A DNA stretch of 63,211 nucleotides, taken from Heliocybe sulcata. Lineage: Eukaryota > Basidiomycota > Agaricomycetes > Gloeophyllales > Gloeophyllaceae. Within the stretch, counting starts at the first letter, position 1. The number at the start of each line of letters is the position of its first letter. The notes below the pieces were generated by a model. That model was not told the origin of the DNA. It saw nothing but the letters and a program-made list of their open reading frames with translations, and searched no databases. Positions 1 through 63,211 of this stretch are shown here, piece by piece. The translations under genes and the position numbers were made by a program. The DNA lies in NCBI GenBank assembly GCA_004369045.1, contig ML213507.1, forward strand, positions 700,755 to 763,965, in the 5' to 3' direction.

Positions 1-649
1 TTGCGTTTGCTACCCTGTGGCAAACGGGCAAACACCGAGGTCACTGAATGACGCTTATCTTCACTGGACATGCATATATATTCAAACTCACTATCCGTAC
101 TCAGGTTGTCGCGGGGTTCCTGCGATTCAGCAGCTAGCGCCCGTGTACATGACCCGACTAAAGTCCCAGGTTTCCTCCATAAAATCCGGAGACGAATGTT
201 ACGAGTCCTGAGTTTACGAAGGTCGAGTCTTTACCGGAGAAAATGGTTCCGACCTTGATAGACGTGGGAATTTTGTGCCGAGAAGACGTGTGAACTTTAT
301 CTGTAGTCTTACTTCAAAAGTTGTAAGGAGTATTGGAACTCCGCTTGTGGTCTTTACTACAAAATCTGTTTGTAGTCTCAGTTTTCGGTAATCGGGACGG
401 TGGCTCATCCCATCTTCTCTGTTCCTACTGACGCTTCAAATATATTATCTACACATATATTGGGATGTCTCCCAATATTTCTGTGATTTTAGAACCACCC
501 AGTCAGGTCCTGTGGATTTGTTTCTGTCCGGCCGGTCAGTAACATGTTCCTTACCGTGGGAATCAATGTGGCGCAGACGTTTCCGCGCCGGCTGAGATTC
601 CCAGCCTCTGATTGGCTGCTGGCATGTCTCTAGAGCGCTGCTTGTTACT

Positions 650-669
650 GACTACAAAGGTTTGTAGTC
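650..669 (+). other. Hairpin A in element 1
   Basis: GACTACAAA pairs with TTTGTAGTC around a 2-base loop. The equivalent positions in element 2 (27823-27842) and element 3 hold the same type of hairpin with changed loop bases. Confidence 0.7.
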
Positions 670-697
670 AGCTTATAACAGACTCCATTTTGGGCAA

Positions 698-754
698 CTA
701 TGATGCACTTGCAGGTCGATAATTGCAACTTTCAACCCTGCAAGTGCGTCATAG
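698..754 (+). other. 57-nt hairpin B in element 1
   Basis: Starts CTATGATGCACTTGCAG and ends CTGCAAGTGCGTCATAG, giving an almost complete long stem. The matching sites in elements 2 and 3 are also exactly 57 nt and keep CTATGA...TCATAG, but have a different inner stem built on GTAAAAGTTT/AAACTTTTAC. The folding is conserved while the sequence is not. The role is unknown; it could be a replication or processing structure. Confidence 0.72.
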
Positions 755-2832
755 CTATGCTCCGATGTAATCATCATTAGGTAAGCTTTTTCCACCTGCA
801 TTGAGGCATACCAATATCCATGAAATACAGGAAAAGTCACAGAAAATTCGAAATATATTCTCGGAACCAGAGGCAGTGCTATAAGAGCTCCTAATAGTGC
901 TTCTTCATGTATAGAGCCCCAGCAATCACTCCTGGCAGACAGATCAAGGCAAAAATGGGTAAACATTCGCAAAAAAAATCAGGTAAATGGAAGCACTCAA
1001 TCAACCAAGAACTAATGCTTATATAGACATAGGAGCATGTGGCATTGCTCAGACTGCCCTCAGACATCCATAAATGTGGGAAAAATCACACTACATCAGG
1101 ATCTATTTCTGGGACCAGAGACAGTGCTATAAAAGCTACCAATAGCACTATATGATTGTCTAGAGTACTGAACAAATAATATCTAGAATACCAGTATCCA
1201 ATACCTCAAGTGATTGGGATAATCACAGATTTGCTTTATTTGAAATAATTTGAAACACATAAAAGTGTGAAATAAAACTAGGAGCACTCAGGCTTGTGCT
1301 TATATAAGCATGAAAGTACTAGCATAGTTAGAGCTTGTATTAATAGAGTGTATTCGCTAGGTTATTTACCGGAGAATTTGTGGAATACAGCTGCACGAGT
1401 TTTGGCATAGGATGAATCGATGACACACGGGCTGGCTGTAGTTCTGGAACAGCCCCACTCTATTCCATAACTATGAAATCCTGGTAAATAGCATAGCGGA
1501 TACAGTCTAATGCATAGGAGGTTCATAATTGCATGCTGGGTGCCAGGATCCTGATATAATGACATCTGGCTTTTCTTGTTCATGGAAATCTCATTATATA
1601 ATTAGGCAAGGTTTTTTCCAACATCAGTACATAATAAATAACAGTTTATATATTTTAGTCCCAGACATTGAATATATAAATAGCACTCAGGGCTCGAAAA
1701 CTATGCCATGCGTGCAATGGCCCACTACCTGCAAGTGCTTTTTGTTCTTCTACGGATCACTCACTCTACTGCTCACAGAACATCGGCCCTGGGTCTCCCT
1801 ATTCGCTTGCGCTGTCCCCGCAACGTCGACCCTGGTAGCCCGTTGCGAACATGTTCAGCAGCGTCCATCAGTCCTCTCCCTGAGGCATTGCCAGGGCACT
1901 CTGCGTGCAAGTCAGAGCCCCAGCTTCAGAGCTCTGATAATCGTACGCCACTATCAAGGGTCGACTACTGACAATCCCGTCTACTTCAGGACATCGTCAT
2001 CCGCTGTCAAGGTGACGTCTTCATATGTCATTCGCATTCACAAGACCTTACTGCCTGCCCTACTCTTGCACTCTGATGACCTGCTCGCCGAAATACCTGG
2101 TGTAAGTCGGTTCCGCTACCACCGCTGATAGAAGCAACGATACTTTACGATTTCAAGACGTGAGTGCTGAAACCAATAGGGACTTTTCAATTGCGGCGCC
2201 GTCACTTCCCTCAGTACGCTCGGTGTACAAATGAACCCCGACTGCCGCGCCCAGGGTCAATTACCCTTGTGCGTGGGTTGTCAGCCTACTGTCAGGGTTA
2301 TCATATATGCCCACTTCAACTGCCAGCCAAAATGCCTACGTCATCCTGCCCAGATGCTCACTCGGATCCCAACGCAGCCACAGGGTTCCCCGTCTTCACG
2401 CATGGGTCCACGGGCAACACGTTTAGCATGGATCATCGTCGTCGTCGCGTCCCCCGCGAACTTTGGTGCTGAGTGCTGAGTACAAGCGCATGCAGCGGTA
2501 TCCTATTCCAGTACACAATCTAGACGTCTAAGCTCAAGGCGTAACGGGGGTACAAACATTAACTACAAAACTACCGATCTCTTGCGCGGAACGCGCGAGG
2601 CCACAATGTACAATCGTACAGTCATACACATTATCCTGCATCATCTACGTCCTCAGAGTCGCCGTGAAAGCCAACAGAACAAGCACGCAACAAAAGAATA
2701 ACAACCGTGCCTCCTCACCCGCATTCCCCTTCTCCATCAACAACTGCATGAGCCCCTTCCTCTGTGCATCGGGATGGCCTGGGGGGCGGAGGTCATGCAC
2801 GTACCTACGCCGGGTCACCCAGTGCATCCACA

Positions 2833-3276
2833 ACAGGAACCCGCCCGCGTCCGTTATCGCTTTCGCGTCGCGGGCGCCGGAGGTGAATGTCCTGGAGGTG
2901 GGCGACATGATGAGCAAGAAGGGCTGGCACTTGAACGGGCTTACGAACCCTGCCGCTGTCCATATTGCTTGCACGGTAAGCTGCATGGATTGTCTCGGGC
3001 TGAGTAAGAAATCTGATAGTTGGTGGGTAGCGACTCACGGTGCCAATTGTGGATACGTTTATTGCGGATCTGAAAGATGCTGTTCAGGAGGCGAAGTTGC
3101 GCCCGTCGGGGCAAGGGTCGATGGTCGCGGTTTACGGCAAGTCCTTATGCAGAATGTCACCGGCCGCTAGAGCTCATACTTTGCATTTTCTAGGGCTTGG
3201 AAACTCAAGTGCGGTGGGGCCCAAAATGGTCAATCGGCTGGCCACTGCGTTCTTGGACACGTTGTACAAAGCATAG
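2833..3276 (+). pseudogene. Sphingosine-1-phosphate lyase, 3' fragment
   Basis: This is the last ~110 residues of a PLP-dependent sphingosine-1-phosphate lyase (DPL1 family), the ER enzyme that cleaves phosphorylated sphingoid bases. Exon 2833-2975 reads PPASVIAFASRAPEVNVLEV and then GWHLNGLTNPAAVHIACT. Exon 3031-3136 begins RLTVPIVDTFIADLKDA. Exon 3194-3276 reads LGNSSAVGPKMVNRLATAFL and ends LYKA-stop. The second intron (3137-3193) uses a GC donor (GCAAGT). The N-terminal three quarters, including the PLP lysine region, are absent: upstream sequence switches abruptly to the inverted segmental repeat at 2832. It is therefore a truncated copy left by rearrangement. The C-terminal frame is undamaged, so the break may be recent or may be an assembly junction. 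Confidence 0.85.
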
Positions 3277-4829
3277 GGTCATCGCGTTGGCTTACTCGTT
3301 TTTCGGAGCTGTACTGATTTCTCCTTGTTGTATCTTATTGATGAATTATCGATGATCTTGTTGTTTGCTATCTTGCTAACTACGATCGAACGGCAGATTC
3401 TTATCGATGAGGAACTAGAACGGATAGCGCCTGTCCTCTTGAGATGAATTACACTTTGGGCGTACGAATCCTCGCAGACAAGCGACAGCGCCTTTGACCT
3501 TCTACTCTTCCTCTCGATCGCTTGCTAGACAATAAACCGGAGGTTGCGACTTCTCATCAAGTGTTCAAGCATGTCCGCGGACACAAGCGAGGCAAAAAGG
3601 TGATCCTGACGACGCTCGGACGGGTGAGGCCGTGCGATTTATTGTCTTCGAGGGGCTTGTGAACACTGACCAGATGGTTTCTTCAATGCCAAAACAGATC
3701 CCAGGCTGTGGACCTGTTTACCCTACCGGGGAGACGATTTCGCCCTCGCGCGGAGCTCCTCGGATCCATGGAAGTTCGTCCGCCGAGTTGTGATGCGCTC
3801 AGCCCAGATGGCGCTGCTATCATTGTTGACAAAGCTGCTGCTGAGAACCGCCCGTATCCCAACAGATAGGCGGAAGACCCGGAGCACCGTGATGCTGGGA
3901 ATACACCGGTTCTTCGATTTCATCTGTGGACCCACAGACGGCCTGTGCGTTCACATGAAGCTGCGCCATCCAGCGTACTGCCTGAGCATGTTCCCAACGT
4001 ATCATGAATCTGATCCGTGGCATACCTCCCTATGTAAGGGCAGATTGTCCAGAGGCTGGTACAGGTTGCGTTCACCACTGTTTGGAACATCTGATAATCA
4101 TCTTCGCTGATGTGGACATGCGGGACCGAGCCATGCTATTCATCGAAGCTGCCGGAAGGCTCCAGGACGTTGTCCGAGCCATCCTAAACTAGGAGTGATA
4201 GAGGGTCTGTCTAGCTGGTTGCCATCGAGGGATCAGTCTCACGTATCGATTGACCTAGATGTTCCTTTATGATGAATTGGCCTATAGGAGCCGGTGAGTG
4301 CTTACACTGTTGGCGAACCTTGAAGCTTTATCCAAAAGTACTCCATAGTTCACAAGAAAAATGATTCAGGTCGCTCGCTCGACATTGGTTTCTGAGTTTA
4401 TACAAACATACCCGAGTGCCGAAGGAATTTCTGATTTCAAGCATGCTAACACGTGACTCGAGATCTGAGTTCCAATCGCAAGTCGCGACGCACTCCACGA
4501 TGCCGGAAGATGCCAGCACCCTTAGCTAGTACTGGCACAAACGTTTTCAAGTGCGCTTCCATGAAACACTGTCTGGCTAGAGCGCAACATTCAGTTTCGC
4601 TGACGTGCATCGACAGCGGTCATGCATGCTCTGTCCATTATGTTATCGGATTCGGATCCAGGACAAGAAGGCACGTGTCCGCTAAAGGGTGAATGGGTGC
4701 CGACGACGGTTGCTTGGCCGAGCAGGTACAAGCCGCGCTCCACTGCTCACTAAGGATGGTGTCTACTAAGCCCGAGGGCCTGATACGTCGAACACTAGAC
4801 TCCGGTACAGTTCGTGCAATGAAGACTTG
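3277..4829. other. No recognisable gene
   Basis: Only short overlapping frames on both strands, without introns or motifs I can tie to a protein. A frame near 3790-4110 is open but has no recognisable content. This is the downstream flank of the lyase fragment and the left flank of the Helitron nest. Confidence 0.5.
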
Positions 4830-4944
4830 TTACGAGTCCTGAGGAACGAAGGAGGAGTCTTTAGCGGCCTTGGGCCGAACAATGATGACTGTGGGAATAA
4901 GATGCCGAGCAGTTGTGGGAATCAAAAGTGTAGTCTTGAATACA
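4830..4944 (+). mobile_element. Element 2, 5' terminal part (split by the giant element)
   Basis: Starts TTACGAGTCCTGAGGAACGA and for about 115 bases is nearly identical to the reverse complement of the outer end of element 3 (29820-29934). It then stops at the sequence GAATACA, where the 3' end of the giant element begins. The continuation of element 2 resumes at 27479 with TTTGTTTCAAAGTCC, as predicted from element 3, which reads GAATACATTTTGTTCAAAG without a break. The giant element therefore inserted 115 bases inside element 2. Confidence 0.82.
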
Positions 4945-4995
4945 CTTGAGGGTGTCGGCCATTGCAGAGCATGGCATTTTTTTTCGAGTCCTGAG
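4945..4995 (-). other. 3' terminus of the giant element: hairpin and internal inverse repeat
   Basis: On the minus strand the order is CTCAGGACTCGAAA (13 of 14 bases complementary to the element's 5' start), an A-rich spacer, the hairpin GCCATGCTCTGCAATGGC, and then GACACCCTCAAG. Short hairpins just before the 3' end act as replication terminators in Helitrons. The same order is seen at the ends of elements 1, 2 and 3. Confidence 0.8.
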
Positions 4996-5015
4996 CCTAT
5001 TTAATAGTATAATAA

Positions 5016-8000
5016 TTATTGTGCATAAATTACTAGTGTGGCTGATCTTTGGTGGGCGTTGAGTAGTGTGGTTGTTCTTGTTGTGCTTATATTTCCCTCT
5101 TTTACACATGTTCTGCCTGTTGATATGCCATCATTGTACCAGATGTCTCCTGCTGAATCAATGAATCGGGAGGTGAAGTGATATTCACCAAAATATATGA
5201 TACCTCTGAGGTAGAACCTTTTTGACTTATCATTATTTATGTACAAGTACTTGCTCGGTTTGATTGTTGTCCCTGTGGTGTGTAATGCTATGACTGCTGG
5301 GATTTTTGCAATAACTGTCACGGTTTTAATGTGTTGTCTACAACATTTCATTCCATGATGTATACCTTCCTGGCGGAGGTTATTTTCAAGCCATTGTCGG
5401 GTGGTTGAGACCGAAGTCTCCTGATCAGTGTGAGAAAATGGGGTGCAGTCAAAGAAAGGGGTGGTGATATCATGTGATGTTGTGTGACTGCATCTTGGGC
5501 ATTCCGATGTGATTGTACCTATTGTTGTAGTCTTTATTAATTCTTGATACAACTCCAGTACACTGGTGCCTACTCCACGTCGTAGTGGGAATCTGTTGCG
5601 ATCGAAGTTATTCATGATAATACGGAGATTATCTCTAGCTTGTTCCATGTCTATTACCCTTAGCTGGATTGATTCGAAATCAGATATCATGTTAGCCATA
5701 GTGTCATTTATGTCTAGTTGTTTGGACCAATTCTCTTGACTTTCTGACCATAGATTGTATATTACCGTAAGAAGGGCATCGTAAGCGCAACTGTAGTTTG
5801 ATTTCCAAATAAATCCTACTGGTCCTGGTTTGGGAATTTCTGTCTGGATTGTGTCGGGGGGGTCTGTGGCTATTGCACTTGCGGGCAATGTGCTGGTATC
5901 TAATATAGGCGTACTTTTGGGGGTAGTCTTTTGGTATACATCTTGATTGTCCTTTTTCATTGGTCTGAGTGTATCTATGGCTTTAATTGGTTTGATTAAA
6001 GTCCAGTCTGAATATTCAGTGGTGTCGACAGATTTCAAGGGTTGAGATGCTGACCATCTAATTGCAGGATGCACCATATCTGGGCAATAGTCTGGCTTCC
6101 ACTGCTGGTATGATCGGATCAGTGTATTCCTGCGGTGACCTTCAATATGTGCAGGAAGTATTCCATGATAAGTGAGATCAGAAATGTGGTCTAGAATCTC
6201 AAGTTCTCTGAACTCTTGTCTTAAAAAACCAGATGCTCCTCCAGTGATTTGTTTTGGGTTGAACCCTTGAACAACTACAGTACCCTCAGTAGATGCACTT
6301 CGTGACAGGCATGTATAATATGATTGATGACTGTTGCAATTGTTTAGATCAACAACATTATTTGGTCTTGTTCGTCCTTGTGATGCGTAATCTGTCATGG
6401 CGAAATTGGGAAGTACTGGTATTTGTTGCCGAATTATTTTTTCAAGAGTATCGTTGGGCAATCTGCATTCAATCTCCATATGTTCTCTATTTATAGGTAC
6501 AATATTTAAGGGTAAGTCATCCAACTGGACAGGCGTGGGAGGGTTTACAAGCTCTACGAATAAAGTGTCTAATATGTTCACACCTTCCAGTGAGTGTGAA
6601 TGCCAAGTGACAACTTTGGCCTCTGCTCCATTTGTTATACAACATTCAGTTGCTATATTCTTTTTTATTAGTACGGGCATGCCTCTGCAAAGTGACAACT
6701 TTCCAGCTACATGACTAGTATCTGTATGAGGTAAATTCCATAATATTTTTTGTATTTCAGGTTCAATTATTTCAGACGGGTGTAACTGTTTAGATTGTCT
6801 CAATTTTCTCTTTCCCTTAGAATGCGAAGGGTTCTTCCATTTGTCTAATGAATAGAACTCCATTAACACTTGACTTGTGTCTGTGGCATATTGTTTTGCA
6901 CCTAGTATATTAATTTTGTCTCGATGCATATTACGGGCTGTGATGACTGATACATGTCTGAATCGTGGGTCTGCCAGTTGTGGTCTCCCTGGTGTGAGAC
7001 CGGCTATACGTGATCTTAAAAATATAATATCCTCTTCGGTGCATGCTTTATACCTCATGTTTTCCAGTGCCGTTCGCAATTTAGCATCTTCAGGTGTCTG
7101 GGTTTTTTGTCGCATATTTTCTCTTAGAATCACGACTGTTATGAATTGGTGCCATAAAGCTTTACCTATGGCAGTTTGCTGGGCCATAACAGACATTCGT
7201 GGTCCGGCTTTGGTGCCCACAATTGAGCTATATAAAGGATGGCGGTTCATAGCTGGAGGAAGTTGGGCAAAGTCACCGCAAAGTATCATATTGATTCCAC
7301 CGAATGGATCATCATTATTACCTTTTCCTTTGCACAATTGCGAACATATATGATATAAATCGTAACAACTAACCATAGAGACTTCATCAATGAATATATA
7401 GTCAATGCTTTCCAGCTTGGCCTGCATATTAGCAGTATTTTTGGCGGAATTGTTTGCCATGTCAGATTTATCTGCCACACCGAGTATCGAGTGGTAAGTA
7501 GATCCTCCTACAAGAGCTGCAGCTGATCCGGTCGGAGCCAGTACTAAAAATCTATGTGATTCATTGCGTGAATTAAAAAATTCAATTAAGGCCTTAATTA
7601 CTTGTGATTTACCAGTGCCAGCCATACCGCCTAGATACATTTTGAGTTGATCTGTTGGAGGCATAGAGGCATGGTTGGTTATGACTCGGAAACCCCTTTC
7701 TTGTTGTGGTCGTAATGAATATTTATCTATAATTGCAGCCTGTAGATTTACAATCACGGGATTATCCGCAATAAACTCCTTCAGTAAGTATCTTTTGTCT
7801 ACTATTTTAACCTCATTCCAGTTAGTAAGTCGATTAGGCGCTGATGGTAAATCAGCCTTGGGTACTACTCTGTCCTGTTCGCGTCGCTGTAATATTGCCT
7901 CTTTTTTCTGCTGAATGTTATCAGACCAGTACTGTCTAGATTTTTGGTCAATATGTACATCTTCAGGTAAGATAAAATTATGCTTATATGGTAGTGGACG

Positions 8001-11000
8001 TAGCCAACCTGAACTTTTTAACACTGATTCCATCTCTGCCATCTGTTTCAATCGGTTAATGGTCTTTTTACCAATTTCCCTATAGTCAGCAGCTTCGGGA
8101 TGTACAACAAAGTCAAGATCATCATACGTGTCGTCAACTTGATCAGAATCCAGACCCATTCTTGCTAGTAGCTCCTTGTTGTGTAGGGTCGGGATTCCAG
8201 ATGAGGCTCCGGTCTTGCGTAGCCTCGAGTAGTCATCTCGGGCATCATAACATTCATATCGAATATTAAAGAAATTCATTAATTCTTGTTGTCTGGGTGT
8301 GAAATTATATGAGAAGTAAGCATCATCCCAAGTCTCATCTTCCTCTCTAAGATTTTTGCCTTCTCTCCAGGGTTTAAACAATGTTAACATTGCGGTGCAG
8401 TAAAACTCTCGATTACCAGTATCCCGTCTTGGGAGATTACCGCCGATGAAATTAGGAACTAGTGAGAATGATTCTTTAACCATAGTGACTTCATGGGTCA
8501 TATGCTGTGGATGTTGTATTGTGAATCTGAATTTTTTATCTGTAGTTGACACATCTTGATCTTCCATCAGTATAGTATCATCTTGTTCGATGGGTAAGTT
8601 CGGTTTGACATCCACAATATTTTTAGCCCTAGTTTTACGTGTTATATGACTCTTTCTGGATAGGCGAACCCAATCATATAAGCATATATTTTCATATTCA
8701 TTAGGTCTATATATATAATCCATTACTACAGAGTACATAATATAACCATCCGCAGACTGTGTTATTAATACTTTATTTTTGGATTCTTCCATATTATTTT
8801 CCAATTTCATATCTGGCTGTGATTCGGGTAACTCCCAATCTCCTAGTACTTCATTGACATACGCTCTCCAGTACACGGTTTTAAATCTGTGGCTGGTATA
8901 ATGGTCCGGATTTCCCAATAAATAGGCACTTGCCATAGGAGCTCCAATTTCCATTTTAACGGATAACGAATTGACTATTTGTGTTAATAATTTTCTTGCT
9001 TTCTCCTGATCAGCTAATGTGCCGCCGATCATTGCAGATTGCCTATCAAACACATCCCGTATAGTTTGGAATATGGTATAAGTCTTTAAGGGAGTTTTCG
9101 TTATATAATCCGTTACATAGGCAACGATAGCCTTTAAGGCCGTCCCGGATAGTAGACTGGTCACGTCAGAGTTAGATCTTAAAACATATGTTAACACAGG
9201 CATGAATGTATTGAGTCTACTTTCTAGCTTTTTGAGTTGTATAGAGCCATCGTCGGTATCTGCAGAAGACTTTGCAATGATAGGACGAGGAAATCTAGCT
9301 TTGCACTGGCCATTAACAAGGCAGTGGTCACCACATTTATGGATGTTGGACCTATACAGCAGGTCATTGACAGTATTTTTGTATTGCTCCCACCACCTAC
9401 TGCTGCATGTACACTCATCACAATTGTCTTCATTGTTATGGTCACATGGGATAGGAGGGCATGCCGGAAGAGTCTGTGTAGGGTCTTTATACCTCGGGTC
9501 ACTCTCTGCATACTTGACGTCAGCTTCTACCTCGAGCAATGTCCGTTCTATAAATTCTCCCTGATGGGCTGCTTCTAGGTAGTTAATCATTTCTCTCTCA
9601 AAGACCGAGTCGTTTCCAGATATACGATCTCTTATCTCTTGGGGACTTAGAGAGTTTGATATCCATAGAAGAAGATGTAAGTGTAAAGTAAGTCTTCCTT
9701 GTTGCTCTACAGTACCATAATATGCGGAGCTATTTCCATATATGCCATCTTGTGTAGCACCTACGCCTAGTACATGCTTTATAAATAGTTTGACCATCAT
9801 ATCAAAAAATCTTGCACCAGCGACAGGATTGTTAGCAATCAATCTCGATCTTTGGTCTTTAGGTAAAAGATCCATGCTAAATATTTTTTCAGTGTTAGCG
9901 TAGTAAAGACATATAGGGTGCTGGACATCTGCAGGAGCAAAGGTAATGAACCAAGATGGCGCACCTTTATAAGCTATTAAGGACCATATTTCATTTCTCA
10001 TATATTTCTTACTTGTGAGAGATCCCTCTACATATCCGCCAACTAGATCCAAATCATGTAATAACTGAAAACATATTTTCTCATCTTCTGTAGAAGGCTG
10101 TACTTTATCTCCTTTGGACAGTCTTGATGCAAGTTCTGCAAGTACAAACTTATTCACCGATAATAAGCGCTCTGAAATGGTATTGAACGATCTTCTATCT
10201 GCCACCAAAAAGCCACCAGTGGTAGTGGACTTAATTTGTTCATGATTAAATGCGATAATAGGAAAATATTGGTCCAGTTGAAATCGCTTGTCATGATACA
10301 TGAGAAGTTGACGCTTGTGTAGTTTCTCGGAAACTTTGTCAGAACAATGGATATTTCCCAGTCCACCTAAGCCATAGGGAAATAACCAGGGGAACATTTG
10401 TGGATATAATTGAGGGTTATTATAAATAGATTCAGGTTGCTCAGCATGTCCAACGGCCATGACTTTACCGGATGTAGTCAGATGTTTCATAGCCAATGCC
10501 TTGAGGGCCTTAATACTTTTTGAATATAACTGAGTACCGGTGACACCATGTACCACTAAAGGGCAAGGACCCGCTGTAGTGCCCTCTTCTTCTCCATCGT
10601 CATGCAAGCTCTTTCCCAACTCTGGCTCGGCCATAGTCTTAGGATGGTAGCTTACTACTACCGGTGGGCTGTTATCTTTGTATCCTTTCAGATTTTCATA
10701 TGATATGACAAGGTCATCATAATCTGAGTGGTTCAGTTTCAACCATTCTAAAGCTTTGCTTACCCTATTATGGCTGACAAGTAAAGGTGTTCGCTTAAAA
10801 TCGGCATCTACCGGTTGAGTAGGTCCAGTAAAAATAAAAGCCAACACATCATCCATCTCACTACGTGGAGGTGGTAGTGTGTCATAAATTTTTGGAGTGG
10901 GATTCGCAAACATGATGGCATTAGCTCTCATCTTGAGCCCACCCGCAGCGACTCTAACTACACAACGATTATGCCGGACTTTTGCGATCATAAGTTGCTC

Positions 11001-12290
11001 GGCTAGAGTTAGATTTTTTAGGGCATCAGGGACTTTTCCAATCCATAAACCATTAGCAAGCGCATTTCTGGGGATCTGTCCTGTCTGTAAAGTATTCCCA
11101 CATTCTGGACATACGTGAGTACAATCATGAGCGAGGACGGGTCCCGTTACAGGCTCAATAGGTTCAGATGGTACAATACGTTCTTTTCTGGTAACATTTT
11201 TGCTGGTTCCGCCAAGAAGATCCATAAACATGACATATTCGGCTATAGGCTTCATATAAATAGTCGGATATAATACACCACATACCGCACAACCTGTCTC
11301 ATTTATCATCTCTTCTCCTTGATCTTGACAAAAATTGTATATCAATTGTTGTAACTGTTTTTTATCTTTAGACTTAGGCGGAAATTTAACATCATTGCGA
11401 ACTTCCTGCTCATTAATATTACTGACAACATTGTTCTTAACATTCAGGGTCCAAAATCTATTATCATGATCAGTCGATAAAACTCTTTGTTTAAAATATG
11501 CTGAATTTAATTTGGGTATATAGGGCGCTAATACTGCATAATATTCCGGACAACGGCCACACACGTGAAGCTGTATAGTTTCCCGCATGTATTTTACCTG
11601 CCACCGATTACTGATAGTTATACCATGTAGTTCTCCGACTTCACTAAGCCATGGACCTGAAAGTTGGGTAATAAAAAGAGTTAATGGTGCTTGACTAAAT
11701 ATTATATTTTTATTGTCTTTATACATATACATCGCCTCATCCGGGAGACAGTAGTCAATAAATTTGAAGTGGGTATGCGGACTGGAAAAGAACTCGGATG
11801 AGGTTGACCATTCTGGAATAATCAAAGGGTGTTTTATGATATCGTTGATATGAAAGGCTGCTCTGCATGTACGGCGGACACCGCCTCCTAGTTCCGCATA
11901 CAGTTTGTCCATGATTATATAAGACAAGTGATTGTTGTAGTTTGAATATGAAGTGATCTCATATTTGTTTATAAATGCGGTACCAGCAAGTATCAAAATG
12001 TAGCATCCAGCCGCTGTACCTACAGCCAGCAACAACAGCGATGCTGAATTTGATGTAAGGTTCGTCAAACTATTTCTGTACTCCACGAGGAGGCAGGATA
12101 ACCCTGAAATTTGCTTGATTACAAGCCAGGCCAAAGCCTGAAGATCGTCGACAGGGAACAGCATGATAGGGAAGTATGTTTTGAATGCTAATCGGTTGGG
12201 CGGCAGCAAGTTAACAATCAGTGAGCCGGCAAAAACTGTATTCAAAGTCACAGATAATGATGACATAAGAACTGCCAAGTTTAGTGACAT
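5016..12290 (-). CDS. Helitron Rep/PIF1 helicase with C-terminal USP-like peptidase domain
   Basis: Single intronless frame of 2424 residues: the rolling-circle transposase of the giant element. In order it shows Cys-pair motifs and a DUF6570-like block (about 385-450, CPECGNTL and PRNALANGLWIG). The Rep HUH motif HLHLLLW lies near 866 and the two catalytic tyrosines YVTDY near 1060. The usual Cys-rich segment before NGQCKARFPRP sits between them. A PIF1-type helicase follows, with Walker A GGMAGTGKS near 1557, Walker B FIDEVSMVS near 1637, CGDFAQLPP, and ASQGRTRPNNVV. The last ~270 residues look like a USP/C19 peptidase: NYSCAYDALL near 2165 for the Cys box, and GEYHFTSRF with GDIWYNDG near 2368 for the His/Asp box. 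The first ~126 residues are hydrophobic and unlike Rep proteins; Met127 (11912) is a plausible true start. No AP-endonuclease domain was noticed. All key catalytic residues appear present. Confidence 0.93.
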   Translation of the reverse strand: MSLNLAVLMSSLSVTLNTVFAGSLIVNLLPPNRLAFKTYFPIMLFPVDDLQALAWLVIKQISGLSCLLVEYRNSLTNLTSNSASLLLLAVGTAAGCYILILAGTAFINKYEITSYSNYNNHLSYIIMDKLYAELGGGVRRTCRAAFHINDIIKHPLIIPEWSTSSEFFSSPHTHFKFIDYCLPDEAMYMYKDNKNIIFSQAPLTLFITQLSGPWLSEVGELHGITISNRWQVKYMRETIQLHVCGRCPEYYAVLAPYIPKLNSAYFKQRVLSTDHDNRFWTLNVKNNVVSNINEQEVRNDVKFPPKSKDKKQLQQLIYNFCQDQGEEMINETGCAVCGVLYPTIYMKPIAEYVMFMDLLGGTSKNVTRKERIVPSEPIEPVTGPVLAHDCTHVCPECGNTLQTGQIPRNALANGLWIGKVPDALKNLTLAEQLMIAKVRHNRCVVRVAAGGLKMRANAIMFANPTPKIYDTLPPPRSEMDDVLAFIFTGPTQPVDADFKRTPLLVSHNRVSKALEWLKLNHSDYDDLVISYENLKGYKDNSPPVVVSYHPKTMAEPELGKSLHDDGEEEGTTAGPCPLVVHGVTGTQLYSKSIKALKALAMKHLTTSGKVMAVGHAEQPESIYNNPQLYPQMFPWLFPYGLGGLGNIHCSDKVSEKLHKRQLLMYHDKRFQLDQYFPIIAFNHEQIKSTTTGGFLVADRRSFNTISERLLSVNKFVLAELASRLSKGDKVQPSTEDEKICFQLLHDLDLVGGYVEGSLTSKKYMRNEIWSLIAYKGAPSWFITFAPADVQHPICLYYANTEKIFSMDLLPKDQRSRLIANNPVAGARFFDMMVKLFIKHVLGVGATQDGIYGNSSAYYGTVEQQGRLTLHLHLLLWISNSLSPQEIRDRISGNDSVFEREMINYLEAAHQGEFIERTLLEVEADVKYAESDPRYKDPTQTLPACPPIPCDHNNEDNCDECTCSSRWWEQYKNTVNDLLYRSNIHKCGDHCLVNGQCKARFPRPIIAKSSADTDDGSIQLKKLESRLNTFMPVLTYVLRSNSDVTSLLSGTALKAIVAYVTDYITKTPLKTYTIFQTIRDVFDRQSAMIGGTLADQEKARKLLTQIVNSLSVKMEIGAPMASAYLLGNPDHYTSHRFKTVYWRAYVNEVLGDWELPESQPDMKLENNMEESKNKVLITQSADGYIMYSVVMDYIYRPNEYENICLYDWVRLSRKSHITRKTRAKNIVDVKPNLPIEQDDTILMEDQDVSTTDKKFRFTIQHPQHMTHEVTMVKESFSLVPNFIGGNLPRRDTGNREFYCTAMLTLFKPWREGKNLREEDETWDDAYFSYNFTPRQQELMNFFNIRYECYDARDDYSRLRKTGASSGIPTLHNKELLARMGLDSDQVDDTYDDLDFVVHPEAADYREIGKKTINRLKQMAEMESVLKSSGWLRPLPYKHNFILPEDVHIDQKSRQYWSDNIQQKKEAILQRREQDRVVPKADLPSAPNRLTNWNEVKIVDKRYLLKEFIADNPVIVNLQAAIIDKYSLRPQQERGFRVITNHASMPPTDQLKMYLGGMAGTGKSQVIKALIEFFNSRNESHRFLVLAPTGSAAALVGGSTYHSILGVADKSDMANNSAKNTANMQAKLESIDYIFIDEVSMVSCYDLYHICSQLCKGKGNNDDPFGGINMILCGDFAQLPPAMNRHPLYSSIVGTKAGPRMSVMAQQTAIGKALWHQFITVVILRENMRQKTQTPEDAKLRTALENMRYKACTEEDIIFLRSRIAGLTPGRPQLADPRFRHVSVITARNMHRDKINILGAKQYATDTSQVLMEFYSLDKWKNPSHSKGKRKLRQSKQLHPSEIIEPEIQKILWNLPHTDTSHVAGKLSLCRGMPVLIKKNIATECCITNGAEAKVVTWHSHSLEGVNILDTLFVELVNPPTPVQLDDLPLNIVPINREHMEIECRLPNDTLEKIIRQQIPVLPNFAMTDYASQGRTRPNNVVDLNNCNSHQSYYTCLSRSASTEGTVVVQGFNPKQITGGASGFLRQEFRELEILDHISDLTYHGILPAHIEGHRRNTLIRSYQQWKPDYCPDMVHPAIRWSASQPLKSVDTTEYSDWTLIKPIKAIDTLRPMKKDNQDVYQKTTPKSTPILDTSTLPASAIATDPPDTIQTEIPKPGPVGFIWKSNYSCAYDALLTVIYNLWSESQENWSKQLDINDTMANMISDFESIQLRVIDMEQARDNLRIIMNNFDRNRFPLRRGVGTSVLELYQELIKTTTIGTITSECPRCSHTTSHDITTPFFDCTPFSHTDQETSVSTTRQWLENNLRQEGIHHGMKCCRQHIKTVTVIAKIPAVIALHTTGTTIKPSKYLYINNDKSKRFYLRGIIYFGEYHFTSRFIDSAGDIWYNDGISTGRTCVKEGNISTTRTTTLLNAHQRSATLVIYAQ

Positions 12291-12756
12291 GTGACAATTT
12301 GTATTGTGTAACCATGCTTTGTAATGTCCTGCTTAGTGATGTGATTGGTACGTCGGAACTATGTGGTTCAGTAATAGCAAGAAGTTCACCAACTGCTAAA
12401 TATACCTACAAATTGGTAGCTACAAATCAATCAATGAAATATGAACATATGTTATCTTCATGCGCCCGGGAAGTAAAATGCTGTACCGTCTGGGTAATCG
12501 GAGTTTTGCTAAGCATTATCGGAATTTAAATTCTATTGATCGGCAATTTAATTCGTGAGAACCTTGCATAAAGTGGGTCGGAAGAGTTATTGTACGCTTC
12601 AAGGGCTGTAACCTTTTGCTTATCACCTATGGATTATACCGCATCTCTATTCATACATGAACTCTTGCGTCACAAGCAGCAACACCAGTCAAAATATTCA
12701 TTATAGTCATAAGGCAACACATTGGTGTATGAGACGGCACATTGGTGCAAGATACA
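12291..12756. other. Spacer between Rep/helicase start and cargo gene A stop
   Basis: About 465 bases between the 5' end of the Rep/helicase frame and the 3' end of cargo gene A, both on the minus strand. It should hold the Rep/helicase promoter. I see no clear TATA box or other site I can defend. Confidence 0.4.
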
Positions 12757-15527
12757 TTAATCGACAACAGGACTTGTGATTACGACGACCCACTGCAGGT
12801 TAAGACTCAAGACCGGGTCAGTTCCCTGAACGGCTTTGGTAGGCTTCCACCGAGTGACCGTATACCCCACCATAGCCGTAGATCCACCTGGAATCTCAGA
12901 CATAAACTCTGGCAGGCCAACTTGGTCCAGCCTATGGATCCACTTGTCCCAGTTGATGGCACGATCTACCACGCCCAGCCGTGCGTCGTAGATAGGAACT
13001 ACTCAACTGTATCAGCAATCAAGTCAGACAGAACTATGAAACACTTTACCTTTATCATTCAAGTCCAAGGCCCGGTTAACCTGACCCTTGAGCGGAGAGG
13101 AGACAGGCTTGGAAGTCTTGGAGGGACTAAACAGAGGAGGACGCGAGCTGGGAGTCGAGGGCTCGGCAGTAACTGTAAATAGTCAGAATAATCAATAAGA
13201 GTCTGAATGAACACGTACCGGGTGTTCCACCGCCACTGATGCTAAGTTGTATGGCATCGCCATCCATCCGAGCCACCAAGCCTTCAGTCTGATCATATAC
13301 GGTCCCGACCACGCTCAACCACCTCTGCCACTCGAAAGTATAGAAGACGCCAGACAGATACTTGAAGGAAAACCCTCCACGCTCTGCGGGATTCTGAAGA
13401 TAACATTCGCTCACCGCCACCATTGAAGCACATAAGACTGGCCGATCCTCGTTAAGGACTGCTAGCGCAGATTCCTTCTGGGAGGTGACGTGTAAGATGT
13501 CCGGAGAAATACGAGATAGGTTGATGACAGTTAGATCTTTCTGCTGGAAGCAGATGGACTTCTTGATAAACCTAGTTTCAATCGTGAGAGATATAAAGCA
13601 TATGTTATAAATAGTCACATACTCCAAATCTTCTTTAACGTGAGGACAGATGGGGTCCTTAGGTCCATAGGGCAGTGGAATGCGGCAAGGCGAGTAGGTC
13701 TGGTGACACTGGAGATGGTACTTCAAGCTACCGAACAACACATTTCCGGTAGCCCTACCGCCGAAGCCACGATAAGGGTTGACGTCAACCCAGCTATGTT
13801 CAGGTAAATATGTGTTATATTAATAGATAATAGTTTACTCACTATTTCAGGGCAGGTAAATCCTTATACGTCTTCACCAGGGCAGGGTCCTCAAACTGTT
13901 TGAACAAGTCTGGGTTTGGGGCAGGTCTACCATCGATTATGAATAAGCATGTTCACGACTAACAATATAACAGCGCACCCTTTATCCTTACCGGCACCCT
14001 TGTTGCCGGTTGACTTATCAACATCGCCAACCGAACGCCTTATAATATATAAGTTATCACAATACCATAGATACGCAGCTACAACACTCACAAAACCACT
14101 GGCCGATCTTCGTCACTATCCACCGTGGACGGCTTTGGTGGGACCCTGGTTTACCATGAGCATATTATATATATATATATTTAAGAACAATTTACCTGAG
14201 ACGGGGACGGTCGTCCTCCTCCTTATCCTGCACCTCAGCATCGCTCGATTCAGCACTTATCTGACTAGAATCATGCTCCTGCTCCTCGTCCTGCTCCTCC
14301 TCCTGCTCCTCATCCTGCTCCACGTCCTGCTCGTCCAAATCATTATCATCCTCATCGTAATCTGTACCCTCATGGCCGTCCTCGTCTTCCGGTTCTCCTA
14401 CCGGCTGAGTGCCGACATCGAATATATCGTTGGAACGCTCAGGCGACACACGATGCTGGGTGTACCTTAAGAAATAGATCATAAGTAATGTCATTTGGAC
14501 AGGGAACCAAGGAATTATTTAACATACAGGATCTTTCGGCCGTCCGTGACGGGAGCTAGGTCATCGACATTCTTCTTCTTCGTGGTAGTCTTCTGGCGCT
14601 TCACTACGGGCCTGTATCAGTGTTAATCAATGAAGCCTGCATAAAGAATAAACATCACGACGTACTTCTGAGGTGGAGAAGGAGGCGGCTTCACGTGTTC
14701 ACTGAATAATAAATGACTAAATTGTGTTACGCAGACATGCAATAAGAGTACGTACTTGTTAGTAGAAGGCGGGAGGACCTCAACATCATCGTCGGATCCA
14801 GCAATTCGGCGCTTAGAACCCTTCACCATTCTAAACAATATATATCAAAAATACGAAGCACCCATTTTAACACAGACAACGTACATTTTGTCCTTCACCT
14901 GCGTGACTGCAGCTATCTTTTTCTTATTACTATCCAGCGCTTCAGAGATTACTCGCTTGACAGACGGTGGGTCGCTTATAATATTAATGATTAAAACAAG
15001 TTTCAAACATCGTAATAGGTGAGAGCGCACCTGGTTTCATCACCTGAACTGATATCGATCACTTCCTCAGCATCAACCGCAGCAACCTCCTCTTCTGAGT
15101 CACCATGGGAGGCAGACACCTGCTTCTTGCTAGTGCTAAAAGCAATAAGAATCAGAAAATAAAAATGAAATAAAAGCATAATAACTGAAGTGATGATCTA
15201 CCTCGTCGATGCCCGTGACGGCTTAGTACGCCTCCCGGAATCTACGGGATCCGCATCCTTAATCTTGGTAGCCCTAGATTAAAACACAGTCAGAAGTAAG
15301 GCTAAATTAGATGATAGAAACCTCACCTTTTCTTTGTAACAACCCGACGGTTTCCAACCTTGCGAGCGGCGGCCGCAGACGAAGCAGACTGACTAATATT
15401 CATATTATTTATCTCAAATCCCTGAGGAAATAATATAAAAAACTCACGCGTTAACAGGAGCGGAAGTACCTGCACCTCCGGCGGTGTCAGGACGCGTATC
15501 TTCGGTACTTTCAGAGATAGCGGTCAT
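12757..15527 (-). CDS. Cargo gene A: acidic nuclear-type protein, unknown function
   Basis: Minus-strand gene of about a dozen short exons; start ATG 15525-15527, stop 12757. Exon 1 encodes MTAISESTEDTRPDTAGG and ends at a GTGAGT donor (15442-15447); exon 2 starts at 15392. Next come a basic stretch (RKVGNRRVVTKKR), EEVIDISSGDE, SDDDVEVLPPS, and a very acidic Asp/Glu/Gln run near 14270-14400. Then follow PAPNPDLFKQFEDPALV, a conserved-looking domain (VDVNPYRGFGGRATGNVLFG to CPHVKEDLE, then FQQKDLTVINLSRISPDILH), and a C-terminal block VDRAINWDKWIHRLDQVG and EIPGGSTAMVGYTVTRWKP. The two VIDI/VEVL-plus-acid segments resemble SUMO-interacting motifs. I do not recognise a named family. Similar blocks recur, to my recollection, in many agaricomycete hypothetical proteins. 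Interior exon edges are approximate. Confidence 0.72.
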
Positions 15528-16236
15528 ACTGTGCAGTGTTGAGATACAGTCCATGTAAGAAAATGGGCGGCACGCACCTAGTCGATCTACTGACTTCTAC
15601 AGGACTATAACTCGAATGCATAAGAAGACCGTCTCGAAAATACATGGATCAGGCATACCTTCCAAGACGCCTGCTGGGGATAACTTTACGACCAGACTTC
15701 CTAAGAACAATGATTGATACGGTCAGGCGACGATTCCAAAGGAGCGGCAGAATAAATGTAACCTGGTTGGGGTCTCCTGCTCGGAAGGTATCCTCGCCAT
15801 GAATCCAGGCAGTTTATTCCTGACCTTATATATGGCAATGCACAACAACCCACATCCAAAGAACCTGAGATGCGACGTATCTGTGTAAGGCACATGTCCA
15901 GGTTCTGGAGCGTCGCTGACTTAGGGAGATCAGATAATCATCATTAGGGTCGCATAGTTAGGATCTTCCGGTTTGTTATTTGCAAATACCTTCCGGCAAC
16001 CATGATCTCCCATACATATAGAAAAGGAGATCATTACTTATTATTTCAATGGCCAAATAACAGGGCAAGCATGGGTGCTGCAGTAGTAGGAATAATAGAA
16101 AAGGAGATGGCGGACCCAGTCGCCATATAATATTCACAGTTGTTTTTCTCGGCATTGCTTATTGATATGATTGCCTCAGTTCGGACCACTGTAATCTCCG
16201 GAAATCGCTAGGCAATCGCTAGGCAATCGTCAGCAC
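15528..16236. other. Divergent promoter region of cargo genes A and B
   Basis: Gene A runs left and gene B runs right from this ~700-base interval. No additional gene is supported; the small minus-strand frame at 15701-15895 has no recognisable content. Confidence 0.45.
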
Positions 16237-17730
16237 ATGCATTGTACAGAAAGGGTAACTTATTCCTCAAGCGGCAGACCAGAATATGTTCCAGCCGGCT
16301 CTAGACTAGGTTACCACATGATCTGGCTCCAAAAATCAGTAATACGACAGAATGAGTTCATAGTGAGCACGACGTCACCTGCGCGAGGAAGTGTCCCTCA
16401 CGAATCCACTCAGCATACAGCTGTCCGCCCCTCCGCGCAACCTTCTCCCATCTGCCACAATTGGGCCTCAGACAGGATGGAACGAATAGATCAGGAAGGA
16501 GCAAGCACGTACCATCATTACAGAATGTAGGAAGACACGAGCTAACTGTAATATTTCCAGAGAATGCAGTCGCCTATTGGGCAGAGCGATTCCAAAGCGA
16601 CGAGGACACGAAGTGGCACATGTTGAACACGGCTGCTACAAAAGTGAGATAAGCAGTAAAGCTGATCAAGGATACTTGCTCATGTACTATGCAGCCAGAC
16701 AACATTCGTATCGGGACGACTCTAACCCAGAATCCGATGAATCCAAAGGTCCAAGTGCTGACGTTCCATCCAAAAGAAGACGGCAACTGCGACGAGTTCA
16801 ACCTCCGAGTAGTAGGAATATTATGTGCCAAGGACTTGCCGCCTCAGCTAGAACCGCTGTAGTAAGTAACTGAGGTCAACCGTGATAATACTTAATACTT
16901 ACACTAAATAATAGCATCCGGAAGGCGTATAAGAAGCAATTCTTGAATCAGAGCATTCAGATTACTGGACTGTCTGACGAAACATTCAAGAATGCCATGC
17001 AGGGTATAGCAATCATCCACCGGCACATGTCCCGCTCTTTCAAGGACGGTGCTATGCAGTCTTGGGCTCCGTCGGATTTTGATGGACACCCGGCCATCGA
17101 CGTGACGACTCGGTTCTTCAACCACTCCAAAGCTCCTGGAGGAACGATCAGCATTCCTTTCGACACCAACATAGACCCAAAAGGAATACTGTCCAAACTC
17201 GTGGACGACAAGTGGGTGCATACCCCGGATAATACTGTTGATTACTGCCAGTTTATCCAGAAGGAGGACGAGAAATTTAAGTAAGCGCATAATATTCTAT
17301 CTAACGCCGGAACTTAACACAAAAGCAAGGTATATCAAATGCAACCCAGCGATTTTTCGCATCGGAGATATTGTGGAAGTTGAAGTGGGATTCATCGCCA
17401 TACCCATTGCCTCGAGTCAGGTCCGACTAGGGTTAGTTCTAAGGTCCCTCACAGCATTGGACACTACATATTCTGATGTAAGTCTCATCGAATATTATCA
17501 ACAACTGATGCTGACATACCCAGATGGCTGCTACTCGGATCCCGGAGTATAGCGTATCCCATAATCTCCCGAAAACTCGATCTATCAAGCGCACCAGCCG
17601 AGCGGAGGAGGAAGATGTTGCTGACACCCGAGTACGCCTTGCCAGACTTTACTTGCATGAAGACCGAATGGATACCAGCAACGGCCAAAGTCAGTACGGA
17701 TTAATTGACAAATACAAGAAGGACCTCTAG
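16237..17730 (+). pseudogene. Cargo gene B: FRIGDIVEVEVGF-type protein with an in-frame stop
   Basis: Plus-strand spliced gene. Well-supported exons are 16653-16861 (KLIKDTCSC to AKDLPPQLEPL), 16915-17280 (IRKAYKKQFLNQ to QKEDEKFK), 17330-17477 (YIKCNPAIFRIGDIVEVEVG to TALDTTYSD) and 17524-17730, ending YKKDL-stop. All junctions have GT and AG and keep frame. The preceding coding block (NAVAYWAERFQSDEDTKWHM, about 16560-16649) is in the same frame as the 16653 block but separated by TAA at 16650-16652. The spacing is too short for an intron, so this looks like a nonsense mutation. The first exon is unresolved. I cannot name a function. To my recollection the IGDIVE...LVLRSL block recurs in basidiomycete hypothetical proteins. 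It sits between acidic gene A and coiled-coil gene C. Confidence 0.68.
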
Positions 17731-18047
17731 TTAATGGGGTTGTCATCGGAGCGCTGTATTCACTTAAGAATAACGCCATAAACTAGTATACGATCAAGCC
17801 CGGAGTAGTCTGATGCAGGTAGATAATAAATGAATCATGCTCAATGTAGACCCATCTTGAAAGCTTCACAAGGGCGGTGACAAACAAATTAACAAGTTGG
17901 CACCTCAGCAAGAAGAACGCCCAATGACCATATATTATAACCCACAATACCAGTAATATCACCAAGCCTTATAGGAAGATTCATTATGCATGTTTATTCT
18001 ACAATACACGCGTTCATCATCTACAGACCTTTTCCGCAAGCCAAACT

Positions 18048-19712
18048 CTAAACGGAATCCCACGCGTTCCGCATGACATCGTCAATAACTTCAGGACCCT
18101 GTGGGAGCTGCACATGTTCGCCCGAATCGGATGGCACCGATTCGGGGAGTTCCCCCTCATACATCGCCAAGCGTGCCTCGAGAGTTTTGACCCTAATCTT
18201 GAGCATCTCAATTTCTTTAGAGAGCTGATCCACCCTTGCCGTGCCGGAGGCTCTGAAAGCATTCAAGTCATTCACGATGACACGGGCATCCCGCATAGCG
18301 TTAGAAACGTTGATGCTCTGCTGTTGAAGCTGTTCCGAAAGTTGGCTATTGCGTCTTTCGATGTCGTCTGACACGTTCACGCGTGCCTCGACGCCGGCCA
18401 GTCTGGCTTCGTCACTGGCAAGACGAGCCTCAAAAAATACGAAGCGACCTGACATAGTTCAGCGACTCGAATGGGGGAGGAAATAGACATAATACTCACT
18501 GTCTGGATCTATGTGAATGCCCATGGGGACGACGGGAAGTGGCGCAGCTGGAGTAACTGTGGGAAGAGGCGTATCTGGAGTAACTGCAGGAAGCGGTGCA
18601 GCTGGAGGAACTACGGGGAGCGGCCCCGCTGGAGGAACTCCATCGGATGCGGCTATCGTTCCAATTAGGGTTCGGGATGTCGCAGCGTCGTAGACGTGGT
18701 CACCATGGACCGGTTGAGAAGATGACGCTGTTACTCAAAGGTCAGATAATACAGAGACGACAAAATTTCACAGACGAACCAGGTGGGTTAACTCGCTGCA
18801 ACTTGGGGTCAACCACATCCATGGGTGTCTCCAAAGGCCTCTTCCCAGCGCGACGCACACGGAGGGATCGCTTCGGCGATCCCGGTAACACCTCAGTGTT
18901 CTCAGAGTCCGATTCCAAGACTTCCGCATGGGTCTGCGGGCCAGACGAGGTCTTGGTGGTTTCCGCGACATCTTCCACAACGTCCTGGTCTGACAAAATC
19001 GGCGTAATCTTCGGCACAACTTTCCCCTTCCCTTTCCCTTTCCCTTTCCCTTTACCCGCATCCTCTTTGGAATCCGCGTGTTTGACCCGCGACTTGGCTA
19101 AGGTGCACTTGCGCTTTGAGCTCCCGCACTCGACACACGCTGTGTCAGCCTTCTGTCCGACCGCGTACGTGCATGATAACCCCTTGCTGAGACACTCGGA
19201 ACACTGCCGTTATACTCATTAGAAACCAAAGAGGGCATTGATATAAGATAGGACGCACTGGGACAGTCTGCGCGATCAGTGCCGTCGACTCACTCCCCGT
19301 CACCTTTTCCCTCCGCGGCTTACGAGAACTAGCCCTAACTTTTACTGACCTCAGACTTTCCTCCTCATCCGCATCGACCCTAGCCTCCACCTCACGAGAT
19401 GCATTGCGAATGGTACCAGAGGTATCGCCAGTTGACCATGGCATCCACGGGAGCTCAGCGAGAGGTCCATCGTGCATCGCAAATACGAGATGCCGCGGAA
19501 GTAGCGCCTCGCATTCAGACACAAACCGAGCCTTCTGGACATTATCCGCGGACCTGGGCTTTAAGAAACGAACATTAACAAGAATGTACTCAGCAAAGAC
19601 AGATACCCACCAGCACATCGATGAGTGCGGACAACGCATCATCCATAGAGAATTCCGTGTCCAGGTACCGTCGAGCAATCAGTTTAACTTCCAAGCGCAC
19701 TGCATCGGCCAT
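18048..19712 (-). CDS. Cargo gene C: Cys-rich, Pro-rich, coiled-coil protein
   Basis: Minus-strand gene starting MADAVRLEVKLIARRYLD at 19712 and ending NAWDSV-stop at 18048. In order: an N-terminal ~110-residue region; a Cys cluster with spacing C-x2-C-x5-C then C-x2-C-x6-C (CSECLSKGLSC and CVECGSSKRKC, about 19105-19215) that could bind zinc; a Lys-Gly run (KGKGKGKGKGK); a basic RVRRAGKRP patch; Pro-rich repeats of type PLPxVTPxxP (about 18530-18640); and a C-terminal coiled coil with heptads (EARLASDEARLAGVEARV, KEIEMLKIRVKTLEARL). An intron around 18450-18500 joins IDPDS to RFVFFEARL. The architecture suggests a nucleic-acid- or chromatin-binding oligomer, but this is inference; no family is recognised. 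Confidence 0.72.
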
Positions 19713-19845
19713 AGTTGACAGTACAATAGTTGCGGAAGCAGAAAGACCAACGGAAGCACGCTGCGGGCAACTAACAAGAAGAAGAAAAAAACTTCCGCAG
19801 TTACAAACGCGTGTGGCGGGGAAATTCTCACGTTTCCCGCATTTG

Positions 19846-19981
19846 CGGGATGTGGCGGAAAGTCGATTGCGGAATTTTGCAGGATTTAGTGGAAAGTCGA
19901 TTGCGGACTTTTGCGGGATGTGGCGGCAAGTCGATTGCGGAATTTTGCGGGATTTAGTGGAAAGTCGATTGCGGACTTCTG
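19846..19981 (+). repeat. Four 34-bp tandem repeats upstream of gene C
   Basis: Four units starting at about 19846, 19880, 19914 and 19948. Each holds AAGTCGATTGCGGA (third unit CAAGTCGATTGCGGA). Units alternate between GGGATGTGGCGG and GGATTTAGTGG starts, giving a 68-bp higher-order unit. They lie 130-270 bases upstream of the gene C start codon, in its presumed promoter, inside a wider stretch rich in GCGGA/TCCGC words. Confidence 0.85.
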
Positions 19982-20899
19982 CGGAGACCTGAACACCGCA
20001 AGACTCCCAGCCACCAAACTTTATACTTACCGTAAACAGACCATCTTACCGTATACTATACAGTAGAAAACGAGCGGGGACATCCTTATGGCTGAATACC
20101 ATTGTGACAGTTTCCGCGGAGTTTAACGAAAGCCGCAAGCGACGTTGACCGGCCGCACAGTCCCAGACCAATCAGATCAAGCGATTCCAGAATGGATACA
20201 ACTAGGATACACACCACCTATTACAAACGTCGGTTCATCTTAGGACACCAGACCGATCATGATTCTCGACCAAAGGCAACAGCACAAAGCAATAAGCGCA
20301 TAAAGGCTGTGCTACGCATGTGGAGTCCCAAGATAGCTATCGGCTTCACTGACTTAGAACGACGAACCTCCAACCGAGAAGACAAAAACTGCGGGACGTA
20401 CGCAAAATTTGCACTTCCACGTTGCTCTCGCCTTGGCACCATATCTGACGTATCGTCACTCACCCTACCCGCAGCGAGCGGCCGCCACGATAAAGACGAA
20501 AATGCAACAGCACTAACAGAAGTCCGCGACGTACCATCACCAGCCATCAAATAGCCAGAAAGGCCGCGAGGTATCTATCTGAAGATTAGGATTATATCCA
20601 CCCCACCCCCACCCCTTTCCTATAAAGCAACTCACGGAAGAGAGTCAACCGAACAATATCCGACTTGAACTGTCCAAAGGAGAGAGTAAAGAGAGAGAAA
20701 GAGTACAAGAGAGAATACGGAGTGAAGAACCGAACGTCGCACCCACCTACATGACGTATGTTTGGCAAAATAACTTGTTTAAAATCCGCGATATGTACGT
20801 CATATGCTTTCACGCTGCCCCCAACCAACTGACGGCAATTCTAGAATTCGTGAAAGGGTGTTCCCCAGTGTGATACAAAATAGTTATGTGATTATAGAG
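19982..20899. other. Intergenic region between cargo genes C and D
   Basis: Genes C (left) and D (right) diverge from here. Open frames on both strands at 20192-20554 overlap and neither has recognisable content or flanking splice sites I can defend. A purine-rich stretch (GAGAGAGTAAAGAGAGAGAA, about 20681-20720) could be a promoter element of gene D. Confidence 0.4.
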
Positions 20900-22619
20900 A
20901 CGACCTGCGAATTGCTCGTACGTTCAAGAGACTGCATCTCCCTTTTTCCCCAGCGCCGCATCGGGACTTACTGCACGAGACCCTCTACTGACTCTGCCTA
21001 CGAAACCACAAGCAGCGTGCTCGTGCATTCACCCTCTAGGCTTGCACAATCCCGGACTGGCCACGGCCGTTACTTCCGATATTCCGGAACCGCTCAAGAC
21101 CGCTCAGAAAGTATGGTATCTTCCCGCATACGCGTGTATGCAATATCTGAACCGCAATACAGCTCGAATAGAATCCACGGAACACCGTACAAACTTTAGC
21201 AAGATCGAGTAAGTCCATATCGAATGGTCCACGTAATTCAATTGACTATAAGCATTATACCAGACCAGCGGTCGGACCAGGCTGACGGAAGGCACGCCAT
21301 TTGACAATAACATGTATGCGGAAACAGACTTCGATGAAGACCCTGCATACATGACCACGGACTTGGGACTACGCTGCACGATATACGATCCTCGCCGGGG
21401 CTGCACTCATCCGCTGTGGAAGTATGGTAAAGCGATAGTTGTGTTGATGAAGCTCACTCCCGAAGACGTTCGTGAAAGGTACGAGCACTAATTCCATCAA
21501 TGAATACAGACATAGAAGGAAGATCCGACGCCACAGGATAAGAATCAGTCAAGCCTGCGAGCTCCCAGTTGGAGCGAATAGCTACGAAGAAGTAGAGAAG
21601 TTGGGATGGATCTGTCTGAAGCCTGGCATGGCCGTCTTCATCCGAAGCGTGAAATCCGAGGATGACCGGGGCACGACCGCAGACCCTTTGCAGGACGACA
21701 TCCAGGGGTGGGTGACGAACCACACCGAGCTAATAGAACACCACATCCGATACGATGACACCATCCATGATCGTCTTCTTGCCATCGCTGCGACGGCTCT
21801 GGGTCCTGAAGAGGAACGAACAGCAGTGCCTCCGATGGATGCCAAAAACCCCGCAGGTGGAGTTGCCCTCGAGCGACTATTGTGACGTGTATCGGGCAAC
21901 GCAAACAACTCTCAAGGTAAGTTTTCACCCTCCAAGCAGAGTTATTGTTTAATATTCCTGCGCAAGGTCGGCGATGCTACACACTAGGATATAGCTTCGA
22001 ACGACCGCGAGCCATGGCTCACCCATGTCGAAACATGAAGTATAATAACAATTTATCGACTAACGAAGACTTCCGCAAGGAACTGTTACACGTAGGTCGC
22101 ATTAAATATCATTATGCGACTCGCTAACATCTATTCAATAGGCCGCAACCGAGTATGCCGGCTTAGCTATGGATCTAGCACCAAAAGAGCGCATTAACCT
22201 CATCGAAAACATCGGCACTGTCAAGCAAACCCTACCCTTGGGGCACCGTAATAATCGCAACTTCTGGACTGGATTCCAAGCAAACCACTAGTGGTCACTA
22301 GTCTTTATACATAATTTACCACAACTGTGGTGAAGTCATATACACTACTTTAGTAGTCCTTATATGATATGTGTTGCAGTGGGATTATATGTGATATAAT
22401 GCGACCACATGTGTGATACATTTATATATGGTTGAGGTAGATTTATATAGGATGTATATATGGTGGAGGGCATATATACTGTGGATGTAGGGGGTTTGCA
22501 GTAGATTTATACTGGATTTGTATGGTATACTGGGTTGTTTATATCAGGTTTGTACAATCTCGCAGAGGTTTTGTACCAGTTTGTATGCTATACTTGTGGA
22601 TTTATATTAAATTATAGCC

Positions 22620-22980
22620 TGTGCTGGTATATTTATATGGGGGGGTGTATAATATTGCAGTGCATTTATATAATTTTCTGGTTGGGTTATACTGGATGTG
22701 TGCAGTTTACCGGTGGCTTTATATGAGGTTATAGTGGATCTGGTCCACATTATACCAGATTTGTATGCTTTACCTGAGGATTTATATCAAATTGTACACC
22801 TTACTGCTATATTTATATGGGGGTTGTGTAATATTGCAGTGGATTTATATAATCTTCTGGACAGGTTATACTGGATGCATGCAGTTTGCTGGTGGGTTTA
22901 TATCAGGTTATACTCGACCTGGTCTACATTATATACTCACTGTATACCGTTTCAGGTCACTTTATATTGGATTTATATAA
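22620..22980 (+). repeat. Two diverged ~186-bp tandem units in the left foldback arm
   Basis: The block starting near 22632 (TTTATATGGGGG then ATATTGCAGTG then ATTATACCAGATTTGTATGC) is followed by a similar block near 22811 with the same word order. The right arm holds the inverse of the first block and the start of the second. Confidence 0.6.
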
Positions 22981-23168
22981 AACTTTTGGGCACTTCCTAT
23001 AAATGTAGGGGACATCTGGTCACATTATATGAGATTTATATGCAAATTGGGGGGGCCCTGCTGGGTGGAATCTTCCACAAATCAGGGATCCTCATGACCC
23101 TATAGGGGACTACAGTTTGACCCAATAACATGGGCAATATCTCTCAGGATAGAATTAGTGCACCCCCC

Positions 23169-23873
23169 NNNNNNNNNNNNNNNNNNNNNNNNNNNNNNNN
23201 NNNNNNNNNNNNNNNNNNNNNNNNNNNNNNNNNNNNNNNNNNNNNNNNNNNNNNNNNNNNNNNNNNNNNNNNNNNNNNNNNNNNNNNNNNNNNNNNNNNN
23301 NNNNNNNNNNNNNNNNNNNNNNNNNNNNNNNNNNNNNNNNNNNNNNNNNNNNNNNNNNNNNNNNNNNNNNNNNNNNNNNNNNNNNNNNNNNNNNNNNNNN
23401 NNNNNNNNNNNNNNNNNNNNNNNNNNNNNNNNNNNNNNNNNNNNNNNNNNNNNNNNNNNNNNNNNNNNNNNNNNNNNNNNNNNNNNNNNNNNNNNNNNNN
23501 NNNNNNNNNNNNNNNNNNNNNNNNNNNNNNNNNNNNNNNNNNNNNNNNNNNNNNNNNNNNNNNNNNNNNNNNNNNNNNNNNNNNNNNNNNNNNNNNNNNN
23601 NNNNNNNNNNNNNNNNNNNNNNNNNNNNNNNNNNNNNNNNNNNNNNNNNNNNNNNNNNNNNNNNNNNNNNNNNNNNNNNNNNNNNNNNNNNNNNNNNNNN
23701 NNNNNNNNNNNNNNNNNNNNNNNNNNNNNNNNNNNNNNNNNNNNNNNNNNNNNNNNNNNNNNNNNNNNNNNNNNNNNNNNNNNNNNNNNNNNNNNNNNNN
23801 NNNNNNNNNNNNNNNNNNNNNNNNNNNNNNNNNNNNNNNNNNNNNNNNNNNNNNNNNNNNNNNNNNNNNNNNN
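23169..23873. other. Assembly gap (705 N)
   Basis: A run of N lies exactly at the centre of the inverted repeat, where assembly of a hairpin is expected to fail. The true length is unknown. Confidence 0.99.
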
Positions 23874-26842
23874 ACACAACCCCCATATAAATAGAGCAGT
23901 AAGGTGTACAATTTGATATAAATCCTCAGGTAAAGCATACAAATCTGGTATAATGTGGACCAGATCCACTATAACCTCATATAAAGCCACCGGTAAACTG
24001 CACACATCCAGTATAACCCAACCAGAAAATTATATAAATGCACTGCAATATTATACACCCCCCCATATAAATATACCAGCACAGGCTATAATTCAATATA
24101 AATCCACAAGTAGAGCATACAAACTGGTACAAAACCTCTGCGAGATTGTACAAACCTGATATAAACAACCCAGTATACCATACAAATCCAGTATAAATCT
24201 ACTGCAAACCCCCTACATCCACAGTATAATCTGCCCTCCACCATATATACATCCTATATAAATCTACCTCAACCATATATAAATGTATCACACATGTGGT
24301 CGCATTATATCACATATAATCCCACTGCAACCCATATCATATAAGGACTACTAAAGTAGTGTATATGACTTCACCACAGTTGTGGTAAATTATATATATT
24401 TTTAGGGCCCACGACTCAGCAAACGTCTCCCGTCCAATCCAGAACCAGTCCTCCGGAGACTTTCAAGCAGATCTAGGTCGTGCTGGTGACGCTCACCCAG
24501 ACACCCATGACCAGCTCGGCTCCTTCACAGCACTTGTCGTCGCGACTGATACTCCAAAACACTGCACAACGGCCAACTTCCACCTAATCGAACTAGGCGT
24601 ATTTATCCCTATGAATGTCGGAACGACAATCATATTCTCTGGTCTTAGGCTTCACGCGCGCGCACCCTCAATGGCTCAAGCTTCATTAACTGAGATACCG
24701 CAGTCTTACTATAGCTTGGCGCTCATACTGTACTTGACTAAGGAACTCGCAAGTCCCCAAGACGTCCGATCGCAATTATGTTCATCTCTGGCCGACAAAA
24801 AACACTCGGATGTTCTCGTTCTCCCACCCGAAGCCTATACTACAACCGAAACTTATCGCGCGCTGCCAGCAACATTTCCAGTAACCATGTTGCGAGACGG
24901 TCACATGGTAGCCGGAGACCGACTTCCGGCGTACACTATGGGCGCTCTAGCGGCACTCCTCAACCACCTCACTCGCGAATCACCGGAATACCTCTACCGG
25001 TTTACTGCAGCTGGTCTAGCCAACGGGGCCGAAGTTAAGAGAATCAGCGACGACGCGAACATAGACGTGTCGACGCAGGAGCTCGACCCTACGAGGAGAT
25101 CAAAGATTATTAGCGACTGGGATGACCTGCTAAAGCTTCAGCGCTATTACCTTGGAGGAGTAAGTACAGCGAAGCAGAAGATGCCTTCCAGAGGTAAGAA
25201 CGAGCCTATAGTCAATTTGATAGAAGACTAACACGAATGTCTACCATCAGAACCAACGGCCATCAAACTAAAGCACGTCCCGATCTATCCGGACAAATTA
25301 TCCAAGCTTCGAGGCGCTCGTGCACTCCCGCTAGATGAGGACCATACACCTGAAGCTTCAACGTCCGGTAAGCAGAATAATATACCCATCCATAAATGAC
25401 GTACAACTGAAATATTCCAAAGCACGACAGCTTACGCCAGAAAATGACACTGAATCGGATCTATCGCTCGATACCGGTGAATACTACAGCCATTATGATT
25501 CGCCTGTACTATAGACTGACGATGAGTAGACTTATCCTCGCCGTCCGAGATTCAGTCGACGAACAGCCTCGGAAAGTGCAGCAGAATATCAGATGAAGAA
25601 GAAGACCCTGAAAGTTCAGAGGACTTTGACGTCAACCAGGACCAACCATCAGACCGAGAGGATTCACCTTCCGTCGAAGAAAGCGAAGAGCACAACGAGG
25701 CCGAAGAGAACGCTAAGAAGAAACAGAAGAGAAGTAAAAAAGTCTACCGTATGTTGTCTAACATATTACTAAACGCTCATTCCCAGCGAAAGCAATCAAG
25801 AAAACAAAAAAGAACAAGCTCACTCCGTCGAAGAACAAAGACTCGACCACCAAACGACCAGTAGAAAAGAAAGGTGCGGAACAATATCGTAACAGAAATC
25901 GAACAAGTACGCGGCTTATCACTCAACATAGATATGCGAGTGAGACTACTAGGTGTTCTGAACACCGACTATCTAATGCAAACAACCGAACGCTTAATGA
26001 CACAGCTTCATCGAAACCCAAATTCCAAGGCCACTTGGTACTGTGGTCGCCCAGTACACAACACGTCTATTTCCATGAACATCATCGACTTCTCCTGTCA
26101 GGACGCAACAACCCTGGTAAACTTGAACCAAGCCCTACACATTCCAGCGATCGTTTTGAACATTCTGAAAGGCCTCACGAATCTACAGGGACTGGAACTC
26201 AACAAACTACTGATTCGCTATTCTGTCATGCTCGGCGTCTGGAGGCTCTGGGGGCTCATTGAAGTGGACTTTCGACGGCTTGTGCAACATACACTGGACG
26301 GAACAGACAACAACTGGCTTTCACCTCTAGTAATCAAGATATGCGACCACTACATCAACCGCAACAAAGATATCCTAATCCTAAAGAGCGCCGACTACCT
26401 CCCAGGTGTCGCTAAGGACGTTACCTTCCGATTACCGCCCGCCACTCGCAGATGGCTTAACAACGAGGTATCTCAAATCGTCATTAATTCCGCGCTAGAT
26501 GCCTTGGGAACATGGCTCGAATGTCCTAGAAACGTTGGAAAGACTGCTCTCTGGCGCGACCAAGGCTTCCTGATCGAGATACTCATTTCCCATACCGGCA
26601 GCAACAACATATGCTTCCTCGACGAAACGTGGGAAGCATTCCAGAACCCGAAGCTGCTCATAGGTGCGAAACAGAATGGCGCTGGGACGACAGACTGATG
26701 GACCTTACTCGAGGCGGACATGCGATCGCATCTGCGAGGTCAAGCCCGAGGGGACGTTCAGGAAGCGCTAAGGAAGTTAGGTGATGTTATGCACCCTTAC
26801 ATCGCTAAAGCGGAGACTATACACAAGGAAAGAGACCCTTAG

Positions 26843-27477
26843 ATGTACTAGATGCCATTAATAACAATTACCAAATTGAAACTTCTCGTACGCAACAGCA
26901 CCGACGAAACTTAAGCCAGACGAATAACAAAACTCAACACTCTAAGACAAGCGCCACACTAAGGGGATGACAACTATACACACGCCACAGTCGAAGCCCA
27001 AACACAATCGAAAACATACGCCACAGAACAGAAACATATGCTGTCAACCAATCAGCATCCAGGATTCCGGCGAGACGCGGCAGCAGCATCAGCCACATCT
27101 GGTTCGCACGGTCAGAAACCAATTTTGTAGTCTCCGCAGAACGATGAGAATTCTCTCCTGCCGAAAGAAAACAGTATAATTAAGGAAATATTGCCATACT
27201 TTTGAATATGAACGAAGATGATATATTTAAAATTTGAAAAAAAAACGAGGAGAAATAAGTGAGCCAGGCCGTCCGGAAGAGAAACTGAGACTACAAACCA
27301 AAATCGTAGAGGCGATAAGGGTCGGAGTCTGAATATGATAACAGCACTTCTTATCGAGACTACAAAACAAAAGTCGCACGACTTCTCGGCATGCGTTTCC
27401 CACGGACTCAGACATTCGGCACAGGCACGAACTTTTTTCGAGGTAAAGACGCCTCCTTCGTAAACTCAGGACTCGTA
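26843..27477. other. 5' subterminal region of the giant element
   Basis: No gene supported. On the minus strand the outer 250 bases resemble the start of element 1 (TTACGAGTCCTGAGTTTACG, then GTTTGTAGTCTCAGTTT further in), showing that these two elements share a 5' end subfamily. Confidence 0.6.
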
Positions 27478-27822
27478 ATTTGTTTCAAAGTCCGCTGGTA
27501 GTCGAGACTACAATTTTGGATTTGTAGTGCCACATTTCAGTAATCTGTCCAGCGCTCACCCTCCTGTCGCCATGACTACCTGGAATTTCAAATATATTAT
27601 CTAGACCATATTACACACCCTCTCAAATATTTTGGTGATTTTAGGAGTGCTCCTGGCTGCACAGTTGGCATGTCTTTGGAACAGGCACTACAAATCATCT
27701 ACTTACTCATTGCTTACCGTGGGACCAGTCCAGCGGAGTTTCAACTACAAGATTTCCGCGCCGGTTGACATTTGAGACTTCTGATTGGCTGTTGGCTTGC
27801 CATTAGAGCGCTCCTTAGTATT

Positions 27823-27842
27823 GACTACAAATAGTTGTAGTC
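27823..27842 (+). other. Hairpin A in element 2
   Basis: GACTACAAATAGTTGTAGTC: the stem is conserved with element 1 (650-669) while the loop differs. Confidence 0.68.
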
Positions 27843-27870
27843 GTGTTATTAAAGATTATGCTTGAGGCAA

Positions 27871-27927
27871 CTATGATGCAATCAGACCGTAAAAGTTTGA
27901 AACTTTTACAGTCCAACTACGTCATAG
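27871..27927 (+). other. 57-nt hairpin B in element 2
   Basis: Starts CTATGATGCAATCAG and ends CAACTACGTCATAG, with the inner perfect stem GTAAAAGTTT/AAACTTTTAC. It has the same length and position as in element 1 (698-754) but a different inner stem. Confidence 0.72.
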
Positions 27928-28387
27928 CCCTGCTCAGCCACAATCTGCCTTCAGTCAGTGCTCTGAGACCGATAAAAATTCCGTAGAAATCACTAAAAAT
28001 CAGAATATATTACTGAGACCAGAAGCGGTGTTATAGGATCTATTAATAGCACCATATCATGTGTGGTACATCATAGAATCACTCCTGTAAGCCCAAAGGA
28101 AGTCCAATAAATGTCCTGAATTGCCCGGAAATTCAGGATGACTGGGAAGTACACAATAACCAATGATTCTAGCTTATGTAAGCCCCAAAATGGGTAGATT
28201 GGCTTCTGACAGTCCAGTGAAGTAAAAAATTGCGTAAAAATGCGCAAACAAAATCAGGACAACTGGCAGTAATTATCTGGGCTGTGTATTCATAATTATG
28301 TAAGCATTGAAGAATTGCAGAACAGGTTTTGACCACACAAATGAACTGGAATATTGATTGAATTGAACAGTGCTGTTCAGTGGCGAA

Positions 28388-28531
28388 GTGTGCCTAAATT
28401 ATTTCACAAAGTCTCAAACTCAGGACTCATATCATGCCATGCATAGCAGTGGCCCACTTCAGTGGGCCACTGCTATGCATGGCATGATACGAGTCCTGAG
28501 CTTGAGACTGTCTGAGATAATTTAGGTACAC
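28388..28531. repeat. Long palindrome at the tail-to-tail junction of elements 2 and 3
   Basis: Arms of about 70 bases around a 2-base centre (28459-28460). The inner 48 bases on each side (28411-28458 and 28461-28508) differ at only two positions. Each arm holds a complete Helitron-like 3' end (inverse repeat plus hairpin). The palindrome is therefore two 3' ends fused. Confidence 0.92.
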
Positions 28532-29934
28532 TTTGTTGGATTTTTTAATATATATATATCTTTTTTATATTTCGAGCTTGCACGAATGCGCATGCGCATC
28601 GGCGCGCTTTATACCAACCTTGTCGACTTTTGCTTATCTTTAACTGTTTTCTTAGTATCGAGGTATGTGCTGTCGCACATCGGTCCCACATGTAGATAGT
28701 TTATCTTGGACATTGTATATAGGTGTATAGACTGTATCTACGAGAATGCTATCACGTTTGCAACGAATGCTCCTGTCTTACCGCTGTATCCTGCATTTGA
28801 GCCAAACACACCTAACAACTTATAAAAATTGCACACACTTCACTCAAATATGATGTACAGCAGTAAAGAGGCAGTGCATTACAGTAGTGTACAAGTAGTT
28901 GATATGATATCTATATACATGAGGAGCACTGTTCAATTTAATCAATCTTCGAGTTCATTTGTGTGGTCAAAACCTGTTCTGCAATTCTTCAATGCTTACA
29001 TAATCATTAATACACTGCCTAGCTAATTACTGCCAGCTGTCCTGATTTTTTTGTGCATTTTTAAGCAATGTTTTACTTCACTGGACTGTCAGAAGCCACT
29101 CCACACTGTTTTCAGGCTTATATAGGCTAGAATTATTGGTTATTGTGTACTTCCCAGTCATCCTGATTTTCTGGGAAATTTAGGACATTTATTGGACTTC
29201 ATTTGGGCTTACAGGAGCGATTCTATGATGTACTGAACAAGATATGGTGCTATTAATAGATCCTATAACACCACTTCTGGTCTCAGTAATATATTCTGAT
29301 TTTTAGTGATTTTTACGGCACTTTATCGGTCTCAGAGCACTGACTGAAGACAGGTTGTGGCTGAGCAGGGCTATGACATAGTTGGACTGTAAAAGTTTCA
29401 AACTTTTACGGTCTGATTGCATCATAGTTGCCTCAAGCATAATCTTTAATAACACGACTACAACCATGTGTAGTCAATACTAAGGAGTGCTCTAATGGCA
29501 AGCCAACAGCCAATCACAAGCCTCAAATGTCAACCGGCGCGGAAATCTTGTAGTTGAAACCCCGCCGGAATAGTCACACGGTAAGCAATGAGTAAGTAGA
29601 CAATTTGTAGTGTCTGTTCCACAAACATACCCACTGTGCACCCAGGAGCCCTTGTAAAATCACCAAAATATTTGAGATGCTGTGTAATATGGTCTAGATA
29701 ATATATTTGAAACTTTAGGTAGTCATGGCAACAGGAGGGTGAGCACTGGACAGATTACTCAGATGTGGCACTACAAATCCAAAATTGTAGTCTCGACTAC
29801 CGGCGGACTTTGAACAAAATGTATTCAAGACTACACTTTTGATTCCCACAATCACTCGGCATCTTATTCCCACAGTCATCATTGTTCGGCCCAAGGCCGC
29901 TAAAGACTCCTCCTTCGTTCCTCAGGACTCGTAA
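28459..29934 (-). mobile_element. Element 3: non-autonomous Helitron-like element
   Basis: Minus-strand element starting TTACGAGTCCTGAGGAACGA at 29934 and ending CTGAAG at about 28459. The 3' inverse repeat and hairpin lie at 28466-28500. It has no coding capacity that I can support. Its outer 110 bases match element 2's outer end almost perfectly, and 28926-29823 matches element 2 inverted. The extra internal part (about 28532-28925) is AT-rich and contains the perfect 14-base palindrome ATGCGCATGCGCAT (28586-28599). Confidence 0.82.
29371..29427 (-). other. 57-nt hairpin B in element 3
   Basis: Same 57-nt length and bounding CTATGA...TCATAG as in elements 1 and 2. The inner stem is GTAAAAGTTT/AAACTTTTAC. 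Confidence 0.72.
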
Positions 29935-30246
29935 TAGACGTTGTTGCCTTGTTCTTTCTATGGCAGCGGCATGCGACCTTGCACCTCCATACCTCCGCTA
30001 GGAAATGTCAAAGAAGGCGCGCGTACGTCAGACGTCGAAATAGCTCGAGTCTCAAGGAACGTGATCATAGTGACATTGTTTTCTAGCAGTAACGGCAGAC
30101 TATTGAAACTTGAAGGAGCGGATGGCTGGACGACAGCAAGCGGTGAAGTAACATGATAATGCAATACGTGAAGATGTCTAGAAGATGAAGCAGGGACGAT
30201 CCACACATCCGGGCACCGAATAACCAAGCACGAAGAGAACAAGGCG
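29935..30246. other. Short flank between element 3 and the kinase gene
   Basis: About 310 bases downstream of the kinase stop codon and outside the Helitron end. Nothing recognisable. Confidence 0.5.
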
Positions 30247-31811
30247 CTACTTTGGCATAGGCACAGCAGGTGTCCGCCGGATTATGTACCCGATGCGCCG
30301 AAACCAATGGCTCAAGCTGCGGAGAAACCCCTGGATCCTGCCTTCGTCGCGAGGGACGACTCTGGAACGCAGCTTGGTCGTGGTGAGAGTCTTGCGGATC
30401 TCAGCGAACCTTTTGGAGACCTCCTCCATGGTCGGCCGTTTGTCGGGCTCTTCCTGGACCATGTCGTTGACGAGGGGCTCCAGGAATTCGAAGCCTTTAT
30501 TCAGCTGCAAGCAAGGACGGTATTAGAGGAGCGGTATCATGCTATTCGAACGTCTTACCTCTATGAGCCGTTTTCGAATGACGTTGCCAAGATAGTACAC
30601 GTCCGTCGGAAAGGGATTGCACTTCTTCGTCGGGTTACGTTCTAAAGCAGCATCCTGATGCTCCGGCGCCGACCTGTCGCCACCCGGCACAATATCTTCC
30701 ATAGGGGGCATGTCCTCCGCCTGGTAACGACGAGTTAACCCGAAGTCTATAAGATAGTACTTAACAGGCCGTTGGGTGCGGGTGTAATGTTTCGCATCGC
30801 CCTTGAAGTCTCTTGCGCGCCTGATTCGGACGGGGTGGAATGAATTTGGATACAGAGAAGAAGGATCCAGCATGATGTTGCGCCATGTGCAATCTCTGCG
30901 CACGGTCTGAGTTCATTTCCTAAACTGATTTGTATAACCGCTCACACCTATGCGCTATAAAGTTTTTGTGCATGAAGTGCAAGCCCTACGGATGCTCTGC
31001 AGTCGGTAATCGTAACGAGTCCCGACCAAATAGACTTACCTCGATACACTGGTGGATGAAGGAGATCACTTCTCCGAAAGTATCAAACGGAGGGTCATCC
31101 CACATCCGCAAGAATGGCATCACAATGATTTGAAGCTCTTCATCGTCTGGCACGTCCAGCGCTTCGTAGATCGGCACACAATGGTTCTCAGGGTCGTCGC
31201 GATATTGATCTGATGACAGCAGTATTCCAAGCTGTCTCTCTTGCGACGCGTAGACCCTTGAAATACGCTTTAGAGCGACAATAGCACCGTCGGAAGTACG
31301 AACAGCGTCCACCACTTGTGCATACTGTTCTGGGATTGAGTACTATCGGAGTCAGAGGCACATATATATCACGCACCGCAGATCTTTGTCCGTCTTCACA
31401 TTCATAGCGAGCTCTCCCAGTGCCGGCCCACGACGGTCTCCAGTCATGGGCATAACGAGGTCGTAACATGTACCCTTGCATCTTGAGCCATTGCTGATGT
31501 TTTCGCCACCAGAGCTCGAAGGGACCAAGCTCCTTCTGGACGTCGGGAGGAACGGCTTGAGACGGGTCTGTCTCTGCGGGCATCGCAGACGGCAGAGGAG
31601 GAGAACCTCCGTTCGAGGAGTGCAAACTGGGGTCCTGCCCGACGTGAACCATCAGATGGACAGAGACGTAAATGTGACAAACAGAGCCAAACATGGACCT
31701 ATACGCGTCCATGTCTCCGCCGCCCTGCCCTTCGTTCTCAGATTGAAGGGCAGATCTTTGCCAGATATTGCTTGGGAGCTTGATTTCTCCCGCTTTTGTT
31801 TTTGTGCCCAA
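30247..31811 (-). CDS. Divergent protein kinase (agaricomycete type)
   Basis: Minus-strand spliced gene. The N-terminal part (from 31811) carries the block LRPRYAHDWRPSWAGTGRAR and CEDGQRSA typical of an expanded agaricomycete kinase group. The ATP-binding lysine is in GAIVALKRIS, the hinge is VMPFLRMWDD, the catalytic loop is RDCTWRNIMLD, the Mg loop is LIDFGLTRR, and the activation segment ends SAPEHQ. The tail is KRPTMEEVSKRF. All core catalytic residues (Lys, Asp, Asn, DFG) are visible, although HRD is altered to RRDC. An intron near 31325-31380 joins RSA to YAQVVDAVR; a 48-base in-frame intron near 31640-31690 is possible. The substrate is unknown. It diverges from the gene at 31969, sharing a ~160-base promoter. 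Confidence 0.85.
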
Positions 31812-31968
31812 ACTGGCTATGACAGGTCCACATGCCGGGCAGGCACCCGCTGACTTTCGTATATATTATAGTACAGTCAAGGCCCGACATCCAAATCCCG
31901 CAGCTGGCTGTTAGGACGTCGACGCAACTTCCCACTTCAACAATTCTTTTTATAAGACGTCCTAAATA

Positions 31969-32797
31969 TGCCCTCAGTCTCTGCAGGCCCGCTGGAGGAA
32001 GCTCGTCAGCATCTGTACCAGGGAATACTCATTCTGTACGATACCAAGGAATCGATCCATGGCATAGACTCAACGATAGTAGCGGACCTGTTGGACATGT
32101 ACAATCAGTAAGCACTGATTGACTTGCTCTTTTCTATTTGGTAGACTCAAGATTTTGGATCTTTGAACAGACTAAACGAGGCACATATAGCTCTCTCGGA
32201 GCGAGAGGCCAAGAAGAAAACCCGGTTGTTCGCGATCTTTCAGGCAAAGGGGCGAGACATCCTGGAACACTGGGAGGATTGCAAAGAATTTAATATCCGC
32301 GTTCAGGTAACGCCTTGTTTTGACTAGCAAGGCATCTACTGATAAACTGCCAGAGCGCCTCGGCGTCCGCAAAAGCAAGAGAAACGGAGGATTTGGTATC
32401 TTCTCCTCCTCCTTTGTCAATGGAACAAGGGGAATCCGAGTCCGTGACCTCTTCTGGCAGCCGCGGATACACCCGTCAGCCGATATACGACTTTGACTCC
32501 CTCAAATTCGCCTTGCCCAATAACTCGACTGCTACAGTCTCCTCGGTCGACTCATTTGCCCCCCTGATGCGAAGAGGCTCAGATACTTCGGACTCCGGAG
32601 GAAGCGACGACGGCTCATCACCCAGAGCTGTGGTCATTCCATTTACTGGTAGACGAGAGTCTGGAGATGAGATTGTGTATTGTCAAGTGTCAAGTGCGTG
32701 ATATTTTTGGTCAACGTGCCGGGACTGACTTGCTTGCTTCAAAGATCCGGCAACTATGAGCTACGATTCTCTTGCCGATGTACTGCGGAATCGCTGA
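31969..32797 (+). CDS. Small Ser-rich protein, unknown function
   Basis: Four exons: 31969-32107 (MPSVSAGPLEEARQHLYQGI), 32171-about 32307 (QLNEAHIALSEREAKKKTRL), about 32353-32695 (SASASAKARETEDLVSS to DEIVYCQVSS) and about 32745-32797 (TMSYDSLADVLRNR-stop). The N-terminal half is helical with charged heptad-like stretches. The third exon is Ser/Asp-rich and low-complexity (DTSDSGGSDDGSS), probably disordered. No domain is recognised. It shares a bidirectional promoter with the kinase. Introns are 45-65 bases with good GT-AG ends, and the frame is kept across all of them, so I consider it a real gene. Confidence 0.7.
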
Positions 32798-35633
32798 GGA
32801 CGTTATTACATGGACTCCTATAATTTATAGACACGCTGGCGTACCGGACACTGTCTCCTCGTTCATTGACGTCTCCCTGCACTTTATAGTCATTCTTTAC
32901 GGACACGCTGTATATAATGTTATGGGTACACATAGGGAATAGACCTCATCTTCATGGCTCATTTCTCTAGAGGGACAAAGACGGCTTCAGGAAGCTTCAG
33001 GCATTGTAAGCGAGGCACGGTCCACGAGACTAGTGTTGGAGACTTGGCCGAGCGCTCAATGTTGCATCTCCGTGCTATGCGTACTGATTTTGTGGACCCT
33101 TCGCAACGCCGACACCCAAGATGCATAGATCGGCAACAAGCCTCCAAGTCAACGTCGAACATTGTGGCTCAGCGCACTGGACCCCGGACACCTAAGAAGC
33201 ACACAATTTGCTTCCGTTGGCAAATCGAGATCTGCCGGACGCTGATCGCCGATCAATCGATCGCATCTTTTCCCGGAGGAAGCTGTGTGGCTGTGTGGGT
33301 CGCAGTTGCCACGGCCGCGGGAAGGCGCAGAGGAACCGCTGGCAAAATTCATTGTCAAATCTTTGCTCTGACATTGTAACAATGCAACTGGCGCAACTTG
33401 CACAAAGTATGCACGTTGCATGTCCTCGTTCATGCTGATTCGTGTTGGATCCGAGGATTCAAGTAACTACGTGTGGATGCCGTGGTTCTTTGCAACTATT
33501 CAGATCTGCGATAATCTATGCGCATTAATATTGGCATATCCTGCAATCGGACCGTTTTGTCTGCGACAGATGAACCGGCCACCAGAGCTTATCAGGCCGC
33601 AGATGCTTGCAAGGCAGTGAATCGCCGCATGACGACGCGCCATATCGTCAGTATCACAATTGTTTGTCTATCGGCTCTATCATGACGCTCAGTAGCAGAG
33701 AAGTCCTTGCGACCCAGTACAACGTCCACCGGTACAAAGTTGCCAAAGTCGTCAACGAAAACTGCGCCCTATGAATTTGTTCTTGAGCGGTCGTGTTAAC
33801 CGAGCGTCCCGAGCTACTGTCTCGCCACTCGGTGATGCGCTACTGCAGAAGTTTCATGAAACAAAAGACATCCGCTCCCGTGACCATGGTACCCCACTAT
33901 CTACGCGTCCAAAAGCCGCTCATATTAGTACCCGGAAGAACTGTGGCTGATTGCCTATCGTCCGTCGCGCCGCTGCAGTGACAGAGACAGCATACGCGGG
34001 CTATCAAATAATCCGCGAGAAACAATTGCAACGAACACTGGCATGAAAAATGATAACGCTGGTCAGGTGCCGGACGAGGAATCACCGTGAGCGTCACGGC
34101 AGGCGTTCATGATCATGCCATTAACCGAAGAGTTTCCAACTCCAAAGAGCGAACAAGAGCGCAGCAGACCGTGTTCCTGTCGTAAGTCTTTGTTACAGCG
34201 CTCCACTTACCCAAAATGCTGACCGCTCCCGACGACAAAGGCGTCGCATCAGGAGCACCGCTGGCAGGGGGGCCGGGCACCTCCCTTGCAATGTGGAAAC
34301 GTGATTAGCCCATGGCCGTACGTAAATAGACCCGAGTGATCCATTGTGCCCAAGTGGTATACTGACGACGCGGGATCCGAAGACACAGCCAGCATTACCG
34401 TAACAGAAACGCCTATGCCATCTTCGCTGTTCAGGAAGCGCTAATGATGGCTTCAATCAATGTCGTATTGCAGAATTCGGCACAAAGGGCGGCGGTAACA
34501 ATGACCGGAAAGCGCTAGAAGGACAGACGCAGGAGTACAGCGACCTGCAAGGGGCAGCGCGTAGATATGTTTGAGAGCCCGGACCGTACAACCAGGGGGG
34601 TGGACCGAGCTGCTATGGCATCCGATAGTTAGGCCTAAAGGTACCTTACATTGCGACAGACAACGTAGTCCATTGACAAGCAACGATCTCCCTCTCGAAA
34701 TTGTTTTTATCGTCGCCACGGGAAACGAGGTCTTCCAAGACCGCCAACGCGTTGGACAGGATATTCCTACATCGCAGCTATGAGTGGTTACAATCTTTTG
34801 TGGGCGTGCGCCAGCGTTGGACATGTCCAGTCCTATACGTCCGCCCACCGGGCCCGATCCTGACGCCTTCGCGTACTTGTAGCGTACATACAACACCACG
34901 CATTGTCGCGGCAGGAGAAGGAAATTCCTGCGCCGTTGCGACTCCTCGACTCCGTCGTCACGCGTCAGCCTCCGACCCAAGCGCGAGGCGTCAAACAGCT
35001 ACGTTTTTGAAAACCAGTACGAACTCTGGAAGCCGGTTTATTCGTCATTGAGCCCAGTCAGCCCAGGAAGCAAGCTACGATCCAGCACAACACCATAGAA
35101 AAGGGGAGGACGCAGAGAGCGCGTGGGGGACGTCCTGCGCCAGCGCCGACGACGGTGGGAAATCTGCAAATTGCTCGCCTCTTCACCAAGCGACGCTCGT
35201 CCAAGCGCGCTGTGGACCGGTCATCTCTTACGTCTACTTGTTGCCGTATTGCGTGGACTGCAACCTCCTGCTATGTTCACGGGCTGAACACCGACACTGC
35301 AGTCGACGTGCAATTTTTACTCCGCCGCTGGACGTAGCTGGACCTTGGTAAGCTCAAGGCCTTTATTAACCAAGGCCTTCCACAGAGACTCGTGGCATCA
35401 AACCGGCGTCGAGGAGGCGACTGAGAGTCTGAATTACGTCGCGCCATACTGTTGTACACGGACGCACAGTTAAGTCTTTTGCGCCGAAAATTGTTGCTCT
35501 CGAGGAGGGGCGTGTAGTCCGTATAGCGAAGAGCATGCGGCCCGCAGACAGTGGAGCTTCGCGGGGAACCGCTAAAGGTGCTCCAAGACAACCACGAGTC
35601 AACTACGGTCAAGCGCACTTTCCCTCTCTATCA
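32798..35633. other. 2.8 kb without a recognisable gene
   Basis: Many open frames of 60-175 codons overlap on both strands without introns, motifs or a consistent coding strand. The longest (34453-34980, minus) is arginine-rich and looks like chance. Possibly decayed sequence; I see nothing I can name. Confidence 0.5.
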
Positions 35634-37321
35634 TCATTCCTGGACGACTGCAATCTCCCCCTCATCCTCCCCCTGCCTGCCTCCAACCGCAATCCTCAAC
35701 CCAGCCCATATCGCATCGACCATAGCCGCCCCGTTCGCCATCCCAAACACTAACGTCGAGGCGTAGAAAAAGTTCGCGTTCCCCGTGCCCTGGTCTAGCC
35801 AGAGCGAGTGGAACAGAGGGAGCAGGAGGGCGGCGTGCAGGTGGAGGAGGGTGGTGACGAGTGGGTGGTAGAGGTCTGCAAGGGATTAATAAGATGTAAG
35901 TCTTAGAAAAACCTGGAGGGCAGGAAGAAGGAGAGGCCTACATGGATAGGTCTCAGGGAATAGCGCATACATGCTGAGGAATAGGCCAGGGTCGGCAAGG
36001 GTCAGGTACGGCTTGAACATGCCTAGAACGCCAAGGAGGGCGAAGGAGGCGAAGAGAGGGTCGTGTCTGTAGAATCGCGTATGAGCATAGTTCGACAGAC
36101 AGCGTTATAAAACAGGACTGAGCGAGATTAGACGAGACGTACTGAAACTTTAGGCATATCGGCGCAACATACATCAATAAATGTACCTGTGACGCGTTAG
36201 TCAGAAGAATGATTCCAGAGGGTACAAGTTGGGGGAAGACACACGGAGAAGACCATGAGGAAGAAGGGTCGGAAGTGATCGAACATCTCTGTGAAGAAGT
36301 ACCACCACAGACCAGGATTCGGTGTAAGGTCCGGCAGCGTCAGCCTAGTGTGCATCTCCGTTAGCTTAGGGCTCGCCAGCAGGTAATGAAAGGACGAACA
36401 CGACACCCCATGTCTTCTCCACCCATCCCCATCCGCCTGCCACCGTTGTACAACATAGGCTCATGATCGCAGAGTACACCAAAAACTCCCCAATATACGA
36501 TAATGCAGTGCTTAGGGATGCCTTCGGGTTCCGGTACGCGATGAAGACTTTTGGATTCACGAGATGTGAGTGGGGAGAGGATAGAAGTAGGAGGATAAAT
36601 GGAGGTAGGAGTAGGACGGAGTGTAGGGAGAGGTGCAGAAGAATCGATGCGAAGAATAGAGCAGGGGAGGCACGGCCTACGGTTCAGGACTGGGTTAGGG
36701 TAGGGACGCGGAAGTGCAGAAATATTATTGACCTTTGCAGGCAAAGAGCAGCGCGAGGAGTTGGAGCATATTCTCAAAGGACGCAGTAGAGAGGGCAAGG
36801 TTTGGAAGGAAGAGGTACGGGTTGAAAAGGTATCTGCCGCGAGGATGTGTTCGGTGACAAGCAGTGATCGATGACGAAGAAGACCGAACATACGCGGCAG
36901 CTATGAGTGTATCCCTCGAGCTGGATTCCAAGGTCTGGCGTTCCCGCCATATTCCTACCAAGGCCCATGCGCCTAGCGCATCAACCAGAGTCCACACCAG
37001 TCGACACAGAAATCGAGACGTCGGGAGAACAGTTGTGAACAGGGACAAGTACAGCGGCGACTACTAGCGAACAGCCTTTACACATGTGAGCACCCGAGCC
37101 ATATTCGATCCACATACATGATAAAATGCCCCTCCGGAGTATGGGTCTACGTCGTGCTTATAGAGGAATATCCCCTCCTGCAGCCGCACGTATGAATTTG
37201 TGGGCGAAGACAGCTGGTGGTCATGGTCGAGCTCCAGAGAATCGACATAAGGAGTTACGGCGAGCAACAGCCTGCATAGTACGAGAAGGGAGAAAGAGAG
37301 CCGGAAGTCCTTCCAATTCAT
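35634..37321 (-). CDS. GPI transamidase subunit PIG-U/CDC91
   Basis: Minus-strand, multi-exon, multipass ER membrane protein of the GPI-transamidase complex, which attaches GPI anchors to secreted proteins. The N-terminus is [20 protein letters not shown] and the family signature is [21 protein letters not shown]. Next come [20 protein letters not shown] with [13 protein letters not shown], then [21 protein letters not shown] diagnostic block [20 protein letters not shown] with [10 protein letters not shown] lies near 36250-36330, then [20 protein letters not shown]. The C-terminal exon is [20 protein letters not shown] to GEIAVVQE-stop at 35634. An upstream in-frame ATG at 37378 is possible, but Met at 37321 sits best against the family start. 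No lesion is seen. Confidence 0.9.
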
Positions 37322-38167
37322 GCAGGGTTCATCCAGCGAATGGGTCGCGATGTGGCTGCTACGCGGATGTGGCTGCATCGAGATTCGAACGGAGGTCCAC
37401 GGATTAAAAAGAAGGTCTCTATGCTCTCACGTATGTTTTCCGTGGTCTTGTGCATGTCATTGACGAACTGAAGCCTCCAGGTCCATCTCATATCCCGTCT
37501 CCAAAGCCTCTATTCGTTTGTCTCTGATCTTCTGCGTAAATACCTAATGGCTTACCATTCCTTGCGCCCGCGAATACCGATGTCCCCTATTCATCTAGGT
37601 TGTTTAGTAAACAATGTTTACGTGGTCCACGGTCCTCCGTTCTCATCCACGGCGTCGATGTCGTATCGTTGAGGCCTGTAGGCTTGTCGGAGAACTTATT
37701 CTTCAAACCCAGTGAAAACTGGATTCATCAGGGTACATCAGGTTACATTCCCATGCATTCGCAAACATCGGCACCCATAAACTAAGCTGCCGATTTCCAT
37801 TTCCTCGATGATGTCAGATCGGAGCCGTTCATAATTTTGTAAATGTCACGCAATTGTAGACAGTTGTCATTTACAGCGTCTACAGCATCGTTAATGTCAT
37901 TAGCATTCCAATGCAATCGTGCAATTCCATTGCATTGACACGCCTAGGTCCCTTATTTCTGCCAAGTCACCCGTTTCGCGCAGTCCCTTGTGCAGGGCAG
38001 TCCCTGCTGCGCCTCTGCTGTCTGGATTAGTCTTGGGTTATTGGGCTGTGCTTATTACGCTCTGAAGTCTGTAATGCGAGCTCAGTCGGTTGCAACCGCG
38101 TTACGAGGGAATGCTTTCTCTCTGAATAAAATACTATAGATATATATCCCGGGCGCCAGGTTCTTAA

Positions 38168-38257
38168 TTGCTTGTGGTGTAATGGTTACACCACGTTCGG
38201 GTAAAGTGACAATTACTGACATTTCTGGAGGGCGCGGGTTCGATTCCTGCTGGTGTC
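38168..38257 (+). other. tRNA-like sequence with A and B boxes (pseudogene or SINE head)
   Basis: TGGTGTAATGG (38175-38185) fits an A box and GGTTCGATTCC (38237-38247) is a perfect B box within a near-complete T arm (GCGGG/CCTGC). The middle contains TTCGGGT, resembling a tRNA-Pro anticodon loop. However, the 5' and 3' acceptor strands do not pair, so a functional tRNA is not supported. A decayed intron-bearing tRNA or a tRNA-derived SINE fits better. Confidence 0.45.
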
Positions 38258-38348
38258 TATATTTTGTTTAACTCGATGAGCAATTCCATTGACATTCCAT
38301 TTACCATAATCCTGGGATGGTTATGAATGGACACTGATGGGTTTCTGA

Positions 38349-38419
38349 CCCATCAGAACCCAGGACCCGTATGATCGACCCATTAAATTATGAGAATGGG
38401 TTCGAATGGGTTCTGATGG
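38349..38419. repeat. Short inverted repeat
   Basis: CCATCAGAACCC (38350-38361) and GGGTTCTGATGG (38408-38419) form a 12-base inverted repeat; GATGGG/CCCATC words also occur just before and after. It lies 100 bases downstream of the tRNA-like segment and may belong to the same SINE-like unit. Confidence 0.5.
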
Positions 38420-39879
38420 ATCGGGTTTTCACTGGGCTTCAAACTCCAGCCATGTCGTCGTGGATCGAGTCCGCCATACCCACACTCACGTGGGTATTGG
38501 TATTATACTAAAATCAGTGATCACCCTGACCTGGACAAACACACAGAAAATTGTTTGGGACGAAGTATATCTGAATTGCGGCAGTTACGTGACCACTTAT
38601 CCGGCTCCAAGCAGTCCGGACCTGTCGCGTACGCAGGCTGTCCTGCTTTAAATTTCCTATCCTCACTGGCATGCATTACAAATTGTTTGTATATCGGCCT
38701 CGGTTTCGGCATAGGGCTTGCACGGGGCTTCCTGTTGAAGGTGCCCCAGCGGCCCTCGAAACGCGTCAGAGAAACGATCTTTCTTATAAGAACTTTACGC
38801 AGGATTTTATGCTTGACGGAGAACAGGGCAGTTCCTCCTGCTACCTGATGCTCACTATTATGGAGCCCGCAGACTGGGGCGGGCGCTTGAGATTGTAAAG
38901 AGCGGACATCTGCTGAAGATTTTTGTGACCCAGAGAGCCGCAGGCATGGATAAAATTCTTATCCAGACACAGGAAGGTGTGTACTCCTCAGGATTTCATC
39001 ATATCACGTTGCTGCGACCAGTCAATCACATTCATCTGATCTAGAACTGCTCGGTTTCAAGGAGCACTGCGACACACCACTCTGACCTGCTCCCACCAGA
39101 GGACTTAGTGCGGACATAAGAGCCGTCTACAGAGAGTGAGAAAGCTGAAGTCAAGGAATTTCACTGCGCTTCGAAGCTTCTGATATCACTGCCACCGTAA
39201 CTTCGATTTTGGAAGCCCTCTGGTTAGGTGACCGAGCGAGTAACGTACATACAGCTTCGCGGGATTCTCTGGGAATAGAGTATGATATGGGTGCGTGATC
39301 CAGTGGAGTTACGTCGGCTTTTGCTTGCGTCGCCGTATTGAGCATGGGCAGCCGGTTATCGACCTCTGGTACGGAGCCTTTTCACTAACCTAGGATTCTC
39401 CAACGCATCCAGGCTGGGTACAGAAGTGTGTATAAAGGGCCTCTTGGCATCAGAGTCGGAGGAAGCCTTGGTTCGCGCGCGATATCACTGGACGGCTTCA
39501 CATCGCAAACCGCGGGTATCGCGTTCCTTCGTGTCCGTATGGTAAACCGGCCGGGCTAAGGCGAGAGGATTCACCTGCACCTCCGTATAAATGGACAGGT
39601 AGCAATGAGGAATTGGTTCGCCTATAATGCAGATAGATCCCAAGGTGGTGTCGGCATCTTTTCAGGATTAAATACACGATCCACAAGCATGGGTTGGTTG
39701 GGTACACTATCGGTACATTAAATCTATGGTAGTTTTTGATTCTATTGGAAGTACTCCTAACCGTCGATAGCCCTGCTACGAGGGTTGCTGGAGTGAGCGC
39801 TAGCTAGGACGCGTTATTTGCAATGTTTGACTGAAACAAAACCCAAAAGTGAAATAACACAGAGAAAGGAGCGCATGGT

Positions 39880-41512
39880 CTACTCATAAACGTAGCAGAG
39901 ATAACCGCCGGTCGTATTCATCACGTCGTGGACTGTCATCTCTGGGAACATGCCGTCAGTGGGCATCGTCGCGTTTAACTGCGTTAATCGAGTTAGCTAA
40001 CCACAACGCCTTTACGGTGGGAGCGTACTCACGCCCAACAAGGGTGGTGCCCCACTCGGCCACATTTCATACTCGTCGTAATTTGCGATCACTTGCACAC
40101 TTCCACCCTGGAAAGTCCAGAAGTTCACCGGGTCGTAGCGTTGCCAGTCGTACCAGATCTTATCGACCATCTACAGGGAGATAGTCAAGCAAGCGTTACG
40201 CAGTACGGCAGGAAGAGACTTACAGCATGATGCAGCCAGAACAATGGATCTAAAAGACATAATTGAATGATGCCTTGATAGCCTCTCGATGCACGTTCAC
40301 TCACCATTGGCAGAAAACGTGGGACCCGAGATACACTCGGGAGGCGCATCTGTGGGACACTGGCCACCAAGATCACTGGATACGTCAACCACGAGTAAGA
40401 AAGCAATCTCTGGCACCACGAATACGACGAAACACACCCTCCGACGATCACATGCAGACTGTTATGTGAACCCTGGCAGCCGAAAGTTAGGCAGTCCGAA
40501 CAGCCCGACTAGGATGCTTCCTCACCGTGAATGCTCCCAGATAACGCTGGAATCCAATCATATCGCCTCTGAAGCCTGAGACCATCTTTTGAATCTCTTC
40601 GGCGGTGAAGGTGTCGTTCGCATAAAGTTCAGGATCAGGGGCGTAGGGCTTTGGGAGAGTCAAGTGCGGCTGTAACGTGAAATTTCGACGCAGAACGTGG
40701 GGCGTGGGGTAAGACAACTTGAAGCCAGCGAAGCCGCCATCCGTGACAGCGTAGTCCTTGGAGGGGTCACCCCATCCTCCGAGACCACTGATGAGATCCG
40801 GATCTTTCCAGAACTCGGAGCCCTCAAAGTCGTGAGCGTCTAGGTGCGTTCCACGCGTGAGTATGAGAACGTGAATCCTGATTGTACCCGACATACCCAT
40901 CGTCCAATCCCAGTAGGGGTGTATGCCTTTGAAACCGCACCTGTCCCTGAGGAGCGTCTCGTACGTGTTCACATACCACCTGTGCCAAGGGAGGAGCAAC
41001 GCCGTGTAATGAATCTAAAGTCCGCAGATGTGAATAAGAACTGGATGTAGCACAGCGCGACAACCACTGACCTTGCTATTAAGATCCATATGGATATACA
41101 CGAAGTCTGGAACGAGGATAAGCATCCATCTGGAAAGCGACGATAAAGCACTCACCATCGTATAGAGATGCAGACCCATTCACAGGTGGTATATCATCAG
41201 GGAAGACCGTCGGTGTCAGGTCTTGTGAATGCGGTAAATTGCCTAAGCACTGATAAAAGACGGTCAGCTAAGTCCGGTGTAAGAAAGCGATATCAGTCAT
41301 ACATTGACTGCTTGGATGTAATCTGCGCGTTCTTCACGAGACAATTTCCGCCATTCTCGACGGACGACTGGATTGGTGCATTGACCGCTGGTATGACCAC
41401 TCTGTGGCGCAACAAGGACGACCTCAGAGGAATCCTCTACTTGACGAGCTGGTAAGAGCGCCCCAGTCACGGCAAGAACGCCGAGGGCAAACGAAGCAAT
41501 GTTCAAGTACAT
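39880..41512 (-). CDS. Tyrosinase-family type-3 copper oxidase, copy 1
   Basis: Secreted-type tyrosinase with the signal peptide MYLNIASFALGVLAVTGALL. Exons read REWRKLSREERADYIQAVN; CLGNLPHSQDLTPTVFPDDI; DFVYIHMDLNSK; LLLPWHRWYVNTYETLLRDR (Cu-A histidines in IHM, HYT and WHR); PYWDW; GGWGDP; SYPTPHVLRRNFTL; then GSHNSLHVIVGG (Cu-B histidines). CPTDAPPECISGPTFSAN follows, then DPLFWLHHA, MVDKIWYDWQRYDPVNFW, and a last exon ending NTTGGYLCYVYE-stop at 39880. All six copper histidines can be placed. The ~540-codon length suits the short secreted tyrosinase-like group rather than mushroom PPOs with a long C-terminal cap. It may act in phenol or secondary-metabolite oxidation. Copy 2 lies 3.4 kb away in the same orientation. 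Confidence 0.88.
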
Positions 41513-44500
41513 TAGGATGAGGAGGAAATGACCGGTGGTCAGAGGGTTAGGACGAGTAGGTCCGAGTGCTCGAACCTTCTATGCGTAAGGAAGGGTGGCG
41601 TCCACGACAACACGATATCGGTACACCGTGCCTCTTATATATATTGCTAGCGAGGGAAAACCAGCGAGCGAGCGGAAAGATTCCCCTGGCAGGATCGAGG
41701 CATTACCGTAGCGTGATCGAGATGGACATCTTGTCAGAGATGGGCTGAGTGAGAATCTTGGCTTTGAGGAACGGACTCGCATGTCCATGACGCAGCAAAA
41801 CGGCTGCAGATCTGATCCCGGCTTCGCAAAACGCGCAAGGCACCCGGACCGCTCCGTGACCTGCACGAGATGTCTTGATGGAGATGAGTGGATTGCAATG
41901 TTCCGCCACGGCTGTCCGCTGGGCAACAAGAATTGTCAGCGAAAGTCGTGAACATATGCAGTCAACGGAATCAAAATACATGCAATATATGTTCCGAGGA
42001 AAGACTCGTCGGGGCCGCTGTATGGCATTGAGATTTTCGTCCAGTAAATAGGCAGCGCCACTCATGGGATACTTGAAGCGCCTGATCGGGTTGAATATGT
42101 CAGCTTATGGGCGTATGCGGAACGACGGGGAACTTGGTCACCCATTGCGCGGATACGCAGGGCTCTTGCGAGCAGATTCGTTTAAAGCAGCTTGAGACCT
42201 ATGAAGACATATCTGTAGGATCTGCCTTGGAGCAGTGTTGTGCCTGACGCGTGCAGGAATAGTATCGTGTAGTTACCGCGTTTTCATTCACTCTGAGGCC
42301 AAAATGAAATACCCAGCACCAGTAGATCGTCAGCTGAAAGAGAGCTTTCGCATTTCGCATGCTATACGTTGGCATGTCCCAAGCACGTACTGGCTGTAAC
42401 AGGATCTCGCTTACGGGAAAGTCCGTTCCCACGGTGTCGGAACGAGTCATGTTGCAGCAACTTCCTTGAATTTGGGACGTAACTGTACCGCATCTGCCCA
42501 TACTGAGTTTCCTTTGTCAACATAGTCACCAGCATCTATGCTATTAGCAGGAGGATACCATGTTGAATCGATGGCTCAATTCGCCTCGTCATCCCTGTGC
42601 AACGTCCTCAGGCTTAAACCGCCTACGTATTATGTTCACATGGTTTCACGGCTCTGCCGACTGGGAAACTGGTAAAGGATATTTGAACGGTACGCAGGGC
42701 TCGGCGTGCGTGTACTGAACTCTGACAGTGCAGGGATATCTTCGTCAAATAAGTCATGGTCCCGGCCTCTCAACTCCGCGCCCGATCTGGAGCCCTCAAT
42801 CCTGCGCCGAACATGGAATCCAACTGGGTCTCGCAGTTCAGTCAGGCAAAGTTTAGAGCTGAAACTTTGAAGCCGTTTGCCGTTGCTTCGCAGCACTCCT
42901 CGAATCTCGATGGCCCATACAGGCTCCGTGTAACTGATACCATCCTTCAGGGCCAGACGAATTTCTTGTCATTTGCTGTACAAGCGCTGACCAACTTGGA
43001 TATGAACCCAGTATCAAAGGTTAGTGTAGGCTCTCGAGGTAATCTATGACAAGGAACGTCTATTATTACATCTATGTACCAGTACTATTCCCGTCCCGTC
43101 GTCGGACGGGACAGTTCCTGGCATGATCGCAAACTTTCAAGATGCATCATAGGGAGGCACATTTCATCCTTCAGTTTAGCCTCGACGTCATGATCTCCGA
43201 ATAGAAAGCGGTGAGCATCGCTTACTGACGGCTGACTGACTGCGCTCCGAACTTTGAAAGCCAGGTCGATATAGCACGACACTTGACTGCCGATCGCCCT
43301 GCGACAAGACTAAAGCCTCGTGCTGAATAAGTGATTACAGAAAACCATTATCAATACGAGGAATCCGGTGAGTGTTCGCATTGTTGATAAGCCTTGTTAT
43401 GTCACCCTACGCGGATGTTGCGAAACGAGTACCAAATCTCCAATCACCGAGTCCTGTACCCATGGAGATGCGTGTCTGACACATTACTTTCAACTAGGGA
43501 TGGATTCAGGGTCTTACAGACGTGTCTTCGGATCGGGCAGCCTTCCATAGGCCAAGACACTCAACAAATATCTGAAGCAAACAAAAGTCGACCTGAAATT
43601 TATGTTCTCTGCACCTGGCACTCTCGATCGACTCTTAGCTGATTTTTGCGTATATTCTCATGCTATCTGGACTTTAAATACTCCTACTCCACTCCGGCAG
43701 ATACTCAAAGGACCATCGGCAACAAGGCTATGGTGCGCTCAGCGATCCTGATGCTATTGCTCCTGGGCCTGAACCCTTAGTTGCCGTAAGGTATGAATGC
43801 CACAGGCATGCGCAGGCCGAATGGCAGTGATTCTGCTCTCATTCGCTGAGAATGACTGGGAATGCATCTTAGGTTTCACCGAGATCGCTCAGTTCGCCAA
43901 TCTGCCTGCCGACTTCTGTGTGCTCCGCGCTGCAAAAAACGCCGGTTCATAAAATCACAACAGATGCTGAGCGATCCAGCTATCAGACACACGTTAGGGT
44001 AACTTCCATCCGATTCTCCGCTGAGAACGGATCTAAAGCTATTTAAGGCCTTTCACCGCGCTTTGCGTCTGGACACACCTGATCCAGGACCGCCATATGC
44101 TGGACCGCTCACGTCTTGCAATTCTATAGGTTTCCCTGAGCCACAGTCGGTGCCGCTCATCCAATGCCTGAGTTCTCCGGCGCCTTCACGACCAAGCCAT
44201 CAGAATTTTTCTTTGCTGAGCGCCCAGTTTCAGTGCCCTTTCTCCAGCTAGGTGTTACATCTCCCATACCCGAAGGTTTCCTGACTAGCGCCGCATCGAC
44301 CAATCACGTATGATGAAAGCGTGACAGTATGGATGGGGACTGGAATTCGTCATGATCATCGTGGAAGAGGTGACTTACGGCGCTCCTTGTGTCTTGCAGC
44401 TCTGTCGTTTCATCGACCACGACATCGGATGCCGTGAGGTTCTTAAGATTGGCCTGTACAGCAACCAGCCTCTCATAGCGCAGCACTTTGAAAGAGAAAA

Positions 44501-44965
44501 GGTGCGTACAAGACTCCGTGATGAGCAGAACTGATTAGTCCTTTTCTTCTCAGTGAGTGTCGCGTCCCGCTCATAAACTCGCAACCTGCTAAAACTAGGC
44601 ACGGAGAGTACCGACAGCCGTATAGGCCGTAGCTATATCAAAGCTCGGGATTGTCGGAAATTTGAGGCATCCCAGTGCATAACTTCCGTGCATCAAATAC
44701 GGGGCAGCCAGAAGCCGTCGTGAGTCGCCATATGATACACATTTTTGAATGTCTTGCGGCATAAGGAGCGTCTTTATGTCGCCCAACATGCTTAGCCAAG
44801 GAATAGGTAGCCATGCCTACGTGTGCTTATGTGGGAAGGTATGCACTACGGTATAGTTTGTTTACATCTCGTCCCACAGTAGTAAATATCCTGCGTAGAC
44901 AAGTATATCGTCCATATACAAATATCCATATACAAATATAGCGCATGATCCTCGAAGGACGTCCT
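41513..44965. other. 3.4 kb between the tyrosinase paralogues, no gene recognised
   Basis: Short overlapping frames only. It includes the promoter of copy 1 and the 3' flank of copy 2. I saw no third tyrosinase relic and no transposon domain. Confidence 0.5.
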
Positions 44966-46594
44966 CTACTGGTAGGTATAGCATAAATACCCACCAGTAG
45001 TGTTCATTACGTCGCGAACCGTTGATTCGGGGAACATTCCGTCGGCCATTATCGCAGAACCCAGCTGCACGGGCTCTTCTCAGTTCTTCTGTACTTCCGA
45101 GCAAGCTATTTCGCACTTACGCTCATCATGGGCGGTGCGCCCGTAGGGTATCTTTGGAACTCGGGCCAATCTTCGAGAACAGATACGGTCCCGCCACTGA
45201 ACTGCCAGAAGTTCGCGGGGTCTCTGTTCTGCCAGTCGTACCATATTTTATCCACCATCTGTAAGACGCGTGTGGTTCAATACAGAAAAGAGGGAAGCAA
45301 TGTAAGACAGCGTTACCGCGTGGTGTAAGAAGAATATCGGGTCTGCGTGTTAACGGAAGTCAGGATTGACGAAGCCAGGTCAAAGACGGATCCTACCGTT
45401 GACTGAAAACGTGGGTCCAGGCACGCAGGTCGGCGGTGCATCCCAAGGGCAAGTACCGCCGAGATCACTTAATCCGGCAACCCGTTCAGTATATGAACAC
45501 CCGTATGCCAGATATACACCTACCCTCCTACTATGAAGTGGAGGCTATTGTGTGAGCCCTGTACAGTAGGCAAGGAAATGGTCAGATATGGGCACCTAGG
45601 CAGTAGCGTCACTCTGAATCACCTGGAACCTAGCTAATTCTGTCTGCAGTCCGACGAAATCTCCGGTAAAACCGTTGATCATCTTCCCGACTTCTTCTAT
45701 GGTGAAGCTATCATTGCCGTGGAAATACGGGTTGGTCGACCACGGCCAAGGAGCATTCATGAACGGCATGAAAGTGAAGTTGCGACGGAGTACGTGCGGC
45801 GACGGGTAGGACAGCGGAAAGCCAGCAAGTCCGCCGTCCTTGACGGCGTAGTCGTCGCGGGGATCACCCCAGCCGCCGAGGCCGCTGACTGGATCGGGAT
45901 CCTTCCAGAAGCCCGAGTTCTCGAAGTCGGTAGCATCTTCAAAAGGGCGGAAGGTTACCTGAAGCTGAACGGAGCGGGCTAATCCGGACATACCCATTGA
46001 CCAGTTCCAGTATGGGAGCACACCCTGAAATCCGCATTTGTCTCGTAGGATCGTCTCGTAGGTGTTGATATACCATCGGTGCCAAGGGAAGAAATGACCG
46101 GTATAATGTATCTAGCCATGACGATGAGAGGTCTGGCAGAGCTCTGTAGTATCTGGAGCCTTACCTTGGTGTTCAGGTCCATGTGTATGTAGACGAAGTC
46201 TGGAAATTTGGATCAGTCATGGGCGGCAAAGTGTATACGACAGAGCTACCATCATAGTATGACCCTGACTCATTCACGGGAGGTATATCGAACGGGAATA
46301 CCGTGGGCTGAAGGTCAGGAGTATGAGGCAGTCGAGCCAGGCACTAAAGAGCGGGCATTAGTATTGACACTGATCAATCGTCAGTCAACAGAAAATTCTT
46401 ACGTTAGCAGCTCTGATAAAGTCGGCTCGCTCGTCAAGAGACAACATTCTCCATTCCCTTCTGACGCTTGGGGCCGTGCACGATAAAGAGCTCGGGCTGC
46501 TCTCAATATCGGCGAGGACAACCTCTGCCGCCTCATCAGGCCTTGCGAAAGGCAAGGAGAAAAGGCTCAGAATGAAGGTGCCAAAACGTAGCAT
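44966..46594 (-). CDS. Tyrosinase-family type-3 copper oxidase, copy 2
   Basis: Paralogue of the gene at 39880-41512 with the same exon order. Signal peptide MLRFGTFILSLFSLPFA; REWRMLSLDERADFIRAAN; CLARLPHTPDLQPTVFPFDI; DFVYIHMDLNTK; FPWHRWYINTYETILRD; PYWNWSMGMSG (Asn replaces Asp of PYWDW); GGWGDPRDDYAV; SYPSPHVLRRNFTFM; GSHNSLHFIVGG. CPWDAPPTCVPGPTFSVN follows, then DPIFFLHHA, MVDKIWYDWQNRDPANFW, and a final exon ending NTTGGYLCYTYQ-stop at 44966. All copper histidines are present and splice sites look good. A tandem duplication with later divergence is the simplest origin. The expected product is extracellular. Confidence 0.87.
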
Positions 46595-49354
46595 TGTGCT
46601 AACAGTCTGCGAAGGTAGGTAGACAATAGATCGAGTGATACTGAGTGAGGTGGGAGGGGCAAACCTGAGGCAGTGAAGTACGGGTCATGCTCGTTTATAT
46701 TAGTGCCATAAGCAGTCTAGTTCCCTGTTGTGTATCGTATCCACTTCCCAACTTGTCCTAAGCAAGGGGGGAAGTACACCACCCGGGTCCGGTGCTCATG
46801 CTGGTGCTCTTCGGACCTGGCACGCTACCGGGCACAAGGACAGCCAAAATCTATCTCATTTAGGATGTCAGGTAATTCCCGGCGGAAGTTGAGTTACCAT
46901 ACCGTGACGGTTGGCGGAGTCGTGCTTCACGGGGTCGGGATGTCATAACAGGGCGCCATGTCCCTTGATAGTTCGCGGATTACAGATCGCTACTGCGGCC
47001 AGGAGGATCTGAACATGCGTTCGACATAGTTGACGGCTCCTTTGACGTCAACATCAGTCGAAGATACTGAGATTTCGAGAAGTGCTCGCGATCTGGGCCA
47101 CGCTATAGTAACGAATGCATAGCCTGGCACGCCGGTATTCTGGGACGACTGGACCCTCACCTATCTCTTGACACCGTCACAGGATGCGATGAAAGACGGG
47201 GAACAGTTGAGTAAACCGTTCTTCCACCAGATGCTGCAGACATGCGCCGCGCAGACGGGTTTGCTGAGTCAATGACCTCCTCCACGTCTGTCATACCATC
47301 CAGTCTTATGAAGCGGCATCACGCATGACTTGCATGGTGCGCGATGAGCCCCGGGTGCTCCATTAGTCTTATAGGGAGTGTGGGACGCGTTGCCTATGTT
47401 GAGCAACGACAAGGAATGTACATCCCGGGAAGACTAGCAAGCAGCGACATAGAAGGACTTGGTATAGGTTGGCAAGACGTCAAGGCTTCTCGGGCGGGTT
47501 CCGCTGGAATCCTGTGACCTTCGGAACTGCTGGCCGCTTGAGCGGCAGACGGAGCATAGCATGCTAATGTTTACAATGTTCCTCCGTCTGAGTAATGAAG
47601 GAAGTCGAGCGGAAAGGCTTATGCTTGCAGCAGAAACACGATGCCAGCTATGTTCGTAGAGTCAAGTTGAGCTGTGCTTACAAAGCAATAGGTACCGGTT
47701 CCTCTCCCGAACGTGCTTTCGCCAGAACTTATCAGTGTTCAATCCTACTCTGAGCCGGTCTCGAAGTATCTTGACTCTATGCATAGACTCGCTGACTTAC
47801 CTGTGTTCCAAGGGGTGGTCGTTCTCATCTTTCTAGTCGCGCATGCTTCCGAGCGGAACTCCAAATGCGTTTCGCGGCTTTCAAAATAGACCCCTGCTTC
47901 AAGTCGCCTCGCCGTTCTTCCTGCGCATGAGTACCTTGATGTACGAATCTTGTAAGTTCGACTTCAATGCATCGAAGGGACGGGGATCATACCACGACGG
48001 GAGTCCTAACATAGCTCGACCTTTCAAAGCAGAGTGAGCTCAAGCCCAGTAATATCTTCGGTCCGGTATCTAATTGCTGTCCTGTTCCAAAAATACATTC
48101 AGCGGCGTACTGCACAAGCGGGGCAGCTCACTGCAGGTCGACGGCAGACATCCATGACCTCTTTAACGCAAGATGGCCATATCGCTCCGGCCTCCTCTAG
48201 TCTCGCTGCACAATGCACTGAACAATAGTCTCCGAGACGCCATATTGCGGGTCCACTTCCCGCGTCGAGGGCCATCGCGATGGAAGTTCTTTTCCGTGGC
48301 GCACGTCAAACCAGACAGCATTGCGCATCAACCCCATGGGGCACCAAGTGACCATCCCAGGTATGAAATTATCTACCAACTTTACGACACATCATATCCT
48401 GCGAACTTTGTCTCTGGGTCTTGAGCGGCTCCTTCTCTGCCTTCGCATTGCGCTCACCGCCCTTCAGTAACGGCAAGCTTCCAGAACCCATCTCTTAGAC
48501 CCGGGGTGAGTACGCCTTTGCCCAATTATTTGTTTGGGTTGGGCTACAGCCTAGAGAGAATGGTTCCGAACAGCGTTAAACCGGAAGTGTCAAACCAACT
48601 GCGCTAATAGGAACATATTAACATCACCTGCAGATGTGCCACAGATCCACAGTGGCGTGCGGGGACTATATAGTTCACCTGCTACTCCAACTGTGTATGA
48701 CCCTGCATTGCTGCTCGTGCAATGATATGCCGTTCAGCTGACCCTCCGTGCATCCGGCGCTCCCCCACTCCAGTACTTAATGCGCGCGGATCGGATATAC
48801 CGAAGGTACGGCTGAAGGTTCGACAAGAAGATGACATATGGTATGAGCAACGACTACGTCTGGTTCTACCAATTACACCCACACGTACGTCTCCCGAGAT
48901 CTTTACTACTCCTACATGGCATGTCGTACAAATGGCTATCGACGGTCTGGCGTCTGACTTTGTTACCTTGACATTCCGAGAGGCGACAGATGATTGTACA
49001 GGGCCATCCCTACAAACTAGACACGGTATCACTCCTATTTCCAGCTTTTGATATTAGTAGACATTGCACCTGCAAGCGGTCAATCAGCTTGATGACCATG
49101 TGCACGTTTCTGCTCCCGGCGAACAGCACAGATGGGTGACCATTCCTGGCTGTGATCGGCGACTTCAGACTGTCTCGGTGGTCAGCGTACTGTGGTCGAC
49201 CTTCCATCGTTTAAATGACATACCATGAGGCAGCCCAGGAGGTGCCTTGGGAAAGAAGTCGAATGCGCGAAGAATAAGCACCGCCTCCTCTTCGGTAAAC
49301 TCCATATCCGCAGACGGCGGCTTTACTCTAGCAGATGCCTGTAGTGCTACGGTT
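46595..49354. other. 2.7 kb without a recognisable gene
   Basis: Covers the promoter of tyrosinase copy 2 (a TATATT-like word near 46697) and a long stretch of chance frames on both strands. Nothing I can name. Confidence 0.5.
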
Positions 49355-50533
49355 CTAGCGCGTCTGCGGGCACATAGCGGCGTGATCGCGCACCTGGAGG
49401 CTGCCGGAAGATTTCTTGCCGATAAGCTTGCGCCGGAAGTTGTCGAAGGAGATGAAATGCAAAGACGCGAAGGAGACGTTCGACCGGGAGCGGACGTGAG
49501 CAGGGGGAGGGGGAGGAAGGGGAGAGACGCAGGCGGCGAATGGGTCGCTGTGGTCGAAGAAGTCGCGGCTTGGGGTGGGCGGGAGCATAGGAGAGCACCA
49601 TGAGATTGAGCGCACGGACGACGGTCTGTCAGATTGAGCTTGAACGGACACGAGTAACGCCACTAGAGGATTCTGGGAGGTCAGGCATCATGTGACGGTA
49701 ACATAAATTACACATCCGGACTTACGGTGAATAGACGACATGGTTAGGCATGTCCAAAGCGCGAAAAGAACGCATTGAACAAGAGGCAAGATGTTTCCAT
49801 CGAGGAAGTACAATGCCATGTATGTGACCGCTGTCAGTTGAGCGGCCCAGAGAAAACAGGCGGGTATGAACCAAGATGCGTTACGTCGGCGGCAATAAAC
49901 AACAAAATGGACGAGGGGGATCAGCGTTAGGAGAGTATTGATGAGCCAGCCCAGAGGAGTGAGAAGCTGAGGCAACCGGTGACGATATGGCAGGAGTGAC
50001 AGTAAGGAGCAGATAGCAGCTGAACATAGAGATCTTTGAGCTTAGTCCAGTGAAGAAAGACAGCAGGGCTGACCAGTGAGGAGGGATAAGACCAAGCACA
50101 GCGTTAACAAGCGCCGCAAACGCCTTCTGAGCCATGAATCCAGTATCATATGGGCGCGCCATTTGCCGGAGAGAACCAGAACTGGCAGAATGCCTACTGA
50201 TGACCATGAATATATCAGCGCGATCCCAATCAAAATCGTCGTCACAGCCGGCAATTACTTACATTGAATCTGCACGGCATACTTTAACGCCTCGACAACA
50301 GCGTCGATCTTTTGATTGGGGACGGATCGAGAACGAAGGAATACGGTGGAGATTGTGAACGCCCCAGAGGCGCCAGAGCACAGGCCTAGAGACACCACAA
50401 AGGCAAAAAATAGGACACGATCGCGCTTACTTGACCAAACGGCTCTGGAGCAGAAACGAGCGACTGATAAACATATGGCAAAACCGAGAACCAGGAAGGA
50501 CAGTATGGCTGAGACCAGTTGGAAGTGCTCCAT
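49355..50533 (-). CDS. Multipass membrane protein, unknown
   Basis: Minus-strand spliced gene starting MEHFQLVSAILSFLVLGFAI at 50533. Exon 1 holds two hydrophobic segments (to EALKYAVQIQ, donor GTAAGT near 50265). Exon 2 (about 50215-50000) reads MAQKAFAALVNAVLGLIPPH and SKISMFSCYLLLTVTPAISS. Exon 3 (about 49975-49735) reads PLGWLINTLLTLIPLVHFVV and FIPACFLWAAQLTAVTYMAL, ending at a GTAAGT donor. A likely last exon (49660-49355) encodes a Ser/Pro-rich cytoplasmic-type tail ending MCPQTR-stop. At least five membrane segments followed by a disordered tail resemble basidiomycete orphan 7TM-like proteins, but I cannot assign a family. Exon 2-3 junctions are uncertain. Confidence 0.6.
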
Positions 50534-51477
50534 CGAGGAGGGGATGTCGCAGCAACGCACAGAATTTCGAGGTCTTCGTATTAATATTGCTGTCACGGGC
50601 ATTAAGGGGGATAACCCAATAGGAAGTCCTGCATGGTACGGGTCCGGCCTGGATATGGAGGATTACATCCCTTACTTGCATAAGCTCAGTATTGAATGCG
50701 AAGATCATTTACGTGCTACCACAAATGGCGCACGTCCAGTCCCGCGCACCTGTATTCGATATTCGCGTTGCCTTACACGAACAGGAAGCTGCTGAAGTGA
50801 CAGCTGAGGTGGGTCAGGATTCACGTTTCAACTGTAGCGGGTAAGATGATGCATGGCCCATGAGCGCTTTCCTTAGCGTTTTCTTCTTCGATATAGACGA
50901 CTACTAGGAAACTGGTACACGGTAGTGACAACGGGCAAACAGCTCACATGGAGGATGTATCCTGTTGCCAGGTCCGCTGAAGAACTTGATCGTGCCCAAA
51001 GCTTTCTTTTATCTGACAGACATCACGGCTCCGTCCGACGTTACTCGTCCGCGATATCTTGAAGGAATACCGCAAACCATGAGCAGACAGACCGCCAATT
51101 CCGAGCCATCTGATAAATCAAACTAGAGCACAGTTTCGCCTCTTCTGTAGGGACAAGGCAGACAACGGAAGCAGATCTGAAGAGTCTCAGTCTGAAGCTT
51201 GAAGCTTGAAGGGACGAACTTGTTCGGAAGCGAATTATCGGCAAGGTTACATAAGCCAAAGTGGTCCTCGGTCACACCCGTCACGTGTCCCAGTTACATC
51301 TTCTGCCGGGTCGACAGCATGTCGAAATCAGAGCACTGAGCTTGTTACTGGACTATGCAAATCACTAAAGGCCAGCACATCAAGTTGAACACCTAATACT
51401 TGGGTCTCTTTTGTCCTCTCATCCAGGCGGCGATTTCAACTCTATTCATATGTCAAGGAGCACCCGTAGTTACCGCC
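50534..51477. other. Intergenic between the membrane protein and F-box genes
   Basis: The two genes diverge from here. No extra gene is supported; frames on the plus strand at 50316-50795 are shadows of the membrane protein gene or chance. Confidence 0.45.
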
Positions 51478-53482
51478 ATGATTGAACGTGGTGCTGGTGG
51501 CACGCTCCTTCCTCTCGCTCGTCTACTTCGCCTTGCACCTTCTAGCACCAAGCCAGTGTTCTTGCTCCTACCAGGCGATGTTCTCCTGGAGATTGCCAAG
51601 TGTCTGCCATGTCTAGCGGACGTGCTGCACATGTGTCTTTCGGTAAGCACTTGTCCGCGGACCCTGCAATCGCCTGTAACCGGTAATTCGCAACCTTAGT
51701 CGTCTCTGATATACAACCAAGTAATGGAAGTGCTCTATACCTCTGTCGACCTTTCCTCGGCACAGCAGTGTTCCCGGACGTTAAGCATGCTGCAGAATCG
51801 TCCGGAAGTCTCTCGGCATGTTCGGCAGCTGGTTGTGCGACCAGACGACGATCCTAGACGAAAGCGCAGGAGGTATTCTCCGGTCGATGGTTACCTCGTC
51901 TCTGCAGCTGTGAGGCAAGCTGCCCACAAACTCGATGCATTGCATACCTTCATCTGGGATGGGGAGGATCTTCCACCGTATGACGATATGTGGTTCGCTC
52001 TCCGTGTATGGTATGTTGGTTCCAGGCATGCCACTTCGGTCAACTGAAGAAAATCAATTCCACATTAGCTGCCCGCAATTGCATACGATTGGCACCAGTA
52101 TCGGTCCCGTAACACCTAATCCCCGGAGTCATGTGGGTGCACTCAGCCAGGCTGGCTCTTGGAAGCTGACCTACGGAACGAGTAGCTGTTCGACTTCAGC
52201 AACTTAAAGGGATTTTCCCTCACTCTACGGTCCGGTCTCTACAGTAGCTTTGACACCTGGGGTGCGCAAGTCTCTGCAATGGTACTTATGTGCGATTTAT
52301 TGACATTTATCAAGATGACTTGCCTCCGTTTCGGCCGATGTGGGAGATGCTTATTAAACGATGTCCAGACCTTCAGGTCCTCACTGTAGACGGCATTTCA
52401 GCCCGTCCCGGAGATGCTCGCATCATGTACAGCGCTCGCTGGCCAAAGCTCCGCACCTTGGTTGTAGGGCCGATTTTGATCCAACATGAAGCACACATAT
52501 TCAATCACGACGAGAAGCCCCCTTTTGCTGCCTTCCTCGAGGGCCATCCCGAACTAAGGTCCCTTCATCTCACTACTCACGCCGCTGGCCTTAGTGCCGC
52601 AGACCTCCATGCCTTACACCCCCACGCGTTACCGGAGCTGTCAGAATTTTGCGGTAGTTTGTCGCAATTGCAGGCTTTACCGAGGCCGGTTCTGAAGTCG
52701 ATTAAGTCGGCGCGTTTCCCGGAACCGATGCTGTTGCGCGAGGTGACGCCACCGCTGACGGTATCTATGGTCCTGCAGACGTTGCCATCCTTGACGAATC
52801 TCAACATCGACTTCGTGCTACAGTCTGGGTACTACGATAACATCGGCGTTCTCAAGTCGATCGTGTCTAGCTGCCCTCTTTTAACGAACTTAGAGATCAC
52901 GTGCAGCTCACAGCCGGCGTTCTACCTTGTTAGTGTTCCGTCTTGTTGACCGCCTAGTCCATACTTAGGATGTTTCTCCATTTGCAGGATGCGTTCTCGA
53001 GGGCGATTCGTTCTCTGTCCAAGCTGCGGACACTAGCCTTGACAATCGTCAGAGTGCCAGGCGACGAGCCTATGATCAAGGGCGCAGCGCGCATCGCCCT
53101 CTCCAACCCGCGCCTACGGAGGTTCACTGTCTCCTACATCTCCCGCTACACCTCTTTTCCGCGTCACTCCCACCACATCTACGTGGCTCTCATGCCCTTG
53201 GACGCATATGAGGTGGGCTCGTACGAGCTGATATGCGACCAGCATGGTCTCCCGATCAAACTCATCGTGTACGAGCGCCATTCGCAAGCGTTGCTGTGGA
53301 TGCACTGGGTGACCCGGCGTAGGTATGTGCATGACCTCCGGCCCCCCGGTCATCCCGATGCACAGAGGAAGGGGTTCACGCAGTTGCTGATGGAGAAGGG
53401 GAATGCTGGTGAGGAGGCACGGTTGTTATTCTTTTGTTGTGTGCTTGTTCTGTTGGCTTTCACGGCGACTCTGAGAACGTAG
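51478..53482 (+). CDS. F-box/leucine-rich repeat protein
   Basis: Spliced gene starting MIERGAGGTLLPLARLLRLA. The F-box-like segment is LLLPGDVLLEIAKCLPCLAD with VLHMCLS, interrupted by an intron after LS (donor near 51643). Downstream are LRR-like stretches: LDALHTFIWDGEDLPPY, CPDLQVLTVDGISARPG, LRTLVVGPILIQ, HPELRSLHLTTHAAGLS, LPSLTNLNIDFVLQSGYY, CPLLTNLEITCSS, and LSKLRTLALTIVRVPGD. F-box/LRR proteins are substrate receptors of SCF ubiquitin ligases; the target here is unknown. The last ~60 codons (WMHWVTRRRYVHDL to AFTATLRT-stop at 53482) fall inside the segmental repeat and end in a hydrophobic tail. The same tail, inverted, lies at 2645-2832 without the rest of the gene. Confidence 0.77.
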
Positions 53483-54570
53483 ACGATGCAGGATATTGTA
53501 GAATGTGTATGACTGTACGATTGTACATTGTGGCCTAGCGCGTTCCGCAAAAGAGATGAGTAGTTGTTGTAGTTAATGTTTGTACCTCCGTTACGCCTTG
53601 AGCCTAGCGTCTAGATTGTGTACTGTAATAGGATACCGCTGCATGCGCTTGTAGCGCTCAGCACCAAAATTCGCGGGGGCGGCGACGATGATGATCCATG
53701 TTAAATGTGCTGTCCGTGGACCCGTGCGTGAAGACGGAGAACCCTGCTGAGTACTGGGATCCGAGTGAGCATCTGGCGCAGGATGACGTAGGCATTTTGG
53801 CTGGCAGTTAAAGTGGACATATATGATAACCCTGACAGTAGGCTGACAACCCACGCACAATTGAGGGTAAATGACCCTGGGCGCGGCAGTCGGGGTTCAT
53901 TTGTACACCGAGCGTACTGAGCGAGGTAACGTCGCCGCAGTTGAAATGTCACTGTTGGTTTCAGCACTCAAGTCCTCAATCGTGAAGTATCGTGTCTTCT
54001 ATCAGCGGTGATAGCGGAACCGACTTGCACTAGGTATTTTGGAGGGTGGGTCCATCAGAGCGGAAGAATAGGGCAGGCAATAAGGTCTTGTCAAACGCGA
54101 ACAACGCATGAAGACGTCACCTCACAGCGAATGTAGACGGGATTGTCAGTAGTCGACCCTTGATAGTGGCGTACGATTATCAGAGCTCTGAAGCTGGGGC
54201 TCTGACTTACAGGTGGAGTGCACTGGCAACGCCTCAGGGAGAGGACTGATGGACGCTGCTGAACATGTTTGAAATAGACTGCCAGCGTTGACGTTGCGAG
54301 GACAGCGCAAACGAATAGGGAGACACAGGACCACATTAGTCAGTGATCCATAGCAGAAGAGCAAAAACAGAGTCTCTGCGGATTTCATGGGGGACCCTGA
54401 ATTTTTAGTCGAGTCATGTACACGGCCGCTAGCTGCTGAATCGCAGGAACCCCGCGACAGCCTGAGTACGGACAGTGAATTTGAATATATATGCATGTCC
54501 AGTGCGCTGAAGATAAGCGTCATTCAGTGACCTCGGTGTTTGCCCGTTTGCCACAGGGTAGCAAACGCAA
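53295..54570 (+). repeat. Right copy of the long inverted segmental repeat
   Basis: Reverse-complement match to 1-198 plus 1736-2832. It includes the 3' end of the F-box gene and about 1.1 kb downstream. It lacks the Helitron present in the left copy. Reading its reverse complement across about 54345-54395 gives a continuous sequence (CCGCAGAGACTCTG then TTTTTGCTCTTC) at the insertion point. It probably extends right of 54570, but the left partner is cut off by the window edge. Confidence 0.87.
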
Positions 54571-54791
54571 CCCAGGCAAAGAAGCATCCGGATATCCCAA
54601 GGTTTGGTCCATAGGATAATACAGAGGAGCAGACCCATCTCCGCCGTTGCGAGGGTCGATAAATTCGTAGCTAGGGTCGACTTGGATGTCGAGGGTCGCT
54701 TCCGCGTCGGGTAGTGCCACATGTCCTCATCGGGCCTATTCTTCCTTGGTGTGGTAATCCTCAGGAAGTCGCCGTAGAGCGGAATGGACAA
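54520..54791 (-). other. Possible coding remnant, unassigned
   Basis: Two overlapping minus-strand frames (LSIPLYGDFLRITTPRKNRP; DPSYEFIDPRNGGDGSAPLY) are open across this segment. One of them continues into the matching sequence at the window's left edge. They may be exons of a gene duplicated with the repeat. I do not recognise the product. Confidence 0.3.
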
Positions 54792-55949
54792 TGTGCAAGG
54801 TATATCGGGAGCCCATTCGTTGAGCGTGAAAGCATAGAACTTTGCTCCGAATATCTAGTGTTCCCTCGTACTACCGGGGTCTGGCGCCGCGATGCAAAGG
54901 AATGCCATTGCTTGAAGTTGTACAGGGACCATGGACCAAGGAGACACGCTGTAGTATTTGGCCCCCAGACGTCCTGTGCATAGGTAGAGCTTGCGAGTAC
55001 GAACCTCTAGGACTCGCCAATTTCGAGCAAATTGTAGGAAATGGTATATCGATGAGTAGTCGATATGATCGATGGAAGTCCCACTTTTGCAGGGTTAGGA
55101 GTTAGAGGTTAGGAGGAACGAGAACGGAGACATCCGAAGACATCACCATTTGCAACAGTTCGTTCTGCCAAGGGGCATTTCAATCATATTGCGACTATGG
55201 TCAATGGCTGCCTCTTTCCGCCCCTACTGACGATAATCACAGGCAACGGGGTGCTCGAAATTTGCTCCGAGAGTGTGAAGTCTAGATGGCGTACGACAAA
55301 GCCTGCATACGGATGCAGAGAAAGTATGCGTTCATCGTATCTGCATTAGTCCATCACGGGCGCGGTGAGGCCTCTACCAGTGTTGTACCCGTATCTTTCC
55401 TGGTACGGATTATGTTCCGATAGACTACCACGTGATCAAAAGCCAGTGAAACATAGGACACTCGCGGACTTGACACACCTTTATACTCAGCGCGATCGCC
55501 CTGCCTGGTATTCGATAAATTACGGAGAGCCTATTGCTAAGATGGCTTAAGCTTAGCAGGGTCAAGCCAAGCAATCGTGGGCATGCTCTTGTCAATATGT
55601 ACGCTGCCAGCGTTTGAAATGAAGAACAGGCAGTGTTAACCGTCAGGCTGACTATGGTGTCGAGCAATAAGTGTTAGTTAAAGAGGAAGGGCAAAAGTGC
55701 GGTTTCCGCTGGTTCCGTGAGGTGAACACCACGCGGTGTGGCAGTGCCCCGAGACATTGTGGCGATTTTGTTGACAATTGCTTGGTCCAGGCGTGGTAGA
55801 GACGCCACGTCAGTGAAGCGTGTCTCCTTACAACCTCCACGTAGTCCACGTCTCCTCCGCAGTTCGAGGCTCGTACAAGACAGCCATTCCTTTCTGTCTT
55901 TAACCACGTACACGTCTGGCAACGTACTGTCAACTTACGACACGACACT
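54792..55949. other. Upstream region of the bZIP gene
   Basis: No gene supported. The ~250 bases before 55950 contain short CT-rich stretches and probably hold the bZIP promoter and a 5' leader. Small frames on both strands overlap and have no recognisable content. Confidence 0.45.
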
Positions 55950-57055
55950 ATGGACAACTCATTTGTCGATCCGACAACTTTGTCCCTTCCATCACCCTCC
56001 GACAGTACTTCCAGCAAACGAGCTGCGTCATCAAGCCCCGACAGTAATGCGGAAGGATCCTCGCGCAAGCGTCAGAGGTCCGACGGAGCTAGCGAGGAGC
56101 GTAAAGAGGCACGCATGCATCGTAACCGCATAGCAGCCCAGAATTCCCGCGACAGGCGCAAAGCCCAATTCACCTTCCTCGAGCGCCGCGTTGCGGAACT
56201 AGAGGAGGAGAACCGGCAGTTACGCGCCGGTTTGTGTGTGCAGGGAATGACTCCAATGATGGGGAACGTCATGGCAGAGCAAGAGAAGGAGAGAGCAAGG
56301 GATCGGGAGAACGAGGAGTTGAAGGAGAGAATTAAAACTCTCGAGAAAGGTTGGGAAGCCGTTATCAAGGCCCTAGCCTCTCAAGGTCTGCCTACGGGTT
56401 TGCCATTCACTCCCTCCACTCCCGTCTCGAACCCTAAAACATCAACATCCGCCCTCCCTGTCATCGCCTCCTCATCACCAGTCTACCCCTTGTCGCCCGC
56501 CCTATCCCACACATCCGCCCTGTCTAGTCCAGGAACACTGTACGCTGACGGATCAGACTTCACTCGCCACCCCGCACGGGTGGCGTCCATCGACCCAACT
56601 TCGATGCCCCTGCAGCGGGTGAAGTGCAGTCCAACCAGCAAAACGGTGTTCTCGAGATTACGGCGCAACCCCTCCCCACAAACACAACCACACCGTCCAC
56701 CATCGATGAAGCAGATATGGACACCCTATTCCGCGAGATCCTCGCAGACCCTCCTACGACATCTTCATCCGCTGATGTACCGTCAGCGCTCGTCGAATTC
56801 AAGGTCCCCTCATACTCATCCTCGTCACCGACCACGACCGCGGCGCAGATAATCCCATCAGCCGTCGCGAATGTCGAGGACTGGGAGCGCGAGGACGAGA
56901 TGCAGAGACTGCTGGACATGTTACCTAGTGTCCAGGCGGAGGGACTCTCCGACACCGTTGAGTTCGCTTCGAGTCTCGACTTGGATATCGGTGGATGGGA
57001 CGTGGACGGTCTCCTCTCGCAGCCTCCAGCTTCAAATGAGCTTGGCGTCTTTTGA
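55950..57055 (+). CDS. HAC1/XBP1-type bZIP factor of the unfolded protein response
   Basis: MDNSFVDPTTLSLPSPSD opens a frame with the bZIP basic region KEARMHRNRIAAQNSRDRRK and the zipper FLERRVAELEEENRQLR, the pattern of Hac1/HacA. The first frame would end at 56852 with a basic, repeat-like tail. A second frame, overlapping it and ending at 57055, encodes an acidic, activation-domain-like C-terminus (STIDEADMDTLFREILADPP, VEDWEREDEMQRLLDMLPSV, DLDIGGWDVDGLL). Two TGCAG motifs 14 bases apart mark a predicted Ire1-type unconventional intron (56613-56626). Its removal joins the frames into 363 residues. This is the classic switch: ER stress, Ire1 cleavage, frame change, active factor. The coordinates give the spliced product. 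Confidence 0.88.
56613..56626 (+). other. Predicted 14-nt unconventional (Ire1) intron
   Basis: The 5' site is CTG|CAGC in a 7-base loop (56610-56616) closed by CCC/GGG (56607-56609, 56617-56619). The 3' site is GTG|CAGT (56624-56630). Removing 14 bases shifts from the bZIP frame to the acidic frame, and (1106-14)/3 is an integer. It is far shorter than a spliceosomal intron and has no GT-AG ends. Confidence 0.68.
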
Positions 57056-57637
57056 AGGAACCTTATCTTCATTCACCTTGTCTATATGTTTTCTCTGTTT
57101 TCGCTATTTATCCTCAGTTTCTTGGTATCTCGGACGGGCCTCTTTCTCTCTCGTATCATAGACACTTCTAAAGGGTGCACTTGATTCGTTGTCATTCTTC
57201 TTCAATCGGTTCTCTACTGTACCGCTTCATCGTTTTTGGCGTTCTCTTATGTTCCGATGCTGTCTCCTTTCTATTGTTACAACACTTTCTCCTCTCCGGG
57301 GTTGACGAAGGTTGTTGTAGCTGTGGATAGTGAGCGCTTGGGGCTTAGGGATCGCTGTCTTCCTTGTTCGTGGTCGTGTAGCATGTACCCGGCTGAGCGG
57401 TGGACAATCGATGATTTACGTGCCACGAATGAGACTTGGGTGGTGAATGCTGGTCTGAATATACACCCGATAATACGCATATATAGGCAACAGGATGAGG
57501 TTATACCACTAGGGCATTTTGCCAGGATACCAAGGACAAAATGATACAACATTGAACACCAGTACATGAACCCGAATTTTGGATGAACTCGACGGCAACC
57601 GTGCCACGAGCTCGGATTTACACGACGGAGAAAGGAC

Positions 57638-58170
57638 CTAATCCTTCATCTCGACGTCGTCAGCCGCGAAAGAGTCTTCCTCCTCTTCATCCTTGTCCTC
57701 GGGCTTGAGACCCGCCTTGGCCAGCGCTTCGGCAGAGGTGTAGTCCACCTTGACACCGCGGGTCCTGCGGGCACCGGTGATGATGGCGGAGGGGTCGATT
57801 TCCTCCAAGCTGTCGTCCTATGATCGTGGAGGTCAGATGTTTCTCGTAAATGCGTGGAAGAGGATTGGAAAAAAGGAAGTACGGGACGGTGGCAGGTATG
57901 GACGCGCATAACTCACCTCTTCCTCTTCTTCCTCCTCTTCTTCTTCCTCTTCCTCCTCCTCGTCATCATCATCGTCGTCGTCGTCTACTTCGATATCGGG
58001 CTGGACGGACTTGCCCTTGCCCTTGTCCGCGGACAGGCTGGTGAAAGACGCGTCCCTAGAACGCGAGCCACCCACAGGTTAGCACACTCGATACAAAGGG
58101 GAATATAGGATGAAATGAGAGCGCACTTCGCGTCCGTGGCGTTGCCTGCAGCAGTCGCGTCGGTGGACAT
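57638..58170 (-). CDS. Histone chaperone CHZ1-like protein
   Basis: Small minus-strand gene of three exons: MSTDATAAGNATDAK (from 58170), then SFTSLSADKGKGKSVQPDIE followed by a long Asp run and a Glu run (near 57915-57990), then the CHZ motif DSLEEIDPSAIITGARRTRG with VKVDYTSAEALAKAGLKP, ending DDVEMKD-stop at 57638. CHZ-domain proteins bind H2A.Z-H2B dimers and help deliver them to chromatin. The acid run flanking the LEEID...RRTRG motif is the expected arrangement. Introns lie near 58060-58125 and 57820-57915. The Asp run is encoded largely by GAC/GAT and the Glu run by GAG/GAA repeats, which may vary in length between strains. Confidence 0.87.
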
Positions 58171-60479
58171 TTTGAAAGACTTTTGGTGAGGATCGAGACG
58201 CGGTAGTGGCGGTTAGAATGAAATGAGAAAAGACGCGTCCAGGCTCGCGAGTCGCGGACGCATTCATCCCGCTTATTGCCGAGCGGAGTTCGAAACCTTT
58301 GGTGTACGCACAGAGGCCACAATTCTCTCTTCTAACAAATCAAGCGCAAGTATGACTGCAGCACGAATAGCAGGCCTCACTATGTCCTTCCTGCTTTGCG
58401 ACGCTTGAACTTATTTACTGCTATGCCCTCCTGTCAAGTTCACCAGGGAAGGAAGGTACGGCAATCAGCAGCAGAACCAATTCTTACCATGCTCACAACC
58501 TGACAGAATGAGACATTTGGATTCGAGCAGTCGTCCAAGTGTTTTTTTGCTTATGACTACAAGAAAGTCATAGAATAACCTATCTTTTATTGCTAATGAA
58601 TGATGACCTTCAGGATATGTTGTGCCGCATCCGGCCCCTTGGGTAAACCCCCGACTCTGAGGGCTACCTGATAGATATCGAGCATGGCAATGTCCCAGTG
58701 ACATGTTTTGCGACGGGTTGTAGGCCCGCTGACCCTTGGGCTACTCCTTACGACCCTGGTCCAGCAACACGCGAAACGGATCACCAGCTCTCCTCGGGAA
58801 TGGTAAGGCGTCAAATATTTTTTACAATGTGTTTCATCCAGGAGTAAATCTCGTGAAGCGGCTTCTCATACAGAGGCCCGCCAGCCATACTTGCGCATGC
58901 ACTACTCCTGGTGCTGTGTTGAGACCGCCGGCCGATGGCAGAGGCACGTCCTTCGTCCCGACCATTGCACCCGTGTGAGTCCCTCTTTTCCGGACCCATG
59001 TGCTGAGTCTCCACCTGTCATCAGGCCTTGCGCAACTGTACATTTGCCTCCTGTAGCATAAGGAGTACACCGTATTGGAGTGTTCTAGATTCAGAACATC
59101 TCTCGTAAGTGGAATGTGATACAACTTGTTGCCCTCGGTTCTCTCTGACTAGCGGGTAGCCCACAGCGCCCATATTTCATTGGACACGCCGTTAGACTCA
59201 TTTGCGTATACTTCGTCAGCAGGGCCGAGATCGGAATTCGGGGTCAGACGACTTAGACGCTCTCCAGACCCGTGGAAGTCGCGCTTAGCGCTCTCTCCAG
59301 TATCGTACTGCGTGATCTTGCTACGCCCTGTGAGTAGACAAGACCATTCTACCTCACTTTTACGTCCTCGGATCGTGACCTGACGGGACTTTAGGCCAAG
59401 TCCGCCTGGGCGCTCGCCGTGGCATTCGAATATTCAACGACGGAGCGGCGACTATCGAGGTCCAGTCGGCGAAGCTAGTGCCAGACAATGCATGGACTTG
59501 ACTCGCCGGCGATTCGGTGATTTGCATGAAAGGTCACTAGTACCGGTACGTATGCCACAAAGGCTTGAGGTGCGACATGACATTCAGTCCCGGTGCCAAT
59601 CTTTGCATCCGCGACGCAATGTTTTGCCCTCGTCGAGGTGATGCTGTCATTGTTGATACGACAACTAGATGTCGTTGGTCGCTCTGTCAGTTCTACACTC
59701 GCTCCCCAAGCCACATCGGAGAAGGCCCGATACCCTCCGATGCGACGCAAGGGTCAGATCCAGGAACGATCACAGAAAGGCTATCACGGACTCGAGATCA
59801 AATTGTGGCGCCCCAGCTGCCCCATGTTGCCTCTCGCTTGCTGCGGGCCGAATCGCGGTGCAGTTTAGCGCCTGGGAAGCGACCGACGTTCTCAGGTACT
59901 CAGGTACCTCCGTCCGAGAACAGGTTATCGTGCAGATGCCAGGTCCAATCATTCCCGTCAATCATCCATCACATAGTTGAGGAATATAACTGCAATACAC
60001 GAGCTGGATGAGCTGTGGATGAATGTTCAGCGGGATCGAGTTCAAATACGCCGCTTGCGGTCGTATTTTCTATAAGAACAGCCGCGGCCCATTTACGTGT
60101 AAATAGGTTTCATCTACCACGGGCGCGTATTCAAAGCCGTGGGCGCCGGGTGCGGAAAGTTCGAAAGAACACGACGAGCGCTGTCCGCTTTGTCCATAAC
60201 TCTCCATTCTACATTGTCTTGCATTGCTCTTGCATCGATAGTTTTTCTTTGGCCTCTCCTGAAGCGCTGAAGATCAAGCTTGAAGCAATATTGCAAGCGG
60301 CAAGCGTTAACCGCCAGCGAGCCACGTGCGGTCGTATCAGCGACATCGGGATCGGCGAAACGGCGTGTGGTCTTATACCTCCGTTGCTAGTGACAACGGG
60401 GGAAGAGTGCCGTATGGGGTACGCTATAGCGTAGAAAATTTCCTTTTATCGCTCATCGCCGGCTTCGACAGCGACGACG
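58171..60479. other. 2.3 kb without a recognisable gene
   Basis: Promoter of the CHZ1-like gene at the left and the leader of the next gene at the right. Frames in between (for example 59565-60011) have no recognisable content or introns. Confidence 0.5.
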
Positions 60480-62470
60480 ATGGTCAAGGGCACCGTCACT
60501 CCCTTTACCCTCAGGCGTCCGACGACATCCCCTGGCTCGGTCGAATCCTACAGCCAAACTCTCCCCCGCACAAGCCCCAGGACCAACTCATCTTCAGTCT
60601 TTCCTTTTCGCCTTAGCTTTGATTCATCAAAGATACACAAGGACCCTCTTCTCACACTCACGCTGTCATCCCCATCATTCCTCGACACCACCATAACCGA
60701 CGAACTCGCCAGCAATCCTGTCTATGTTATCGAGACTTCTGGACGGACCACTTCCATTCTGCGCACCAATACCGCCCAGGGCGGGTATATCAAGGCGGCG
60801 TCTATCAGATGGCCTAATCCCGACAAAGGGAAGGGAAAGAAGAAGGCGAGCGTCAATGATATCTTGGTACGGATAGGCAAGAGCAACTGGATAGGATCAG
60901 AGGAGTTTTTCGTGTTCGGGACCACTTTCACGTACGTCCGTCTGCCTGGCATCTCTTTCAGCTGCTGAGAGCGCTCAGCGATCCGCTTTTATGCAGTACC
61001 AGGAAGTTCATGCTTCAGGACTATCCAGATCGGCTGAAGTGGAAGCACGTCGGGTCCCATTATCACGTACGTCCTAAATACATTCCCGCTGGGCGCCTAC
61101 TCATCGCACTGCAGTGCGTCACAAACGCCCTCAAGACCCCAGTTGCTATCTTGGAACCTTCTACTCTCACAACTCCGACACGGATCAAGGTATTCGAAAC
61201 TCTGTTCAAGAGGGGAGACGGACCGAAGATTGATTACCGCGCTATTCCAATCGTATTGATTGATCACTTGATCGTCACGGCGTTCCTGCTATTGACCGAC
61301 ATAGAGGAGTGGGAGAAGACGGGGAAGGCGGAGGAGTGGGCGGAGAACAGAGAGGGCAGGTCACCGTCGCCGTCAACAGCAGGTCCCAGTTCTGCGGCTT
61401 CCGCTGAATCGATACGAAAGTGGGAAGCGCTCGTCCGGGGCTCGTTCATACCACCACCTCGGTCGAATCGTGACCGGCCCTCTTCAAGTCGCAGTTCGGC
61501 CACTCGCAGTCTCACGAACCGGGCCTCAACCATCTTCGACTCGGGAATGTCGCAGTCCTCTGGGTCGGACGTATATAATCCCGCCTCGCCAGCTCGGGGC
61601 AACTCCGACCAAGACGATAGGAGAACACGAACGCAGTCGGCGTCCTTCTTGGAAATGGCCACGCCGGAAATCCCTGCTCAAGAATACCACCAGCCCCCAG
61701 ACCCTGCGCCTTCTCGTCAGCCACCGGAGAGCGTACCTCCGACTTCTCACCACCCACCAAGATCCGTTTCCATGTCAAATATGTCGACTGCGAATGTCCC
61801 GACCGTCGGATCACTTGGTCGGCAGCGGAGAGAATTGCCAACTCCTCCAGTAGCGTTCCAGCAGCCAAGAGCGGACCAACCGTGGTTGCACCGTTCGTAT
61901 TCGAACCTAAATCAACAACCTGCCAGCCCAGCATACGAGCCTCCGTCTACGACAGGCACGAACATCATATCTCCCGTTTCCAGTCAGGCGCCCACCGTGT
62001 TCTCGTTCGAACCCTGGTCAATGCACTCCGCCACGACTGTCTCCCCGCAATCGCTCAACCCTCCTAGGCTTCACCTCCGCCACGTCCACTCTATCAATTC
62101 CATACGCTCGCCAGTCGAGGGCCACGGCGAAACCTCCCGCAACCCCGACGGACGCCCTACCACCACCTCCAACGCCGACTCCTCCCTACCACCAAAATTA
62201 GCGCGCGAGCGCCGGCGGACGCGTCGACCCGCGACGGCGCCGATGCGCGAGCCGTCTGCGTATATTCACGAGGAGGAAGGGCACGAAGACGACCCGGAGA
62301 GGCTGGCGGCGACGCTGCGCGATTTGAACTTTGTGACGATGCGCGATATGGGGATGAGCCCGGACCAGATCGACCGGATATACGACCAGCCGCCGCCTGC
62401 GTACGATGCTATCGACTTTTCGCTGCCCCGGCTGCCGCCCCCGCCGCCGCATCATCATCCTCGGCGATAA
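60480..62470 (+). CDS. Ser/Pro-rich protein with a DUF6593-like N-terminal domain
   Basis: Two exons: 60480-about 60931 and about 60995-62470. The N-terminal ~200 residues form a beta-rich-looking domain: PFRLSFDSSKIHKDPLLTLT, NPVYVIETSGRTTSILRTN, AASIRWPNPD, EEFFVFGTTFTTRKFMLQDY, then PAGRLLIALQCVTNALKTPV. This pattern resembles basidiomycete DUF6593-type domains (moderate confidence). A hydrophobic stretch IPIVLIDHLIVTAFLLLT follows. The rest is disordered Ser/Pro/Arg/Gln sequence, ending with a conserved-looking RDMGMSPDQIDRIYDQPPP and a Pro-His tail. Function is unknown. The disordered part suggests phosphorylation or scaffold use, which is speculative. Confidence 0.75.
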
Positions 62471-63211
62471 CCTCGCCTGACACGCCCAGTGCGGCGCTCG
62501 TGGGGCATTGTGCTTAATCCCGACTGTTCTGAATGGTCGCCTCCGCGTCGCCGTGCCATAATGACCTCTGGTACATACCACCAGCTCGCCTGCTCCATCT
62601 GTTTGTCTGTCACTATCAATCGCATCAAGTAATGCATTATATTGTAGTATACAACTAAGCCCCTCACGACCTTCGTTCCGCTCTTCGCTGGCATATACTT
62701 GTATATACATATAACTTCTGTCGCATTGTGCGGCCCTACTCATTCGCTTATTTCTGCTGTCTCCTTCTACTCACTTCTCCTTTTCTTTCGTCGTCACTTA
62801 CTAGGATTCCATGGTCATCTGATATCCCATACCTTGCATGCTTTGCAGTATAGTACTATAGAGAATATCGTAAAGGAATTGTAGCAAATCAAATGAAGAG
62901 GTATAGGAAGTGTGCTGAAGGCCGTACGCCGCGGTGATCAACAGACAGCTGATCTTCCGGTGGCGGGAGACTCGCAGATTCTGAACGCAGAAGGCGGGTA
63001 GTGATCTCACTAGTGCTGGTCTTTACATTTGAATCCGAGAGCTTTCTGGACCACCTTAGGCAGGAGGGATTCGCCGACGTCATGCATCATGACCCGTTAG
63101 GCCATTTACTGTGCAGGCCGGATATGGCCCGACAGGCCCTATCGGACGCGATGCTGGCCTATAGTGTCCAAATATAGATTTTCCTAATTTGAAGAGAGCC
63201 TCCTGCATATC
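62471..63211. other. 3' flank, no gene recognised
   Basis: AT-rich downstream region of the previous gene; a small minus-strand frame at 62801-63083 has no recognisable content. Confidence 0.45.

Follow-up and report, generated by a model that had tools for sequence, protein, structure and literature searches.

The closest described counterpart of the element reported here is a Helitron2 of Agaricus bisporus that bears a TET gene, and TET-bearing Helitron1 elements are reported alongside it from a rust and from Pezizales (Kojima, 2025; PMC12730594). In Pleurotus ostreatus, HELPO1 Helitrons carry one to four extra genes, some of them expressed, which are called captured and whose origin and function are given as unknown (Castanera, 2014; PMC4289320). 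Helitron2 elements of Fusarium (FoHeli) possess asymmetric terminal inverted repeats and, in some subgroups, a 3' hairpin (PMC5148889), and deubiquitinase domains (VTD, OTU) occur in Helitrons (PMC9741609). Literature searches with preprints and most subscription papers outside their scope returned no paper on a giant Helitron or an agaricomycete cargo Helitron, PMC9741609 only for fungal Helitrons combined with a deubiquitinase, and nothing closer than the above, judged by title and abstract.

We analyzed a stretch of 63,211 nucleotides from Heliocybe sulcata, referred to as the window (C5:700755-763965), and searched the 31.6 Mb assembly of 51 contigs for relatives of its contents; only the best candidates were scored, so that all locus counts given below are lower bounds. 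The window contains a complete Helitron2-type element of 22,534 bp on the minus strand, delimited by both of its ends and by comparison with unoccupied sites. It shares with the A. bisporus TET Helitron2 an agaricomycete host, a gene of dioxygenase type (by motif in the present case) and a proposed anti-silencing role; it differs from it in that the hallmark HxE of PE-type dioxygenases (PMC12730594) is replaced by HPD in all nine copies of the gene that we call E. Neither a five-gene module nor an exchange of cassettes is described in the consulted text of that paper. For the novelty that an earlier note saw in a giant rolling-circle element with its own chromatin-modifying set, the published A. 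bisporus element is a precedent. Like HELPO1, the window element is a fungal Helitron bearing extra genes; it exceeds the 13.7 kb up to which HELPO1 sizes are given in the consulted text of PMC4289320, where no module conserved across diverged elements is described. The Fusarium elements resemble it in their asymmetric repeats and hairpins but are about 5-11 kb long and have other end sequences and apparently another insertion preference (PMC5148889, as far as the consulted text goes). With the VTD and OTU Helitrons (PMC9741609, same proviso) it has in common a cysteine-protease-like domain attached to RepHel; the domain is USP-like by motif only in the present case, and Pfam finds no AP endonuclease. 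The features are as follows.

4945..27478, minus strand: complete Helitron2-type element (five empty sites; same end pair in C1, C9, C8 and C5a)
27465..27478, minus strand: 5' terminus TTACGAGTCCTGAG, which doubles as the 5' copy of the asymmetric inverted repeat (C9-C48 comparison)
4985..4995, minus strand: CTCAGGACTCG, the 11 bp 3' copy of the asymmetric inverted repeat (also in C1, C9, C8, C5a, C17 and C11:626k)
4958..4975, minus strand: short 3' hairpin GCCAT-gctctgc-ATGGC (position conserved, energy unremarkable)
5016..12332, minus strand: stop-to-stop open frame of 2438 codons for the Rep/helicase (Pfam DUF6570, Helitron_like_N, PIF1)
9666..10307, minus strand: Helitron_like_N domain, HLHLLL (HUH) close to its end (Pfam and motif)
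7092..7709, minus strand: PIF1-like helicase domain with Walker motifs A (GMAGTGKS) and B (FIDEVS) (Pfam and motifs)
5019..5825, minus strand: C-terminal cysteine-protease-like domain, YSCAYDA...CPRC...KCCR...HFTSRF...NDG (motifs)
12757..15527, minus strand: cargo gene A, with several exons, acidic at the N-terminus and conserved in the C-terminal half (gene model; relatives at at least seven loci)
16557..17730, plus strand: cargo gene B, multi-exon, first exon uncertain (gene model; relatives at at least eight loci)
18048..19712, minus strand: cargo gene C, with a Zn2Cys6-like cluster and, toward the C-terminus, a coiled-coil-like part (relatives at at least four loci)
20751..21885, plus strand: cargo gene D, first exons uncertain (gene model; relatives at at least nine loci)
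22014..26698, plus strand: cargo gene E, HPD...H 2OG-dioxygenase-like region and C-terminal domain (relatives at at least nine loci)
22286..24417, no strand: foldback insertion, AT-rich, that interrupts gene E (flanked by AGCAAAC, a 7 bp target duplication; N gap 23169-23873)
4830..4944, plus strand: left part of an older non-autonomous element, the target of the Helitron2 (empty-site comparison)
27479..29934, no strand: remainder of the older host element (inverted repeats I1, I3, I7, I8, I14)

Read on the minus strand, the element starts with TTACGAGTCCTGAG and finishes with CTCAGGACTCG-A8-TGCCATGCTCTGCAATGGCCGACACCCTCAAG, its 3' terminus at 4945 lying 13 bases beyond the hairpin in the context CTCAAG/T (the slash marks the boundary). 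When its flanks are joined (4944/27479), they read AATACA/TTTGTTTCAAAG. Five related stretches, one of them (L003) being the second arm of the host element within the window itself and four (L002, L004, L005, L006) located elsewhere, run uninterrupted through the insertion point and match the joined flanks in length; the element therefore extends from 4945 to 27478, and its insertion left no target-site duplication. A further stretch, L007, also resembles the unoccupied insertion target. The 5' terminus is confirmed by copies C9 and C48, which are 96.8% identical inward starting exactly at that base; no similarity was found between their flanks beyond it. The hairpin stem GCCAT/ATGGC or a close variant is present at the 3' ends of the window, C1, C9 and C8 copies; in the window (z -0.2) and C1 (z -0.4) its folding energy is not above that of shuffled sequences. 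The base 3' of the element is T at all seven ends compared (window, C1, C9, C8, C5a, C17, C11:626k), and the base 5' of it is A or G in the window, C1, C9 and C8 if the element is taken to start with TTACGAG. The target reported for Helitron2 lies between TTTT and T or C, and that of Helentrons is TT (PMC5148889, consulted text).

A single protein combines an HUH/tyrosine Rep with a PIF1-like helicase, as in Helitrons generally; the asymmetric terminal inverted repeat TTACGAGTCCTGAG / CTCAGGACTCG, which characterizes Helitron2, is found in the window, C1, C9, C8 and C5a. The ends TTAC... and ...CAAG depart from the 5' TC and 3' CTRR of Helitron1, and the element is not a Helentron, since Pfam detects no AP-type endonuclease in the 2438 aa Rep/helicase frame. 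The observation is real and well delimited. It bears out the earlier note in its proposal of a Helitron2-like element of about 22.5 kb, on the evidence of ends, empty site and Rep/helicase, and in its placement of the ends (27478 and 4945), the internal inverse repeat and the hairpin, all on the minus strand, to which the empty site and the recurrence of the ends attest.

The sequence that received the insertion is itself a palindromic pair of two non-autonomous Helitron2-like units arranged tail to tail. A 25.1 kb terminal-inverted-repeat element spanning 4830-29934 (97% repeats) was considered and rejected, since these repeats belong to the older non-autonomous pair into which the Helitron2 inserted. 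The flanking tyrosinase gene gave distant PDB matches only.

The Rep/helicase frame of the window copy is open throughout, and homology begins at about residue 131-146 of its 2438 codons. The tyrosine motif YVTDYITK lies at residue 1072, beyond the HUH motif of the Helitron_like_N domain. Toward the C-terminus, Cys, His and paired-Cys motifs recall USP proteases at the level of motifs only; the residues of these motifs are largely invariant in five copies, and no relevant Pfam or PDB profile, USP families included, matched the domain. The intact Rep/helicase-USP protein announced beforehand thus holds as an open Rep/helicase frame, and its USP part stands at motif level without a profile match. 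The other Rep matches in the genome are partial, frame-split or stop-bearing, none of them spanning the whole protein in one stop-free frame.

Cargo matches were found at at least nine loci (the window, C1, C9, C8, C5a, C48, C5b, C17 and C3), and none was placed outside these among the best tblastn candidates of this genome. Both ends were located for five of these loci and one end for three; C3 has none, being bounded by an assembly gap on one side and by the contig end on the other. The four further copies with both ends are those in C1 (C1:2260076-2280847; 20.8 kb), C9 (C9:1120623-1098873; 21.8 kb), C8 (C8:870307-851851; 18.5 kb) and C5a (C5:149314 to about 168305; 19.0 kb). For C48 (40.3k) and C5b (C5:329.8k) the 5' end was located, and for C17 (249.2k) the 3' end. 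The proposed search of the genome for the two ends hence recovered a similar spacing in four further copies (18.5-21.8 kb), and in this genome at least nine cargo loci include eight with at least one matching end, C3 with none. Stretches of N interrupt the window (705 N, 23169-23873), C1 (7510 N) and C9 (1112 N).

Rep matches occur at at least 14 loci, seven with cargo (window, C8, C17, C5a, C9, C5b at C5:303-306k, and C1:2280k) and seven without (C23, C6, C11:626k, C11:735k, C11:745k, C44 and C1:1711k, the last a 30% relative); no Rep match was found in C48. In the cargo-less C23, C6 and C11:about 743-745k, for which only 5' ends were located, no cargo match was found and the 5' end lies about 2.3 kb from Rep, so that there is no room for cargo in these three (C11:745k in the last case). 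Judging by such relatives, the family would be mobile without cargo, which would not be needed to move.

We modeled the cargo genes with a simple splice-aware script, so that the models are approximate, most of all in the first exons of B and D, and searched for relatives of each gene by tblastn against the whole genome. The cargo had been counted as four genes; its right-hand gene D turned out to be two, D (about 20.75-21.89 kb) and E (22.01-26.70 kb), which brings the number to five. Their order and orientation are kept in C1, C9 and C8, and also in C48, C5a and C17 as judged by match coordinates and strands. The tblastn searches recovered no gene C in C8, C17 and C5a, and none of genes A, B and C in C5b. 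The C3 locus holds D, E and, at its end, a fragment of B, which is one of the at least eight B matches.

Silent differences among the window, C9 and C8 copies are near saturation (pS 0.66-0.82). At this depth A shows 76-80% amino-acid identity, B 62-69% and Rep 73-77%; the values are 40-57% for D (107-108 codons of its last exon) and 38-70% for E, and gene C is 45% identical between the window and C9. Against C1, dN/dS of the window copy is 0.06 for B, 0.12 for E and 0.16 for D, and, with few changes each, 0.19 for Rep (114 codons), 0.28 for C and 0.30 for A; the test for D covers its last exon only (107-111 codons). By these comparisons A and B are constrained like the Rep transposase, and C, D and E are under looser constraint. 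In the young pairs C9-C48 and C5b-C3, gene E shows dN/dS values of 0.64 and 0.55, and it would evolve there as decaying copies do.

Comparison of the window with C1 in 400-base steps revealed 93-99% identity from 12,710 to 19,896 (about 96% overall for the A-B-C stretch) and 57-78% between 20,261 and the 5' end, where D and E lie. The step falls near 20,240, between genes C and D. Over the 204 bases next to the 5' end identity returns to 94%, and it is 98.8% over the last 418 bases, the sole part of the C1 Rep outside its N gap. Trees were computed for Rep and E on shared copies, the same six plus one in Rep, and the clades tested were picked after the pairwise identities had been seen. The Rep C-terminus tree (seven rows) groups the window with C9 and C8 (support 100/99) and rejects a pairing of the window with C5b, itself a long branch (p-AU 0.0018). 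The gene E tree (six rows) groups the window with C5b (support 100/100) and rejects the window with C9 and C8 (p-AU 1e-78); a nine-row E tree agrees with it. Since each tree rejects the grouping found by the other, the D-E end was most likely exchanged between element lineages.

In the window, gene E is split by the foldback insertion, whose AGCAAAC duplication occupies 22279-22285 and 24418-24424 and which was absent from the corresponding place in C1, C9 and C8. This copy therefore probably yields no complete E. Gene E of C1 has its own stop codon, and both conserved parts of E are open in C9 and C5b.

The 2OG dioxygenases bind iron through the pattern HxD/E...H. Gene E possesses HPD and a downstream H (GLRLH) in all nine copies, which conforms to this TET/JBP ligand pattern, the HxE variant of the PE type being absent. 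No dioxygenase family was found in Pfam for any of seven rows, the PDB profile search gave no relevant match, and the three weak matches of Tet_JBP (PF12851) in the genome were all below the cut-off and all away from E. No relatives of E were found in bacterial/archaeal and viral contigs, and structure prediction of the E exon alone reached a mean pLDDT of 32.7. The dioxygenase-like protein proposed in advance is hence retained for its iron-ligand motif, with no Pfam, PDB or Tet_JBP profile behind it. The Zn2Cys6 consensus reads C-x2-C-x6-C-x(5-12)-C-x2-C-x(6-8)-C, and a cluster like it is present in all three copies of gene C inspected (window, C1, C9), in line with the predicted Cys-rich DNA-binding-like protein at motif level; the match to Pfam Zn_clus scored 16.6 of the 21 bits required. 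Pfam yielded no family for A, B and D. The SUMO-interaction-like motif ascribed to A is present in the window and C1; looked for in C9 and C8, this pattern did not turn up. DNA methylase domains are found in the genome, so that methylation-based silencing is possible. Taken as a chromatin-modifying set, as the earlier note had it, the cargo displays the HxD...H of E and the Zn2Cys6-like cluster of C with no significant profile match, and its chromatin-modifying nature is weakly indicated.

Because the five genes travel with relatives of the element and are kept by selection, they probably serve it rather than being stray passengers. We consider it likely that the locus holds a large Helitron2 of autonomous type to which the cargo belongs as a standing part; for the structure so described our confidence is high. 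Weighing against this reading are the interruption of E in the window copy, the defects of the other Rep copies, the relatives without cargo, the lack of a Pfam or PDB match for E, the looser constraint on C, D and E, and the dN/dS of E in the young pairs. That host genes were captured once and have since been carried without function, as proposed for the captured genes of HELPO1, is unlikely in our view. Helitrons do capture genes (PMC4289320, consulted text), relatives without cargo exist, and the CpG ratio of the cargo (0.96-1.10) resembles that of the host flank (1.0) and differs from that of Rep (0.63; foldback 0.17), ratios that fit several readings. Against this reading, no parental host copy was found among the best candidates scored in the 31.6 Mb assembly, and the same order and amino-acid constraint persist in elements whose silent sites are saturated.

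The separate history of D-E, seen in the trees and in the identity step, would also be expected if D-E, or all of A-E, were another mobile element inserted into Helitron2 elements; C5b and C3 carry D-E without a match to A or C, and a foldback element does sit in E. Yet D-E adjoins the 5' end in the same orientation in the window, C1, C9 and C8, and by position also in C48, C5a and C5b; a second transposase was not noticed in the window cargo, and recombination in flanking homology accounts equally for the exchange. We regard such nesting as quite improbable. A joining of unrelated pieces in a draft scaffold, for which the N gaps of the window, C1 and C9 might be adduced, is very hard to reconcile with the N-free C8 stretch, which displays ends, Rep, A, B, D and E, with a layout that agrees in four copies, and with an empty site that fits in length.

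For the preferred reading, an element with standing cargo, the known mechanism of Helitrons suggests that the HUH/Tyr nuclease would nick one strand at the 5' end, that the PIF1-like helicase would then peel the nicked strand off, that the 3' hairpin region would end strand transfer, and that the freed strand would be joined at a new site. The cargo might help the element persist, most plausibly by counteracting silencing, with E acting as a 2-oxoglutarate-dioxygenase-like and C as a DNA-binding-like protein, and the protease-like C-terminus of Rep might protect the transposase. An anti-silencing role of the cargo is a tentative proposal. More speculative is the view that the element represents a giant Helitron2 lineage with a selected, cassette-traded module for host manipulation, in which a 2OG-dioxygenase-like family, new and of HxD type, would join a Zn2Cys6-like binder and three other proteins; among rolling-circle transposons such a lineage would correspond to the gene-rich giant elements.

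Helitrons that bear genes are commonly explained by accidental capture. In the present family, the additional genes remain linked across deeply diverged elements, two of them are constrained like the transposase, and one end of the set has most likely been exchanged between element lineages. The question whether rolling-circle transposons of eukaryotes bear genes that serve their own survival thereby becomes testable, and a single genome offers the comparison of elements with and without cargo.

The CpG content differed within one and the same element: the CpG o/e ratio was 0.63 in the Rep/helicase open frame of the Helitron2-type element (5016-12332), as compared to 0.96-1.10 in its cargo (12333-26850). 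Further features were found in the window within, flanking and beyond this element:

22286-24417, AT-rich foldback element within cargo gene E, flanked by a target duplication of 7 bp
19842-19977, 34 bp tandem repeats
4830-4944 and 27479-29934, palindrome of about 2.6 kb, two non-autonomous Helitron2-like units with a tail-to-tail junction
199-1700, further element that starts with TTACGAGTCCTGAG at position 199
1-2835 and 53292-54570, large inverted duplication (piecewise identity 83-100%)
40487-41014, minus strand, host gene with a tyrosinase domain
55845-56852, plus strand, host gene for a bZIP factor

The foldback element possesses a CpG o/e ratio of 0.17, and a close look-alike of it was detected near the relative of gene E at C3:1887k. 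The tandem repeats lie near the recombination break at about 20,240. The opening bases of the element at the left edge of the window are those of the 5' end at C5:149314, which belongs to copy C5a.

Copies akin to the palindrome, into which the main element is inserted, are present at other sites of the genome; this tail-to-tail arrangement is perhaps a by-product of rolling-circle transfer.
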